Shown here one piece after another: positions 1-64,000 of a DNA stretch of 64,000 bases. Where the stretch lies: contig FTLJ01000306.1 of the NCBI GenBank assembly GCA_900155495.1, positions 54,083-118,082 of the forward strand. Direction: 5' to 3'. The position numbers and the translations under genes were made by a program. The notes under the pieces are model-generated. The model had not been told where the DNA came from. It did not search any database and saw only the letters and a program-made list of their open reading frames with translations. The DNA is from Porogramme epimiltina. Taxonomy: Eukaryota > Basidiomycota > Agaricomycetes > Polyporales > Polyporaceae. The stretch's first letter is position 1. The number at the start of each line of letters is the position of its first letter.

Positions 1-76
1 CGGGACGCGTGCAGCCACCAGCTTGTAACATTTCCTCTGCCTTCGCTGCCCTCTCTCTCCAAACGGCTTCGTCACA

Positions 77-797
77 ATGGCTAGCTCCTCCGAGGTCTCA
101 AAGTGCGTACGGCTCCCGTAATAGTCGAATATTGAGCCGTCTAACCCCAGACACAGATGGCGACATCTCCCGCCGCCTCCGGGTTTCGCTTCAGCGGTGA
201 CGTCTGTGCGTACAGTATGTCACTTTGTTTTTATTTCTAGCTCAAAGTCTATGCAGAGCAAGTCGAGTGGCAAGGCTGTCGCAGCAGCGACCGCGTCGTA
301 TGAAGAGATGAAGGCGAAACGCGCATGGGACCTAGCCATCTCCCCCGCAAAATCCCTCCCTATGCAGGCATTCATGCTCTACATGTCCGGGAGTGGGGTG
401 CAGATCTTCAGCATGGGTATCATATTCATGCTTCTCTCGAGCCCATTCAAGAACCTGGCGTCCATCAACACCAGTGCGTCCCACTTCTAAGCACGTCTTG
501 GGACTCTGAATTGCTGACGCCCCGGCATATAGCGTTCGCGCAGTTCGCCCCTGCTTCTTCATCGCCCAAAGCCCTCACCACACTTCCAATGCAGAAGGTT
601 GCCTACTTCCTGTGCAACCTCCTCACACTTGCGCTGGGAATGTGGAAATGTCGGTCAATGGGGTTGCTCCCCACGGGGACGGGAGATTGGCTGGCCTTCG
701 AGACAAGGGGTCAGGTGAGTACTTCGCCATTTGGTCAGACCTTCCATCCTCATTCTTATTCGCGCATCTCTAGCCTCCAGAGATGCTGCTCATTTGA
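77..797 (+). CDS. EMC4: ER membrane protein complex subunit 4 (EMC4)
   Basis: The protein matches EMC4/TMEM85, a subunit of the ER membrane complex that inserts tail-anchored and multi-pass proteins into the ER. Five exons fit: 77-102, 151-196 (or 157-196), 248-473, 533-714 and 774-797, giving about 167 residues. Family marks are an N-terminal LPPPPGF segment, the stretch SLPMQAFMLYMSGSGVQIF in the first membrane segment, and KCRSMGLLPTGTGDWLAF before a short tail PPEMLLI. Two hydrophobic segments flank a short loop. The first two introns are the least certain: the intron-1 acceptor has two choices 6 nt apart, and the intron-2 donor is GTGACG. Its 3' end lies 54 nt from the stop codon of the convergent mutarotase gene. 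Identity is firm; exact N-terminal splicing is inferred. Confidence 0.9.
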
Positions 798-850
798 TAG
801 CCACTTCGTTTGTGTATTCGGAGGATATATCTTTAAACCCTTGTACAATA

Positions 851-1359
851 TCAAGACGTCTTCCCGTCAAAACGGAACACCTCTTCCAGTTCCTACTCGG
901 AGGCATCGTGAGCAACTCCAACACGTCGTAGTCAAGCACACATACCTGCCACCACGGTATCGTACCCCCGCTCCCCGTCGCACCCTCGACGAAGGACTCC
1001 TGCATGCCATCCGTCACCTTCCACCAGCGCTGCGTCTCCGGGTCCTCCCCGATCCCGCGCATGTCCGCGTCGTAGTCCGCGCCGACGTACTTGAAGTTCG
1101 CAATCAGCAGCTGGAGGGGTGGGTAGTAGTGGATCGAGTAGTCGACGATGTGGTGTCGCTCGAGCGCGGCGAGCACCCCGGGCCAAACAGCGGCGTGGAT
1201 CGCCCTGTACTCGGCCTCGGCTTCAGGTTTGAGCTGCGTCCGGTGCCCACGCGCGCCCGCAGTGCGTTAGTTCCTGGAAGATAGATAAACGGCCAGAGGG
1301 GCGCGGCAGGTGCAGACCTTGATGATTTGGCAGACGCGTTTCGCAGGGGACGCAGACAT
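851..1359 (-). CDS. L-rhamnose mutarotase (RhaM/DUF718 family)
   Basis: Enzymes of this family interconvert alpha and beta anomers of L-rhamnose, feeding rhamnose catabolism in the cytosol. Three exons are read on the minus strand: 1359-1318, 1233-946 and 892-851, for 123 residues. The N-terminus has the family motif KRVCQIIK, followed by AEYRAIHAAVWP, whose Tyr and His align with the Tyr and His of the bacterial RhaM active site. Then come the core YSIHYY, RWWKVTDGMQESF and the terminal motif LEEVFRFDG. Intron 1 (84 nt) uses a weak GTCTGC donor; intron 2 (53 nt) is canonical. Length is normal for the family. No other rhamnose genes are adjacent. Confidence 0.88.
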
Positions 1360-2044
1360 TTTGGCGAGGCGATGTTGGTGCGTGTTCCAGGAGACTTGTC
1401 ACGATCCGGAACACGCCTGAGCAGGCTCCCTTCATATACCTGCGTAAGAGGTTTCGTGACCAAGGGCAAGGATCCCGGCGGTCCGAGTGGCCCGCTCCGA
1501 GGACGTAGTGGGTATGGCACTCTCTACAGCAGCCTTGCTCAGTGTTATGGCGCATATGTTTTCTATGTTTCCAGGGGGCTCTTGACGAGAGCTCGAGCAA
1601 TGCGCGTAACCTCAGTATTGATGTATGAGGCGATCAGGAGAATGTATGATGTATCAAGCCGCAAGGGATGATCCCAACTACACCCGACAGCACAAGCATC
1701 GCCCGCCGCCCCGCTCGAGGCGTGTTGAAGGGATGTGAGGGGTGATTCTTGCTGCATTGCGGGCATGCGATCACATAGATATGATACATGCCTGTGGCGA
1801 GTTTGAAGGACGGTAAGTAGAGACCAAGGCACCCGGCGGAGAGGCCGAACAGACGAGAGGCGGGACGGAGACCGGTAAGCGCGGCTGTGGGATTCGAACT
1901 CCGCCAGAGCGACTCGTCCTCCCTGCGCGCACCACGCCGCCTCGCAGCATCTCGTTCCCCTTCCACCGCCAACCGCCCGCCAGTGACGACTCCACCCGAC
2001 CCGCCCACGAACCCACTTTACGACCCACTTTCTGACCATTAGAC
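1360..2044. promoter_or_regulatory. Divergent upstream region of mutarotase and Rab11 genes
   Basis: This 685-bp gap separates two divergently transcribed genes and must hold both 5' regions. Short pyrimidine-rich stretches precede the Rab start. I see no recognisable coding exon, RNA gene or clear TATA box here. A TTCGAAT string near 1890 resembles a tRNA T-loop but has no matching stem. Confidence 0.4.
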
Positions 2045-3229
2045 ATGGCTGAGGGAAGCAACTTCGACTACTTGTTCAAGGTTCGTTTCCGCCGCGTTCT
2101 CCGCACAGTGGGCGAGCACGAGGCATTGATTGGTCGTCGTCCGTTCTTGGTGTATAGGTTGTCCTTATCGGAGACTCTGGCGTCGGGAAATCGTACGTGG
2201 CAGTATCTCGTGTCTATACGCACGCTGACCCGTGCTCTCTGCCCTTCCTAGTAACCGTACGTATACGCAATCTGAACTGGCGGAGAAGGCGGTGGTGTCT
2301 GACTAGAGTCTTCGTCCAGTGCTCTCGCGTTTCACTCGCAACGAGTTCAACCTGGAAACGAAGTCGACCATTGGCGTCGAGTTCGCCACAAGGTCAATCA
2401 ACGTAGACGGCAAGACGTTGAAGGCACAAATCTGGGATACCGGTATGTCTTTCGTCCCGTTCCTGCTTGACCACTCCTACCGGGGCCTCTTGCCTCTCCC
2501 CGTTCCCTGACCTTCACATCGTCTTCTTGTCGCTTGCTCACACGATTGTCGCTTGTTGCAGCTGGACAGGAGCGTTACCGCGCTATTACTGCCGCGTAAG
2601 CAATATACCCTGCCTCTCGGGGTTTGCGGACCAAGCTAACTGTGCCTCTCACTCCCATATCCAGATATTACCGGGGCGCCGTCGGTGCGCTGCTCGTCTA
2701 CGACATCTCCAAGCATGCGACGTACGTCAACGTCACGCGGTGGCTGAAGGAGCTCCGCGACCACGCCGACTCGAACATCGTCATCATGCTCGTCGGCAAC
2801 AAGAGCGATCTCAAGCACCTCCGCGCGGTCCCCACAGAGGAGGCGAAGGCGTTCGCAGGTGTGTTCTTGTCTCCTCTGCGTTCCCCACACTCCCTTCCCC
2901 CATTCCCTTCCTTTTCTGGACGAGTCGGCTCGGCGAGCTCACGCGTCACGTGCCCGCAGCGGAGAACGGCCTGTCGTTCATCGAGACGTCTGCGCTGGAC
3001 GCATCCAACGTCGAGTCCGCCTTCCAAACCATCCTCACCGGTATGTGCTGCCTTTCTCGTGCTCGCCCCGGGGGGGATGGCGCTCACGCCCGCCTCAGAC
3101 ATCTACCGGATCGTGTCGAGCAAATCGCTCGAGCAGTCCGAGGACCCCATCAAGCCCACCACGGGCGACACGATCCACGTCGGCCCCAGCGTCGAGACGC
3201 CCGCCAGCTCGGGCGGCAAGTGCTGTTAA
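2045..3229 (+). CDS. ypt3: Rab11-type small GTPase (Ypt3/Ypt31 family)
   Basis: This is a Rab GTPase of the Rab11/Ypt3 class, which works in recycling-endosome and trans-Golgi to plasma-membrane traffic at hyphal tips. Eight exons are 2045-2080, 2158-2192, 2252-2256, 2320-2442, 2562-2595, 2665-2858, 2960-3040 and 3099-3229, for 212 residues. Visible G motifs are GDSGVGKS (P-loop), TIGVEF (switch I), WDTAGQERYR (switch II), NKSD and ETSA. The C-terminus GGKCC supplies the double-cysteine prenylation signal. Exon 3 is only 5 nt (TAACC) and completes the P-loop serine and the next Asn; without it the frame breaks, so it is well supported. The start ATG lies directly before the usual Rab N-terminus. 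Confidence 0.95.
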
Positions 3230-4102
3230 GCGCTTTCCGTTCCCGTCTTTTGTCACGGCTGTATCGGGTCCGCTGAGCACCGAGTACCGAGGAGCCGTGT
3301 GGGGAAGGGGGAGTTGGTGCGGGGGAAGGACGCGAGACGACATCATCTTGGGGCTCCCCGGGACGGGGTTAGCATGGGAAGGGCCGTGGTTGTTCCCCGT
3401 GTGCGTCGTCAAGGTCCGCTCCCTTGGGGCTCCCCCGTGCATACGTCTACATATGTGCCTGTGTTGTAATTATCTTTCTCTCTCTTCCGCTTGTTCTGCC
3501 TCCCCGGCGCGCCGTCGGTGTACTGCTCCTTGTTGTTGGTTCGTTCGTACTGTACATATCGGATCTGGATGAATAGAGGAGCAAGTCGGGGTTTTTCTGT
3601 CTAATCTGTTGCGTGGTGTCGAGGAAGTCGCGTTCGATAGTCGCTCTTGCTGGTAGTTAACATGTCGCACTTTGAGCGTGGTTGCCGGAGCATATCTGGA
3701 CCTGAAACGTGGGCGGCGGCGGCGGCTACTGGTGTGTGAGACTCTGAAATATGTAGCAATGCTACAAGCTACGATAGTAAAGCATAAGTATCCAGATACG
3801 GACAAGTACAGCACCACAACCGGATCACTCGCAGCGCCCTCACGATCCGACGTGCGTGTTCATCTCCATTATTGCATTCATACACGCTCTTGGTTTACAG
3901 CATAGAAGTACACTATGGAACATCACGGCAACAACGTGGAAATGAGAATAGTCATCGTGAGGACGTTCGGTGTGCCAAGCCGCCGGCTGGGGGAAAAGTA
4001 AAACCTCTGAGGAGCGAGGCCGTCAACAGATCTGTGACAATATCAATGAACTATTGGGTGGACATACTGTATTAATAAACACTCCAGTTAAGAGCACGGA
4101 TG
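3230..4102. other. Intergenic region between convergent 3' ends
   Basis: The Rab gene and the first F-box gene converge here. The left half is presumably Rab 3' UTR. From about 3990 the sequence resembles the 3' flank of the F-box copies at 6.7 kb and 45.2 kb (shared segment around a TTCATTGATAT string), so that part belongs to the duplicated unit. No further gene is seen. Confidence 0.5.
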
Positions 4103-6170
4103 TTACGTGGGCCTCGGATCTGAGGCGATGTCGGCACCCTGTTCTATACACCGTTTCTGGAATCTACGCCACTGGCGTTCTTGCACTCGTATCGTCGAGA
4201 ATAACTCATCCGACTCCGTGCTCGCCTGCGACCAGTTACGGTGTCCCAGGTGCAGCCTGTCGAGGTATTCATCACCCAGACCCGCCGGGGACTCTCCACC
4301 AAATTGGTCCCAAATGGCAATGAGCACACGCTTTGGGAACCACAGCGAAAAGAGTGCGGCGGCAACGGGGATGTCTTCCTCGGCCAAGAACGAAGGGCCG
4401 ACCCCGAGATAGTTCAAGTAGGAGAGTCCCTGTGCTCGCGTCTGGGCCGCGATAACAACGTCGATAGCTTCGCGTGTGACGTCCTCGAGCGCAAAACCTA
4501 GCGTGTACAGGTTCGGGCAGTTCTTGAGAAATGCAGTGAGCACGGAAAACGTCGCGCGCACGATTGTATTGGCTGCTGGACGTATGGAGGGAACCATCCA
4601 CGCTTGCTCTATATCCGGCCATCCACACGCCATGGCGTCGAGCGTCGCGTCGTCCAGACCGGCAAAAGACGGTCCCTCAACCTTGAAAACCTTGAGACGA
4701 TGGAGTAGCGCGAAGGAGAGGAACGCGGACGGCGGCAGAGGTTCAACATCTGCAACGCGGATGTCACTTTCCCCCAGCGTGATTTGGAGCGTGGTGAGGG
4801 AGCCTGTGGAGGGGTGATTGGCTAGGGCGGCCCCGAAGGCAACGAGTTCATCCTCTGAGACGGGATTGATGGTACAGACTTCGAGTCGGTGGACTTTCGA
4901 AGATCGGATTGCGTGTATCAGCTCCGTGCATAAGGACATGTACTCGGAGTCGAGAATGAGACATCGTAATTCGGGGAAGGGGTGATCCATTGCGGAGAGC
5001 GCATCCCCAAGCCCGTCAGCGAACTCGATTGTATGGACTCCGATGATCAACTCTCTAAGCCGAGGTAGGGAGCTGAGGTGGGAGAGAGCACATGGAGTTA
5101 TAAATACGCCTCTGAGCGTGCAATAGAGGAGATTGTGTAGGCCGCAAATAGATTCTAGGAGGGGACCGGTGATGTCGTCGTAGAACCTGTTAATGGTGAC
5201 TGAAAGACGCTCCAGGCGGGGGGAGCATACGTCGAGGCGGCCATAAAGGAAAGTAAGATTTTCCGGAGGCTTATCTCCATCGTCTGGTTCATCTCTTCTC
5301 CAGGAACCTCCAATGTAAAGGGATTTCAGAGATCCTCCTAGAAGGCGGTACACAGGAGTAGAGTGGGATGGTGTCCTCAAGAGGGTTTCCTGGCACGTCT
5401 GTACAAAAGCCAGATTTGGGAAATTGAGTGGACCGATATGAGCCAGGAGTGTGGACCACCCATGCGCATCGAGTAGGACGGTACAGGCCCAGGAGTAGAC
5501 GACAACGCCCCGTACGAGAGAGGTGTAGTAGCGGAGACGAGCGAGATCATCAGAGGTCACATCCCGTAGGATGCTCTAGCAACGGTGACGTCAGTTAAGC
5601 GGCAGCTGCTCTGTGGTGTCTACGTACGGTATGCGTGTCGTGGCCTGAACCTGCTCTGTGTGCTTTCCACAAGCCCGGGGGGAGTGTGTACACAATGACT
5701 TCGAAGCAGGGTATGACACGCCACAGCTCCTTGAGGGCATGGCCTTTCAGTGACTGACATGTCTGTGCAAGAGCGGCCAGCGTTCTTTCATGATCACAGA
5801 GCGACGAGCAAATTAGTGCTTGAACGTCACTTGGCAGGAAGGGGAGTCCAGTTTTCCTGGGCATCAACATGGGCATGAGCTTCAGTGCGTAGAAGGGTGG
5901 TGCGCGAGTAGTGACGGCTGCCACGAGGACGGTCACCTATACGCGGTGTACCACAGACGATGAAGGAGTTGGTAAAGAATCAAACTCAGGCGTGCTTGAG
6001 TCGGAGCCATCGGAAGAACAAGGCAACGTTCGATTGGCGCCCGTGTCTTGAGCCACTCGGCCAAGTCCAAGGGCGGTCCGAGAAATCCGGACATGACTTG
6101 TTCACCTGGAACATTCCGCGCGGCTCCAAAGCAGCGGCTGAAGTCAGCCAGATCACCCGTTTGTGGATGC
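3990..6170 (+). repeat. Direct tandem duplicate unit of the F-box gene
   Basis: This unit (F-box copy 1 with 3' flank and about 300 bp of upstream sequence) is a direct, more diverged duplicate of about 6575-8900. It lacks the VEPERP gene, so the tandem event either did not include it or lost it later. Confidence 0.65.
4103..5870 (-). CDS. F-box protein, copy 1 (tandem paralogue)
   Basis: The protein starts with a short F-box-like segment, LPFLPSDVQALICSSL followed by LAALAQTCQSLKGHALKELW, the typical opening of large Agaricomycete F-box families. These usually recruit substrates to SCF ubiquitin ligases through Skp1. The rest is a leucine-rich solenoid-like region without a named domain. 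Two exons, 5870-5628 and 5575-4103, give about 571 residues. I chose ATG 5870 (MLMPRK) because the same methionine is shared by all three copies in this window; the open frame continues upstream but has no ATG common to the copies. It is the most diverged of the three and has no VEPERP gene beside it. Its target is unknown. Confidence 0.75.
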
Positions 6171-6765
6171 TCAATCTATACTCATGTCCTCCGGCTCCGG
6201 TTTCAGAGGTTGCATGACTTGGCCTGCACCGTCGACCGAGCACACGCATGACTGAAGTTTCCCGTGTACGCATCCCTGATTTACGCCGATGTCCCGGCTG
6301 TGACGCTGTACGAAGCCGGTGAGGGTGCCTTGAACCCCGTCCCAAGTAACCCCTGAGCAATATGTTGTTATGTAGTTGGAAACGTAGATAGAAGGGTCAT
6401 AAACCCTAGTCAGAGTGAGCCCAAAGTCTAAATGGTCCTACCCCCCAGCATATCAGCACAAAGTCCTTAGTTGACCAATACGGAACTCGGTATTTATGAT
6501 ACGTAACCCACTAACTGATCCCTCTCGTCCCTCGCATCCCCGCCTTCCTTGAGCTGTTAAGACACAATTCACCACGCTCCGGAAGGTACAAATAATATGT
6601 ATTATGGTGGAAGGATGTTATGGCGTAGCACAAGGATGAAGGGACACCGTCGTCAAAGGACTTTCTGTCAAGTCAAGTAGGCTGGAGGAAGAGGTCGTCG
6701 ACAGGCCTGCGACGATATCAATGAATTGTTCTGTAGGCATGCGCATTGATGTACACACCAGTTGG
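5871..6765. other. Upstream region of F-box copy 1 and 3' flank of copy A
   Basis: From 5871 to about 6170 the sequence is a diverged match to the region upstream of F-box copy A (8561-8900), so the tandem duplication included promoter sequence. Similarity fades before any VEPERP coding sequence. From about 6575 to 6765 lies the 3' flank of copy A, which is also found after copy B. The piece between (about 6170-6575) shows nothing I can name. Confidence 0.5.
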
Positions 6766-8560
6766 TTATAACGTGGAGCTTGGATCCGAGACGACGTCGG
6801 CAGCCCGTGCCATGAGCCTTTTCTGACGCCTATGCCACAGGCGTTCTTCTACTCGCACCGCCCAAAACCTGCGATCGGACCACGAATTCGCCACGACCCA
6901 AGCACGTTGCGACCAGAACAGGTCATGGAGGACTTCTGAGTCCTGTTCCCCACCTGTCTCTTCGTCATCCCCTTCCCTGTTAAACGTCCGGTTGTAAATA
7001 TCTGGCGCTTGTTGTGGAAACCATAATGAAAGGAGTGATGCGACAGTGTGACAGGCTTCTTTGCCCAACAATGAGGAGCCGACTCCGAGCTTGGTCAAGT
7101 TGGAAAATCCCTGGGGACTCGTCTGGGCGTCGATAACATCTCCAACCTGAGCTTCGCATATGATGTCCTCAAGCTCGAACCCGAGCTCTATCAAGTGCGG
7201 GCAGTGCTTGATAAACGAATTGAGCGCGAAAAGTGTTGCGCGTGCGATCATGCTAGCAACTGAACGCCAGATGGGGACCATCCAAGCCTTCTGTATCTCC
7301 GGCCATCCACGCGCCATAGCCTCCAGTGTCGCGTCGTCCAGGCCAGCAAAAGAGGTTCCGCGAATTGTTATTTCCCTGAGACGGTGAAGTGATGCGAATG
7401 ATAGGAACGCGGACGGCGGTAGCGGCTCTACCTCCTCAGCCTTGTCGGTTAGTTCTCCCAGGACCATGTCTAGTATTTCGAAGGTGCTTGAGGAAGGGTG
7501 GTTGGATAGAGCGCTCCCGAATGCGACAAGTTCACCTGCCGAGACGGGTTCAACAGTGACGACAGTGACTTGTTCGAGCTTTGAAGATCGGATTGCGTGT
7601 ATAAGCTCCGTGCATATGGGCATGCACTCGAAGAAGAGAGAGGCGCGCTGCAATTTGGGGAAGGGGTGGTCCGCTGCTGAGAGTGTATCACCAAGCCCGT
7701 CCATGAAATCGATGGTGCGGATCCGGATAGAGAGTGTTTGAAGGAAGGAAAGGGAGGCGAGATGGGAGAGAACACGGGGGGTGACGAAGACGCCTTCGAG
7801 AGTACAATGGAGAAGATTGTGTAGGCCGCAGATGGATTCCATGAGGGGACTGGCAATGTCGTCGTGAAATTTGTGAACGGTGACGGAAAGATTCTCGAGG
7901 CGAGGAGAGCGTAGATTGAGGTGGGTATAGATTGCGATGAGGTTTTCCGGATTATCTCTGTCATCTGGTCCCTCCGGATACCATTTTGGATCCGCGGCAC
8001 CTCCTATGTGTAGAGATCGCAAAGATGTTCCAAGAAGGCGATATATGGGAGGAGGATAATGTGGTGTGTTCAAGAGCCTTCTCTGCCACGTCCGTACAGA
8101 GGTGAGATTTGGGAAGTCGAGTGGGCCAATATGAGCGAGGAGGGTAGACCACTCATGGGCGTTGAGTCGGACGACGGTGCGACTATGATCAATGACAACG
8201 CCTTTTAACAGAGAGGCGTAGTACCGAAGACGGGTGAGATCATCGGAGGTAATGTCACCCGCGAACGTCTAGTAACGGCGGCGTCAGATAGACGTCAGCA
8301 GTCACGGCTTCAATGTGGAGGTCACGTACGATATGCCGCGACCCCGGACGCACTGTCCATAGGCCTGGAGGGAGTGTGTACGCGATGACTTCGAAGCAAG
8401 GTATGACACGCCATAGTTCTTTGAGGGCGGAATCTTTCAGTGACTGACATGTCTGTGCAAGATTGGCCAGCGTTCTTCGATGACCAGTAAGTGACGAGCA
8501 AATTAGCGCTTGAACATCGTTTGGCAGGAAGGCGAGTCCAATTTTCCTAAGCATCAACAT
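6766..8560 (-). CDS. F-box protein, copy A (left inverted arm)
   Basis: A full-length paralogue of the F-box genes at 4.1 kb and 43.4 kb. Exons are 8560-8330 and 8268-6766, separated by a 61-nt intron, giving about 577 residues. The F-box segment (LAFLPNDVQALICSSL, then LANLAQTCQSLK) occupies roughly residues 8-50. The second exon encodes repeated leucine-rich strands such as LRSLHIGG and LENLSVTVHKF. Exon 1 is 231 nt, exactly as in copy B. It is divergently transcribed from the VEPERP gene across a 666-bp region, and the same arrangement recurs inverted at 42-45 kb. Open reading frame and splice sites are intact. By homology it is probably an SCF substrate adaptor; its substrate is unknown. 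Confidence 0.78.
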
Positions 8561-9226
8561 GGATGTGAGCTTCGGGACGTAGAGGGGTAGTGCGCGAGTA
8601 GCGACAGTTGCCACGAGGACGGTAACCTAGACACGGCGCACCACAGACAATGAAGGGGTTGGTACAGAATCAAACTCAGGCGTGCCCGAGCCGGAGCCAC
8701 GAAGAACAAGACCACACTCGCCTAGCGCCCATGTTCTGAGCCACTCGGCCGATTCCGAGGGCGGTCCGAGAAATTCGGACACTAAGCGCTTGTCCGTGAC
8801 GTCGTCACTCGAAGCTTGACTGAGCTTGAGGCCCGAAGTCTTGAACGTTCCGCCCAACTCCAAGCCGCGCCTGACGCCCGCTCGAGTGCGCACTTGAAGA
8901 TGCTCGGTGAATTTAGACATCGCCGTGTAACGCGCACCAGTCAAGTTGAAGACCACACCGACGAACAACAACATGCACATTGTCTGTGGCATGGCGGCGC
9001 TTTGGCCTCTGGTACACGGGGCTCGGGTTCGTAGACGACCACACTGGTGTCCCAGTGGCTCACATCACTTTTCTACGCTTTGGCCAAGAGAATCTCTGGG
9101 CAATGCGTCGAACGTGTCGCTACTCCTCCAAATGCTATAAAAGCACCCCCTCTTCTCCTCTCCTCCCTCATCCGCCTCCTCCATCGGACCCTACCAAGTC
9201 TCTCAGCTGAACTCTCGTTTGTGAAG
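8561..9226. promoter_or_regulatory. Bidirectional promoter of the F-box/VEPERP pair, arm A
   Basis: This segment separates the divergent F-box and VEPERP starts and is conserved in arm B at 42708-43387. A TATAAAA box at 9136-9142 lies about 85 bp before the VEPERP ATG and is kept in arm B. On the minus strand an open frame at 8992-8627 begins MPQTMCMLLFVGVVF and is largely shared with arm B, but a 1-nt indel breaks it there. It may be an unrecognised 5' exon of the F-box gene or chance. Confidence 0.55.
9136..9142 (+). promoter_or_regulatory. TATA box of VEPERP gene A
   Basis: TATAAAA lies about 85 bp before the VEPERP start and is conserved at the matching place in arm B (42795-42801, minus strand). 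Confidence 0.6.
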
Positions 9227-10602
9227 ATGTACCAAAAGTACAAACTGCAAATCACCCAAGGCAGCCGCGACGTGGCTCAAGGCAAGAAGATTACTGTACG
9301 CGAGTTCCCTTTCCTCTGATAGACTGTCTGAAGCTCACCACGCAAATGTTGTAGTCGCAGCGCGCTGTGGTTCAAGCGACCGGCGCAGCTATGCACGCTG
9401 TTGAAAAAGCCGCTAAGAAATGCTCCAAGATGCGCGAAAGAATCGTGGAGCCCGAGAGACCTGTGGAGCCCGAGAGACCTGTGGAGCCCGAGAGACCTGT
9501 GGACTCCGAGAGACCTGTGGAACTCGAGAGGCCTGCCATGGAACCCGAGAGAACGGTGGAGCCCGAGGGACCGGTGGAGCCCGAGACATCTGTGGAGCCC
9601 GAGGAACTTGTGGAAACCGAGAGACCTGTGGTCCTTGAGAGCCATGGGGGGTACGTTCCTCTCGTCTTCTACGGACCCAAGGAGAAGCCTGAGGTCACAC
9701 TCAAACGCCTCAATGACGTCGCAACCGAGGAAGAAGAGAATTTGAAGGAGTTACAGGCCGACGGTGACTTGCCGGCATACATGGCACTGGGGAAGGAAGT
9801 GATACAAAGTCTTCCGTCACCCCCGCCGGTTGACTGGCGGGGGTTCCTGCCCGGCATATCTATTTCCGACCTTAACAATTTTGTCAAAAACAATCAACTC
9901 GGCTATACCACCCGCACTGGTTGGGTCGACGTTCGATACTATGTCCCCACCGGCGTAAGTCTGTCTCCACCTGTGTCTGTGCTACGAATACGAATACTGA
10001 AAGCTTTCATTGACACAGGCACCTGCGGTGGACGATATACGTATGCCCACCGCTCTTCTACACCAGACCAACGCGTGGGGTTGCGACGCTATGGAGAGAG
10101 GAAAACACGGCTTCGCATGGATCTTCACTCCTCCGCACCGCAAGAACCTCCCAGAGAGCCCGTTCCATCTGTTTTGCACTAAGGATCCGGAGAAGTACGA
10201 GAAGGAAGCCAAAATATGCCGGTATATGGGCATCTACATCGTTCACCGCCTAGATGTCTCGCTACCAGCCCGGGCATGGCGTCAGCTACCTGAATCAGTG
10301 CGTCCGTCACCTCGTTGGTATACCGTTCACATGTGCTAACATGTCATTTCTTTCCCGCGCACGTACAGGTCCAGAAAGCGGCGGGCAGGATTTATTATGA
10401 CTGGAACCACGGGAGCGAGCGCCCAGACTCAGAGAAGGTCGAAGACGAGGTGGCCAAGTTCGAGCAGGGCATCTACCACGCACAGCTCGTGGTCTTTCAG
10501 CTCGTCGCATTCGGGAGCACGGAGTTCAGTAAGAAATTCAGGGGTGAATACAATCAGACCCTCAGGCCCCTGGGTAGGAATTCTTCTAGGCTTCGTGGGT
10601 AA
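9227..10602 (+). CDS. Unknown protein with VEPERP hexapeptide repeats, arm A
   Basis: I do not recognise this family. Four exons (9227-9295, 9355-9954, 10019-10297, 10369-10602) give 393 residues with all junctions in phase 0. The N-terminus (MYQKYKLQITQGSRDVAQGK) leads into a basic helix-like stretch ending AVEKAAKK. About eleven imperfect hexads of the type VEPERP follow, roughly residues 47-110. The C-terminal 250 residues look globular, with aromatic motifs such as GWVDVRYYVPTG and IYIVHRLDVSLPARAW. No signal peptide or membrane segment is evident. The inverted copy at 41439-42707 keeps every exon and identical lengths for exons 1 and 3 but fewer repeats. It is transcribed divergently from an F-box gene in both arms. 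Function unknown. Confidence 0.72.
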
Positions 10603-10863
10603 TCTACGGGCCCCGTGAGCTTAACCTAGCGGAAGAACAAGTGGGAAGTTCTTGATGTTTTTACGCGGAGGACTGGTGATTCTTCTACATGTTAATCACT
10701 ATGTATCAACATCACACATGCCTAAATCTATGTATACATGCCTTACCATGAACCTTCTGACACTGTACTCAGTCGAGTAACAAACCACTGACGAGGGCTC
10801 ATAACTACCTAAGACCAACGCAACAATTCTCATCAGCACCAGGACATATCTTACAACCCCCCT

Positions 10864-12672
10864 CTACCTCCTCTGACCATCGGTCTCCTGCCGATCCACG
10901 ACCATCCCACTCGTCTCCTTGCTCGCCCCGCCCCTAGAGCCCACATGGGCCTTCAGCCACGTCTTCCCCGCTTTCTTGATCAGCGCCTTCCGCGCGAACC
11001 CGCGCGCGTCGATGTACACGAGCGTCACGTTCCGCGCGGTGTGCGCCGCGAGCGCGGTCGAGCGCCCCGCCTCCGGCCCGTACTTGTGGCCGACGACCGC
11101 GGCGGCGCGCTCGCTGCCGACGTCGACCGCGCGGTGGATGGAGTCGTCGATGGTCGCGAGGACGAGGTTCGCGCTGAGCGCGAGCTTGTCGCGCGTCCGT
11201 AGGCGGCTGGGAGGCGGCGGCGGCACCTGCGGGGAAGACGTGACCGTAGAAGGAACAGAGCCGGGGACGGAAGCGGACTTGTCATTTGGTGGGAGCGGGG
11301 ATTTGCTCCGGGGAGGGAGAGGCGGTCCGGGCGTGGTGGCGGGGCTGCGGCGCGGGGGCAACGGAGGCCCTCCGCCGACGCTTGCTGGATACGGTGGTGG
11401 GGTGTCTGATTCTGGCGACTGGACGATCGGCCGGGGCGCGAGCGGAGGTGCCTGGGGAGTCGGCTGTGGAGCGCGGATAATGGGAGTGCTCTTTCCCTTG
11501 TCCTTTGCGCCAACGGCGCGTCCGATGATATTCTCTACGATTCCGACTGTCTTCTGACTGACTTTGACTGCCTGGCCGCTGATCGCGTAGGCGCGAGACA
11601 GAGTTTGCTGTGTGCGAGGATGTGAAAGCAACAAGAGGGCGCGAGGTGGAGGCGGAGGTGGAGTCCCGTCTTTAGGGGTTGGCGCGGGAGCGGAATGGTT
11701 AATGTAGTAGTTCGTTGCGTGGGTCAACCCTCCGAGGAGGAGCGACGTCGAAGATGAGATCGCATGACTAGGATGTAATCAGTACCTTTACACACATAAA
11801 TGCGAGCATCCCACACACCTGATCAGCGTCGCGGATTTCGTCATCCAGTCCTGGTCCTCCGGCGCGATCGCGCGCACAAATATCTCCCTAGCCTCGTCGA
11901 GCTCCGTACTCGGCTCCGCGTACGGCACGACACTCGTGCCCGCACCCGTGTATGCATCGTACACATCCTCCGGCAGCTCGAGCATCACAGGCGCAGGCTT
12001 ACCGTCCGCGCCCTTGGCCTGTGCCGCGAGCGCGGGGTCTTCCTGAATGCGCATCGGATTCGGTAGCTCCCCAACAACTTCCCCGCTCACCTCGTCCATG
12101 AGGACAAGCTTCCCGCGCAGCCCTTGCGGGGCGGGTTCACCTGTCCCCAGCGACGGCCCGTGCGGCTGGGCCTCAGTGGCAGTTGGAGCAGCTTCGGGCT
12201 CCTCGTGGTGCGCCGCGCCGCCCTCGACCTGCCAGTCGAACTCGGCGTACTGCGCGAGGATGTGGTCGAGCGCCTCGACGGTCTCCGCGCGGTGGGGGTC
12301 CGGGCGCGTCGGGAGCGGGACGAAGAGCTGGATCGCGGACGGCGAGGGCGCGCCGTCGGCGGGGGTCTTGGGCGCGTCTGGGTCCGCGCCGTGGAAGAGG
12401 TACGTGCGCGTGCCGTCGCGCCCGATGCGGCACGATATCGGCCGCGCGGGGTCGAGCGGGAGCTCGAGCGCGCCGAGGCGGAGGACGAGGATGAGCGAGC
12501 AGTCCGTGGGGGAGAGCGAGGCCGCGAGCGGCGCGGCGGGGTCGTCCTTGGGGGTGTCGGGCGCGAGGGTAACGCACTCGAGCGCAAGGGTGCCGGACTC
12601 GCTCGCACCGCTTGCGGAGAGGACTACGTCGGGGATGTGGAGCAGCACGAAGGCCTCTGGGTGAGTGGCCAT
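10864..12672 (-). CDS. Senescence-domain (spartin-like) protein
   Basis: The C-terminal half matches the senescence/spartin domain, found in plant senescence-associated proteins and in spartin, which binds lipid droplets and mitochondria. Two exons, 12672-11819 and 11767-10864, give about 585 residues. The first exon holds an uncharacterised N-terminal region with EEPEAAPT-type acidic linkers. The second holds the domain in two blocks, LLGGLTHATNYYINH through SGQAVKVSQKTVGIVENIIG and RTRDKLALSANLVLATIDD through ARNVTLVYIDARGFARKALI, split by a proline-rich linker. The start MATHPEAF was preferred over an upstream in-frame ATG because it precedes the first conserved-looking segment. A broken, 5'-truncated copy lies at 40.2-41.2 kb. 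Confidence 0.82.
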
Positions 12673-13574
12673 TGCTCGATGGGTGTCGATGGGGGTGGGG
12701 GAGTGGAAGGAAGGTTGAGCGTTGGGTGCTGTGCGCACCGTCGTCGCATGACATATGTAGTCCCGGAGCCAAGCCCCACTCCAGAGTTTGCGCTATCTAT
12801 GCTCCTTCATCGTCATGGCGCTACGGGCCGCGGCTGGTTCTGGAACTTGGCGTGTTGTAGGGCATCGATGTGTGCGACGGCGGCGAGTCTGGAAGGACAG
12901 GGGGTAGCACGAAGACAACTTGCAAATGCGTGCCATTGGCATGCGCCATGACCCAACACTACGGATCTCCTCCATTACATGTCATAATCATCTAGTCTAC
13001 AAGTCTCATCAAATTCGGCATTCTCATGTTCCTTGGTTCTGTCAAAGCCCTCGGAACATGCGGATAAGCTAATAGGGTTTTCATCCACTCTTATCCGCCC
13101 CGAACTCATACCGTTGTAGAGGCTTGTTTGTGATAGTCTTCTCAGCTAGCATGACCCTCGGATTTCAATGATTTTCTAGCTCACGGGTATTAAATCCCCC
13201 CACGTACCCAATTCCTAACGGTATGGACTACACAACACTGAACTAAGAACAGACGGGAGACGAAGGCAAAGAAGCCCCAAGGGCACGCGACGCGGTGAGC
13301 GGCGGCTCCACCCACCAGCGCGCAGGAACCCAGCGCAAAGGAGAACTAGGAGGTAGTGGGAGAGCGGCAGATATTCTGAAATAGTAGGCGGGCCGGAAGA
13401 GGGGAGGGGAGGGAGGAACGCGCGCGAAGTGTGTATTTAGAGTGAGTTCACGGTAGATGGGTGAAGAGAAAAAGATATATCTTCGTGACAGGCGTGCAAA
13501 GGGACGATGAACGTAAACCGGTCATGAGGTACGGACGTCTGGAGGCAGACGGGAACAGCAGGTCGTCCAGGTCA
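12673..13574. other. Intergenic region between spartin-like and Cdc42 genes
   Basis: Both flanking genes are on the minus strand, so this holds the spartin-like promoter and the Cdc42 3' UTR. No further coding exon or RNA gene is recognisable. The right part (about 13250-13450) is purine-rich. Confidence 0.4.
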
Positions 13575-14406
<832 letters not shown>

Positions 14407-15718
14407 GTCTCTCCGGGAGGTCTATCTGGAAGTAGCGGGGTGGCTGGATGGAGAACGCAGCATCAGCAGGCGTGCACTTTATAGACCGCGCCAGCACTCC
14501 GGCGCCCAAGGCCACAGAAAACGGCCACCGAGCGGCCTCGTCAAGGGGACGTTCATATCGGGCTGCAGGAGACATAAGCTTTCCACCCGCCGGCCACGGC
14601 CTCCGTTGTGCCTCCGTCTGCATTCAAACAAGGGCCACCGTGTCCTGCCTGCTTACGATCCTCCAAGTAGCATGAACTTGAACTTGAACGCGCAGCACCC
14701 ACGCGTCAAACTTTGACGTGGACATTCTCTGATACGACCCCGGATCCACGCGCACAGAATGAAGGCTCACCTTGGTTGTACAGGCAGAAGGAGGCGAAGA
14801 GACACGGCTTGCGGGTCGGGCGATGGTCTGATATGTATCGCGCGAGAAGGACGGTGCGAAGCCGGGTCTGGCTGGCAGCGACGAAGAAGAAGGGCGGGCG
14901 CGCAAGCAGACTGCTAGACGGGCGGGGCGATGGGAGGGTGGGTGAGAACAGCGGCGACGGCGGAACGGACGGGAGGGAGGGCGGGTGGTAGCGGACAGTC
15001 GGAGGGCCCTCGACGAGTTGGACTTGACGACCGCTTCACAGCTTTTCTAGAACGCCTGCCCTAAACCCCCTGATGATACGCCACACCCGTCTCACCCATT
15101 ACAACTCCACTCTTATCCGGATTACAAGCCCCCTTCACCACACTATTGACACGTTTGACAGCCTTCTACGGCCCTTTTACCGCTATTAACCCCGAGTAAA
15201 CACGGGCACGGATGCCCCTATATCAGACTTCCATCTGTCCGATAAGCCGCCCACGACTACAACACTTGGCCCGACACTCGCCCCCACACTCGGCTCCACA
15301 TATGATGAGCACAGTGGCCTGGCATAAACGGCCACCAGCGCTCCATCACGCCCTCGAGTCTTCCTCGTGCTTGGCCCCCACCTGCCTGAACTGCGCCCCT
15401 CCCACGACCTTTCCGCGTGGCTCGCCCGTAACGCCTGCCTAGAAGCAACTTAGAAGCGATCGAAGCTCCATGATGTTCTACTAATCTGTCAGAGAACCAG
15501 CAATAACGCCCATGGGTAACCAAGCCTCCCCGACGACCAGCCTCAAGCCTATGCATGTTCATGAAGGAATACAAGGACCGGATCCTCCACGCCGTTCAAT
15601 GGCGGTACTTGTATCCTAAATGCATGTCCTACAGGAGGTCTGCCATGAATGAGTCTAGACAAATACAACGACAGGGCAGTAAAATTGTGGCGAGTAACAA
15701 AGGCAAAAACAGAGCTCA
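14407..15718. other. Upstream region of Cdc42; no gene seen
   Basis: This 1.3-kb stretch carries the Cdc42 5' region. Reading frames inside it are short and unlike known proteins. Nothing else is supported. Confidence 0.4.
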
Positions 15719-15797
15719 GGCGCTACCAGGGCTCGAACCTGGGTTTTGGGAACATCCTTATCAGAATCCCAAGTGATAACCACTACACTATAGCGCC
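15719..15797 (-). tRNA. tRNA-Gln (CUG anticodon) with a short intron
   Basis: On the minus strand the acceptor GGCGCTA pairs with TAGCGCC. The D-arm region TAGTGTAGTGGTTATCAC is the fungal tRNA-Gln type. The T-arm is CCAGG-TTCGAGC-CCTGG. The anticodon arm, TGGGA paired with TCCCA, holds TTCTGA plus about 8 extra bases, so I read anticodon CTG with a 7-9 nt intron just 3' of it. Total length 79 nt agrees with a 71-72 nt tRNA plus intron. Confidence 0.88.
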
Positions 15798-17210
15798 ATA
15801 AAATTGAAAGCCCGTCACATCACTGGAAGGAGGATGAGGCAACCCTCACTTGAGATGTTTGACTTCAACCTTTGCGATTGATCGGAAGAAACGAGTCGCT
15901 CGCCGACACGACATGTGAGCATGGAGTTACCGTTTCGCCCTCAAAAGGAGATTAATGGCGTGCCCCTGCCTTGTGTTGTGCGAGCACACTGCGGTGCCGT
16001 TACATGCTTTCTAGGCTTAGCCTTCTCGCCGCCGCCACTCCCTGCAACTCAACTCCGTGATGCTGCCACACCCTCAAAACACACCTACTCCTCAGCGCAA
16101 CGCTCACGCGCCGCCGCCCCGCCCAAACGTGGCTGAGAGCGTGCACACCGCTCAAGTGGAGCTGTTGCGCTCACGACGCTGCCACGCACTCCAGTCTCGT
16201 GGGTCCTCAGGAGTCTCAGCCTCAGCCTTCTATGATCTCGGCGATGCGCCACCGCAGCGCGCATCGTGCAGATCCGCTGTGCCCGGTGGTGGAGCCCGTC
16301 TCGACCGCACCGTGCGCCGTGCGGTGGGCGCGGCACCCGCTCAACGAGGTGCTGTCGCGTGTGCGCGCCGGGTTGACACCCCTAGGGTCGGGCGGCGGTG
16401 GACGAGGCGCGGGTGCGCGGGCACTTGAGAGCGTCGGGCGGAAAGCGCGCCCGGTGGTCGCGTACGCCAACCCCCGAGAACATCAGCCCCAGCGCACCGG
16501 CCCGCGAGGTTATCCGACGTCCTCCACGGCGGTGTGTCGTCTTTGTCGGTGTTGTCGCGTATGTACGGGCCCCATTCAGTCCCGCACCGGGCTGTCCAAT
16601 AGTGTGCCACACCCACATGACCTTCCTCAGTTGCGGACCATCAAAACTGGGTGTCACGCTCACCTGAGTTGGTATGCAAGATGGTTTAGCGGATGCCGGC
16701 ATGGACCATAGTAAAGCATGAACCATAGGCCGTACGGGTAAGGACATGGCTGGGAGACGAGCGGGCAGTACGCGGCACACGACGTCGGGGGGGTAAACAA
16801 GATAGATCAACATCGTCCGTGCTCAACAAACGCCTAAAAGTCTATGGGGGCTGAATGGGAAGCGATAACGAGGATACTATTTACAAAGCGGACGACAGCA
16901 GGGTGAAGTGGGGGGGCGGACGTACACAGCGATCGGCCGACTCGGTAGCAAAAAGTCCGCTGGCGCTGCCCACAAAGTCCGAGCAATCCTGTCCGTCGTC
17001 CGAATACATCGTCGTACTGGGTCGTCTCGTCTCGGAAGCACTCTTCGAACGGCTACAGATCGTGGGGCGCGGGAGCAGCATAGGGGGGGAACACAGTCTC
17101 TGGCGCAGGGGGCAAGTTTGAGCACCGTCGCATCGGGGAGTGCCGACGGGGGGATGCGCTCACCTAACGGATACACATACATGTGGCGAGATAGTGATGC
17201 ACTGCCGTGT
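15798..17210. other. Intergenic region; no gene seen
   Basis: This stretch between tRNA-Gln and the small secreted peptide is GC-rich with overlapping short frames on both strands. None shows a recognisable domain, signal peptide or consistent splicing. Confidence 0.4.
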
Positions 17211-17482
17211 CTAGTTCATGGTCGGCATCGCGGCGCGGTACACCCTAGACCACAACGGCGTCAGGAACCCGCGTCGGGGGTTGTGCGCACGAAAGGGAAG
17301 GGGGAGGCTTACTTGGAGGGCCCGTAGTGCTGGTCATCCCGCTTCTTGGCCTGCACGCCGCGGCGCGCGTTGTACTGCTTGAGCGACTTCTTCGCGAGGG
17401 CCGCGTCGGGGACGGGGGAGGCGGCGGCGAAGAGCGCGAAGGCCATGAGGGTGATGAAGAAGAGGGCGAGGCGGGCCTGCAT
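17211..17482 (-). CDS. Small secreted peptide with dibasic sites
   Basis: The minus-strand frame opens MQARLALFFITLMAFALFAA, a clear signal peptide, with probable cleavage near AAA-SP. The mature part is short and basic, with KK, RR and KKR sites that resemble Kex2-type processing, ending DDQHYGPSK. Read straight through, the stop is at 17309-17311 (57 residues). The same bases make a good donor (AA|GTAAGC). Splicing 17312-17245 (68 nt) would join in phase to VYRAAMPTMN and a stop at 17211, giving 67 residues. Which form is made cannot be told from sequence. The family is unknown to me; a secreted effector or peptide-precursor role is a guess. Confidence 0.55.
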
Positions 17483-18769
17483 GGTGGCGGACGAAGTGGG
17501 GATCGTGAGCGGGGAAAAGTGGAAGACGAAAAGGCCGGGGAGAAGAAAGGCGGCGACGGTGAACAAGTGGCGTGCACCGAACGTGGCTTCCGAGGCACGG
17601 AGGAACGAGGGTTATATACCGAGGGAGGGCCTATCGCATCTCGGCAGCTTCGCGGAAGCGCGCGCGCAGCTGGGAGCGATGACGCGCTGTGTCTCGTCGG
17701 CGCGACAAACGGGGGTGGTCGAGCGCAGCGCGGCCGGTGATTTGACGGGACCAAGGGATTTTGCGTGGCGTCGACGAGGTTTCAGAACTTTCACGCACCG
17801 GATTTGTGGGTTCGATGGCGCCGGGCGCGCGGGCGTCAGCGAGGAAGCCCGCCTCGCGAGGTTTTGCCCTGTTCTGCCATCAATCGTGAGTGAGATAAGA
17901 AGTGCGCGCGGCGGGCAGGGCCTCGGAGGGCACCCCGCGAGAGGCCGCGCGAGCCCGCGCTCGTCGGTATCGCCTCGTTCTAGGGCTCGGATCCGTGCTC
18001 CATCGGCGTCCATGACTCTTGCGACGTGCCCGGACAGCACCCTATGGCGACGGAGAAGGCCCAAGTGGCGAGACAATCGCTCGTGTCAATGCTAATGGGC
18101 ATACATCGGGGGCGCACTACTATCACTTCGCAGGCCTGTGGCTTCGCAGCCATCCGAACCGGGTCGATCGGATACCAAGACGATGGACGTCGGCGGCTGT
18201 GTGTCTGCCAATCTATCGCCCGCGAGTTGCGAGTACCAGCGGGGATGAGTGACCGGGTGCACTGAGCGCGGGTGCACGCACGATGCCATCCCAACGCCTT
18301 TCTGCGTCATTTCGCCGCCTTTCTGAGTCCACTTCTCTCGGCAGGCCGGTTCAAGACCACCTTCTCCCACTCCGCGCGATTCTTGGAAGGCCGTTTACGC
18401 GGCCACAGATCTGAGACCCTCCCCATGTGTCCCGCCCGAAAGTGGCACTTGTTCCTCCCATCCACGTTCTACTCTCCAACACTCCAAAGCCGCATGACGA
18501 AGCGTTGAGCGAAGACGAGCGTTGTCTGCCGAATACAGGCTATCTGCGAGCGGGTATATGAGACAGATTGCTGCGAAGTCAGGATGGCGGTGGAGTGCAG
18601 GGCGCGGCCCAGGTGCGGGCGACAACAGGCGACAACGAATATTCGCTCGGAGCGCCCGTCAGGTTCGGTGACGTGTGTGTCACGTTACTTGTGTCACAGT
18701 CACGGCTTCCTTCTGGCCCGCCGAGTCCGAGCTCGCCGTCCTCAACGTCCTTGACCGCTCGCCACCACC
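17483..18769. other. Divergent upstream region; no other gene seen
   Basis: This 1.3-kb stretch separates the divergent small secreted peptide and SF3B4 genes. A TATATA string near 17614 lies about 130 bp upstream of the peptide start on its own strand and may be its TATA element. Nothing else is recognisable. Confidence 0.4.
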
Positions 18770-20116
18770 ATGTCACGACCCCAAGATGACCGCAATCAAG
18801 AGGCTACGGTCTATCTGGTGCGCTCAAACACCCCTGACTGCTCGGTTGAACGAGCCTCGTGCTGATTCCTACCCAGGGCAACCTCGACGAGCGGTGTACG
18901 GATGCGCTTGTATGGGAGTTGATGCTACAGGCAGGGCCGGTCGGTGAGCACCTTGTTCGCCTCGTTATGGGATAGCTTACGGACTATTATAAATGCGCAG
19001 TCAATGTGCATCTCCCGAAGGACCGTATATCTATGGCGCACCAAGGTTATGGCTTCTGTGAGTTCTTGACAGAGGAGGATGCAGAGTATGCCTGCAAGAT
19101 TATGAACCAGATCAAATTATGGGGGAAACCCATCAGGGTTAACAAGGTTCGTTCTTTCCGTTCGCTGTCGGTGGAAGACCCCTCAAGCCGCTCTCGCCTC
19201 CTGCACCCGTCTGTTCTGCCGGCCCTCATCTGACCTCTTCACCGGCACGTCTAGGCATCATCAGACAAAAAGCAACTTGATGTAGGCGCAAACCTTTTCA
19301 TCGGTAACCTCGACGAGAATGTGGACGAGAGGCTGCTTTACGACACCTTCAGCGCGTTTGGCATGATGGCTACCACAGCCAAGGTACGTCGTATGTCCGC
19401 TCTCCACATGCACCCCAATTTCCCCTTCCCTCGCTTCCCCGCCTCAATTCCTCGAAGTGTCTGTCTCCCTGTCACTACTGTCGCTCATGCTCCCTGGCTA
19501 GATCGCGCGCGACCCCCAATCCGGCAAGTCAAAAGGCTATGGCTTCGTCTCTTACACAGACTTCGAGTCATCGGACGCAGCCATCGAGTCCATGAACGGC
19601 CAGTTCCTCATGAACAAGGCCATCACCGTTCAGTACGCGTTTAAGAAGGACGGCAAGGGCGAGCGGCACGGCACCCCCGCAGAACGGCTCCTCGCAGCGC
19701 AGGCAAGGAAGAACAACGCGCTCCCCGTCGCCGCCCGCCCGCCACCAGCTCCAATGGGGGCCTTCGGTGCGCGCCCGCCAATGCCAGGGTTCCAAGGCCC
19801 GTACCAGGGCCAGTTCGCGGGCGCGCTCGCCGCCGCGCCCCCACCGCCCGCTGGATTCACCCCCCAGCAGACCATCGTCCCGCAGGGCATGCCACAAGGT
19901 ATGCCTGGGATGCCGCCACCAATGCAGGGTATGCCTCCACCACAGGGGATGCCCATGGGCGTACCCCCGCCCCCACCGGGCGTGCCTATGTACAACCCTC
20001 AGGCCGGTTTCGTCCCTCCCCCTCCCCCGCCTGGTTACATGCCTCAGGGCATGCCAGGCATGATGCCTCCTATGATGCCCCCTCCGCCCCCACAGTACAT
20101 GCCCCAGCAGATGTAA
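18770..20116 (+). CDS. SF3B4: Splicing factor 3b subunit 4 (SF3B4/SAP49)
   Basis: SF3B4 is a two-RRM protein of the U2 snRNP SF3b complex that contacts pre-mRNA near the branch site. Exons 18770-18817, 18877-18943, 19001-19146, 19255-19383 and 19502-20116 give 334 residues. RRM1 (about 12-90) begins ATVYLGNLDE and includes [19 protein letters not shown]2 (about 100-180) has [13 protein letters not shown] and [17 protein letters not shown]. The C-terminus is a long low-complexity tail rich in Pro, Met and Gly (repeats like [10 protein letters not shown]), as in metazoan SF3B4. The ATG sits in a good context (CACCATG). CWC22, another splicing factor, lies 7 kb away. Confidence 0.95.
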
Positions 20117-21380
20117 AACGCACTCCACCCCGGCGGCCCGCCCGCCGCCGCCGCCGCACCGGTCGTGTCCAGGACAGCTGCACGCATATGGCCCGGCGGG
20201 GGTGTAGTGCGCCCTCGGATGACGTATTGTTGTACTTTGCCTTCGCGCCCGCCGCCGCCCGCAATGATAGCCCTTTCCACCCGCATCCAGCCCCCCCCCT
20301 CTCCTCCTCCTCTCCGCCGGCCCTCCTCCGAGCGCGACGGCGCGCGCTGGAGGGCGCGAAGAGAAGCCGCGCTGCGCCAATATCGCCCGGTGGGACAAGC
20401 TCAGACGCAGCCGCACCCGGCGCGAAGCCCGCGCACGCTTCCGCGGCGGCAGACCGGTCCCCTTTCTTCGTCCGCCGCGCCCCTGGCACATGCGCGGGCG
20501 GCCGCGCGCAGGCGCCGGGAAGCCGCAGGCCGCCTCGCCTTCTCCCTCCCAACTCCCAACTCTCCACTCTCCCCGTCCGAGAATGGGCAGCGTGCTGCCG
20601 TCCGTCGCGGCGTCGAGGGCGCGATCCGCCGCGGAGGGGCGGAAGGGGGTGCGGCGGCGCGGCGCGGATTGGCTGGGGATAATGCTAGAGTTTCGACGCG
20701 CGGGCGATCCGTGCGCCGCGCGTGCTGCGTCGTGTCGTAAGCGTACCCAGCGCGCGGGCGTGCGGGAGCTGTGCGCGCCGCCTGTGTTCGGTGCGTCGCG
20801 CGCGCGCGTGACGTCGAATGGGGCGAGGGCGCTGCGTGGTGGCCCGAGGAGCACGCCCGGTGCGCGTGCGCCGTGTACGTACGCGGCGGTCCGGCCGCGG
20901 CGGGCCCAGTGGGACGCGGCGGCGGCAGCGCGGGCGGTGGGCGGGCGGTCGGGACGCTGCTCGGTCTCTCAAGTTCCTCGGTCGGTTTGTTCGGGACGCC
21001 GTGCGCTGCGTGGGCTACGTCACCAGGGCCCAGGAAGTCGACGTTGGAGGCTCCGTCCCTGAGGCTGCGCGCTGGGTGCCCCGCCCAATTATAGAGGGCG
21101 CCCTACCAACCGCTCGAAGCGAACCTTGTATATATTGGGAGCATTCGATGTATATGCATAGTACACTGGACACGTTGCGGTGCATCATCTGGCGTGCGCA
21201 GACCGCGCCCGTCGTGGAGCTGGGCCTCGGCGCCGCCGACGCACCACCAGAGTTTCCCCTCTCCCGAGCAAGCATCGAGCGACCACTGAAGCACTGACGC
21301 CGCCCCCCGCGCCCCGAACCCGCGCCCGCCCCTCTTCGCACGCGCTCCAGCAACGACGCCCAGCTCCAAGTCAGCGGCAG
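20117..21380. other. Convergent intergenic region; no gene seen
   Basis: SF3B4 and the AhpD-like gene converge across this 1.26 kb. It is extremely GC-rich and CpG-rich. Long open frames on both strands reflect composition and have no recognisable protein features. Confidence 0.4.
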
Positions 21381-23561
21381 TTACTCCAGCAGGTCTGGCA
21401 CCGGCGTGCGCCACACGACCCCCGCGCGCTTCGCGACCTGCACGGCGATGGCGCGGACGGCGCGGACCTCCCAATGGGGCGCGCCGAGCGCACGCGCGTT
21501 CTTGAGGTGCCAGGCGACCTGGCGCGGCGCGTCGGTGGCGATGAGCGCGGCGAGCTGAACGTAGACGAGCTCGCGCGGGATGCAGAGCTCGGACGTCCCG
21601 CCGTACGTCATGCCGTACCCGACCGTCGTACAGAACCAGCCTGAGAGGCGCGGCCGGGGTGTCGGGGCATCGGGATGTCGGGGCGACGGGGCGACGACGA
21701 GTAAGGGGTGATGATGAATGGGAAGGGGGGAGGGGCGAGATATGGAGGGGGGTTCAGGGATCAAGAATTGGGAAGCGGGGGTTGGGTGATGCGAGGGAAT
21801 CCGAGGAGACCAGGAGCATGTGGGTGCGGGGCCGCGCGGGTGCAAGGTGGGTTGCGAGCGATAAGTGCAGGGCGGGATCAAGAGGCCGGGGTGGTAGGGA
21901 GCCGCACACATTCAACGGTAGTAGGGACCAGGGGAGGACAATCAGGGCCCACCGTCCGGGCGATAGGCAATGGGCGACGGGGAGCATGGGGAGGGCAGGT
22001 TGGAGGCGGAGGCGGTGTGCGCGTCCGAGAGCATCCATTGAGTCGAGGAAGGGGAAGACAGCGGTGAGAAGGAACGGTCAGTACCATGCGTGCACGCCAA
22101 GGCCGTGCGGCCGAGGAGAGGGGAATAGAACGCGGCGGACCTAGGTCGGGGTAGGCGTCGTTGAGCATCTTCTGGACGCCGTCGGCGCTGTCGCGGTACA
22201 CGGCGCGGAAGACCTCTTCGCCGCGCTTGTCCCATTCGGCGGGCGGCTTCGCGGTATCTCTACCATCACGAACAGTCAGCGGACAGCAGTCGACGGCCGG
22301 CGGGCAGCACGGCAGCGCGCGTGAGGGCGAACGTGCGCAGGGGAGACAACAGGCGCGGCGTTTCGACGCGCATCGGAAACAGAGAGGGGAGACTCACCGC
22401 AGGGGCCGCTGCTCGCGCAGGTATTCCGGCATCGCTTCGTGGAGTGCGACGAGACTGTTAATGGACTGCGGCGGGGATTGTGTCGTCAGCAGGGAAATAT
22501 TCGGTGCAACGAGCGCAAAGAGGGCCAAATGTGCCCTGAAGTTAAACCGCGGGTTCCTGTGGCGCTACGGTAAGGGGTTCTGCGGGGAACTCCAGGCCGC
22601 AGCGCCGACGCACTACGCCCCCGTATAACCATAGCGGAGGAAGCATGGAGCAGCACCATTGGTTATTCACTACAAGATCGTAAGCGGGCCGTCAACACGT
22701 CACCTGTTGCAGGGGAGAGACGGCGGTCGCCATCTCCAGCCCTGTCAACTATCCATGTCCATTCAGCTACTAAACACAGACAGACTGACGCAGCACCTCT
22801 TGGGATTATCATGTTCTGCGGGATGCCATATGCACTAGATAGTGTCATTCCAAGGATCAGGATCCGGAACGTATAGCTAGCTGCAATTGGGATGAATGCG
22901 ATGTCCGGCGATCGCCTCGTAATCCCCACGAGGGATCAGGATGGGACTAGGAGGTCGCCACTTTTGGGAAGGCAGGTGGTGCGAAAGCTTTAGAAGCGAT
23001 GCACTAGTCACTTCCTCGCTATTCCTGTAGCCCCTAAGAACGTTAACCACAGCTAGAGCTGTCAAGCAGTCTTTCACCCTCGGGTTATAGGTTGAGAGGC
23101 TGCTCGACGCGCATATTTGTAGCATACACACGCTTGTCCAATGTCTTGTCCAAAGGAAGTGTGACAGAATCCATCGAACAGACTCATCGAGGCACCCACA
23201 ACGGACGAAAAGATCTGGATATTGGTCATGACGACAGTGAGGTACTCACCCGAGGCATACCACAAAGCAGGCCCGATTGAAGCACTGCTTCTCGTACCTT
23301 GCGGGCTATGGAGAGCTGATGCTCGCGAATCTCGTCCTCAGGAAGGCCGAACCTCAGTCGTAGAACTTGCGAGATTTCTTCCACTGCGTACTTGAACACC
23401 TCTGGGACCGCTTCCGGAACGTTCGCCGAGCTGAATGCTACGGCCACGATGAAGATCCACAGGGAGGGCGACGACCTCTCGCTGGATTCTAATGCATCAT
23501 CCGGGTAAGGGAGGAGTGCCTTCAAGCTAGCAAGAAAGTCGGGATCAGCTATATCAGCCAT
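21381..23561 (-). CDS. AhpD-like / carboxymuconolactone decarboxylase-family protein
   Basis: Four exons (23561-23250, 22465-22398, 22259-22141, 21640-21381) give about 252 residues. The N-terminal part ends HQLSIARKVREAVLQSGLL, the middle carries SINSLVALHEAMPEYLRE, and the last exon has PRELVYVQLAALIATDAPRQ and HLKNARALGAPHWEVRA. Together these match fungal AhpD-like proteins with the CMD fold. The canonical CxxC pair of AhpD is not obvious, so peroxidase activity should not be assumed. Introns 1 and 3 are about 784 and 500 nt, roughly ten times the local norm, and intron 3 has a weak GTCCGC donor. The joins are in phase and restore continuous family homology. Confidence 0.72.
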
Positions 23562-24153
23562 GGTGTATCGCAAGTGAGATAGAGGGAGCTTGGGGGGGAT
23601 GTGGAGGTCCGTCTGGGAAGCCTTTGAGAGGTCTAGCGTATTTGATATGTCGGACCCGCGACTATTGTTGTGTGCATGGCTGACATGCTCATTGGGCCGG
23701 AGGCTGGCTTCACGCCCTGTGAAACGAGGCCGGTCGGGTACGAGTCTTCTCGAAGCCGAGGCAGATAGGAGTAATGGAACGGCGCGTGGTGTCGGAGAGC
23801 GGACGGGGACCCGGACGGGGCCCTGGTCCCTTTTGAAGCTGAAGGTTATCGATTCCGTCTTGAACAGACTTGAACGGGCGTTTGACAGGGCGCCCGACGA
23901 GGAGCACAGACGCTGGTGCCACCGACGCGTCTGAGCGCTTGACGCGTGATGTCATGGCCAGCCGGACGGTCGCCATGGAGTAACGAGGTCTCCCTCTCCT
24001 CCCTTTGCCGAGTTTGGGCCACACCCAGAAGCCCTTCGCTCTGCTGACAACATCACTCGACCCCACCACACTCGCACGCTCCTTCTCCCACCTCTACCAC
24101 CACCACCCCTCCCCAGGAACCGCGCATACTTCTACGACCCTTACGAACCCCTC
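23562..24153. promoter_or_regulatory. Divergent upstream region
   Basis: This 592-bp stretch separates the divergent AhpD-like gene and the small nuclear-type gene and should hold both promoters. Pyrimidine-rich sequence precedes the plus-strand start. No exon is seen. Confidence 0.4.
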
Positions 24154-24860
24154 ATGCGTGAGTTCGCCTGGACATACATGTTGCGCATTGGGTAGTGGCT
24201 GACGCGCCGCTAGCTCCCAAGAGACGCGCCGCTGACGACGACGACACGGCCCAGACGACGCGTGGGGCCAAGGCACCCAAAACCGATGCCTCCCCAAAAG
24301 CTAAGGGCGCACGCGGAAAGAAGGGCCCCAAGGTACGTTCACCTTCCACTTCTCTGTGTTTCTCCTCATCTTCCTCTCGTGCGTGTGCTGACGTGCTCGC
24401 CATCCAGGCAAATCTCCCCGCGAGCGCATTCAAGGAGCGCGCGCTGCCAATTCATATCAACATCACCCACACGCCGCCCGTGCTCGCCGACGACGGCTCC
24501 GTCACGCTCGCATCGACCGACCCTGGTTTCATTGGCGGCGCGACGCTCCTCCCTGGCACGTTCGCTACCGGCAGCTATGGTTGGAAGGGCAACAAGCGCT
24601 TCACGGTGGAGATCGACAACCCAGATGGCGAGGGCAAGGAGAAGGTTCATGTCATGCTCACGTACGTAGAGACCGCTTCGATTGAGGCTGCTGGCGTGCA
24701 TACTAACACCGTGTTTCTGTGGCCCAGTCTCAACGCGACAGTGATTGGGAGCAAAGGTGCCAAGGAGGCTGACGAAGCTGACGAAGGCGGGGAGCCCGGT
24801 GAGGCTAATGGCGAGACGAAGGAGGCTATGGAAGAAGCTGTTCAGGATGACGACTCCTGA
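24154..24860 (+). CDS. Conserved-looking hypothetical protein, probably nuclear
   Basis: I do not recognise a named domain. Four exons (24154-24157, 24214-24332, 24408-24661, 24728-24860) give 169 residues. The first coding exon is just ATGC: the start codon is split from the rest, which then reads PPKRRAADDDD. Basic clusters (PKRR, ARGKKGPK) suggest nuclear import. The middle is a compact beta-rich segment with PIHINITHTPPVLADDGS and GSYGWKGNKRFTVEIDN. The C-terminus is acidic (EADEADEGGEPGEANGE and DDDS). The layout of basic start, beta core and acidic tail resembles small histone-binding or chromatin proteins, but that is inference only. Confidence 0.6.
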
Positions 24861-25978
24861 GCCACTTTGGTGTATACTTACTTGTCGGTGATCTATCGGG
24901 TTTAATAGTTGGACGTCGGAAAGGCTACATCTTTAGCTAATGTTACATATATCCTTGGAATGTCATGAACGCGGAGCTCTTTTACGATGGCGAGGTGGCA
25001 GGCCTCGGGTCAGCCGCATATAATATAGACGAGATCGGCGAAGGCGGGCGGGACCAGCAGGGATCGCCCGTGGAGGCCACGCCTTCGCGATGAGGTCTTA
25101 TGTCTTCTGTTTTGTTTCCCAAGTCTCTGCACGGGGGGCTAAGTGCTCACTTGCATTCAGCCCACCGGTACCGAGCCTTCAAGTATTCCTCACCCGGGCC
25201 ACAGTAAACCACAATTTTACAGCTCTTGGCCCTCACAACCAACAAAACACTCGCTACTGGCGTTGCGTGCCAGACCATGATTTGTACAACGACCTACTTT
25301 GTTCCAGAATTGCGCAGTATACCCCAGACAAAGTAGAATGCCTTGGTGAGCACGGTGCATACTGATAGAGGAGGAGACAGACATAGTGTCGGCCAGATGA
25401 AAAGAAAAGTGGCTAGAGTAGATCCTTCGAAGGATTACTCGGGGTAGATGATCGAAGAAAAGAACGACAAAAAGTAAGGGTTTGTGAAGGGCACGGGCCA
25501 TCCGCGCGAACAGACGACGCGTCCTGATCTCCTAAGACTAACTCGGCACGCCCTGCAGGTTGCGGAATTGCTTCCCTGGCCAGTCAAGGGCGTATTATAC
25601 CAGGTCGACCCATGCCTTACGGCGCGGGAGACGCGAAGTAACCAAGTTTTCTGGAGGGGACGGTCTTGAACCAGCGCACAGACGACTGAGTCCGTTGGAG
25701 CTTTAGACCACCTCACATTCCCGGTTTAGGGCCATTACAGCCACTACACCATTGTACCCTGCTTAGCTGCTTATCTTCTTCGAATATACCCCCTTCTTTT
25801 TGACCCGGGAGCTATGAGCCCCACTGGTATTGCTCAGTGCCCGCGCTATCGTGCGCTCGTTTCGCGATGTCGGGCCACGTTCGCAACACGTTCGTCCACC
25901 CTCCCCGACCCCCTCCTCGATAAAGGGCGTCGTCATCGGCGTTTCCGTATTTTCGACCACAACTCGAAGTTCCCCACC
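24861..25978. other. Intergenic region with a tRNA-like remnant
   Basis: No coding gene is seen. On the minus strand, between about 25770 and 25650, an A-box-like string (TGGTGTAGTGG) is followed by a B-box-like string (GGTTCAAGACC). No paired acceptor stem can be drawn, so this is at best a degenerate tRNA or a tRNA-derived element. Confidence 0.35.
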
Positions 25979-26997
25979 ATGTCTCTCCTCCTTGCCCCGA
26001 TCGTCGAAGTCTACAGGCTTCTCCTCGCGCCGGTCGCCCCTTTCACTTGGTTTGGCCTGCAATTCAGCACGCTTGACACCGTCGCGGCGTTCAGGCTCTG
26101 CATTGCGCTTCGCCAGATCCGCGAGAAGCTTGCGGCGGACCATTTGATGAAGATGAAGACCATAGGCGGAGAGAAGGGCAAGGCCGCTGCCGTTCCTGAG
26201 GTCGAGACGCGGTCTTTCATGCGCGATGCAGCGGCGGCGCTCGTCGTTGTCTACGGGGGCGAGGCGGTCATGGGTACGTCTCCGTAAACCCATTAATGAT
26301 ACCTTATTCTGAAGGCTGTCCATAGCCCCGGCGTTGGCGATCCCGCCCTCTTTCATGCTCTCGGGCGTGGTACCGGTGTTCTATACCGCAATCCAAGCTA
26401 TCGTCGATAAGCTGCCATACGTCCCTGCTCCCTCATTCGAGTTCGAGCTCCCGCTGGCCGCATTTGACGGCTTCAGCCGTGCGTTCCTGCTCTGCAACCT
26501 CATCCCGCCCATGGTCACGCAACACGCCTCCCCGGCCATCCGCGAGAACCCATGGACGCTCCTCCTCACGTCCCTCGTACGCCCCCTCCGCACGCGCTTC
26601 TATCCTGATACTCACGCGCCTCTCTTTGCAGATGACAGCCAACGCCGGCTTCTTCTTCACGAACCTCTTCTCCTTCTTCCAGCCGTACGCGCTCACGCTC
26701 ACCACGCCCACCGAGTTCCTCCCCTACGGCTGGACGACGACCGACCTCTGGTGCGCGCCGCTCGTCACGGGCCTCTACGCCCTCCTCACGCACGCGCAGC
26801 CCTTCTGGGCCGACGCGCACGCCGTCGCCTTCGGCTGGCTCGGCCCTGCCGGCGGCGCGAGCGCGGAGGGCGTCGCGCCGCTCGACCCCGAGCTCGCGCG
26901 GGCGGTGTGCACGGTCGTGCTCGCGGGGCTGTTCACGACCCGCGCGGTGCGGAACTTTGGGCCTGCGGCTGCGAAGCCCAAGACGAAGACCCAGTGA
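25979..26997 (+). CDS. Conserved multi-pass membrane protein of unknown function
   Basis: Three exons (25979-26273, 26326-26576, 26632-26997) give about 303 residues. The N-terminus MSLLLAPIVEVYRLLLAPVA is hydrophobic. Further likely membrane segments include FMLSGVVPVFYTAIQAIVD, FSRAFLLCNLIPPMV, AGFFFTNLFSFFQPYALTL and LVTGLYALLTHAQPFWAD. The stretch LPYGWTTTDLWCAP stands out as likely conserved. A short Lys-rich tail (KPKTKTQ) ends the protein. The overall layout loosely recalls small intracellular cation-channel proteins such as TRIC, but I see no diagnostic motif and leave it unnamed. Exons join in phase with normal short introns. Confidence 0.65.
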
Positions 26998-27388
26998 GGT
27001 GCGGAGGTAATGAGAGTTTAAGCTCGTGCCTGCGCTCGACTAGAGCGCTCTAATGTGATACGGAAGACGGCTCCCGTAGAGATACGTAGAATGGCACGAC
27101 CTTTCATAGGCTAGATACGGACATAACTGAATACAGGATCGGATGTTACAGTGAATGGGGTTTGTGATTCGAGTGCTTGAGTTGGCACGCAGGAGCACGC
27201 TGTAGCTCGCTAGGATAAGAAGCAATAACAAGTTACAACCTAGAGCGGGTTGCACTGGATTATTCATGCATACAAAGCACAGCGCGAGAAACTACAGTAC
27301 ACATCCATAACCAAACCCAGCAGCAGCAGCAGCACATCAGCAGCCTTCCATTCGGCCGCCCATTTCAGCCACCGCGCAGCTCCCTCGA
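26998..27388. other. Convergent intergenic region
   Basis: This short AT-richer stretch lies between convergent genes and is probably 3' UTR of both. A run of CAG triplets occurs near 27320. Nothing else is seen. Confidence 0.4.
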
Positions 27389-30261
27389 TCACCGCCTCCC
27401 GCCATACCGGTCGCGCGAGACCGACCGCCGCCTCCGGTCGTAGTCGCGCTCACGCGAGTCCTCTCGCCGGCGATCGCCGTGCTCCTTAGCCCTGCGCGGC
27501 GGCGAGTACGAACGCGAGCGCGAGCGGCGGTCGTTGCGGGCGCGCGAGGGCGGGGGCGGCGTCGGCGACGCGGGCGGGGAGCGCGGGCGCCGGTCGTAGT
27601 CGCGGTCGCGGTCACGGTCACGGCCACCACGGTCGCGGTCGCGGCGGTCAGGAGTGTAGTCGCGTCGGCGGGGAGGGGAGTCCTTGCGGGAGCCGTACCG
27701 GTCGCGGTCACGATCGCGGTCGTCGCGGTAGCGTGGGGGAGGAGAGGGAGAGTCGCGGCGGGGGGGGCGGGGGGGGGGGNNNNNNNNNNNGAGTCGCGGC
27801 GGGGGCGGGGGGGGGGTGTGCGGGAGTCGTCTCGTGCGCGGCTATCCTTGCGGCGTGGAGAGGGCGAACGGCGATTGCGTCTCGAGCGGTGCGAGTCCTC
27901 GGAGTCGTCCGAGTCGGTGTCCGAGTCCGAGTCCGAGTCCGAATCGTCAGAGCTGTCGGAATCCGAGGAAGAAGACTCGGCTTCCAACATCGCTCGGCGT
28001 TGCTCCATGATGAGACGCGGAGCATTCTGCGGGAGCACTTAGACTCGGCAACAAACCTGCGGAGATAGAGACATACCTTGAGGTGCTCACGCATGTCTTC
28101 GGTGATGGGGCCCAACCCAATGGAAGTGAAGTAGTTGATGGCGAACCGCGTGTCCTTCGGGTTGTCCATAGGGAACATCGTGCGGCAGGCTATCTGGACT
28201 TCGCTGTCCTTGAATCGCTCGGCTACAGTCTTCAGACCCATGCTCTCCGAGATTTCGTTGAACAAAATCTTGATGAAGATACGGGAACTTGATGTCGTGT
28301 CGTCTTCTGTGAGTGAGATGCAGTCGAATACATTCCACGAGATTGCGTCGGATGCAAGGAGGTGCCCGAAGAACCGTGCGATATTCCGTAGGCGGTTGGT
28401 CTCGTATCGGTGAACGGTTTCGTAGTATTCGCGGAACGCCTGCTCGAAGGCGTCGAACCACACGCGATTGAGCCGGCAGAAACGCTCTCCGATGAGCCCG
28501 TAGAATGTGGAATACGACCGCTCCTGGGAGCAACACTCGATGATCATTTTGGCGAGCTCGATCTGTCGAACGCTCAGTCAGGTGACCTTCATAACGTGAC
28601 GAGGGGTACATACCTCTTGACCCTCCTTGATTTGAACTTTGAGCAGTTTGTGAACAGCTTCTTCGTAATTGAGAGCGTTCATAATCGTGAGGTAAATCAC
28701 GCGACGAAGGTTGATGAGATTTGTTTGTGTTTTGTCCTGAATACCTTCCATCTCTTCCACGGCTAGCCCCAAGTTAACAACCGCTCAGCTGAGCTGAAAA
28801 GTGTACACGTACCTTCGTTGTTCTCGTCCTCTTCTGATGACTCCTCTTCAGAGCCGGATTCTTCTTCGTCAGACGATCCCTCGCCCAAAATTTCCGCCCT
28901 GATCTGCTTGTAACGCTCCTCGTTTTCAAGATAGTTGGGGTCGGCCTTGAAGATGTCTGCCCGAATGTGAATATAATATCATGAAGTAGACGTCACGGAT
29001 ACTCACTGAGTCCCTCTTGGACCTGCAGCTCCTCCTCCAATTGTATCTGATGCGTAATCTGCTCATCCTCTTCGACCAAGTCTAGACCTTCAGGGATGAC
29101 AGGGTTGTCCTTGTACTTGTCTTTCCGGACCTGCATAAGGACCTCGATCATGTATTGTACACGGTGGCTGATAGTGCCCTCGTTGAGAACAGCGCGGAAA
29201 CGCTCGAAGACTGTCGCGTTTGCTTTTGGTGAATTCTCGGCGAGGAAGGCGCCGACTTCTCGCATGAACCCGACCGCAATTTCGATAGAGTCGTCCGTCG
29301 GGCGTTCGAGGAGGAGCACAAGGATTTGAAGGGCGATGATTTCGTGCGCGACGGCCTGGTTAACCAGGTGTCCAATGAAGGTGGTAGTAGAATGGCAAAT
29401 AATCTGGGCACAGTGTCAGTAATAAGCATAGAAGCAGGCCTGAGTACGGCCGGGAGCCACCGGAGGTCGCCACATCGCAGGAGCGCCTCTGCCCAGAATA
29501 ACCAACAAGAAGCCAATACACACCTTGTCATTCCGCTTAAAGGCACGTCTGAACTGGCTGATTAACCGTGTGAGGACCAGTTCGCCGACTTGAGGAAGCT
29601 TCGTGTTGATGATAGCCACGAGAGCAGCGAATACGGGGGTGAAGGGCAAACTGGCAGCCTGTGCCTTCATAACGCTCCGCGCGAAGAGTCCCCTGCCCCG
29701 AATAAGATTCTCCTGGAAGAGCTCCGGGACGACATGTTTGATGTTCCCCACGTTAACTCGGTTGACAATACCAGTGATGGACTTGCGAAGGGCGTCCCAC
29801 GACATCCTCTGGTACTCCGCGCTCGCCTTGTCCTTCGACGCTGCCTCCTGCATGGCGCGAAGGCGTGCAGGCGGCATATACACGCCTCCCGAACGCGAGT
29901 TCGCAGTGAGCTTGGCGAATTCGGCCGCGGCGTCGAACTCGGACTCCTTTTTGCTGCCATCCTTGCCCTTCTCCAACTTCTCCAGCTCCTTCTCTGCCAG
30001 GCGCGCCGCAAGTTGACGCTCGCGCTCCGCACGGCGCGCGGGATCCACGTCCATGACCTTCGGAACATCCATCAGGCGAGGGGGGCGCGGGGAGAGGGAC
30101 CTGCGACGACTGGACGGTGGCTGGTCCGTGTGCTCGGGAGAACGCGACCTTTGCGCGAATTAACGGTGGTCGACGGGATTACAAGTAGCGCCAGCGTACC
30201 TTTTCCTCTTCTGCATGCTGTCAGGAGGTGAAGTCGGAGTCATGGTCGCCGCAGTCGCCAT
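27389..30261 (-). CDS. CWC22: Pre-mRNA-splicing factor CWC22
   Basis: CWC22 is a spliceosomal MIF4G/MA3 protein that recruits eIF4A3 and is needed for the first catalytic step. Seven exons (30261-30200, 30148-29524, 29403-29007, 28956-28813, 28762-28614, 28562-28077, 28026-27389) give roughly 830 residues. The MIF4G domain begins after [14 protein letters not shown] and runs through SYDALR-type helices ([16 protein letters not shown]). An acidic linker ([18 protein letters not shown]) precedes the MA3 domain ([20 protein letters not shown] onward), then [19 protein letters not shown]. The C-terminus is an RS/RD-rich tail ([17 protein letters not shown]). An 11-N gap at 27780-27790 interrupts the tail. 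The frame before the gap and the real frame after it differ, so the gap length is not correct as printed. Confidence 0.93.
27780..27790. other. Assembly gap (11 N) in a poly-G tract
   Basis: Eleven Ns interrupt the CWC22 tail. Both sides carry nearly the same string (GAGTCGCGGCGGGGG followed by G-runs), so the gap sits in a short repeat or hides a false duplication. Exon 7 as printed is 638 nt, not a multiple of three, although both flanks encode sensible RS-type sequence. Confidence 0.95.
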
Positions 30262-30655
30262 CGTGGAGAGAGCAAAGAAGAGCAGTGAGCTCAGCGCTAT
30301 GGACAGCGGGCAAACAGGGCGCCTGGATTACGTAACGCGACGCCCGGGTGTGGGCGCTTGAGTGTTTCTGGGCCCCAGGCTGGTCTTCAAGCCATCTTCT
30401 CCTTGTTCTTCGTCTGCGTTATATCACAATTTCTTGCTCGTCCTTTCTGAACATAGAGGGAGAACCGCGCGGTGTTAGAAACCGCTCTCGAGGTGAAGGT
30501 GTGTGAGCGTGACACCGTTGGGCTTGTTCCCGGCCGGACGGCCCAGGTGATTACCGGAATAATTGCGCCCAAGTATTGCGTTAGGTGAGCACCCTGCGCT
30601 GTCTTCTGGTGCTCCTATCTTACTTGGGTCTGCACCGTGATCTTAGCGGGAAAGG
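30262..30655. promoter_or_regulatory. Divergent upstream region of CWC22 and LACTB2-like genes
   Basis: This 394-bp stretch separates two divergent genes. No obvious TATA box or extra exon is seen. Confidence 0.4.
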
Positions 30656-31840
30656 ATGGAGGTGCTTGAGGCTTTACCATCGATATCAAAGGTATTCTAA
30701 CTCCCAAGAGTGTGCCCTCGCGCCTGCACTGACCTCGCTTTCAAGCTTAGCAAGACAGTAACGAGGATTTTGGGACAGGTCGGTATCCTCTCCCTGCCTC
30801 GTATGGGCCATGTCCCTGCAGGATAAGACTTAGGCTGATCACGGACCCCCAGAACCCCGGAAAGTTCACCTTACAAGGTCATTTCTATGATTCCCCAGTG
30901 CTATGACCCCTGGGCATAACCGTACGCAGGGACGAACACTTACCTTCTCGGCGAGCGCAACCCCTACATCCTCATTGATACCGGGGAAGGCAAGGATGAA
31001 TACATCCCCCTCCTCCAATCTGCCCTTCTCGACCCCACCCGCGAGCATGACCCCACCGGACCCCACATCTCCGACATAATCCTCACCCACCGGCATCACG
31101 ACCACACAAACGGTCTCCCTTCCGTCCTCGCCCTCCTCCGCCGCCTCTGGGAGTCCAGCGCTCCTACGTCCGCACCCTCGACTGCCCCGACCCCATTCCA
31201 CCCGCCGCAGATCCACAAGATCCCGCTCACCCCACCGAACGCGCAGCTCTCCGCGCTCCTCGCTTCCCTCCAGCCTGACTCATACGCGCCCAGCCCGAGC
31301 GGCGCGGCGCTGCACGACCTCGCCGAGGGAGACACCCTCTCCGTGACAGGAGGGGGCGAACTGAGGGTCCTGCACACGCCTGGACACACGCCGGACTCGC
31401 TCTGCCTCTACTACCCGGCCGACCGCGCGCTCTTCACGGCGGACACCGTGCTGGGCCACGGCACGGCGGTGTTCGAGGACCTCGGGTCGTACATGCGCAG
31501 CTTGCAGCGCATGGTCGACTTCTCCTCGGGCGGGACGTATGAAACGGTGTACCCGGGGCACGGCCGCGTCGTCCCGGACGGCCACGCGAAGGTCGAGACG
31601 TACCTGAAGCACCGCGTCCAGCGCGAGGAGCAGATCGTCCGCGTGCTCGAGCACCCGCCGCTCGCCGGGGAGGGGTGGACCGTTGAGGCGATCGTGGGCA
31701 CAGTGTACGCCCAGTACCCGAAGGAGCTGTGGGGGCCCGCCGGACACAGCGTCGAGTTACATTTGAGGAAGCTCGAGGGCGATGGGAGGGTCGAGCAGGT
31801 GGCTGACGGATGGGTGCTGGTACACGCGGGCTCCGGATGA
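30656..31840 (+). CDS. Metallo-beta-lactamase-fold hydrolase, LACTB2-like
   Basis: This belongs to the LACTB2/glyoxalase II-like branch of the metallo-beta-lactamase fold; human LACTB2 is a mitochondrial endoribonuclease. Four exons (30656-30691, 30746-30778, 30853-30877, 30930-31840) give 334 residues. The family opening VTRILGQNPGKFTLQGTNTY spans three exon joins and strongly supports them. The metal motif is HRHHDH at residues 85-90. Further ligands are in LHTPGHTPDS, the FTADTVLGHG Asp, and YPGHG. The C-terminal winged-helix-like region (VEAIVGTVYAQYP through SVELHLRKLEGDG) is typical for LACTB2. No strong mitochondrial presequence is visible, so location is open. Confidence 0.9.
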
Positions 31841-31936
31841 GGGTCTGGTTTTGGATAACCGAGGAACGAAAATACAGAGGAATGAGTAAGTTAGAGCACA
31901 TGTGTACATCGCGAAACCCAAATGTCTGTATGTGTA

Positions 31937-34602
31937 TCAGAGTGCATCGAAGTTGATGTGGTGGGACGCCCGTCTCCTCTCCAACTCATCTTCTCTCTAT
32001 AAGGCATGGGTGAGCAATGTTGAAGGGCTCGCTCCAGCAGTAGGCGTACCTTCTCGTTTAGATGCAGCACGAGCACGATGATCGCAAGGATTATCAGCGC
32101 CGCGACGACCGTCACGGTCACCCATGGAATCCACTCCCCAGGCCGCAAGTACAACTCCCGCCTCCACGAGTCGCCTTCGACAGGGGGGATGATGACGACT
32201 TTCGAGTTCGGGATCACCCCCTCCATGTTGATGTAGTGTTGCTCAGTGTGCTTGGTTGAGCCGACGAACAGGTTCTCGATGTAGTTGTTCGTGCGGCCGA
32301 GGCCGAAGTACACGTAGGGCGTCAGGAGGGACTGGTATGCCGCTTGGGGCATCTGTCCGACTGCAAACTGCGGGTTAGCCACATGGAGCTGGGTGATCGC
32401 CATCGAGGCTGACGAACCTTGAGCGGCGGACCGTTGACCTGACGTGTCCAGAACGGTGTACTTATACGTTGCGCCGGAGTAGCTCACGCCATAGGGCTGT
32501 ACGCATTTCAGTATTGGACAAATTCAAAGGAGGTAGCTAGACTTACGTGATGCTTGTCAACGCCGTCGATGGCAGGGCATGTGCCACTGCTACATGCTCC
32601 ATTGAGGACTGCATCAACGTCAGCAAGTGAGCCAATCCACATCTGGCTCGGAGCGCACCAATGGCTTTGAGGAAGAAAGCGTCGTAATAGAAGTTGTTCT
32701 GAACGAACAATATGTTACCCTGCCCCTGGTCCCCTGTGCGCTGCACCATGATATCGAGAGACCCCTGTGATCCGCGCCTCGTAAGCCAATGTGTAACTCT
32801 AACGTGTTCAGCACCTACATCCTCATCCATGTCTAGGAACGCAACGGAGCGTGCATCCTGCACACCCAGAAGCGGGTCCACGTCCTTCTTGACGACCTGC
32901 CAACCACGCCTGCCAGACCCGTCGCTGCTGCAGCCCGCCACACCCCTGGCGCACGGTATTGAAAGCACGAGGTACGGCGTTCGAGGCCGATTGGAGCCGG
33001 CCCCCGTGGTGACGATCGTGAGCATGTCCGGGAAGCCGTCCTGGTTCACGTCCCCAAGCTTAATAGGTACGGGCACCGGTGGGCTTTGCGTCGTGTCCAT
33101 GACGAGGAGCCCAGGGGCGATGGGAGAACTTTGGGATGTGGGGAAGATATCTGAGAGAGGGATGTGGACGAAAGCCTGGTAGGAATCTGGTGAGGAGCTT
33201 ATTAGGTGAAAAAGACGATGAGCGTACGTCGTTGTCCGCTCGGTCTGAAAGATCAAACCCGAATTCTGGATCCGCCGTGCAAAGATTATCTGGAGGCCTG
33301 CAGACGCGTTTGCCGTTTACGATACTTGGCGTCGTGGCCGATGCGCACAGCGGGAGCTGCTTGTTATAGGCGATGTTGATGGAACAGGTGGAGCCTATAC
33401 CAGACGACGGCGAGACCGACGCGCAGCTGGCGAATAGCATATCAAGGGTACCGTCACGATCTAGATGAGGTTGTAAGCTAAAAGCCTCCCGCTGCAAATG
33501 AAAAGAGGCACACCGATGTCGGCAAAAGATATTGACTGCGTTCCTGCGGGGAGTGGGGACTGCTGAACCAGGACAAAGCCCTTCTCTTTCTGATTCACCC
33601 ATATCTGGAAAAACTTGGAGCCCGAGGAGCCCTCACACACGAGGAAGATATCTGAGGGCGCATTAGCTATCACGACGGGCAGGTGCCGAGATTATAGCAC
33701 GGGGGTAACACATACCGGCCAGACAGTCGCCATTTAGATCAACCGCAGCGTTGCTGTGCGGATTTGACAGAGTGCAATGGGCTCCGTTGAACTTCGGGTC
33801 CACGCTGGGTTCTTGATTCAGAGTCTTTACGCATAGACATTTTAAGACGTATACATACATGTTGAATGCTTCCGAGCTGGGGTTCGAGGCGTTCCAAACG
33901 TTTTGCCAGACTTTGAAAGGGGATGAAGCGGACGCAGACGAAGTGGAACCAAACAGATCTATCCGAAGGTCTCCATTCATATCCATTGGAATAGGTTGCG
34001 CCGAAATGGAGGCGGGAGCATCGATCGGGACGTCTGTCACCCGCTCAGATAAGGAAATATGGGTAAAGCTCAAACAGTACTCACCAAACTTCCCTTGGGG
34101 TAAAGCGACATAAAGTTGTACGGACACTTCATTGGAATTTGATGATTGACCATAGACGAGGAGGTCTAATCTCCCATCCTGTGTGAAGTCTCCGGGAATG
34201 ACATTGTACACCTTTTGAGGGTGTCGAACGGCGGTCAACTTCTTGAAAGTATAGCCCTCTGTAGCCATGGGTAATGCAATCGGCGACCAGAGAAACATGA
34301 AGACTCACCGTGGTCCCAGAGATAGATGTAGAGAGACTGGTGATCAGAGCCCAGTGCCAAGAGGTCCAGGCTGCAACTTGGTTGAGTATTCCCCTACACG
34401 GCGACGGATTGAGCACTCACAACTGGTCCCCATTGAAGTCACCGAATGCTACGACGGTGGAATCCGCCGACACGCCCATGGAGCCCGCATTGAGCAGTGC
34501 ATTGCCGCTGAACCGTTTCGGGGGAAAAGGCCATATTGCAGAAGTCGGGAGAACGCTAACCAGAGGCACGAGAAGGGAGGCAGCAGAGGAACTGAACCGC
34601 AT
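31937..34602 (-). CDS. ITFG1/TIP-like FG-GAP repeat membrane protein
   Basis: This matches the T-cell immunomodulatory protein (ITFG1/LINKIN) family, single-pass proteins with an extracellular FG-GAP beta-propeller. Twelve exons (34602-34421, 34370-34309, 34258-34085, 34033-33859, 33804-33716, 33651-33514, 33460-33228, 33175-32819, 32764-32659, 32608-32547, 32496-32050, 31996-31937) join in phase for about 694 residues. It has a signal peptide (MRFSSSAASLLVPLVSVLPT). FG-GAP calcium-type loops follow: GDFNGDQFLDLL, GDFTQDGRLDLLVYG, MDMNGDLRIDLFG, ADIDRDGTLDMLF and GDVNQDGFPDMLT. A transmembrane segment (WVTVTVVAALIILAIIVLVL) and a short cytosolic tail ending SHHINFDAL close the protein. Its fungal role is unclear; surface adhesion or secretory quality control are possibilities. 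Confidence 0.9.
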
Positions 34603-34965
34603 GGGCGTAGCAGAGGAGGCTGCCGAGGCAGTAGTTTGGCAGTACGAGAGGCCGACTCAGACTCGGGTGATCATGCAGCAACCGGCAGTGTTGTGGTATA
34701 TAAGGAGGCCAAGGAGGAAGACTGGGGTATATAGGTCGTAACAATCCTCGGCAGCGTCACGAAGTGTTAGAAGGAGGAGAGGGGGTGCGGCGGCGCGCTT
34801 GGGCTCTGGTGCGTGGGCGCCCTCCGTCGACGTCGTTGCCGGACGGCGCGGCCCGTCTCACCGTCACCCGAACACGTTCAAACGTTCACCAGGCAGCAAC
34901 GCTGGCCGTCTCCTCCCATCCCAGGATCGGTTTACGCCCGCTACTCTACTCCGTGTGCGCTCTGC
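34603..34965. promoter_or_regulatory. Divergent upstream region
   Basis: This 363-bp stretch lies between the ITFG1-like gene (minus) and the mitochondrial-type gene (plus). A TATATAAG string near 34696 lies about 95 bp upstream of the ITFG1-like start and may serve either gene. No exon is seen. Confidence 0.4.
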
Positions 34966-36202
34966 ATGATTCGCTCACCAACCAAGCTCCAAAACGCCTC
35001 CTTGGCAGCCCTATCTCGTGCACCACACTCTGGATTACGAAGAAGAAACTATTCAGTAAGTACCATTCAGCTCGAATATCCGTTGATATGCTGTGGTCGA
35101 ACGTATCTCTTTACCAGCAAGCGAAACATCCTCCCTTTGAGCCACCAGCTGTTGATACGGTCTGGCGACCCAATCATGCACCCGTAACCCTTCGGACACT
35201 CCGCGTCAAATCCCTAAAAAAGGAGGACATAGTCGACGTTTCGAGCAAACGTATCAGGCTGCGTTCCCCCCGGCCCAGCGTGTCGCAGGCGTCGCCGTCC
35301 AAAAGGCTCTCACATGACATTGGTACACCTGTGGTCGAGACAATTGTGCCAGAAAAGCTCGCCTCTGTTCAACAACACTACCTCGCGTACGAGATCAAGA
35401 ATCGACAGTGGTTGAACAATCGTACTTTCACACGCATCTGCCCCTTCCCCAACAACACTCGTGGCCTCCTCTACTACTCCAAGCACCCAAAAATCCCGCT
35501 TGCCGGTTCAATACGCTTCTGCCTTGTGCCGGACCCTCAACGATCCAACTTTTCTAGACCCAACAACCTCCTCTTGGACACGGGGCTACCCTGGCAAATA
35601 GACCTGCTGAATCTCAGCGCATCAAACCGGTACAAAAACCTGCGAGACATCCTCATCCGCGACCGTCTGGTACCTCCCCAGCTATTCAGGCATTGCTCTC
35701 ATATGGGGCAACGACTCGGACATTCCATCACACAATGGGACCAGCTTGTGTATGAATATAGACAACCATTTTTTATGGATCTTTCCCTCCCGAAGTCTCC
35801 CATCTACCTCGTCAACTGCTATGATATCATCCGTCTTAAATTGCAGGAACTGTTCTCCTGCGATGTCTATCCCTTCAAATGTGTGTCCGTATTGTATTTC
35901 GTGCGGCTACATCTCACATACGTGTTCCAGCGGGCCGCATCGTGTGCTATTTCGAACGAGACCGCGATCTGCCCCACTACATAGGTCCCACCCTGCACGT
36001 GAAGCGCGTCATTGAGCCTGTTCAATTTGTCAATGGGTATAGAGGCCCGGTGGGACCCGTCAATACTGGCCAACCCATAAGTCGCCGCGGCCTGCCGATG
36101 CGGTTCCTAGTCAAGCCCGACATACATACCGTATATCCGCATACACGCTGGAAAAGACCCGTTAACCGCGACTGTCGCTGGGCGTGGCAGTGGGACAGGT
36201 GA
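34966..36202 (+). CDS. Hypothetical protein with mitochondrial-type presequence
   Basis: Three exons (34966-35055, 35118-35880, 35931-36202) give about 374 residues. Exon 1 encodes MIRSPTKLQNASLAALSRAP then RRRNYS, rich in Arg, Ser and Leu without acids, which looks like a mitochondrial targeting peptide. The body has no domain I can name. Notable segments are WQIDLLNLSASNRYKNLRDI, VYEYRQPFFMDLSLPKSP and, near the end, PHTRWKRPVNRDCRWAWQWD. An open frame continues upstream of this ATG, but the presequence-like start and the clean GTAAGT donor favour this model. Matrix location is inferred; function unknown. Confidence 0.6.
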
Positions 36203-36598
36203 CTACTTCACTTATATCGGGTATTCTCCGCTTACACTTTCGCGGGGCAGTTATGCAGCTGAGTTCCCGGAGGGATGGAAGCTTTCAAAGTTAAGATAAC
36301 CAATGGCATCGAAACGTTATACGGCCCTTGTGTCGATATATTCACACATACGTTCGTACCGCCTGCCTGTTCACTCACACGTGCATGTACTGGAATCCGG
36401 TCCACGGAGCTTCGTACCACCCTCGCCACCGACTTGTATGTCGAACAGGGAACATGCTTCTATCATGCACAAGTGTCCTATATTGTCCCAGATCGGAATG
36501 TCCCTCAAATATGTCTACATGTCGAGATACGCAGTAGCGTCCGCTTCGCAGTTATAAGTCCATTGGCAAAGTCCTAGCTATTGTTCGGGATCCAAATC
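36203..36598. other. Convergent intergenic region
   Basis: This lies between convergent genes and is probably 3' UTR. Short frames here (about 36275-36577) look like composition effects. No gene is supported. Confidence 0.4.
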
Positions 36599-38592
36599 CT
36601 ATACGGTATATATATCGAAGCCCAGGGTGCGATATGCGGGCATATCTCTATAGTACTAGAAAAGCGTCGTTAGCGCGGACCCCAAAAATCTGCGTCCAAG
36701 CGATATACTCACCATCCCCACGAGCCCACCGTCCACCATATCCACGCGCGCAGTGAGGCGCGAGTTCCCCACGTGAAACAGCCTCGGCCCCGCGTACACC
36801 GCGTACGGCAACTCCGTCCTCACCTCCTCCGCGAACAGCTCCTTGTACGCGTCCGGTCGCTCGGGGTCGTCGAACAGCATCGGGCGCACGCGCGCGAGGG
36901 CGCCAGGGTCCCGCCGCCCGTGCGCGGCTGCGTGCGGATTGAGGTCGAGGATCGCGGACGGCCAGGGCGGGGGCGTGGGGCCGTCAACGCAAACGAGGGG
37001 GAACGCGGAGCCGAAGGGGCGCAGCGCGACGCGCGCGCTGTGCGCCTCGGCGCAGCGGAGGAGGACGCTTCCGCGCGTGCCCCACTCCGCCCAGGGTATG
37101 ATGCGCGGGCCAGGGGGAGCGTCTTGGTGCTTGCTCGCCCCCGCGGCGTAAGCGAGGAAGGTGCTGCGTGGTATGAGGAGGGTGCATCCGTGTTCGTGTT
37201 CTTGCGAGTTGTGGACGCGGCTAACTGTGAAGGACACGGCGACCAGGTTGGTCTCGGGGTCCGTCTGAAAGAGACGCGGGTCGTCCTGTGTGGGATGTGG
37301 AGGATGGCTTGAGTACATCCCATCGATGGTCATGATCACTTCCGCCGGAAGTGGTAGGCAAAGTGTGTATAGAGGAGTTGCGGTGATGGGGCCAGTCGAT
37401 TCAGCTGTAGATCCAGGTTGTATGCGGTAGATCTCCAACTTGCTCTCACACCCGAAGCCTACGGCGATGTGTTCGTCACCAATCAATGCATGATATATCC
37501 TGTGAGTTTCATAGGTTTGGTGCTGGATGGGTGTCGCATTCGCTTAAGCTCGTGGAATGATATTTCACTGTTTTGCTCACCCAGACTTTCTGGCCTGATG
37601 GCCAGTCCCAAACCTCAATGTCTGCGGAATCCGCAGAGCCAGAGCGAAGAACGTAGGCTATATACCTGCCTCTGATCTCGAGACCGTCGGTGAATACCTC
37701 CGCCAACACATTACCTGGATAGTTGGACGGTTCTGTGTGCAAGACAGGATATGCAGCTTTGGGATGGCTGGCTCCTAATCGCTCTAAAGATAGGATATGA
37801 AAGGTCACGATCCTGTTTTCATGCAAATCAATACTTCATCCGACGGTCCGCTGAGTATAATGATGCTTACGTGGTCCCCCGAGCGCAAATAGGGAGCACG
37901 GCTAGATCCTGGGCAACATCTACCGTACCGTCATACACCGTCCCGAGAATCGCACCCACAGGTGCTAGACGTCCGACCTGGAGTATCCATGTCTTCGTCT
38001 GTACGTTGCGGACGCCAGAGGCCGTAGTGCGCACGCAAAACCGCGTGGCGTCTATCGAGTGTTCCTCCTCGATGTAACAGATAGAGCCATCTGAAGACCT
38101 TGACCATTCGACTTCGACGCCGCTACCCAGGTCGACACAATGGCGACTAAATGCAGAGGTGCGCTGGAAACGACTCGTGTACTGGCGTAACGCGGCGTGT
38201 CTGTCCGAGATTGTCGCGCCTGAAGGACCTGATGCCCCTTCGACCATCCCCGAGCGTCGTAGCTCTATGGCAAGCTGAAGGCGAACATCTTTGTGGACCA
38301 GCCTCGCGAACAAGTGGCAGACCTGTGAGTACGGAGTTCAGAGATAAAAACTTGCTAGGTTGGAGACGGAACTCACTTCAGCACAACCTAAGAGATCATT
38401 TATGTCGAGATATGACAAGATATGGAGGACGAGCTCTTCGGGGAGGTCAAATAAAATCGACGTCTGAAGGATAGGGAGCTGTAGTGGACGACGGGCTGGT
38501 GTCGCGAAGTTAAAGAGATAGAGATATTTGGAGAACGGCAGGATGCGCATGGCTCCGTAGAGCAAGCGGGCTCGAAGCATTGGTCGTTGCAT
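36599..38592 (-). CDS. F-box protein, unrelated family
   Basis: A clear F-box, FDLPEELVLHILSYLDINDL then CAEVCHLFARLVHKD, lies at about residues 48-85, so this is a probable SCF substrate adaptor. Four exons 38592-38377, 38322-37871, 37812-37581 and 37522-36713 are in phase. The end is ambiguous: reading on through a strong GTGAGT gives a stop at 36656, whereas splicing 36712-36656 adds YYRDMPAYRTLGFDIYTV and stops at 36599 (about 588 residues). The rest resembles a beta-propeller-like region (IAYVLRSGSADSADIEVWDW) without clear WD signatures. It is not closely related to the three F-box genes of the duplications. Confidence 0.78.
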
Positions 38593-38877
38593 GGGTATAT
38601 TCGAGCAAAGACGGGCCCCTTAAGTAGACATGGATGCTAGCTGAGGCGACGATACGCCGACCGCACTGGTTGTGTCCAAGTACCGTCCACGACGTATTTG
38701 AAAAGTCAGAGTCAGGCGGCGTCCCATACCCGCTCCTGCTGTTCTTGGACACGCCCTATACTCAATCGATTTGGGTTAGGGTTCACTGCACCGGAGCAAG
38801 CTCCCTTGACTCCCGGACACCGCTAAGGACTTGTATCTGCGCAGTGCGCAGAACGCAGTCCCTCTTCTCCTACCGCC

Positions 38878-39851
38878 ATGGCTATCAACGCTAACGAAGA
38901 CACCGAATTGTGAGTGTTTTCGTATGCCCGAACGGACAACAAGTGACCCCGTGAGCCAGTAACGAAGCCCTGCGCAAGCACGGCATTCTTCCTCCTCGCC
39001 CACCAACACCGCGTACCCCTTCGCCGCCTCCGTCACCAACTCTTGAGGAGAAGTATGCGAACTATAGCGCAACAGAGCTCAGGGAGCTCGCCTCGGAGGC
39101 TCCGGACGACGAGACCGAGCGCATTCTCGAGCTGTTGAGGCGAAGACGGTTGCAAGAGGCCCGCAAGATGGAGATGGCGCGTTTCGGGCGTGTTTACCCC
39201 ATCTCCCGAGAAGACTACACGCGGGAGGTGACGGAAGCAAGTAAGGTTAACGAGGAGGGAGATGAGCAACAGCGAGGTACTGGTGTGGTCGTGTTCCTAT
39301 ACAAGGATGGGTGAGTCTCGGCTGTCTCTGGTTTATACACTACTCTCGTGCTTAAACTACTTCGCAGGATCCCGCACAGCGATCGGGCGAAGGAGCTCGT
39401 GAATGCTCTCGCTCAGCGACATCCTCATACCAAGTTCGTCTCGATCGTGGGCGACAAGTGCATAGAGAATCTCCCAGACGCGCGACTGCCTATGTTTATC
39501 ATATACCGCAAGGGCGAGGTGCTCAATCAACTCGTCTCGTGGGGTGCTGATCGGGAAAGGCGTATAGAGGGTACGTACTCGTGATGAAGATACGAATCAG
39601 GCCACAGCTCACCGCGCGGTTATGTAGAATTAGAGGCCGTGCTCATTCTCGGAGGTGCAATCATTCCGCGAGTGCGGAGGCAACCAGACGAAGATCGCGA
39701 CGGCTCCGATGGCTCTGACATAGACGACGACGATGACGACCCGTCATCCCGGATGCCGTCCGCAAGTACCAGGACGAACGCCCCGGCACCCAAGAACCTA
39801 AGAGGAAAGAAGGGGGACGATTCCGACTCGGACTTCGAGTTCGATTTGTGA
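38878..39851 (+). CDS. Phosducin-like protein (PLP2/PDCL3 type)
   Basis: Phosducin-like proteins have a thioredoxin fold and act as co-chaperones of the CCT chaperonin in tubulin and actin folding. Exons 38878-38909, 38960-39310, 39368-39570 and 39628-39851 give 269 residues. The N-terminal helical part has NEALRKHGILPPRPPTP and RRRRLQEARKMEMARFGRVY. The thioredoxin-like part has VVVFLYKDGIPHSDRAKELV, KFVSIVGDKCIENLPDARLP and MFIIYRKGEVLNQLVSWGAD. The C-terminus is acidic and ends DSDSDFEFDL, as in the PLP2/PDCL3 group. All junctions are in phase. It lies just left of the right inverted arm. Confidence 0.92.
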
Positions 39852-40214
39852 GAGAACAAACAGAGGAAGAGTACTGTAGCACTTTGTATCATTGTGCATG
39901 TATCGCTAGATCACCCCACGGTATGTCGAGAACAGTTCAATAGCTCGACGCGAAGCGTTGATTGGATTGCTTAAACAAAACAGGTTTGACATCATCTGAG
40001 TGACACCATGCAACCAGCTCTAGAAAGGTTGCCGCACCTGAGCAGATAACACCGCTACCCATGCATTGCATGCCCGGTGGGCGTGAACACCACACCAGCA
40101 ACAATGAGCCTCTATCTGCTTCACAGATGATCCACACAGACCTGCAGCTACCCACGCCGTCCAATTTTCCAACAGGTATGACGGGATAGGAATGGAAAGT
40201 CGCCTCCACGGGTG
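39852..40214. other. 3' flank of the phosducin-like gene up to arm B
   Basis: No gene is seen. The outer edge of arm B lies somewhere near 40215; similarity to the spartin first exon fades here, so part of this may be decayed duplicate. Confidence 0.35.
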
Positions 40215-41177
40215 GCCCTCTGGGAGTTACTGGATCTGATACGCGTCCGTGAGGCCGAGGGGTCAGTGAACCAGCACCGAAGGACGAAGTTCAAAACAGT
40301 GATCAGGTGTGTATGGTACTCTGCTTTTATATGCATAATGGTACTGATGACGTGCTAGCCGCACAATGTCGTCTTCAGCATCGTTCCTCCTTCGATTGAC
40401 GCACGGGACAAACTACTACATTATTCATCCCGCTCTCGCGCCAACCCTAAAGACAGGACCCCACCACCGGCTCGCGCCCTCTTGCTGCTTTCACATCCTC
40501 GTACGCAACGGACACTGTCGCGCGCCTACACGATCAACGGCCAAGCGGTCAAAGTCAGCCAGAAGACGGTCGGAATCGTGGAGAACATTATCGGGCGCGC
40601 CGTCGGTGCAAAGGGCGGGGGCAAGAGCACTCCCACAGCCGACTCCACTGGCATCTCAACTCGCGCCCCCGCCGATCGTCCAGTCGTCGGAATCAGACAC
40701 CCCACCATCGTATCCAGCAAGCGTAGGCGGGGGACCCCCCCCCCGCCGCGGTCCCGCTGCCACGCCAGCACCGCCTCTCCCCGGAGCAAATCCCCGTTCC
40801 CTCCAATCAACAAGTCTGCTTCCGTCCCCGGCTCTCTTCCATCTACAGCCGAGCCTTCCCCGCAGGTGCCACCGCCGCCCAGCCACCTGCGGACGCGCGA
40901 CAAGCTCGTGTTGAGCGCGAACCTCGTCCTCGCGACCGTCGACGACTCCATCCACCGCGCGTTAGACGTCGGTGGCGAACGTGCGGCCGCGGCCGTCGGA
41001 CACGAGTATGGGTCGGAGGCGGGGCGTTCGACCGCGCTCGCGGCGCACACCACGCGGAACGTGACGCTCGTGCACATGGACGCGCGCAGGATCGCGCGGA
41101 AGGCGCTGATCAAGAAGGCGAGGAAGACGAGCAGGATGACCATGGATCGACAGATGCCTGATGGTCAAAGGAGGTAG
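40215..41177 (+). pseudogene. 5'-truncated, frameshifted spartin-like pseudogene
   Basis: This is the arm-B copy of the senescence-domain gene at 10864-12672. It keeps only the last few codons of exon 1 (recognisable around 40215-40308), the intron and exon 2. Exon 2 needs several frame changes: the opening LLRLTHGTNYY is in one frame, SGQAVKVSQKTVG-like sequence (NGQAVKVSQKTVGIVENIIG) in another, the proline-rich linker returns to the first, and the C-terminal block (RTRDKLVLSANLVLATVDD) is again in the second. Nearly all of the N-terminal exon and its promoter are missing. A truncated C-terminal product is possible but unlikely. The break shows which arm is derived. Confidence 0.82.
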
Positions 41178-41438
41178 AGGGGAGTTGTAAGATATGTATG
41201 TCCTGATACTGATGGGAGCTGTTGAGTTGGTCATAGATGACTGTGAGTCCCCATAAGTGGTCTGTTGCTTGATTGAGCGCAGTGTCGGAAGGTTCATGTT
41301 AAGGCATGTACACATAGATATAGGCATAATGTTGGTACATAATGGTTAACATACAGAGAATCACCAGCCCTCTACGTAAAAACCTCGGGCACATCCCGTT
41401 CGTTCTTCCGCTCAGTTAAGTCCACGAAGACCCGTGGA

Positions 41439-42707
41439 TCACTTCCGAAGCCTGGAGGAAGTTTTACCCAGGGGCCTTAGGGTCTGATTGTATTCGAATG
41501 TCAGTTTATCACTGAACGCCTTGCTTCCGAGCTTGATGAACTCGAGGACCACGAGCTGCGCGTGGTGAATACCTTGCTCGAACTTGGCCATCTCATCCTC
41601 GACCTTCCCTGGGCGCTCGCTTGGGGGATAGCAGTCATAGTGGATCTTGCCAGCCGCCTTCCGAACCTGTAAGTTGACGGCAATGAGATCACATATCAGC
41701 GTGTGAACGATACACCAGCGAGATGACGGACGCACTGGTGCAGGGAGCCGACGCCATGCCCGGGCTGGCAGAGAGACGTCTAGGCGGTGAGCGATGTAGA
41801 TACCCCTATACTTGCATGTTTTGGCTTCCTCCCAATTTTTAACAGGATCCCCGGTGCAGAAGAGGTGGAACGGGCCCTCGGGGAAGTTCTTGTGGTGCGA
41901 AGGAGTGAAGGTCCATACGGATCCGTGTTGTCCCCTCTCAAAATTGTGGCAACCCCAAGCGTTGTTCTGGTGTACAAAAACGATGGGCACACGTGTATCA
42001 TCCACCACAGGTGGCTGCGTCAATCAAAGCTTTCAGTAATCGTGTGCTTAGACAGTGTGGAGACAGACTTACGCCGACGGTGACATAGTAACGAACATCG
42101 GCCCAGCTACCGGGGATGATATAGGCCATCTGATTCTTCTCGCAAAATGCCTCGATGTCGATAGTATTCATCTGGGGAAGAGGCTGGAACCAATCAAGCG
42201 GCCCGGGTGGTTGAAGACTTCCCGCTACTTGCGCCCCAAGGGTCGTATATGCGTCTAGCGGGTCACATTTGGCCTTTGCATCCTTCTCTTTCAACTGGGT
42301 TGCGACGTCATTGAGACGTTTGAGTGTGACCTCAGACTTCTCCCGGCGTCCTCTGAGGAAGATGTACCCCCCATGGCTCTCGAGCATCGGAGGTCTCTCG
42401 GTCACCACAGGTCCCTCAGGTCTCTCGGGCTCCACAGGTCTCTCGGGCCCTACAGGTCTCTCGGGCTCCACAGGTCTCTCGGGTTCCACGGTTCTCTCGC
42501 GCTTCTTAGAAGATTTCTTAGCGGCCTTTTCAACCGCGTGTATGGCTGCTCCCGTCGCTTGAACCACAGCGCGCTGCGACTACAACATTTGCGAGGTGAG
42601 CTTCAGATAGTCTATCAGAGTAAAAGGAACTCGCGTACATTGATCTTCTTGCCTTCAGCCACGTCGCGGCTGCCTTGGGTAATTCGCGATTTGTACTGTG
42701 GGTGCAT
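41439..42707 (-). CDS. Unknown protein with VEPERP hexapeptide repeats, arm B
   Basis: This is the inverted paralogue of the gene at 9227-10602. Exons are 42707-42639, 42579-42073, 42014-41736 and 41666-41439, giving 360 residues, all phase 0. Exons 1 and 3 have exactly the same lengths as in arm A (69 and 279 nt). Exon 2 is 93 nt shorter because only about five or six hexads remain (about 42395-42506), with other small indels. The N-terminus starts MHPQYKSRITQGSRDVAEGK, and the C-terminal part keeps IYIAHRLDVSLPARAW. Splice sites and frame are intact despite visible divergence, so it is probably still under constraint. Function unknown. Confidence 0.7.
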
Positions 42708-43387
42708 CTTCACAAACGAGAGTTCAGCTGAGGAGAGACTTGGTAGGGTCCGATGGAGGAGGCGGATGAGGGAGGGGAGGAGAAGAGGGGGTCCTTTTAT
42801 AGCATTCGAGGGAGTAGCGACACGTTCGACGCATTGTCCAGAGATTCTCTTGGCCAAAGCGAAGAAAAGTGATGTGAGCCACTGGGACACCAGTGTGGTC
42901 GTCTACGAACCCGAGCCTCGTGTACCAGAGGCCAAAGCGCCGCCATGCCACAGACAATGTGCATGTTGTTGTTCGTCGGTGTGGTCTTTAGCCAGACTGC
43001 TGCGCATTACATAGCGACGTCTAAGTGTACTGAGGATCTTGAAGTGCGCACTCGAGCTGGCGTCAGGCGCGGCTTGGAGTTGGGCGGAACGTTCAAGACT
43101 TCGGGCTTCAAGCTCATGATCAGTCAAGCTTCGATCGCGAGTGACGACGTCACGGACAAGCGCTTAGTGTCCGAATTTCTCGGACAGCCCTCGGAATTGG
43201 CCGAGTGGCTCAGAACATGGGCGCTAGGCGATGTGGTCTTGTTCTCCGTGGCTACGACTCGAGCACGCCTGAGTTTGATTCTTTACCAACCCCTTCATTG
43301 TCTGTGGTGCGCCGTGTCTAGGTTACCGTACTCGTGGCAACTGTTGCTACTGGCGCACTACCCCTCTACGTCCCGAAGCTCACATCC
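42708..43387. promoter_or_regulatory. Bidirectional promoter of the F-box/VEPERP pair, arm B
   Basis: This matches 8561-9226 in reverse orientation. TATAAAA on the minus strand (42795-42801) precedes the VEPERP start by about 90 bp. The plus-strand frame from 42945 (MPQTMCMLLFVGVVF) is shared with arm A but shifts by a 1-nt loss near 43230. Confidence 0.55.
42795..42801 (-). promoter_or_regulatory. TATA box of VEPERP gene B
   Basis: TATAAAA on the minus strand, in the same place relative to the start codon as in arm A. Confidence 0.6.
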
Positions 43388-45166
43388 ATGTTGATGCTTA
43401 GGAAAACTGGACTCCCCTTCTTGCCGAGCGATGTTCAAGCGCTAATTTGTTCGTCACTTTGTGGTCATCAAAGAACGCTGGCTGCTCTTGCACAGACGTG
43501 CCAGTCACTGAAAGGTCCCGCCCTCAAGGAGCTATGGCGTGTCATACCCTGCTTTGAAGTCTTCGTGGACACACTCCCTCAAGAGCTATGGACAGTGAGC
43601 GAGTCCGAGTCGCATATCGTACGTACTATACTTCCACAGGTCGAGGATCGTCCTATCTGATACCACCGTTACCAGAAATTCGTACGGGACGTTACCTCCG
43701 ATGATCTCGCTCGGCCACGGCACTACACGCCTCTTGTCAAACACGTTGTCATTGATCCTATGCACACTATCTACGATTTCGACAGCTCTGCGTGGTCCGC
43801 CCTCCTGGCACCCAATATCGGTCCACTCAGTTTCCCGAATCTTACCTCTGTACAGACGTGGCAGAGAAGGCTCTTGAACACACCCCACGATCCTCCACCC
43901 ATATATCGCCTTCTTGGAAAATCTCTGCGATCTCTACGCATTGGGGGTGTCGCGGATCCAAAATGGTATCCGGAGGAGCCAGATGACAGAGATAATCCGG
44001 AAAACCTCATCGCAATCTATACCAATCTCGACCTACGCTCTCCTCGCCTCGAGAATCTTTCCATCACCGTTCACAAATTTCACGATGACATTGCCGGTCC
44101 CCTTATGGAAGCCGTCTGCGGCCTACACAATCTTCTCCATTGCACTCTTGAAGGCGTCTTCGTCACTCCCCGTGTTCTCTCCCATCTTGCTTCCCTTTCC
44201 TTACTTCAAACACTCAATATCCGGATCCGCACCATCGATTTCATGGACGGACTTGGTGATACACTCTCAGCAGCGGACCACCCCTTCCCCAAATTGCAGC
44301 GCGCCTCTCTCTTCTTCGGGTGCATGCCCACATGCACGGAGCTTATACACGCAATCCGATCTTCAAAACTCGATCAGGTCGCTGTCACCATCGCTGAACC
44401 CGTCTCAATGGGCGAACTCGTCGCATTCGGGAGCGTCTTATCCAAACACCCCTCCTTAGGCACCCTCGAGACACTCGACATGGTATTAGGAAACCTGGCC
44501 GACAACGCCGCTGAGGTAGAACCGCTACCGCCATCCGCGTTCCTGTCATTCGCATCACTCCACCGTCTCAGGGAAATTACGATTCGCGGGATCTCCTTTG
44601 CCGGCCTGGACGATGCAACACTCGAGGCTATGGCCCGCGGATGGCCGGAGATACGGAAGGCGTGGATGATGCCCACCTTCCGTCCTGTGGCTAGTATAAC
44701 CGCGCACGCAACACTTTCCGCGCTCGATGCGTTTATCAGGCACTGTCCGCACACGATAGAGCTCGGGTTCGAGCTTGAGGACATCACACGCGAAGCCGTT
44801 GGAGCTGTTATCGACGCCCAGACACGACCCCAGGGTTTTTCCAACTTGACCACGCTCGGAGTCGGCTCCTCGTTCTTGGACAGAGAAGACTGTCACATTG
44901 TGGCGTCACTCCTCTCGTTATGGTTTCTACGACGGGTGCCACATATTTGCATCTGGACGTCGAAGGACGACGAAGAAGGGGGTGAGGAGAACAAAGAAGT
45001 TCTTCGACGACTAGACCGGGCGTTGCGCAACTGGTTCCTGGCGGGCATGTGGTCCGAGAGAACTTTTTTGGCGGTACGAGTGGAAGAACGTTTATGGCGT
45101 AGGCGACAGAAAAGGCTCATGACACGGCCTCCCGACATCGTCTCGGATCCAAGCTCCCCGTTATAA
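43388..45166 (+). CDS. F-box protein, copy B (right inverted arm)
   Basis: Exons 43388-43618 and 43676-45166 give about 573 residues. Exon 1 has the same 231-nt length as copy A, and the F-box segment reads LPFLPSDVQALICSSL then LAALAQTCQSLKGPALKELW. The second exon shares most residues with copy A across its whole length, including the FMDGLGDTLSAADHPFPKLQ block. The acceptor used is ACCAG|AAATTCGTACGG, which keeps the frame into DVTSDDLAR. No stop or frameshift is present. Like copy A it is divergent from a VEPERP gene. It is probably an SCF adaptor with an unknown substrate; divergence lies mainly in scattered substitutions and a shortened C-terminal acidic loop. Confidence 0.78.
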
Positions 45167-46168
45167 TCATCATATTCTCCATCGGTGCGTACGTCAACGC
45201 GCATGACTACGGGGCAATTTGTTGATATCGTTACAAGCCTATTGACGGCGGTGTCCCTCCGTCCTTGTGCTACACCACAAAATCCTTCCACCATCATCTA
45301 TCTCATTTGTACCTTCTAGAACGTGTGTAAGCTATGTTTCAGCGACTCACGGAAGATGGCGAGGTGACGGATGAGAGGAACAAGCTAGTAGAATACGTAT
45401 TTTTTTATCATATTAGGGTCCACATCATGATCAGTTTACTCAGAGTTTTGTGCCGACATGCTAGGGGGTTGGGAGGGCCCTATGTACTTAATGGCACTCA
45501 CTCTGACTCTTCATGACTCGTCTATCTGTATTTTCAACCGCGCACGGGGACGTGCTGCCCAGGAACCACTTAGGACAGAATTAAACGCCTTTCTGGCTTT
45601 GTACAGTTTTAGCGTAACTAGAACGTCGGTGTGCACGCTGGAAACCTCAGTGGCGCATGGGCTCGATGCATAGGAGAATCTAAACCTACGAGAAAAGACC
45701 TCCCTTCTCGTCTGACTCGACACAATTCATTCTTGCTAGGATCTTTCCAATGTAGAACACTTCTTTGTAGTACTATTTCACCCTAGCCGCATCTTACGGA
45801 GTATCCTGACCACGCTCGAGGAAAACTAAGCAGCGAAGTCCTTTGCTCTACTCTGGGAGCGAATATCACATTTTCACGGACATGCGTCATAGTTGACAGA
45901 GAACAGCTGGTACAAATCGCACAAAACCTATCAACTACAAGCCTATGCAATGTCCGAGGTAAGTCCGTAAAAGTCCGTAAAAGTCCGTGTCAACGTCATC
46001 TGGGATTCCTGGCCATGAAAGGTCCAACAAATCAACAACAGTGGAGGCTACCACCGCCCTCCACAGCAACCTTCTGCAGAGCCGAGCGCGGAACCTGGGA
46101 CGGCCGACAAGTCAGCACATGCGGCACACTTCTCGGGATCATTCCCGGAACGGCGAGACTCACCCGTT
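45167..46168. other. Intergenic region beyond arm B
   Basis: The first ~160 bp are F-box 3' flank shared with arm A. The rest is AT-richer and holds no recognisable gene. Three exact or near-exact copies of the 10-mer AAGTCCGTAA lie at 45961-45989. Confidence 0.45.
45961..45989. repeat. Short tandem repeat, three 10-bp units
   Basis: The unit AAGTCCGTAA occurs twice exactly and a third time with its last base or two changed. It lies about 180 bp beyond the 3' end of cerato-platanin gene 1. Confidence 0.8.
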
Positions 46169-46585
46169 TTACAGCCCGCACGCGGAGGCCGCGACCTGCG
46201 TCGCGGCGACGTCGATGCGGCCGAGCGCCGCGGCCTGGCCGTTCGTGAGCGTGTCCATCGCGCCCTTGGCGACGTTGAAGCCGGCGTCGGCGTGGTCGAC
46301 CGCGAGGACGTTGATGCTCTTGCCGTTGTACGTCAGCTGCCAGCACGATCCGCACGCGGCGGAGTTCCAGCCGGTGACGGCCTGCGCCCCGCCGATGTTG
46401 GGGAAGTGGGGGAGCGAGCCGAAGGTGCTGAAGCCCTTGGTGAGCAGCCCATTCGCGCCGTCGGAGCACGCGACGGTTGCGAGCGACGCGGATGCGTTGT
46501 CGTAGGCCTCGTCGTAGGAGAGCGTCACGCCGAGCGCGGGGGCGGCGACGGCGAGGAGGGCGAGCGCGACGGCCTTGAACTGCAT
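46169..46585 (-). CDS. Cerato-platanin family protein 1
   Basis: Cerato-platanins are small secreted beta-barrel proteins that bind chitin oligomers and act at fungal surfaces or in host contact. One exon encodes 138 residues. The signal peptide MQFKAVALALLAVAAPALG is followed by VTLSYDEAYDN, the usual mature start. Family motifs are the VACSDG and GWNSAACGSCW cysteines, PHFPNIGG, SINVLAVDHADAGFN and the C-terminal ASACGL; four cysteines predict two disulfides. A TATAAAA box lies at 46693-46699. A close paralogue sits inverted at 57959. The ATG gives the expected signal peptide, so the longer upstream frame was not used. Confidence 0.94.
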   Translation of the reverse strand: MQFKAVALALLAVAAPALGVTLSYDEAYDNASASLATVACSDGANGLLTKGFSTFGSLPHFPNIGGAQAVTGWNSAACGSCWQLTYNGKSINVLAVDHADAGFNVAKGAMDTLTNGQAAALGRIDVAATQVAASACGL

Positions 46586-47313
46586 GGTGATGAAGAGGGT
46601 GAGCTTGAGTGAAGACTGAAGGCGATTTTGGGAGTGGAGCTGAGCGATGCGGGGGAGTGCGCTGCTGGGCATCTGTACCTTCGTGTGGAGTCTTTTATAC
46701 TTTGGTGCTCCATGGTATGTCGTATGCCGAGAATACGTCTCGCGGGCCGGGAAGGCTTCGACGAGCGTATGGTGATCACAGGATCACGCGGATAGTGCCC
46801 AGAAGCTGTCCGTGACGGAGTGCGGGCCCTAGAAGGCCGCCTTTCCACCCCTTGGTCGCCATTGTGGGATGCCGACATCACGACGCAGTGCTCCATACGT
46901 ACGCGCGTGCACTGCAAGATCCCCGAAAGCCTTGCTTCGGCCATTGGAGGCATCCACACCCCGTCTTCCGCCCGGCGGCATATGGCAGAAGCGTGATGAA
47001 GCAGCAGCAAAATGGTGAGAGAATTAGCGGCGCTGACGTTGGATCGATTACGCAGTATCCGAGCACATGCACAGCTACACCGGGTATGAAGCCCTTGTGC
47101 GACCTCCGTCAAAGGAGCAGATCTTCGGCCCACTATGATCATATATGTGGCTCTGGGGTTGGACAGGTCAAAGGGCACTACAAATCACAGACAGTATCAC
47201 CAAGACGAACAGCCGATCCAGCACTTCTTGACCAATCTGTCACTGCTTGCGCCGCGACCAAAGGGACACCAAGGGGTTGCTTCGAGAGAGCGCAGGATGT
47301 AGCTTTGGAACGC
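46586..47313. other. Intergenic region between cerato-platanin 1 and HsbA-like 1
   Basis: This holds the cerato-platanin promoter and the HsbA-like 3' UTR. No further gene is seen. Confidence 0.4.
46693..46699 (-). promoter_or_regulatory. TATA box of cerato-platanin gene 1
   Basis: TATAAAA on the minus strand about 110 bp upstream of the start codon. Confidence 0.6.
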
Positions 47314-48204
47314 TCAGCTCTCGTACGTTGAAATCGCTTCCGCGAAGGACTGATCCAACTGAGCCTAGGGAAGTACACAGCAAGACGTCAGCTGTCTTAG
47401 CACGCCCAGCAAGGTCCGTGGGACGTACTAGCAAACCGTCAACTGTATCTTCTTCGGTCGGAACGAGATCAATGACAGCATGAGAAAACGACTGCAAGAT
47501 TTGCGCGATGTTAATCTATCTCCATTATCCTGTGATGCCTCTAAGGACTCACGTCAATCGCGAGTTGGAGATCGTCCAAAGCGTCGGCGAACGACGCGTC
47601 GAGGTCCTCCTGGCTCGACACGAGGGGCTATGTGGAACAGATTATACGACCATCAGTGGATCCCAATGGGCCTTTGCACGATTCCACATACATGCTGTTC
47701 AATGATGGAATTGAGGAGCGCCCTACAGTCAAATTAGATTCGACACAGACAGTAGAACGACAGGTATCGGGGGTATTGGTACTTACGTATTGACGGCAAC
47801 GAAACCTTGAAACTCAGTAGCAATCTCTTCAGCGGGAGACGCGGGGAAAGGGGTGGTAATCTATGCTCATAGGTAAGATACGTGAGGCCCAGATAATATA
47901 GAGACTCACAGCCTTGATAGTATCAGTAAACTGAGTCGTCGTAGTAGTGATGTTCTGGAGCCCTTCAACTATGACCTATACACATACTAAGAGTGTATTC
48001 ACAATGAGGTACGAAAAACCATACCGGGCCTTGGTCCGCGATGTTTGTATCATCGAGCTGCGAAACCTGAACCTGAACACGGTTGGACGCGTCGCCAATG
48101 GTCGTGATAGCATTGATCACTGTGTTCTCATCCTGGGCTGCCGCACCAACGATGCCCATGAGGACGACGCTGGTAACGGTGAGGATCTGACCCAAAAACT
48201 TCAT
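47314..48204 (-). CDS. HsbA-like hydrophobic surface-binding protein 1
   Basis: HsbA-type proteins are secreted, adsorb to hydrophobic surfaces and can recruit cutinase-like enzymes. Seven exons (48204-48025, 47975-47910, 47860-47787, 47722-47692, 47627-47553, 47491-47429, 47364-47314) give 179 residues. The signal peptide is MKFLGQILTVTSVVLMGIVG. The mature part is an amphipathic helix-rich protein without cysteine motifs: NTVINAITTIGDASNRVQVQ, QNITTTTTQFTDTIKA, DASFADALDDLQLAI and a C-terminal LDQSFAEAISTYES. The seven-exon model was checked against the paralogue at 56054-56983, which has the same exon pattern and nearly the same exon sizes. A TATAAAA box lies at 48295-48301. Confidence 0.82.
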
Positions 48205-49111
48205 GACTGTGGGGATTTGGGAGGAGAAGCTGGGCTGGAAAGAGGTGTAGGATTCGAGCGAAGTCGAATGGGGATCCAGTAAAGAGGGCTTGCGTTTTAT
48301 ACCAAGCGATTAGTGACTCGCCAGAGGGTTTCTGTAAAGGCGTTAAATTTGATGGCTACGGGAGAGAACGGAACAGAGGACGAACCCTTTACCGCATTGT
48401 GGCATAACAGAGCGGCTACCCATCTACGTCAATCTCAAGAAGAATGTGGGGAGCAGGCACCGGAGGAGGTTGCACGGGGGAATTTTCGGCGGTGCTATTC
48501 GCTCCTGTCCATGGGAAGTCGGCCTATGGAGGGTTATGGTGTTACAAAGATCCTTCGGGAGGGAGAATGGAGCACGGTGCATTGGAGGCCAACTCCGTGA
48601 AAGTCAACATGACCACCAATCCCCTGCTTACGAGGGACGCCTTCCAAGTATCAACCGTTGAGGTAACGGTCAACGCGTGCTTACGATGAAGGCTGGGTGG
48701 TACCGGTGTGGCGGCTCAGCATAAACAGAAATGTCATGATCTGGGAGACGTACTAGGTAGACGTAAACGCAGTGGTCTCCGAACGGTGGCGGGGGTTGGA
48801 CATTTGTGTTCGATAGCCTGGAACGAGTAAGGCTTCCTAAGCTCATCGCGTCGCGAAACAGACTATTGCCGTTGAAGGGTGCTGAAGCCCACAGGAACGC
48901 ATTTCACGGCTTCCTTTTGTCCAATTCATTAAAATAATTTATATGTATTCCAGAACTAAGCAGGGAATTGTATGAGAGATTTGCCATTGCGACTATCTGT
49001 AGACACTCACCAAGCAACACAGTCCACTGAACGGCCAGAAAATGTCACTGAACATAATCCCGTTCCCACAAAAATAAACGTATAAATGTTCTAAGGCTTC
49101 CGTCTTACGCT
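48205..49111. other. Intergenic region; no gene seen
   Basis: Upstream region of HsbA-like gene 1 and 3' region of the ABC transporter. Short frames only. Confidence 0.4.
48295..48301 (-). promoter_or_regulatory. TATA box of HsbA-like gene 1
   Basis: TATAAAA on the minus strand about 90 bp upstream of the start codon. Confidence 0.6.
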
Positions 49112-52100
49112 CTACCGGCGTTCGCGGACCTTCAGCCACACGATAAACACCACTCCGACGGCGAATCCAGCGATGAACGCGAACAGAACAAGCACATCTC
49201 TATAGTAGTTGTTCTGCCCGAACCCGAACAACTAGAAGACGGCGTGCGTCAGCACGGGGCCAAGTCCAACCCCCCGGGGAAAGGACGCACCGTTTGCATG
49301 ATCAGTGCCGCCGAGACATCCACCGGCACGCCCTCGAGCGAGTCTTTGATCATCAGGCCAGAGCCGACTTCGTTCACGGAGAGAGCTTCGAGCGTGTACT
49401 TCAGGGGACAGAGCCATTGCAGCCACCGGAGCACCGGCGGGATGTCGTTCAAATGGACGAAGAAGCCTGCGTACGTCATCTGGTAGAGCGCAGTGAGGGC
49501 GGAGATGAGGATTGCGATGCCTCCGTTACGGAAGAGGCAGGCAAGCAAGAAGTTCTGGGCACGCCATCGACGCACGTGTGAGTATCCGTGCTGTCGCGGT
49601 GTCGTGGGGCGGTGGACTTACGAAAAGGGTCATGGCGAGCGTATATAGAACCAGAATGAAGAGGAATTTGAAAAAATGCGCGGCGTCCGCGGCGAGGCCG
49701 GCCATCCAATACGTGCTGCAACGCTTCATCAGTGATTTGAGCAAAGAAAAAAGGGAATCAAACACACATGGAAGATACGATGATGGTTGGAATGATGCGT
49801 AGAGGCAAGACATCGAACACGAATCGAGACAGAAGCCAGGCTGTAGGGCTGCATGGGAACTATTAGTTAAAAAAGAAGGGGGGATTAATCAACCACCAAC
49901 CTATAGTAGGATGCCGATCGTTCTCGGAGAAATAGCGGCCGGATTTCTACAACGTTGTACAAGGCGCTGAGGGACGAGAAGGCAATAAGTGCACCCTACG
50001 AGAGTATGATGAGCCACAAAGTCAATTGTTTAATTTTGATTCTATTCGGCATACCAGGAAAAACAAGCAACCGACTCTGGACTGGAACCCGGCAATTGTA
50101 ATGTCCGTCTGGAAATACAGACCCCCTACCGAAGAGATCAGCCGCCGGCACAGAGAGAAGAGGAATAGCACTTACCACAAAACACGCCCAGCACCGACGA
50201 GATGGCTACATGAGCCAAAAACAACGTTTTGTCCCTCCTTAGGATCTTCCACTCCCTCCCGGAGAGTACCTCGAGTTGTGTCAAGAACGTCGCTGCGTAA
50301 TGTGTCCGTCGGGGCCACCACCAGCGCTCCGATCGGGTCATGTTCCGAACCGACTGGTCTGAATCCCCAACGAACCCTTTCTCCGCATTGTCCGAAGGCG
50401 AGGAAGAATGGGCCCGCATGCCACTCCCAGTGTCGTTCCCGAGCGGGAAGAGGCTGACGGGCGGGTCCGACGCGACATCGAGGAGGTAGTCCGCAACGTT
50501 GTACCCCTCGGTGTACGCGATGCCTTGCGCGGAGAAGTGCTCGGCCGGGCTGAACCCACCCGGCCCGGAGTACAACGCGCGCCCATGGGAAAGCACGAGG
50601 ATCTGGTCGAACGAATGGTAGAGCTGGGAACTATGCGGCGCACGGTGAGCACGGAGAAGGCTGCAGAGACGGGCCGACGCACCTCGGCTGATGAATAGAC
50701 GCAATCACCGCCGTAGGAGCGTCCGGGTCGTGCGCGAGCGCGTGGAGCACCTTCGCGACCTTTGCCGCGGACACGGAGTCGAGGCCCGAAGTAGGCTCGT
50801 CGAGGAGAAGCACGTCCGGCCTCGCGACGAGCTCCAGCCCAATGCTGACCCGCCGCATCTCGCCTCCGCTTATCCCACGCTTCTCTCCGTCCCCGATGCG
50901 GACGTGGCGCAGGTGTGCGATGCCGAGCTTGTCCATGATGTCGTCCACCCGCGCGCTCTTCTCCGAGTCGGGAACGCCCTCAGGGAGGCGGAGGCGCGCC
51001 GCGAAGAACAGCGCTTCGTGGACGGTGAGCATAGGGGGGAGGACGTCCTGCTGGGGCACGAAGCCCACGCGAGGGGGGCGGCTGTCCACTCCGGGGAAGG
51101 AGACGTTGCCCGTGGTCAGCCCAGACTTCTGCTTCCGCGCAAGGATTTCGATGAGGGTCGTCTTCCCTGCACCGCTGGGGCCGAGGATTGCCATCATTTG
51201 ACCTGGAACGACGCGTCCGCTGACGTTGTCGAGGATGACCTTCTGAGTGGCATCGTCTGTAGGGCGCCGGCGGAGAGAGAACCCGGACGCAGGTTGGGAA
51301 ACGAAATAGCTAACGTCGGTCCACGAGACGGCGACGCCACCCGGGGGCGTGAGATTGTTTGCGCCTTGCTTCCGCGCACGGCGCTGAGAAACCCAACCTA
51401 AGGCAAGTAGGGACAGGGCAAGGCCGATGAGGCCCCCAACAACCGCAAGGCCAGCGATGACTCCCGAGCTGAGAGACGAGCCACCTCCGCCGGTGTCGCT
51501 CGAACTTGTGGAGTTGCTCGAAACGGTGTCGATGACGTTTTGCGCGACGCATTCGCCGAACGTGCACCCGCTGAGCGCAAGCCCGCCGGAGCCAAACACC
51601 TGTTGGATGGTGTCCTGTTGGAAGGTGCATGCCGCTGTGTTGTTCTCAGGGGACGGGGCTTCGCAGGAGATGCCGAGGTGGCCGCTCAATGTGTTGATGA
51701 TGCCCGTGAGGTCTGTGAGTTGGACTGCCCCGCAAAAAGTGGTGCCCGAGCGGCACGTGCACTTGAGGTTCTGGCAGTTCCAGTCGGCACTGCCGTCTCC
51801 GTTCCCAAGGTCTTGCGTGCACGAGTCGGCGGTACAGAAGAACTGTTCGACGCCTTGGTAAAATAATTGCGCATACACCGAGCCGCTTGAGCCGAATGCG
51901 GTGGTATTTGGGAGGGGCGTAAGAGAGGGGTTCAAGTTGCGTAAGAAGGTTAGCGTGGAAGTGCCGGGGAACAGAGATTGCAGAGTGGGGTTCTGCCGGT
52001 AAACCCGTTAGCTTAGAAATAGGAACAGAGGTAGATAGGGGGGAAGTAAGACAACCAAGACGTTCTATAAGAGTCTCGACTCTCGCACGGCTACAATTTC

Positions 52101-52641
52101 AGCACGAGCACTTCGTCCCTATTCGAATCCCTCGCCTACACGGGGAGGAAGCGGGTGCCCCTAGGGGGCGCCGTGTTCGAACGCCTCTCGTATTGTATCG
52201 ACATGAGCTTTGGCGTCTCGCGGGTGCATGAAAAGCCAACCCCCTGCCCCCTCCAGAGAACAGACAACGCCTGGAAGATGAACTCACCTGTACGAGACAA
52301 CTCATCTCCCCGGCCGCATACACTCTCGCGGCGACATTGCAAACAATGGTGTTGTTCTGACCGGTGTCCGCGCCCGTCAGAGAGCCTACGGTGCCTTCGA
52401 CGCTGGAGAAACCGGACTGGCATGCTTTCGCCGTTTGGCAGACGTTGCAGCCTGTTCCCGTCCAACCGTCTTCGCACGTGCAGGTGGTGAGATTGGCAGA
52501 TGGTGATCCGCTGGCCAGAGAACGGCTCGATCCTTGGAAGATGGTCCCTCCACATGCAGGCTGAGAGCAGTTGGATCCGCCAAACCCTGGGGGGCAGGCG
52601 CAGGAGCTGCCGTTCGAGATGCCGTAGTTGTCGCAGGACAT
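49112..52641 (-). CDS. ABCG-family ABC transporter (ADP1-like) with EGF-like N-terminus
   Basis: A half-size ABC transporter of the G (White/ADP1) type: a Cys-rich lumenal region, one NBD, then membrane segments. Nine exons (52641-52288, 51992-50683, 50630-50176, 50125-50055, 49995-49901, 49848-49768, 49715-49622, 49554-49291, 49231-49112) give about 947 residues. EGF-like modules include CACPPGFGGSNCSQPAC and CTCEDGWTGTGCNVC. A membrane segment (VIAGLAVVGGLIGLALSLLA) follows. The NBD has Walker A GPSGAGKTT (near residue 389), signature ISGGEMRRVSIG, Walker B VLLLDEPTSGLDS and the H-loop ASIHQP. The last exons encode six-helix TMD segments and end VWLKVRERR. The start is uncertain: ATG 52641 lacks a signal peptide, so a 5' exon may be missing. 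Substrate unknown. Confidence 0.88.
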
Positions 52642-53111
52642 GGTACTGAGCCAGAGGGGGGCTGTCAGCGGGCGTGTCGCGGGCGGTTGAGTGGCATGGG
52701 CGTCGATTTTTAACAAGACCGAGGATCTTCTAGCTTCTACGACGGAAATGAACGCGAAGTGGGAACAGCGGATGTGCGACGGGGCGGAGGTGGAGTCGGT
52801 CTCTCGGGGTCGGACACAGTGCGGGAGGACGCGCCCCTCACAGCTTTTGCCTTTCTGGGAGCGGGGCCCCGAACCGGAGAGGCACGGCCCGCGAGACGGG
52901 TCGCTGGCCCGCGCCGTCCACGTGACCTGCTATACGTGTCGCCAGTGCGCAGTTGTCGCGCGCGCGACTGGCTTGGCGCGTCACTCTTCCTCCCCTCCCC
53001 CCACTTACACTCGTTTCTTTCGGTCGTTCCTGAGCTCTTCAACGCTCGGTGCGTATTGCTGTATGCACACGCTATGCCCTGACTCATGAGGTATTCCAGG
53101 AATTGCAAACC
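52642..53111. promoter_or_regulatory. Divergent upstream region of ABCG and OST48 genes
   Basis: This 470-bp stretch may also hide a first exon of the ABC transporter carrying its signal peptide. I could not identify one with confidence. Confidence 0.4.
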
Positions 53112-54778
53112 ATGCGTCTTCTCCGCAAGCTGCTGCTGCCAGTCCTGGCACTGGCCAGCCTTGCGTTGGCACGGTCCAGCACTGGTGACTCTATCTTGGT
53201 ACTCCTCGACCCTTCTTTGAAAAAGGAGAACTTCTCTGTCTTCTTTGGTGATCTTGAAAGTGCGCATACTTTTCAAATGTCTCCCCGGCTGCGTCTGACC
53301 TAGCACCTTGCTCTCTAGAGAAGGGATACAAGCTTACGTTCAGGGCTCCCAAGGAAGCTGCTCCCGAGGTCATCAAGGACGATGTGGCACAGTTCGCGCA
53401 GGTCATCCTCTTCTCGCCTGAGACTAAGAGTACGTACCTTCAACGCTCAGAACATTGGCGTTGTCTCAACTAGCCATACAGGCTATGCGTCGGACGTCAC
53501 GCCTCAGTCTCTCGTCTCCCTCCTCTCCAAAAACACCAACCTCCTGATTGCTCTGTCGTCAAAGCAGACTCCCCTCTCTTCCCTCGCACCGGAGTTCTCC
53601 CTCATCCTGCCGCCTCCCGGGACCCCCCTCATCTCGCACTTCCCCAAGCGCGACACCCCTGCGACGGTCATCCCTGTGGAGGCCCCGCGGGCGCACCACA
53701 TTATCACCCCTAACCTCCCTCCCGTCTGGTTCTCCGGCGTTCCCCAGGCGCTGGGCAGCAACCCGATGCTCGTCCCGTTCCTGCGCGCACCCGCGGAGAG
53801 CTTTGCCTCAGACGCGGACAGCGACGCGGGCGCAGACGCCCTCGTCGAGGCCGCAGAGAAGAGCGGCGAAGGTCTCTGGGCGGGCAGCTCCCTCAGCCTC
53901 GTCACGGGCTTCCAGCCCACCGGGAACGCGCGCGTGACCTGGGTTGGTGGTGTCGAAATGTTCAGCGACGAGTTTATGAACAAGGAGGTCTCCAAGTGCG
54001 TGTCTTCGGTCTTTTCTCGCAGCCCTTTGTCGGTGGTGCGCTGGCGGGCGAGTGGGGCGCAGTAGACGGCATGCTAAATATAGCTCGTTGCGCGTGCAGG
54101 GGCGTCAAGTCGGGCAACCAGCAATTCGCGCGCGATGTCACGGCCTGGACGTTCCAGGAGTCTCATGTCCTGCGCATCGACCAGGTCGAGCACCACCGCG
54201 TGAACGAGACTCTCCCCCAAGAGACCTACACGACCAATGACCAGGTGGTAAGTATCGATTATCATTGTCCCCAGTCAACATATTAATAGCTTTGCAACTA
54301 CGTGTAGACCTTCACGGCGTACATCTCGCAGTACGACCCCGAGACCGACGTCTGGGAACCATACTCCGGTATCAAGGACATGCAGCTCGAGTTCACGATG
54401 CTCGACCCGCATATTCGCACGGCGCTTCCCCCCGTCGCCGGCGAACCCGGTAAATATTCAGTCACGTTCCGTGTTCCCGACAGGCACGGCGTGTTCAAGT
54501 TCGTCGTCGACTACAAGCGTAAAGGGTACGCCTGCACGTCAATACGTCTCGTCCACATACTCATCTTCTGGCCATCCAGATTGTCATACCTCTCGAGCTC
54601 GACCGTCGTCCCAGTCGTGCCCCCGCGGCACGACGGTTACCCGCGTTTCCTCAGTGCCGCTTGGCCATACTATGCCGGCGCATTCAGCACAAGCGCAGGA
54701 TTTGTGTTGTTCGCCGCTCTTTGGCTCTCCGGTGAGGACCGTGAGCCAAAGAAGAGCAAGAGCTCCAAGACGGAGTGA
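53112..54778 (+). CDS. WBP1: Oligosaccharyltransferase 48 kDa subunit (OST48/WBP1)
   Basis: OST48/Wbp1 is an essential ER-membrane subunit of the oligosaccharyltransferase that N-glycosylates proteins. Six exons (53112-53259, 53319-53429, 53482-53995, 54100-54247, 54308-54525, 54580-54778) give 445 residues, normal for the family. The signal peptide is MRLLRKLLLPVLALASLALA. Conserved segments are SILVLLDPSLKKENFSVFF, VTWVGGVEMFSDEFMNKE, GNQQFARDVTAWTFQESHVL, YTTNDQVTFTAYISQYD and PDRHGVFKFVVDYKRKG. The C-terminal transmembrane segment (YAGAFSTSAGFVLFAALWL) precedes a Lys-rich cytosolic tail (EPKKSKSSKTE). All junctions are in phase. It sits at the centre of the mirrored secreted-protein genes but is itself single-copy here. 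Confidence 0.95.
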
Positions 54779-56053
54779 GCGTCTCATGTATTCGCAGCCG
54801 AGATATATATTGCTTTTTCAGGATCTGTAGCGACTAGAGATGCGCCGGCGGTGTGTTGCAGTCATGGCTCCGACCGACGCAGCGTAGTGTGTGGGTATTG
54901 TGGGGGATCGACTACCCATGATTTGGTTGAGCCATAGGACCCCCTACACGAACGACCAGGCTCCCGAGCTTGAGAGACGAACCCTCAACATGACGCTAGG
55001 ATTGCATCACAGCTCGATTCCGGGCCGAATTTGATCCAGATTGCGCATGGACGGTCATCTTCTCCCTCCGATAACCCACTGCTGCAAGTGAGCTGTTTCT
55101 CACCCCCGCTTGCCCTGCCTATATCTGAGTGTTGTGTAGCTCACGCCGCCGCCACGTTTGTCTGCGAAAGGCCAAGCGTATTGATCGGCATGCCCTGACG
55201 ATCTGGGCAGGCCATAAGCAAATCGTGGCCAGCGCGTGGTGTACAACAGTCCACTGACAGGTGCTCGTTCAGAACTTGCGCCTCTAGTCGGGGCCATAAC
55301 GACCGACGCAATGCGACCACTCAAGTCGGCATAAACTGCCAAGCATCTTCATCTCGGAATACACGCTGCTCCGAGAGACTCATCGGACATGACCGCCGGT
55401 GGCCGCGAGGCACCTTTCGGAGCGTTCGCCGAGTCCAGACTCCGATGCTAACCACCACCACTTCCCTGCCGGCAGGCTCCAGGGAAGCTTGACTCATCGG
55501 CAACCCACCAGCGTTTTTCCAGGTTTGGGTTCGGACTTGCGTGTGCCATCTAAAACGGTACCTATTCCTCCTATAAGCCCTCAGGTGACGACAGCTGACG
55601 CAATCCAGTACTATCTCCCACGTGCGGTTCTCTCCACCGCACATGTTAGGAGAGCAACAAGTTGGCCTTTGTCGGCTCTTCGAGCGCACGGTCATGCTAT
55701 GCCCGGTGTGGTGCACCGTTCACGGGGCCTCGACGTTGCGTCAACATATTCAACATTGCAAAGGCGTTTGCCCTCAGTCGCTGAGGCATGGCTCGCTTGT
55801 GTCGACAGACGTCAATGGAGGAGTTTTCCCATTCTGAATCGGGCAAGTTCATCTACCGACACTAAAGGTCTGGAGAGCTGTGGTCAGCAGTGACGCCTCG
55901 CACAGGCGCATATACGGGGTAACAAGCCGGCTTGTCCCCTTGGGGGCGTGAAGTAGTATAAAAGCCCAACTGTATCTTGCGGTCCTCATTCGACACCGCT
56001 CGAACCAAGTAGTCCCAGCCCGAAGCTTTCCCCCAGTCTCGACGCACTCGACC
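54779..56053. other. Intergenic region; no gene seen
   Basis: This 1.27-kb stretch between OST48 and HsbA-like gene 2 holds the HsbA promoter with its TATA box. No coding exon or RNA gene is recognisable. Confidence 0.4.
55957..55963 (+). promoter_or_regulatory. TATA box of HsbA-like gene 2
   Basis: TATAAAA about 90 bp upstream of the start codon, the same spacing as in HsbA-like gene 1. Confidence 0.6.
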
Positions 56054-56983
56054 ATGCAGTTCTTCAGCAAGATCTTCACCATTGTCGCCGTCGTTGCCCT
56101 CGGCGTTATCAGCAGCCGCGCTCAGACCCTCGACACCGTCACGACCGCAATCACCACCATCACCGACACCTCCTCGGGCTTGCAAGTTACCGTCGCGTCC
56201 CTCAATATCACCAACTTCCCTACGAGTGGCGGAGTGAGCACTTTCCCCTCTCCATTACCACTACGGCTAACTTTGCATCTACAACAGAAAATTGCTACCG
56301 GGCTCAACAACATCATCTCTATCACCAACGAATTCATCCAGGACATCACCGTCGTCAGCTTATTTTCCTTCCCATACTTTTCCCCGTTGTTCTCACATAA
56401 CGATATTCTTCCGTTATAGCCTAACCCTACGACGTTCGGTGACTCGGACGCACAAACCATCGTCGACGCCCTTACTGACCTCGTCAAGGTCCACCAGTAA
56501 TGGCCGCATTTCCTCCCTTCATGCGTCATTAACTGACCAGACGCATTCGAAACTAGGTTCCTCTTGTCCACTATTATTGGAAAGCACGTACGTATCGACA
56601 AGGATCGTCCCTCACACCTGCTGCTTTCTAACGCCAAGTCGCCTACCCCAGTCTCTCGCCGCCCAGTTCTTCTTCACCGCCCCCATTGCCGCCGCTCTCC
56701 GTAGCCTTGAATCGGTCATCGACGTACGTACCGTTTCGCAGCTTACCCCTTCGCCACCAGATTAATCTCCTGGCGGTTGTACCCTGCCCTTAGACCATTG
56801 CCCTGGACATCATTGCGCTCATCCCCACTCAGGCCGACGCTGGCCAGGGTCAGCTCGTACGTCCCTTAAGTTTCCTTACGATCGCCGGAGCTGGGGCAGA
56901 GGTGTCCCCCGACTGATTGAAATGCTGTGTGATAGACCATGTTGGACGCCTCATTCTCGGTGTCCATCCAGACGTACTCTTAA
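56054..56983 (+). CDS. HsbA-like hydrophobic surface-binding protein 2
   Basis: This is the inverted paralogue of the gene at 47314-48204. Seven exons (56054-56233, 56288-56353, 56420-56496, 56557-56587, 56652-56723, 56794-56856, 56936-56983) give 178 residues. Exons 1, 2, 4 and 6 have exactly the same lengths as in gene 1 (180, 66, 31, 63 nt). The signal peptide is MQFFSKIFTIVAVVALGVIS; the mature part has LDTVTTAITTITDTSSGLQV, FFFTAPIAAALRSLESVID and a terminal LDASFSVSIQTYS. Exon 2 ends at a weaker GTCAGC donor. Protein identity to gene 1 is visibly low outside the fold pattern, so the duplication is old. Predicted secreted surface-active protein. Confidence 0.82.
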
Positions 56984-57958
56984 GAGCGGCCGAATAACGA
57001 TAGACTCGCCTCGAACTTGGGTGGCTCGGAGCCATGGTGTCTCCGCAAGTTTCGAAGGCTCGCATTTGGCTTGGAGTTTTCGCGTTATGTCAGATCACCT
57101 TCGTTATATGACGTTTGTTTTCCAGTCGAGCTCTTGTCGATCCAATCATATGGCTGTTAGGTCTAGGTTGCATCTATCGAAATCGCCGCCCCAGGCCTTT
57201 TCTCTGTTTGCGTTTGCACGAGAGCATACAAGACTTGTCAGAACCCAATGCTCACTAATACCAATGGTGTCGGCTCCCGAAGTCCCGGCAGCTTTGATGT
57301 ACACGCTCTGCCTCCACTCGGTCATCATACTTGCGAGGCCCTCGGAGCCCTCTCCATTCTGTCTTGGCCCGGGATCCTATTCGTTCTCGCAAGCCTAACC
57401 GAGGCTCGAGGGCCTCGAGAACGTTCCCTAAGGGGTACGTCTGGACCCATCACCGGGCCACCAGCACCCGCGCGGGACTCGATGCCCGCGTCCTCGGCTC
57501 CCAGAATTGGTTCGCCCGCCCCTCTGCCGGCGGCGTCCATGCGCTGCACAGCGTCATCCGGATCCTCTCGAGCACCCCTGTGCTCTGGACGCCTCCCTGG
57601 AACGCGCTTGCGTCCTCGGGCGGCGGTCCTATGACCGAAAACACCACGGGGCCACTCTTTATCCTGAACTGACATCACCCCGCGATGAATCCCCGCACGC
57701 CGCGCGAGGGGTCGAGAAGGCCGGTGCCAGTTGCGTGAGCACTGGCAGGGCCATCGACGGCCGACGCACTGCTCGTCGATGAGCTCCATGTGCAATGCGC
57801 AACGCCTCCGCCAGGGTGTATAAAAGGAGGACACGAGCTCGCTGAGTCTCCAGCAGCAGCTCTCATCCGGCCTACGCTCATCCTTTCCCGTCCTCGTCCT
57901 TCTCCGGACTCAACTCTTTCACGACTCCTTTCACGCCACCCTCATCCACGCCCACACC
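56984..57958. other. Intergenic region with cerato-platanin 2 promoter
   Basis: No gene is seen. The right end carries the TATA box and a pyrimidine-rich leader of cerato-platanin gene 2. Confidence 0.4.
57829..57835 (+). promoter_or_regulatory. TATA box of cerato-platanin gene 2
   Basis: TATAAAA about 125 bp upstream of the start codon, in a TGTATAAAAGGAGG context. Confidence 0.6.
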
Positions 57959-58375
57959 ATGCAGTTCAAGGTCCTCGCGCTCGCGCTCCTCGCCGCCGCC
58001 GCCCCCGCGCTCGGCGTGACGCTCTCGTACGACGAGACGTACGACAAGTCCTCGGGCTCCCTCGCGAACGTCGCGTGCTCTGACGGCTCGCACGGGCTGC
58101 TCACCAAGGGCTTCAGCACCTTCGGCTCGCTCCCCCACTTCCCCAACATCGGCGGCGCGGCGGCGATCGCGGGCTGGAACTCGGCGTCGTGCGGGACGTG
58201 CTGGCAGCTGACGTACAACGGCAAGAGCATCAACGTGCTCGCGGTCGACCACGCCGCGTCGGGCTTCAACATCGCCAAGGCGGCGATGAACTCGCTCACG
58301 AATGGGCAGGCGGAGAAGCTGGGCCGCATCGACGTGACGGCGAAGCAGGTCGCGGCGTCGAAGTGCGGTCTCTGA
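57959..58375 (+). CDS. Cerato-platanin family protein 2
   Basis: A single-exon gene for 138 residues, the same length as gene 1 at 46169-46585 and very close in sequence. The signal peptide is MQFKVLALALLAAAAPALG, and the mature protein starts VTLSYDETYDK. Motifs include VACSDGSHGLLTKGFSTFGS, PHFPNIGG, GWNSASCGTCWQLTYNGKSI and LAVDHAASGFN; the C-terminus is ASKCGL. Four cysteines are conserved. Codon choice is strongly GC-ending, as expected for a highly expressed gene. With HsbA-like gene 2 it forms the mirror image of the pair at 46-48 kb. Confidence 0.94.
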   Translation: MQFKVLALALLAAAAPALGVTLSYDETYDKSSGSLANVACSDGSHGLLTKGFSTFGSLPHFPNIGGAAAIAGWNSASCGTCWQLTYNGKSINVLAVDHAASGFNIAKAAMNSLTNGQAEKLGRIDVTAKQVAASKCGL

Positions 58376-61300
58376 GGTGAGCTTTCGGTCGTTTGCGCTC
58401 ATGTGGAGAAGTCATGTCTGACCGAGGTCAAGACAGAATAGTGGATCGCTCTAACTGACGACCGCATATTCCTGAAAACGTGCAACGTGATGCTTATGAG
58501 TTGATGATGTTCGGACATTTCATTGGGACAATGTTTCTTTACGGACGGACATGGACTCACGGATATTTGCCTGGATTTGTTGTTGTCTACGATTTCTTCG
58601 AATTCGCATGTCAACGTTTGGACTGGCAGCTGAGTGTGATCAGGCGCACGAAGTTTGTTTTTCAGGGCTAACGCCAAGAAGATACCGTCTTCCCCCGAGC
58701 TCGCGGTGTCTGTGCAAGTCGGAGGGCCTCGGGAGCATACGTCATCGTCCAAAATTGGGTCGGGTTGCGTAGGGCTGTCAACAAGCGCCCTCCCGCATTG
58801 GTGCGCAGCGGTGAGCGTCTGGCTCTTCGTCCCGACCTCCAGTCCGACATCTCGCAGTTCCCCCGATCTCGGACTTACCCAATCTTCTCGAAGTCCAACA
58901 AACACCCATACCGCTCATTCTGCGATGTATTCTGCTGTTTCTGTTGGACTGATACGTCTTCCAGGTCAGGCGTCTGACGCGAACTCATCATCCGATGGGT
59001 GACACCACTCAATCTGCTTGTTGAACGACGTTGAATGTTAATCAACTAAGTATCTACATTCTGACATGGTTTGGCGAGAAGCTCCGAGGCTCGACATGTG
59101 TCGGAAGAGAAGCTGTTGTTCATGCTACGCCCATAATGCTCACAAGTAGAGTGAGTCACTTTTCTCCACCTGTGTCTTATCCTACTGAAATCTGCGCTGC
59201 TTCCGTCCCTTAAATTTTGAAACACTAGCATATAGTTTGCTTTAATCATGAGCAATTTATTTTTTCGAAGACTCTGTCATGATTCTTCCGCAGCACAAAG
59301 AACGCTGAAGCACAGTCGATACTGTAGTGCCTTCACAGTCATCTTGCCTTCCACCACAACAAAAACAAAACATATCGCCCAACGAGTTGATAACAAACTC
59401 AGCGCCAATTGTCGGGTACACTTGTTGCCTCCGATTCGGAAGTGATACTGTCTCCGTAAACGGTTGAATTGCCGGACTGTACGCGTATGACCACGGCACT
59501 CGATCCTGTCGGACACCTGATCACAGTGACCGCAGGGCGAAGGGGAGCTCGGCATAGACCAGGTCCCAGAGAAGCCCCGGCCGGTACGTACAGGATGTCA
59601 CCTAACTGCTCGCCAACGGTACTAAAGCACCAGTCGCTCGGAACACTCCCATGCATGGCCAGGCACGTAGCCCTCTTGACGCTGCTCTCATTCGGGCGGG
59701 TTGTCGGTCGCCATTGCCACGTTCCACGGCCGCCACACTTGATGCGCCCGCGCGAGACGTGAGCGGGCCCGCAGGCCCGCATCTCACCCTACCACAACGC
59801 GCAGTCCCGTCGTCGACGTTTTAGGCTCCTCACAACGTACACAGCTACCATGCGTGGCAATGTGGGGTCCACAGCGGTGAGTCGTTGCCGCGAAGCTTAC
59901 CGTTAGTCCTGAGTCATCTCAAGTGTCAAACGACTAACTACTCATTTTTAAGAGGGTCCGCAAGTTGGCGCTTTACATGAATAGGTATACAGGCACGCGA
60001 GAAATTTGAGAAATTAAAGTCTGTTCGACACTTTCGTCAATGATACGACGCCCACTCATTCCCCGCAAGGCCTGGGGTCTCTCTATTCTTGCACTGCAGT
60101 TTGCTCCCCACGGCAACACGTATATGCGGGCGCCCGCGAAGCGCCGTGCAGTGTATGCACCGTATGCTCGGCGAGGACTCGTGTTCGTCTCAGCGTTCAC
60201 GCGGTTCTGATCTCGACGTCGATAACGCATGTGCGCTTCACTGAAGGTGCACATCTGCCTACACCGCAAACGAATAAACTGTGTCGGGGCAGGGAACGCG
60301 AACCCGACAGCGCTACAAACTTCGCCGTTGACACTAAGTGCTGAGCTGCTAACTCCTTGCGTGCAGTGGAAGCAGCAACCGCTACTCGCGTTCCATCCTA
60401 TCACCATGAAGGGGAGCGCTGGATGCAGGAGGCTGACGCCCTCGATCGTCGACGCCCTCACGCATCACAGGTGCCATTCAAAACACCCGCACGGCATGTC
60501 GTAACGCAAGCCTCGCCGACAGTCTCCGCAGCCACCAGAGCCCCCACCCTCGGAGAAACCGAACGGGGCGACCACGTCGCGCGCGCTGCGCCCACCACGC
60601 GCCGACGTCGGGCCCACCGACCCTCCGAGCACGCGCGGACTCGCGCTCACGCCCCGCCCCGCGATCGTGATCGGGCGAAGCCGCCGTCGGGGTCGGGCGC
60701 GCGACGTCGGCGCCCCACGCGGTGCGCTAGCCTGGTCGACTGGTTGACGCGGGCAAGCAAGCAAGGATTCGGAGGGCCCGCGCTCGAACGGCGCTCGGCG
60801 CCCGCACGATGTCAAATTCGTCGCTGAGAGAAGCCGCGCACAATCACCGCCACCAGCACGAGAGCGGGCTCGAGGACGACCCCGGGCGCGAGCACCCGCG
60901 CGGTGCCTTGTTCTTTTTCGCAGCGTGTGCACCGCGCCCACGCGCGTGGTAGGTGGGGCGGGTGTTCCAGCTACCCCCGCGCGCGCGGACCCTCACCGCC
61001 GTCACAACATCGCAAGGGTCGGTCACGCCCGCACATTTGCAGCCGCAGCACACACGCCGTTAACGGCGATGTGCGACGACGGGGGCAAGCCGCCCCGCTG
61101 AAAAAAGAAGAAACAAACAAGAAAACCTTCCCTGCGCTGCGCAAGCGCGAACGCAAATCGCAAATCCTCTTCCCTTCGCCGCTCGCCCGCGCGGGGCGCA
61201 CCCGACTCTCCCGGGGTCCGACGTTTGGGTGGGTGGCACGGCTACGGCCCACCCCGCGCGGTGCGGACCCGCGCGCGCCTGCTTCCGCGCCGCTCGGCGC

Positions 61301-64000
61301 CTGGGCTTCCTCGGGTTTCCCTGGAATAACCCAAGTGCGGCGCGCATGCGTCGGGAGAAGCAGTGTGGCCGCTGCAGATCCCCCGCGGCCCACTCGATGG
61401 GACCAAACGCTAACTGCAGTATGTAAGCACAGGACCGAGGCACGACTCTACGTTCTTTGTGCTGAATGTGGACCTAGTTGCGACACCACCATCGTCATAT
61501 TGACTAGGTGTGCGCGCGCGCAACCTAGTCGGCCCGGGGGAGCCCGCTCCTTGCGCCGCCGACGAGTTGAAACCATTGGAGTGCAGGATACAACGACACC
61601 GTCCGGGCGAGCTGCCTCGGCGGCCTGCCCCAGCGCTCCTCCTTCCGTGCGGCGCTCGAACTCAACGCCACCTTGTCAAATTCGGACCGCGCGGGACCCC
61701 AGCAGTGCGTAAATCCGCGGGCATTGTGCGCGGCGGCGCACCTCTCTTCCCTCGCGCACGCTGACGCGCCCCCTCTCGTAATAACCCAGATCCACGTCAG
61801 CTCCCGCGCGCGCGTTCGACGTCCGACGTCATCGTCTCGCGCCTGGCGGCAATAGCACATGCGGAGGCCGTCGTGCGCTGATGGCTGCTCGGTCGACGAG
61901 TGCAGTGAAGCCTCGGGAGGCAAATAAACTGAAGGCTTCTCAGATCTACCCGGGTAGCGCGGACGCCAGGAGTGTCCGCGCGCGTTTTGACGACACCTAT
62001 AGAACAAGGCTCGCACGACGCACCTAGCTCGAGTGTCAAATTCCAACCCCGAGGGCATTGGTAAGTGTCGTCCGCCCAGCAGCGGGGCGCGCAGGCCCAC
62101 GCTTGATGCACGATGTGGCGATGGATCCTAGCCTCCTCGAGCTCGCGCGAACCTCCAGCGGATCTTGTGGAGCCCAATTCCGATCTCGAACGTCAATATC
62201 CGGGCCTTCCACGTCAAATACCCCGGCCTCTCGCGCGACAACCGCCCGCCCGCGAGCAGCAGCGGGCTCGCGAGCCGCCGGTATGGTGGCTTGGTGGCTC
62301 TGGGGGCGACCCACCGCGCCTCCCGACGTCGGCGCCGTGGGCGGCTCGTACTGAGGTGATGCGCCGCCGCTCGGCTCCATCTCATGGCCGCGCCAGACGT
62401 CCCCCCTCCCGCCGGCAACGACAGTTCCCGCACCCGGAAGCACGTCGAGACGCGGGGCGGCGGGGCGCTCGGAGGGTTCTTGGGCGCGACCGGACGCGTT
62501 TCCAAATTCCAACGGGTGGCAAGCATGCAAGCGCTACATTAAGAGTCTAAGACACGGGCGTACGCGGTAGTGACGTCGAGTAGCCACGATGCGCCGTCGC
62601 CACCCACGGTCGCAGCTTACTTACTTAGTTGAGGACCTGGGGGTGCCCAAACGTCGCATCCGGGTGTCTGGAAACGTCGGCGCGACAGGCACACCGACGC
62701 GCCCGACGCGGCCCCTTGACGAAGCCCGAATTCAATGATTCTTGATGCGTGCATGATGAGCAATGATGATGGGCCGCGGGCCAGGAGGCGCCGGCTCCTT
62801 TAACCTCGGTGCGCCAGAAGGCGCGAGGAATCAGAGGGAATCAGTGGCTTTATCACTGCAGATGGCCCTGCACGCGGGGCCGTGCCTCAGCCCGCGCGCA
62901 CCGTGCGGGATTATGTGAACAGAAGCCCCGCCGCGAGACGAAGCCTTCCGCACCTGGGGGAGTGCGCTTCCCCAAGTCGTTGAAGGTTCGTTCGGAGGGC
63001 TGGGAGCGATCTGCATCTGCGCATCCCGCGGGATGTGGGCACCCCACACAATGCGGCCCGCGGGTGGGGAACTGCAGGCGCACGTTCGACCCCTGGCGGG
63101 GCTCCATATGCATATCCCTCGACAGTTGGGGCTTGACAGAGTTCGCGCCCCCGTCTGTTCGAGATGGAGAAGATCGCGCGCGCGCACGTATCGCTCGATG
63201 GGGTGCCCAGCAAAGTTGGGGGTGGCGCCCTCCGAGGTGTGTGCCCAACAGCAGCAGCACCAGCGGCAGCACCAGCAAAGTTGGAGGCGGCGGCGTAGAG
63301 TTCACGCCCCAGCAGGTCCCCAGCCCGTGGCACACATGACCATGGCGGTGCGCCCGCGCCTGCGGGATCTTCGAAGACGCACGCGTCGAAATCACGAACG
63401 CGCGATGCCGCGCGGGCGTGCCGCGGCAGCGCGCCGCGCCATTGGGCCCCACTCTGCGCGGCGAGCGCGGTATGGAGGTACTAGGCACGACGGGGGTGCT
63501 AAGTACGCACAACGGGCGCGGCGGGAGGGGAGGGGGTGGCTGCGGCGAGTCACCCTTCCAGCTCAACAGCTGGAAGCTGCCCCTTCATTATGTGTGAGCA
63601 CGCGGCAGAACGACAGCGACATTGCCGGATCTGGGGCTTCGCGGGTCCAGGCAGGCGCCGCGCGACAGATGGCGAAGCCGTGCGCGCGCGCGCGTTGGTG
63701 ATGTGCATCGGCGGACGGGCCCTCGTCTAGAGGCCGGGGGCGCGGGCGCGCCGACGAGCTGATAGCTGACGGTCGCCTGCGAAGCCCGCGCAGGGGCGTC
63801 GGTCGACTCGGGGGACGCGAGGAGGGTGTGCAGGGTGGGCGCGGCGCGGCTCGGCGCGTGCGTGGGTCTATATATGTAATCCGTGCGTACATATGTGCGT
63901 AGCGTAGCGACTAGTGAGTAACTTAAAACGGCTGGTGGATATCGGCGGCGGCGACGGTAAGGGAGGCGGGCCAGGGGGCAGGCCGGGAGGGTAGAGGGGG
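58376..64000. other. Long gene-free stretch, very GC-rich from about 60.5 kb
   Basis: I find no gene, tRNA or mobile-element signature in these 5.6 kb. From 58.4 to about 60.4 kb the sequence is moderately AT-rich with short frames. From about 60.5 kb to the window end it is very rich in CpG and GCGC strings, and many long open frames overlap on both strands, as expected from composition alone. No terminal repeats, transposase motifs or telomere repeats are visible. Confidence 0.45.

What the first reader, a model, noticed from the sequence alone, without database searches (positions are those of the whole stretch)
6575..45325. Large, old inverted segmental duplication with ~5 kb arms about 29 kb apart
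Arm A (about 6575-11830) and arm B (about 40215-45325) carry the same three genes in mirror order, together with promoters, introns and 3' flanks. Divergence and indels rule out an assembly artefact from identical sequence. Inverted arms at this spacing can drive inversions of the ~29 kb between them, which holds essential genes such as CWC22, SF3B4 and Cdc42.
Basis: seen in the sequence. Interest (0 to 1): 0.8.

Follow-up and report, generated by a model that had tools for sequence, protein, structure and literature searches.

The report
Inverted duplication with recombining arms
A polypore fungus carries two mirror-image copies of a 5-kb gene block about 28 kb apart, a real but fairly ordinary duplication in which two gene pairs are intact, the third copied gene is a broken stub, and the two copies appear to have swapped sequence.

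Summary
Window 6375-11855 matches 45538-40270 in inverted orientation: 78.5% identity over 5551 columns, non-coding DNA included. The interpretation needs three changes. (1) Two genes are intact in both arms: an F-box/LRR-like gene and a DUF6697-like gene, head to head. The third, a Senescence-domain gene (SEN), is complete only at arm A; arm B holds a truncated, frameshifted 3' part. The arms belong to a family with members on three more contigs. (3) The arms did not simply diverge. Synonymous divergence is 0.34-0.43, but the shared promoter region differs by only 0.055, although it differs by 0.48 from another family member. That fits ectopic gene conversion. A protein from an independent dataset is an A/B mosaic, natural or an assembly chimera. 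Recombination between arms is supported; inversion of the 28 kb is not shown. A new member of a known kind.

The parts
6375..11855 (.). Arm A of the inverted duplication
   Evidence: self-BLASTN; base-level alignment
40270..45538 (.). Arm B of the inverted duplication (inverted relative to A)
   Evidence: own-genome searches of arm B's two borders find no further copy of the DNA outside the arm, except 65 bp (45539-45603) in a match with C736 of 67% identity
6766..8560 (-). A1: F-box/LRR-like gene, exons 8560-8330 and 8268-6766, 577 aa, open
   Evidence: splice model; weak LRR_14 match to the B copy only, below cut-off; F-box named from the exon 1 motif by recall, no Pfam match
9227..10602 (+). 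A2: DUF6697-like gene, 4 exons, open, with an in-frame PVEPER-type repeat
   Evidence: (PF20411 E 1.8e-4, 21.9 bits against cut-off 23.9)
10864..12672 (-). A3: complete Senescence-domain gene, exons 12672-11819 and 11767-10864, 585 aa; most of exon 1 lies beyond the arm
   Evidence: PF06911 E 2e-26; homologues in Polyporaceae and other Agaricomycetes
43388..45166 (+). B1: F-box/LRR-like gene, 573 aa, open
41439..42707 (-). B2: DUF6697-like gene, 4 exons, open, splice sites conserved
40270..41177 (+). B3: truncated 3' part of the Senescence-domain gene (intron, exon 2 and about 36 bp of exon 1), with frameshifting gaps of 1, 4 and 14 bp and a 48-bp deletion
8561..9226 (.). Shared head-to-head promoter region of A1/A2, the least diverged part of the arms (K 0.055); core of the proposed conversion tract, about 8467-9467 (84-99% in sliding windows of 100 sites)
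42708..43387 (.). Counterpart of the promoter region in arm B
7563..8112 (.). Second high-identity A/B tract inside the LRR gene (88-98% in sliding windows of 100 sites)
4103..5876 (-). T: tandem third copy of the F-box/LRR-like gene, 573 aa, outside the arms
77..705 (+). EMC4 gene (start codon candidate at 77; the 3' end was not modelled), linked to the Senescence-domain gene in relatives
   Evidence: PF06417; contig co-occurrence in relatives
11856..40269 (.). Inter-arm segment (28.4 kb) with Cdc42 (14406-13666), an RRM protein and an MA3-domain protein; an 11-N gap at 27780-27790

Best explanation
In an unnamed Polyporaceae-like fungus, a gene module settled beside the old Senescence-domain gene. 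The module is an F-box/LRR-like gene and a DUF6697-like gene sharing one promoter region. A segment holding the module and at least the 3' part of the Senescence-domain gene was then copied in inverted orientation about 28 kb downstream, making arm B. Both module genes stayed open in both arms, while the Senescence-domain copy decayed. Since then the arms have recombined with each other (gene conversion), which keeps the promoter region and part of the LRR gene alike while the rest diverged to dS about 0.35. Shown: the duplication, the truncation, the uneven divergence and the family. Inferred: the A-to-B direction, gene conversion as the cause, and the copying mechanism, which may be repair-linked template switching but left no signature found here.
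For: Inverted match with shared introns and intergenic DNA. Synonymous divergence agrees at both ends: LRR dS 0.343, SEN dS 0.363; DUF6697 dS 0.432. Promoter-region K is 0.055 for A/B, against 0.143 for A/C736 and 0.478 for A/C904, so constraint alone is unlikely. Of 1244 informative sites 578 group A with B, 345 A with C736 and 321 B with C736; the richest A/C736 stretch has 24 of 30 consecutive sites, at 8304-8399, reached in 0 of 2000 permutations. A and B are sister copies (support 100/99). Full SEN exists only at A; B lacks most of exon 1. The independent protein P0003 (first 306 of 378 residues used) switches from B-like to A-like: states absent from six other copies are 10 with B and 0 with A up to residue 200, and 0 and 5 after; 0 of 10000 permutations give as sharp a switch.
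Against: SEN omega between A and B is 0.29 (bootstrap 0.19-0.41), lower than I would expect if B had been a dead fragment from birth. B may first have held a complete, working SEN that was cut down later, so the original arms may have been longer. The C629 fragment also has a low omega, 0.20, so a mutation bias at GC-rich third positions could explain both. Some promoter constraint is likely: proximal promoters are also slower than third positions for T/A (K 0.204 against 0.559) and C736_2/A (0.184 against 0.356), though hardly for C904/A (0.402 against 0.450). P0003 comes from a 2.6-kb contig and could be an assembly chimera, and I chose the residue-200 split after seeing the data (the permutation test allows for any split). 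The EMC4 linkage rests on contig lengths and model numbers, not on viewed gene maps, and 7 of the 21 contigs exceed 1 Mb. Of the 25 species, 4 do not match: Grifola frondosa and Panaeolus cyanescens; Trametes sanguinea and Taiwanofungus camphoratus, where the two tables seem to list different assemblies or strains.
Confidence: 0.8

Rival explanations
1. The duplication is recent (K about 0.05 everywhere at first), and the more diverged parts were later overwritten by other family members or evolved fast.
For: Mosaic site pattern. In the block at A 8151-8450, B is further from A, C736 and C904 than these are from one another.
Against: No other full-length SEN was found that could overwrite it, yet its dS is 0.363. 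The non-coding LRR 3' flank and the DUF6697-SEN intergenic region are at K 0.23-0.34.
Confidence: 0.12
2. Selective constraint on a shared bidirectional promoter, not gene conversion, explains the low divergence of the central tract.
For: The tract includes the region between two head-to-head genes. T/A proximal promoters (K 0.204) are closer than their third positions (K 0.559), and likewise C736_2/A (0.184 against 0.356).
Against: C904 keeps the same gene order, but its intergenic region is at K 0.478 from A. The A/B identity also runs into DUF6697 intron 1 (K 0.071) and parts of the neighbouring exons.
Confidence: 0.15
3. The duplicated block originally held the complete SEN gene. Arm B lost exon 1 by a later deletion, so the present inner boundary is a deletion scar, not the duplication breakpoint.
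For: SEN omega 0.29. The three codon positions differ by 13.1, 7.3 and 23.4%.
Against: No trace of exon 1 or of the DNA beyond it was found in the roughly 420 bp between B's boundary and the next reading frame to its left. GC-rich third positions may bias omega.
Confidence: 0.4
4. Assembly artefact, or an allelic haplotype joined in inverted orientation.
For: The assembly is fragmented (926 contigs) and has an 11-N join between the arms at 27780-27790. Open frames cross the N run, but in low-complexity sequence with a nominal gap length, so this says little about the join.
Against: The arms differ by 21% with 59 gap openings. Inter-arm DNA 36000-39900 has no second copy, only one partial match of 68%. 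B-specific residues recur in an independent dataset.
Confidence: 0.03

Closest known systems
Inverted segmental duplications with arm-to-arm gene conversion, as in mammalian sex-chromosome inverted repeats (recalled; review PMC3308322 seen only in a search listing with the start of its abstract)
   Same: Two inverted arms on one chromosome, gene-bearing, with tracts of unexpectedly high identity
   Different: Arms here average 78.5% identity, not near 100%; the high-identity tracts cover about 1.5 kb; no sex-linked context is known
Sclerotinia sclerotiorum MAT inversion region between 250-bp inverted repeats (PMC3574095, abstract and section list read)
   Same: Inverted repeats flanking a gene-bearing segment in a filamentous fungus, where crossing-over could flip the segment
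   Different: There the 3.6-kb inversion is observed and segregates 1:1; here no inversion is seen, the segment is 28 kb and the longest exact shared run is 67 bp
Lineage-specific F-box/LRR-like family expansions of mushroom-forming fungi (recalled)
   Same: Dispersed and tandem paralogues, mostly open, diverged in sequence
   Different: Here the gene is paired head to head with a DUF6697-like gene at A, B, C736 and C904

Membership tests
Segmental duplication (inverted) | Two genomic copies longer than 1 kb sharing coding and non-coding DNA, at distinct sites | tested here: met
   Identity is 78.5%, below the 90% used as a working cut-off for recent segmental duplications in mammals (recalled)
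Inverted repeats under arm-to-arm gene conversion | Tracts of the arms markedly more alike than neutral sites in the same arms, without matching constraint in other copies | tested here: met
   K 0.055 against dS 0.34-0.43; A/C904 K 0.478. Partial promoter constraint in other copies is not excluded
Inverted repeats that drive inversions | Both orientations of the inter-arm segment seen in strains or relatives | not testable with these tools
   no other genome of this fungus with linked arms was available to me; only indirect contig co-occurrence for SEN-EMC4
F-box/LRR protein | Recognisable F-box domain | tested here: not met
   no F-box Pfam match for the full B1 protein at E up to 1 (the full A1 protein was not scanned); the name rests on motif recall
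F-box/LRR protein | LRR solenoid | tested here: inconclusive
   LRR_14 E 0.011, 15 bits against cut-off 40, for B1; no match for A1 or T exon 2; structure model too poor to use, mean pLDDT 39.6
DUF6697 (PF20411) | Pfam gathering score reached | tested here: inconclusive
   21.9 bits against 23.9, E 1.8e-4, for A2 with its internal repeat shortened in the query
Senescence-domain protein (PF06911) | Senescence domain above cut-off in the complete gene | tested here: met
   93.4 bits against 24.6, E 2e-26, for A3

The most novel reading that the evidence does not exclude
The two arms are a live recombination pair. They exchange sequence in nature, producing hybrid F-box/LRR genes such as P0003, and the 28-kb segment carrying Cdc42 and splicing-factor genes exists in both orientations among isolates. 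Arm-to-arm crossing-over would then both diversify a young head-to-head gene pair and flip an essential-gene block.
Probability: 0.15. Interest if true: 0.6.

Novelty: new member of a known kind. Interest (0 to 1): 0.35.

Why it matters
It is a compact case in which the relative age of a fungal inverted duplication (dS about 0.35 at both ends), its likely direction of copying (from a conserved neighbour gene) and later arm-to-arm exchange (a tract at K 0.055) can be read from one window. It warns that reading 'three genes duplicated' from sequence alone can hide a dead third copy. It also names a testable site for inversion polymorphism around essential genes in a polypore.

Tried and rejected
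Rejected: uniform divergence since one duplication (regional K runs from 0.055 to 0.58; its region borders are within a few bases of the final exon borders). Rejected as sole cause: promoter constraint (C904). Not supported: a recognisable repeat at arm B's borders; the DNA outside arm B has no other copy found, except 65 bp in a C736 match. Arm A's borders were not searched in this way, and no transposon search was made. Rejected: one ordered cerato-platanin/LRR block. Cerato-platanin genes lie beside the LRR genes at arm B, C904 and C392, but by my reading of coordinates in three different relative orientations.

Led nowhere: structure prediction of the LRR exon (mean pLDDT 39.6; no fold search was run on it); overlap of the end of contig C904 with C736 and C392 (no shared 15-mer; the first 200 bases of C736 and of reversed C392 agree at 192 of 200); literature on DUF6697 (0 papers) and on 'inverted duplication' with 'basidiomycete' and 'F-box' (0 papers). 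Six further paper searches gave only background. PMC8955403 (passages) reports no evidence for segmental duplication by synteny, in a passage on Ganoderma australe.

Limits: one search scored only the 7995 candidates sharing most words, so the family's apparent restriction to five 'ena' proteins is not proof of absence elsewhere. One search also lists five distant LRR matches (23-25% identity) on C212, C66, C439 and C125 that I left out of the eight-copy count. One search printed only matches of 90 bits or more. One search used one three-way comparison (A, B, C736_2) over window 6301-11000. In it the longest A/B run (21) was reached in 0 and the longest A/C736 run (11) in 1 of 2000 permutations, while the B/C736 measures were not unusual (1351 and 173 of 2000). 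One search's translation of the A2 gene used wrong exon ends and is discarded; one search is the corrected one.
Full report
WHAT IS THERE. Self-BLASTN of the window returns one long inverted match, 6375-11855 against 45538-40270, with 78.5% identity over 5551 columns and 59 gap openings. Base-level alignment shows that identity falls to about 35-52% beyond the arms at both ends. The window lies at the end of contig C250 of a 41.9-Mb, 926-contig assembly. The Senescence-domain protein's nearest named relatives are Polyporaceae, with Epithele typhae at 66%. The organism itself is not named by any tool.

GENES. Each arm holds an F-box/LRR-like gene (577 and 573 aa, both open) and, head to head with it, a DUF6697-like gene (open in both, splice sites conserved). 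The F-box label is my reading of the exon 1 motif. Pfam finds no F-box and only a weak LRR match in B1, and a structure model was too poor to help. DUF6697 falls just below the Pfam cut-off. The third gene carries a Senescence domain (PF06911). It is complete at arm A, where exon 1 (12672-11819) extends past the arm. Arm B keeps only the intron, exon 2 and about 36 bp of exon 1, with gaps of 1, 4 and 14 bp that shift the frame and a 48-bp deletion.

A FAMILY, NOT A PAIR. The own-genome search finds the LRR gene in eight close copies: A, B, a tandem copy T at 4103-5876, two on C736, two on C392 and one on C904. Seven are open and one C392 copy has a stop; five further matches of 23-25% identity are left out. 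A DUF6697-like gene lies beside the LRR genes on C736 (complete) and C904 (cut by the contig end), with partial copies at contig ends of C736 and C392 and a distant one on C85. A and B are sisters (100/99). C736 also carries about 118 bp of the Senescence gene's 3' end beside its module. This suggests that the module already sat next to that gene before C736's copy split off. A separate 496-bp piece of Senescence exon 1 lies on C629 at 93% identity.

DIRECTION. Among these are a 43-kb contig of Cubamyces sp. BRFM 1775, a 96-kb contig of Termitomyces with locus numbers 14 apart, and Daedaleopsis nitida with model numbers two apart; 7 of the 21 contigs exceed 1 Mb and say less. Four do not match: Grifola frondosa, Panaeolus cyanescens, and two species (Trametes sanguinea, Taiwanofungus camphoratus) that seem to be represented by different assemblies or strains. 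This supports arm A as the ancestral Senescence site with its left flank in place, and hence no net inversion on that side. It is indirect, because I saw no gene maps.

DIVERGENCE AND EXCHANGE. Synonymous divergence is 0.343 in the LRR gene, 0.363 in Senescence exon 2 and 0.432 in DUF6697. The LRR 3' flank and the DUF6697-SEN intergenic region are at K 0.336 and 0.234. Yet the 665 aligned bases of shared promoter region are at K 0.055. The same region is at K 0.143 between A and C736 and 0.478 between A and C904, so general constraint does not explain it, although the proximal promoters of T/A and C736_2/A are also slower than third positions. High identity runs from about 8467 to 9467 (84-99% in windows of 100 sites), and again from 7563 to 8112 inside the LRR exon (88-98%). 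Around 8050-8420 the pattern reverses and A groups with C736 instead of B: at most 24 of 30 consecutive informative sites, at 8304-8399, against 0 of 2000 permutations. This patchwork fits ectopic gene conversion. Because site-type clustering can partly follow rate differences, I rest the claim on the promoter contrast and on the A/C736 block.

AN INDEPENDENT HYBRID. The search of about 5.8 billion sequences scored 7995 candidates and returned five homologues of the LRR protein, all from short 'ena' contigs. One of them, P0003 (first 306 of 378 residues used), matches B at 24 and A at 2 of 32 A/B-differing sites up to residue 200, and A at 18 and B at 5 of 25 sites after it. States absent from all six other copies are 10 with B and 0 with A in the first part, and 0 with B and 5 with A in the second. 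No permutation of 10000 gives as sharp a switch. Either A and B recombined in another isolate, or that contig is an assembly chimera. The other four resemble C736_1 (97%), C736_2 (92%), C904 (95%) and T (74%).

AGAINST MY READING. Senescence omega between A and B is 0.29 (0.19-0.41), and 0.20 between A and the C629 piece. A fragment dead from birth should give a higher value, so arm B may once have had the whole gene, or third-position mutation bias is at work. The inner boundary may therefore be a later deletion.

INVERSION. The longest exact A/B run is 67 bp. The inter-arm segment holds Cdc42 (14406-13666), an RRM protein and an MA3-domain protein, and an 11-N gap (27780-27790); open frames cross the gap, but in low-complexity sequence, so that is weak support for the join. 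Arm-driven inversion is possible, since the arms appear to exchange sequence, but nothing here shows it. The Sclerotinia MAT locus (PMC3574095, abstract read) shows that such flips occur in fungi.

VERDICT. A confirmed, well-resolved member of a known kind, with corrected anatomy, probable direction and evidence of arm-to-arm exchange. Interest is moderate.

Noticed in passing
46173-46589 and 57955-58371: A second inverted pair: two cerato-platanin genes (PF07249 tested for the first; the second is 81% identical in protein), 86% identical over 417 bases with no gaps, about 11.4 kb apart, with ABC-transporter and OST48 genes between them.
   Followed up: partly
L034 (C629:2821-3318): A 496-bp piece of Senescence-gene exon 1 at 93% identity on another contig, about 1 kb before an open frame resembling a fungal-type kinase (kinase named by recall).
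   Followed up: partly
C736:1 and C392:57155 (L025, L029): Two contigs end at the same point inside DUF6697-like copies and share 94% identity over 710 bp, hinting at another recent duplication that the assembler could not cross.
   Followed up: partly
9436-9650: In-frame PVEPER-type repeat in the DUF6697-like gene, longer in arm A than in arm B (84 gap columns).
   Followed up: no
36776-37093 and C250:52037-52381: Two related uncharacterised genes (68% DNA identity) about 38.5 kb apart on the same contig, the further one left of the window.
   Followed up: no
arm B's outer flank, and LRR loci on C904 and C392: Cerato-platanin genes lie within a few kb of LRR genes at arm B, C904 and C392, by my reading in three different orientations.
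   Followed up: partly
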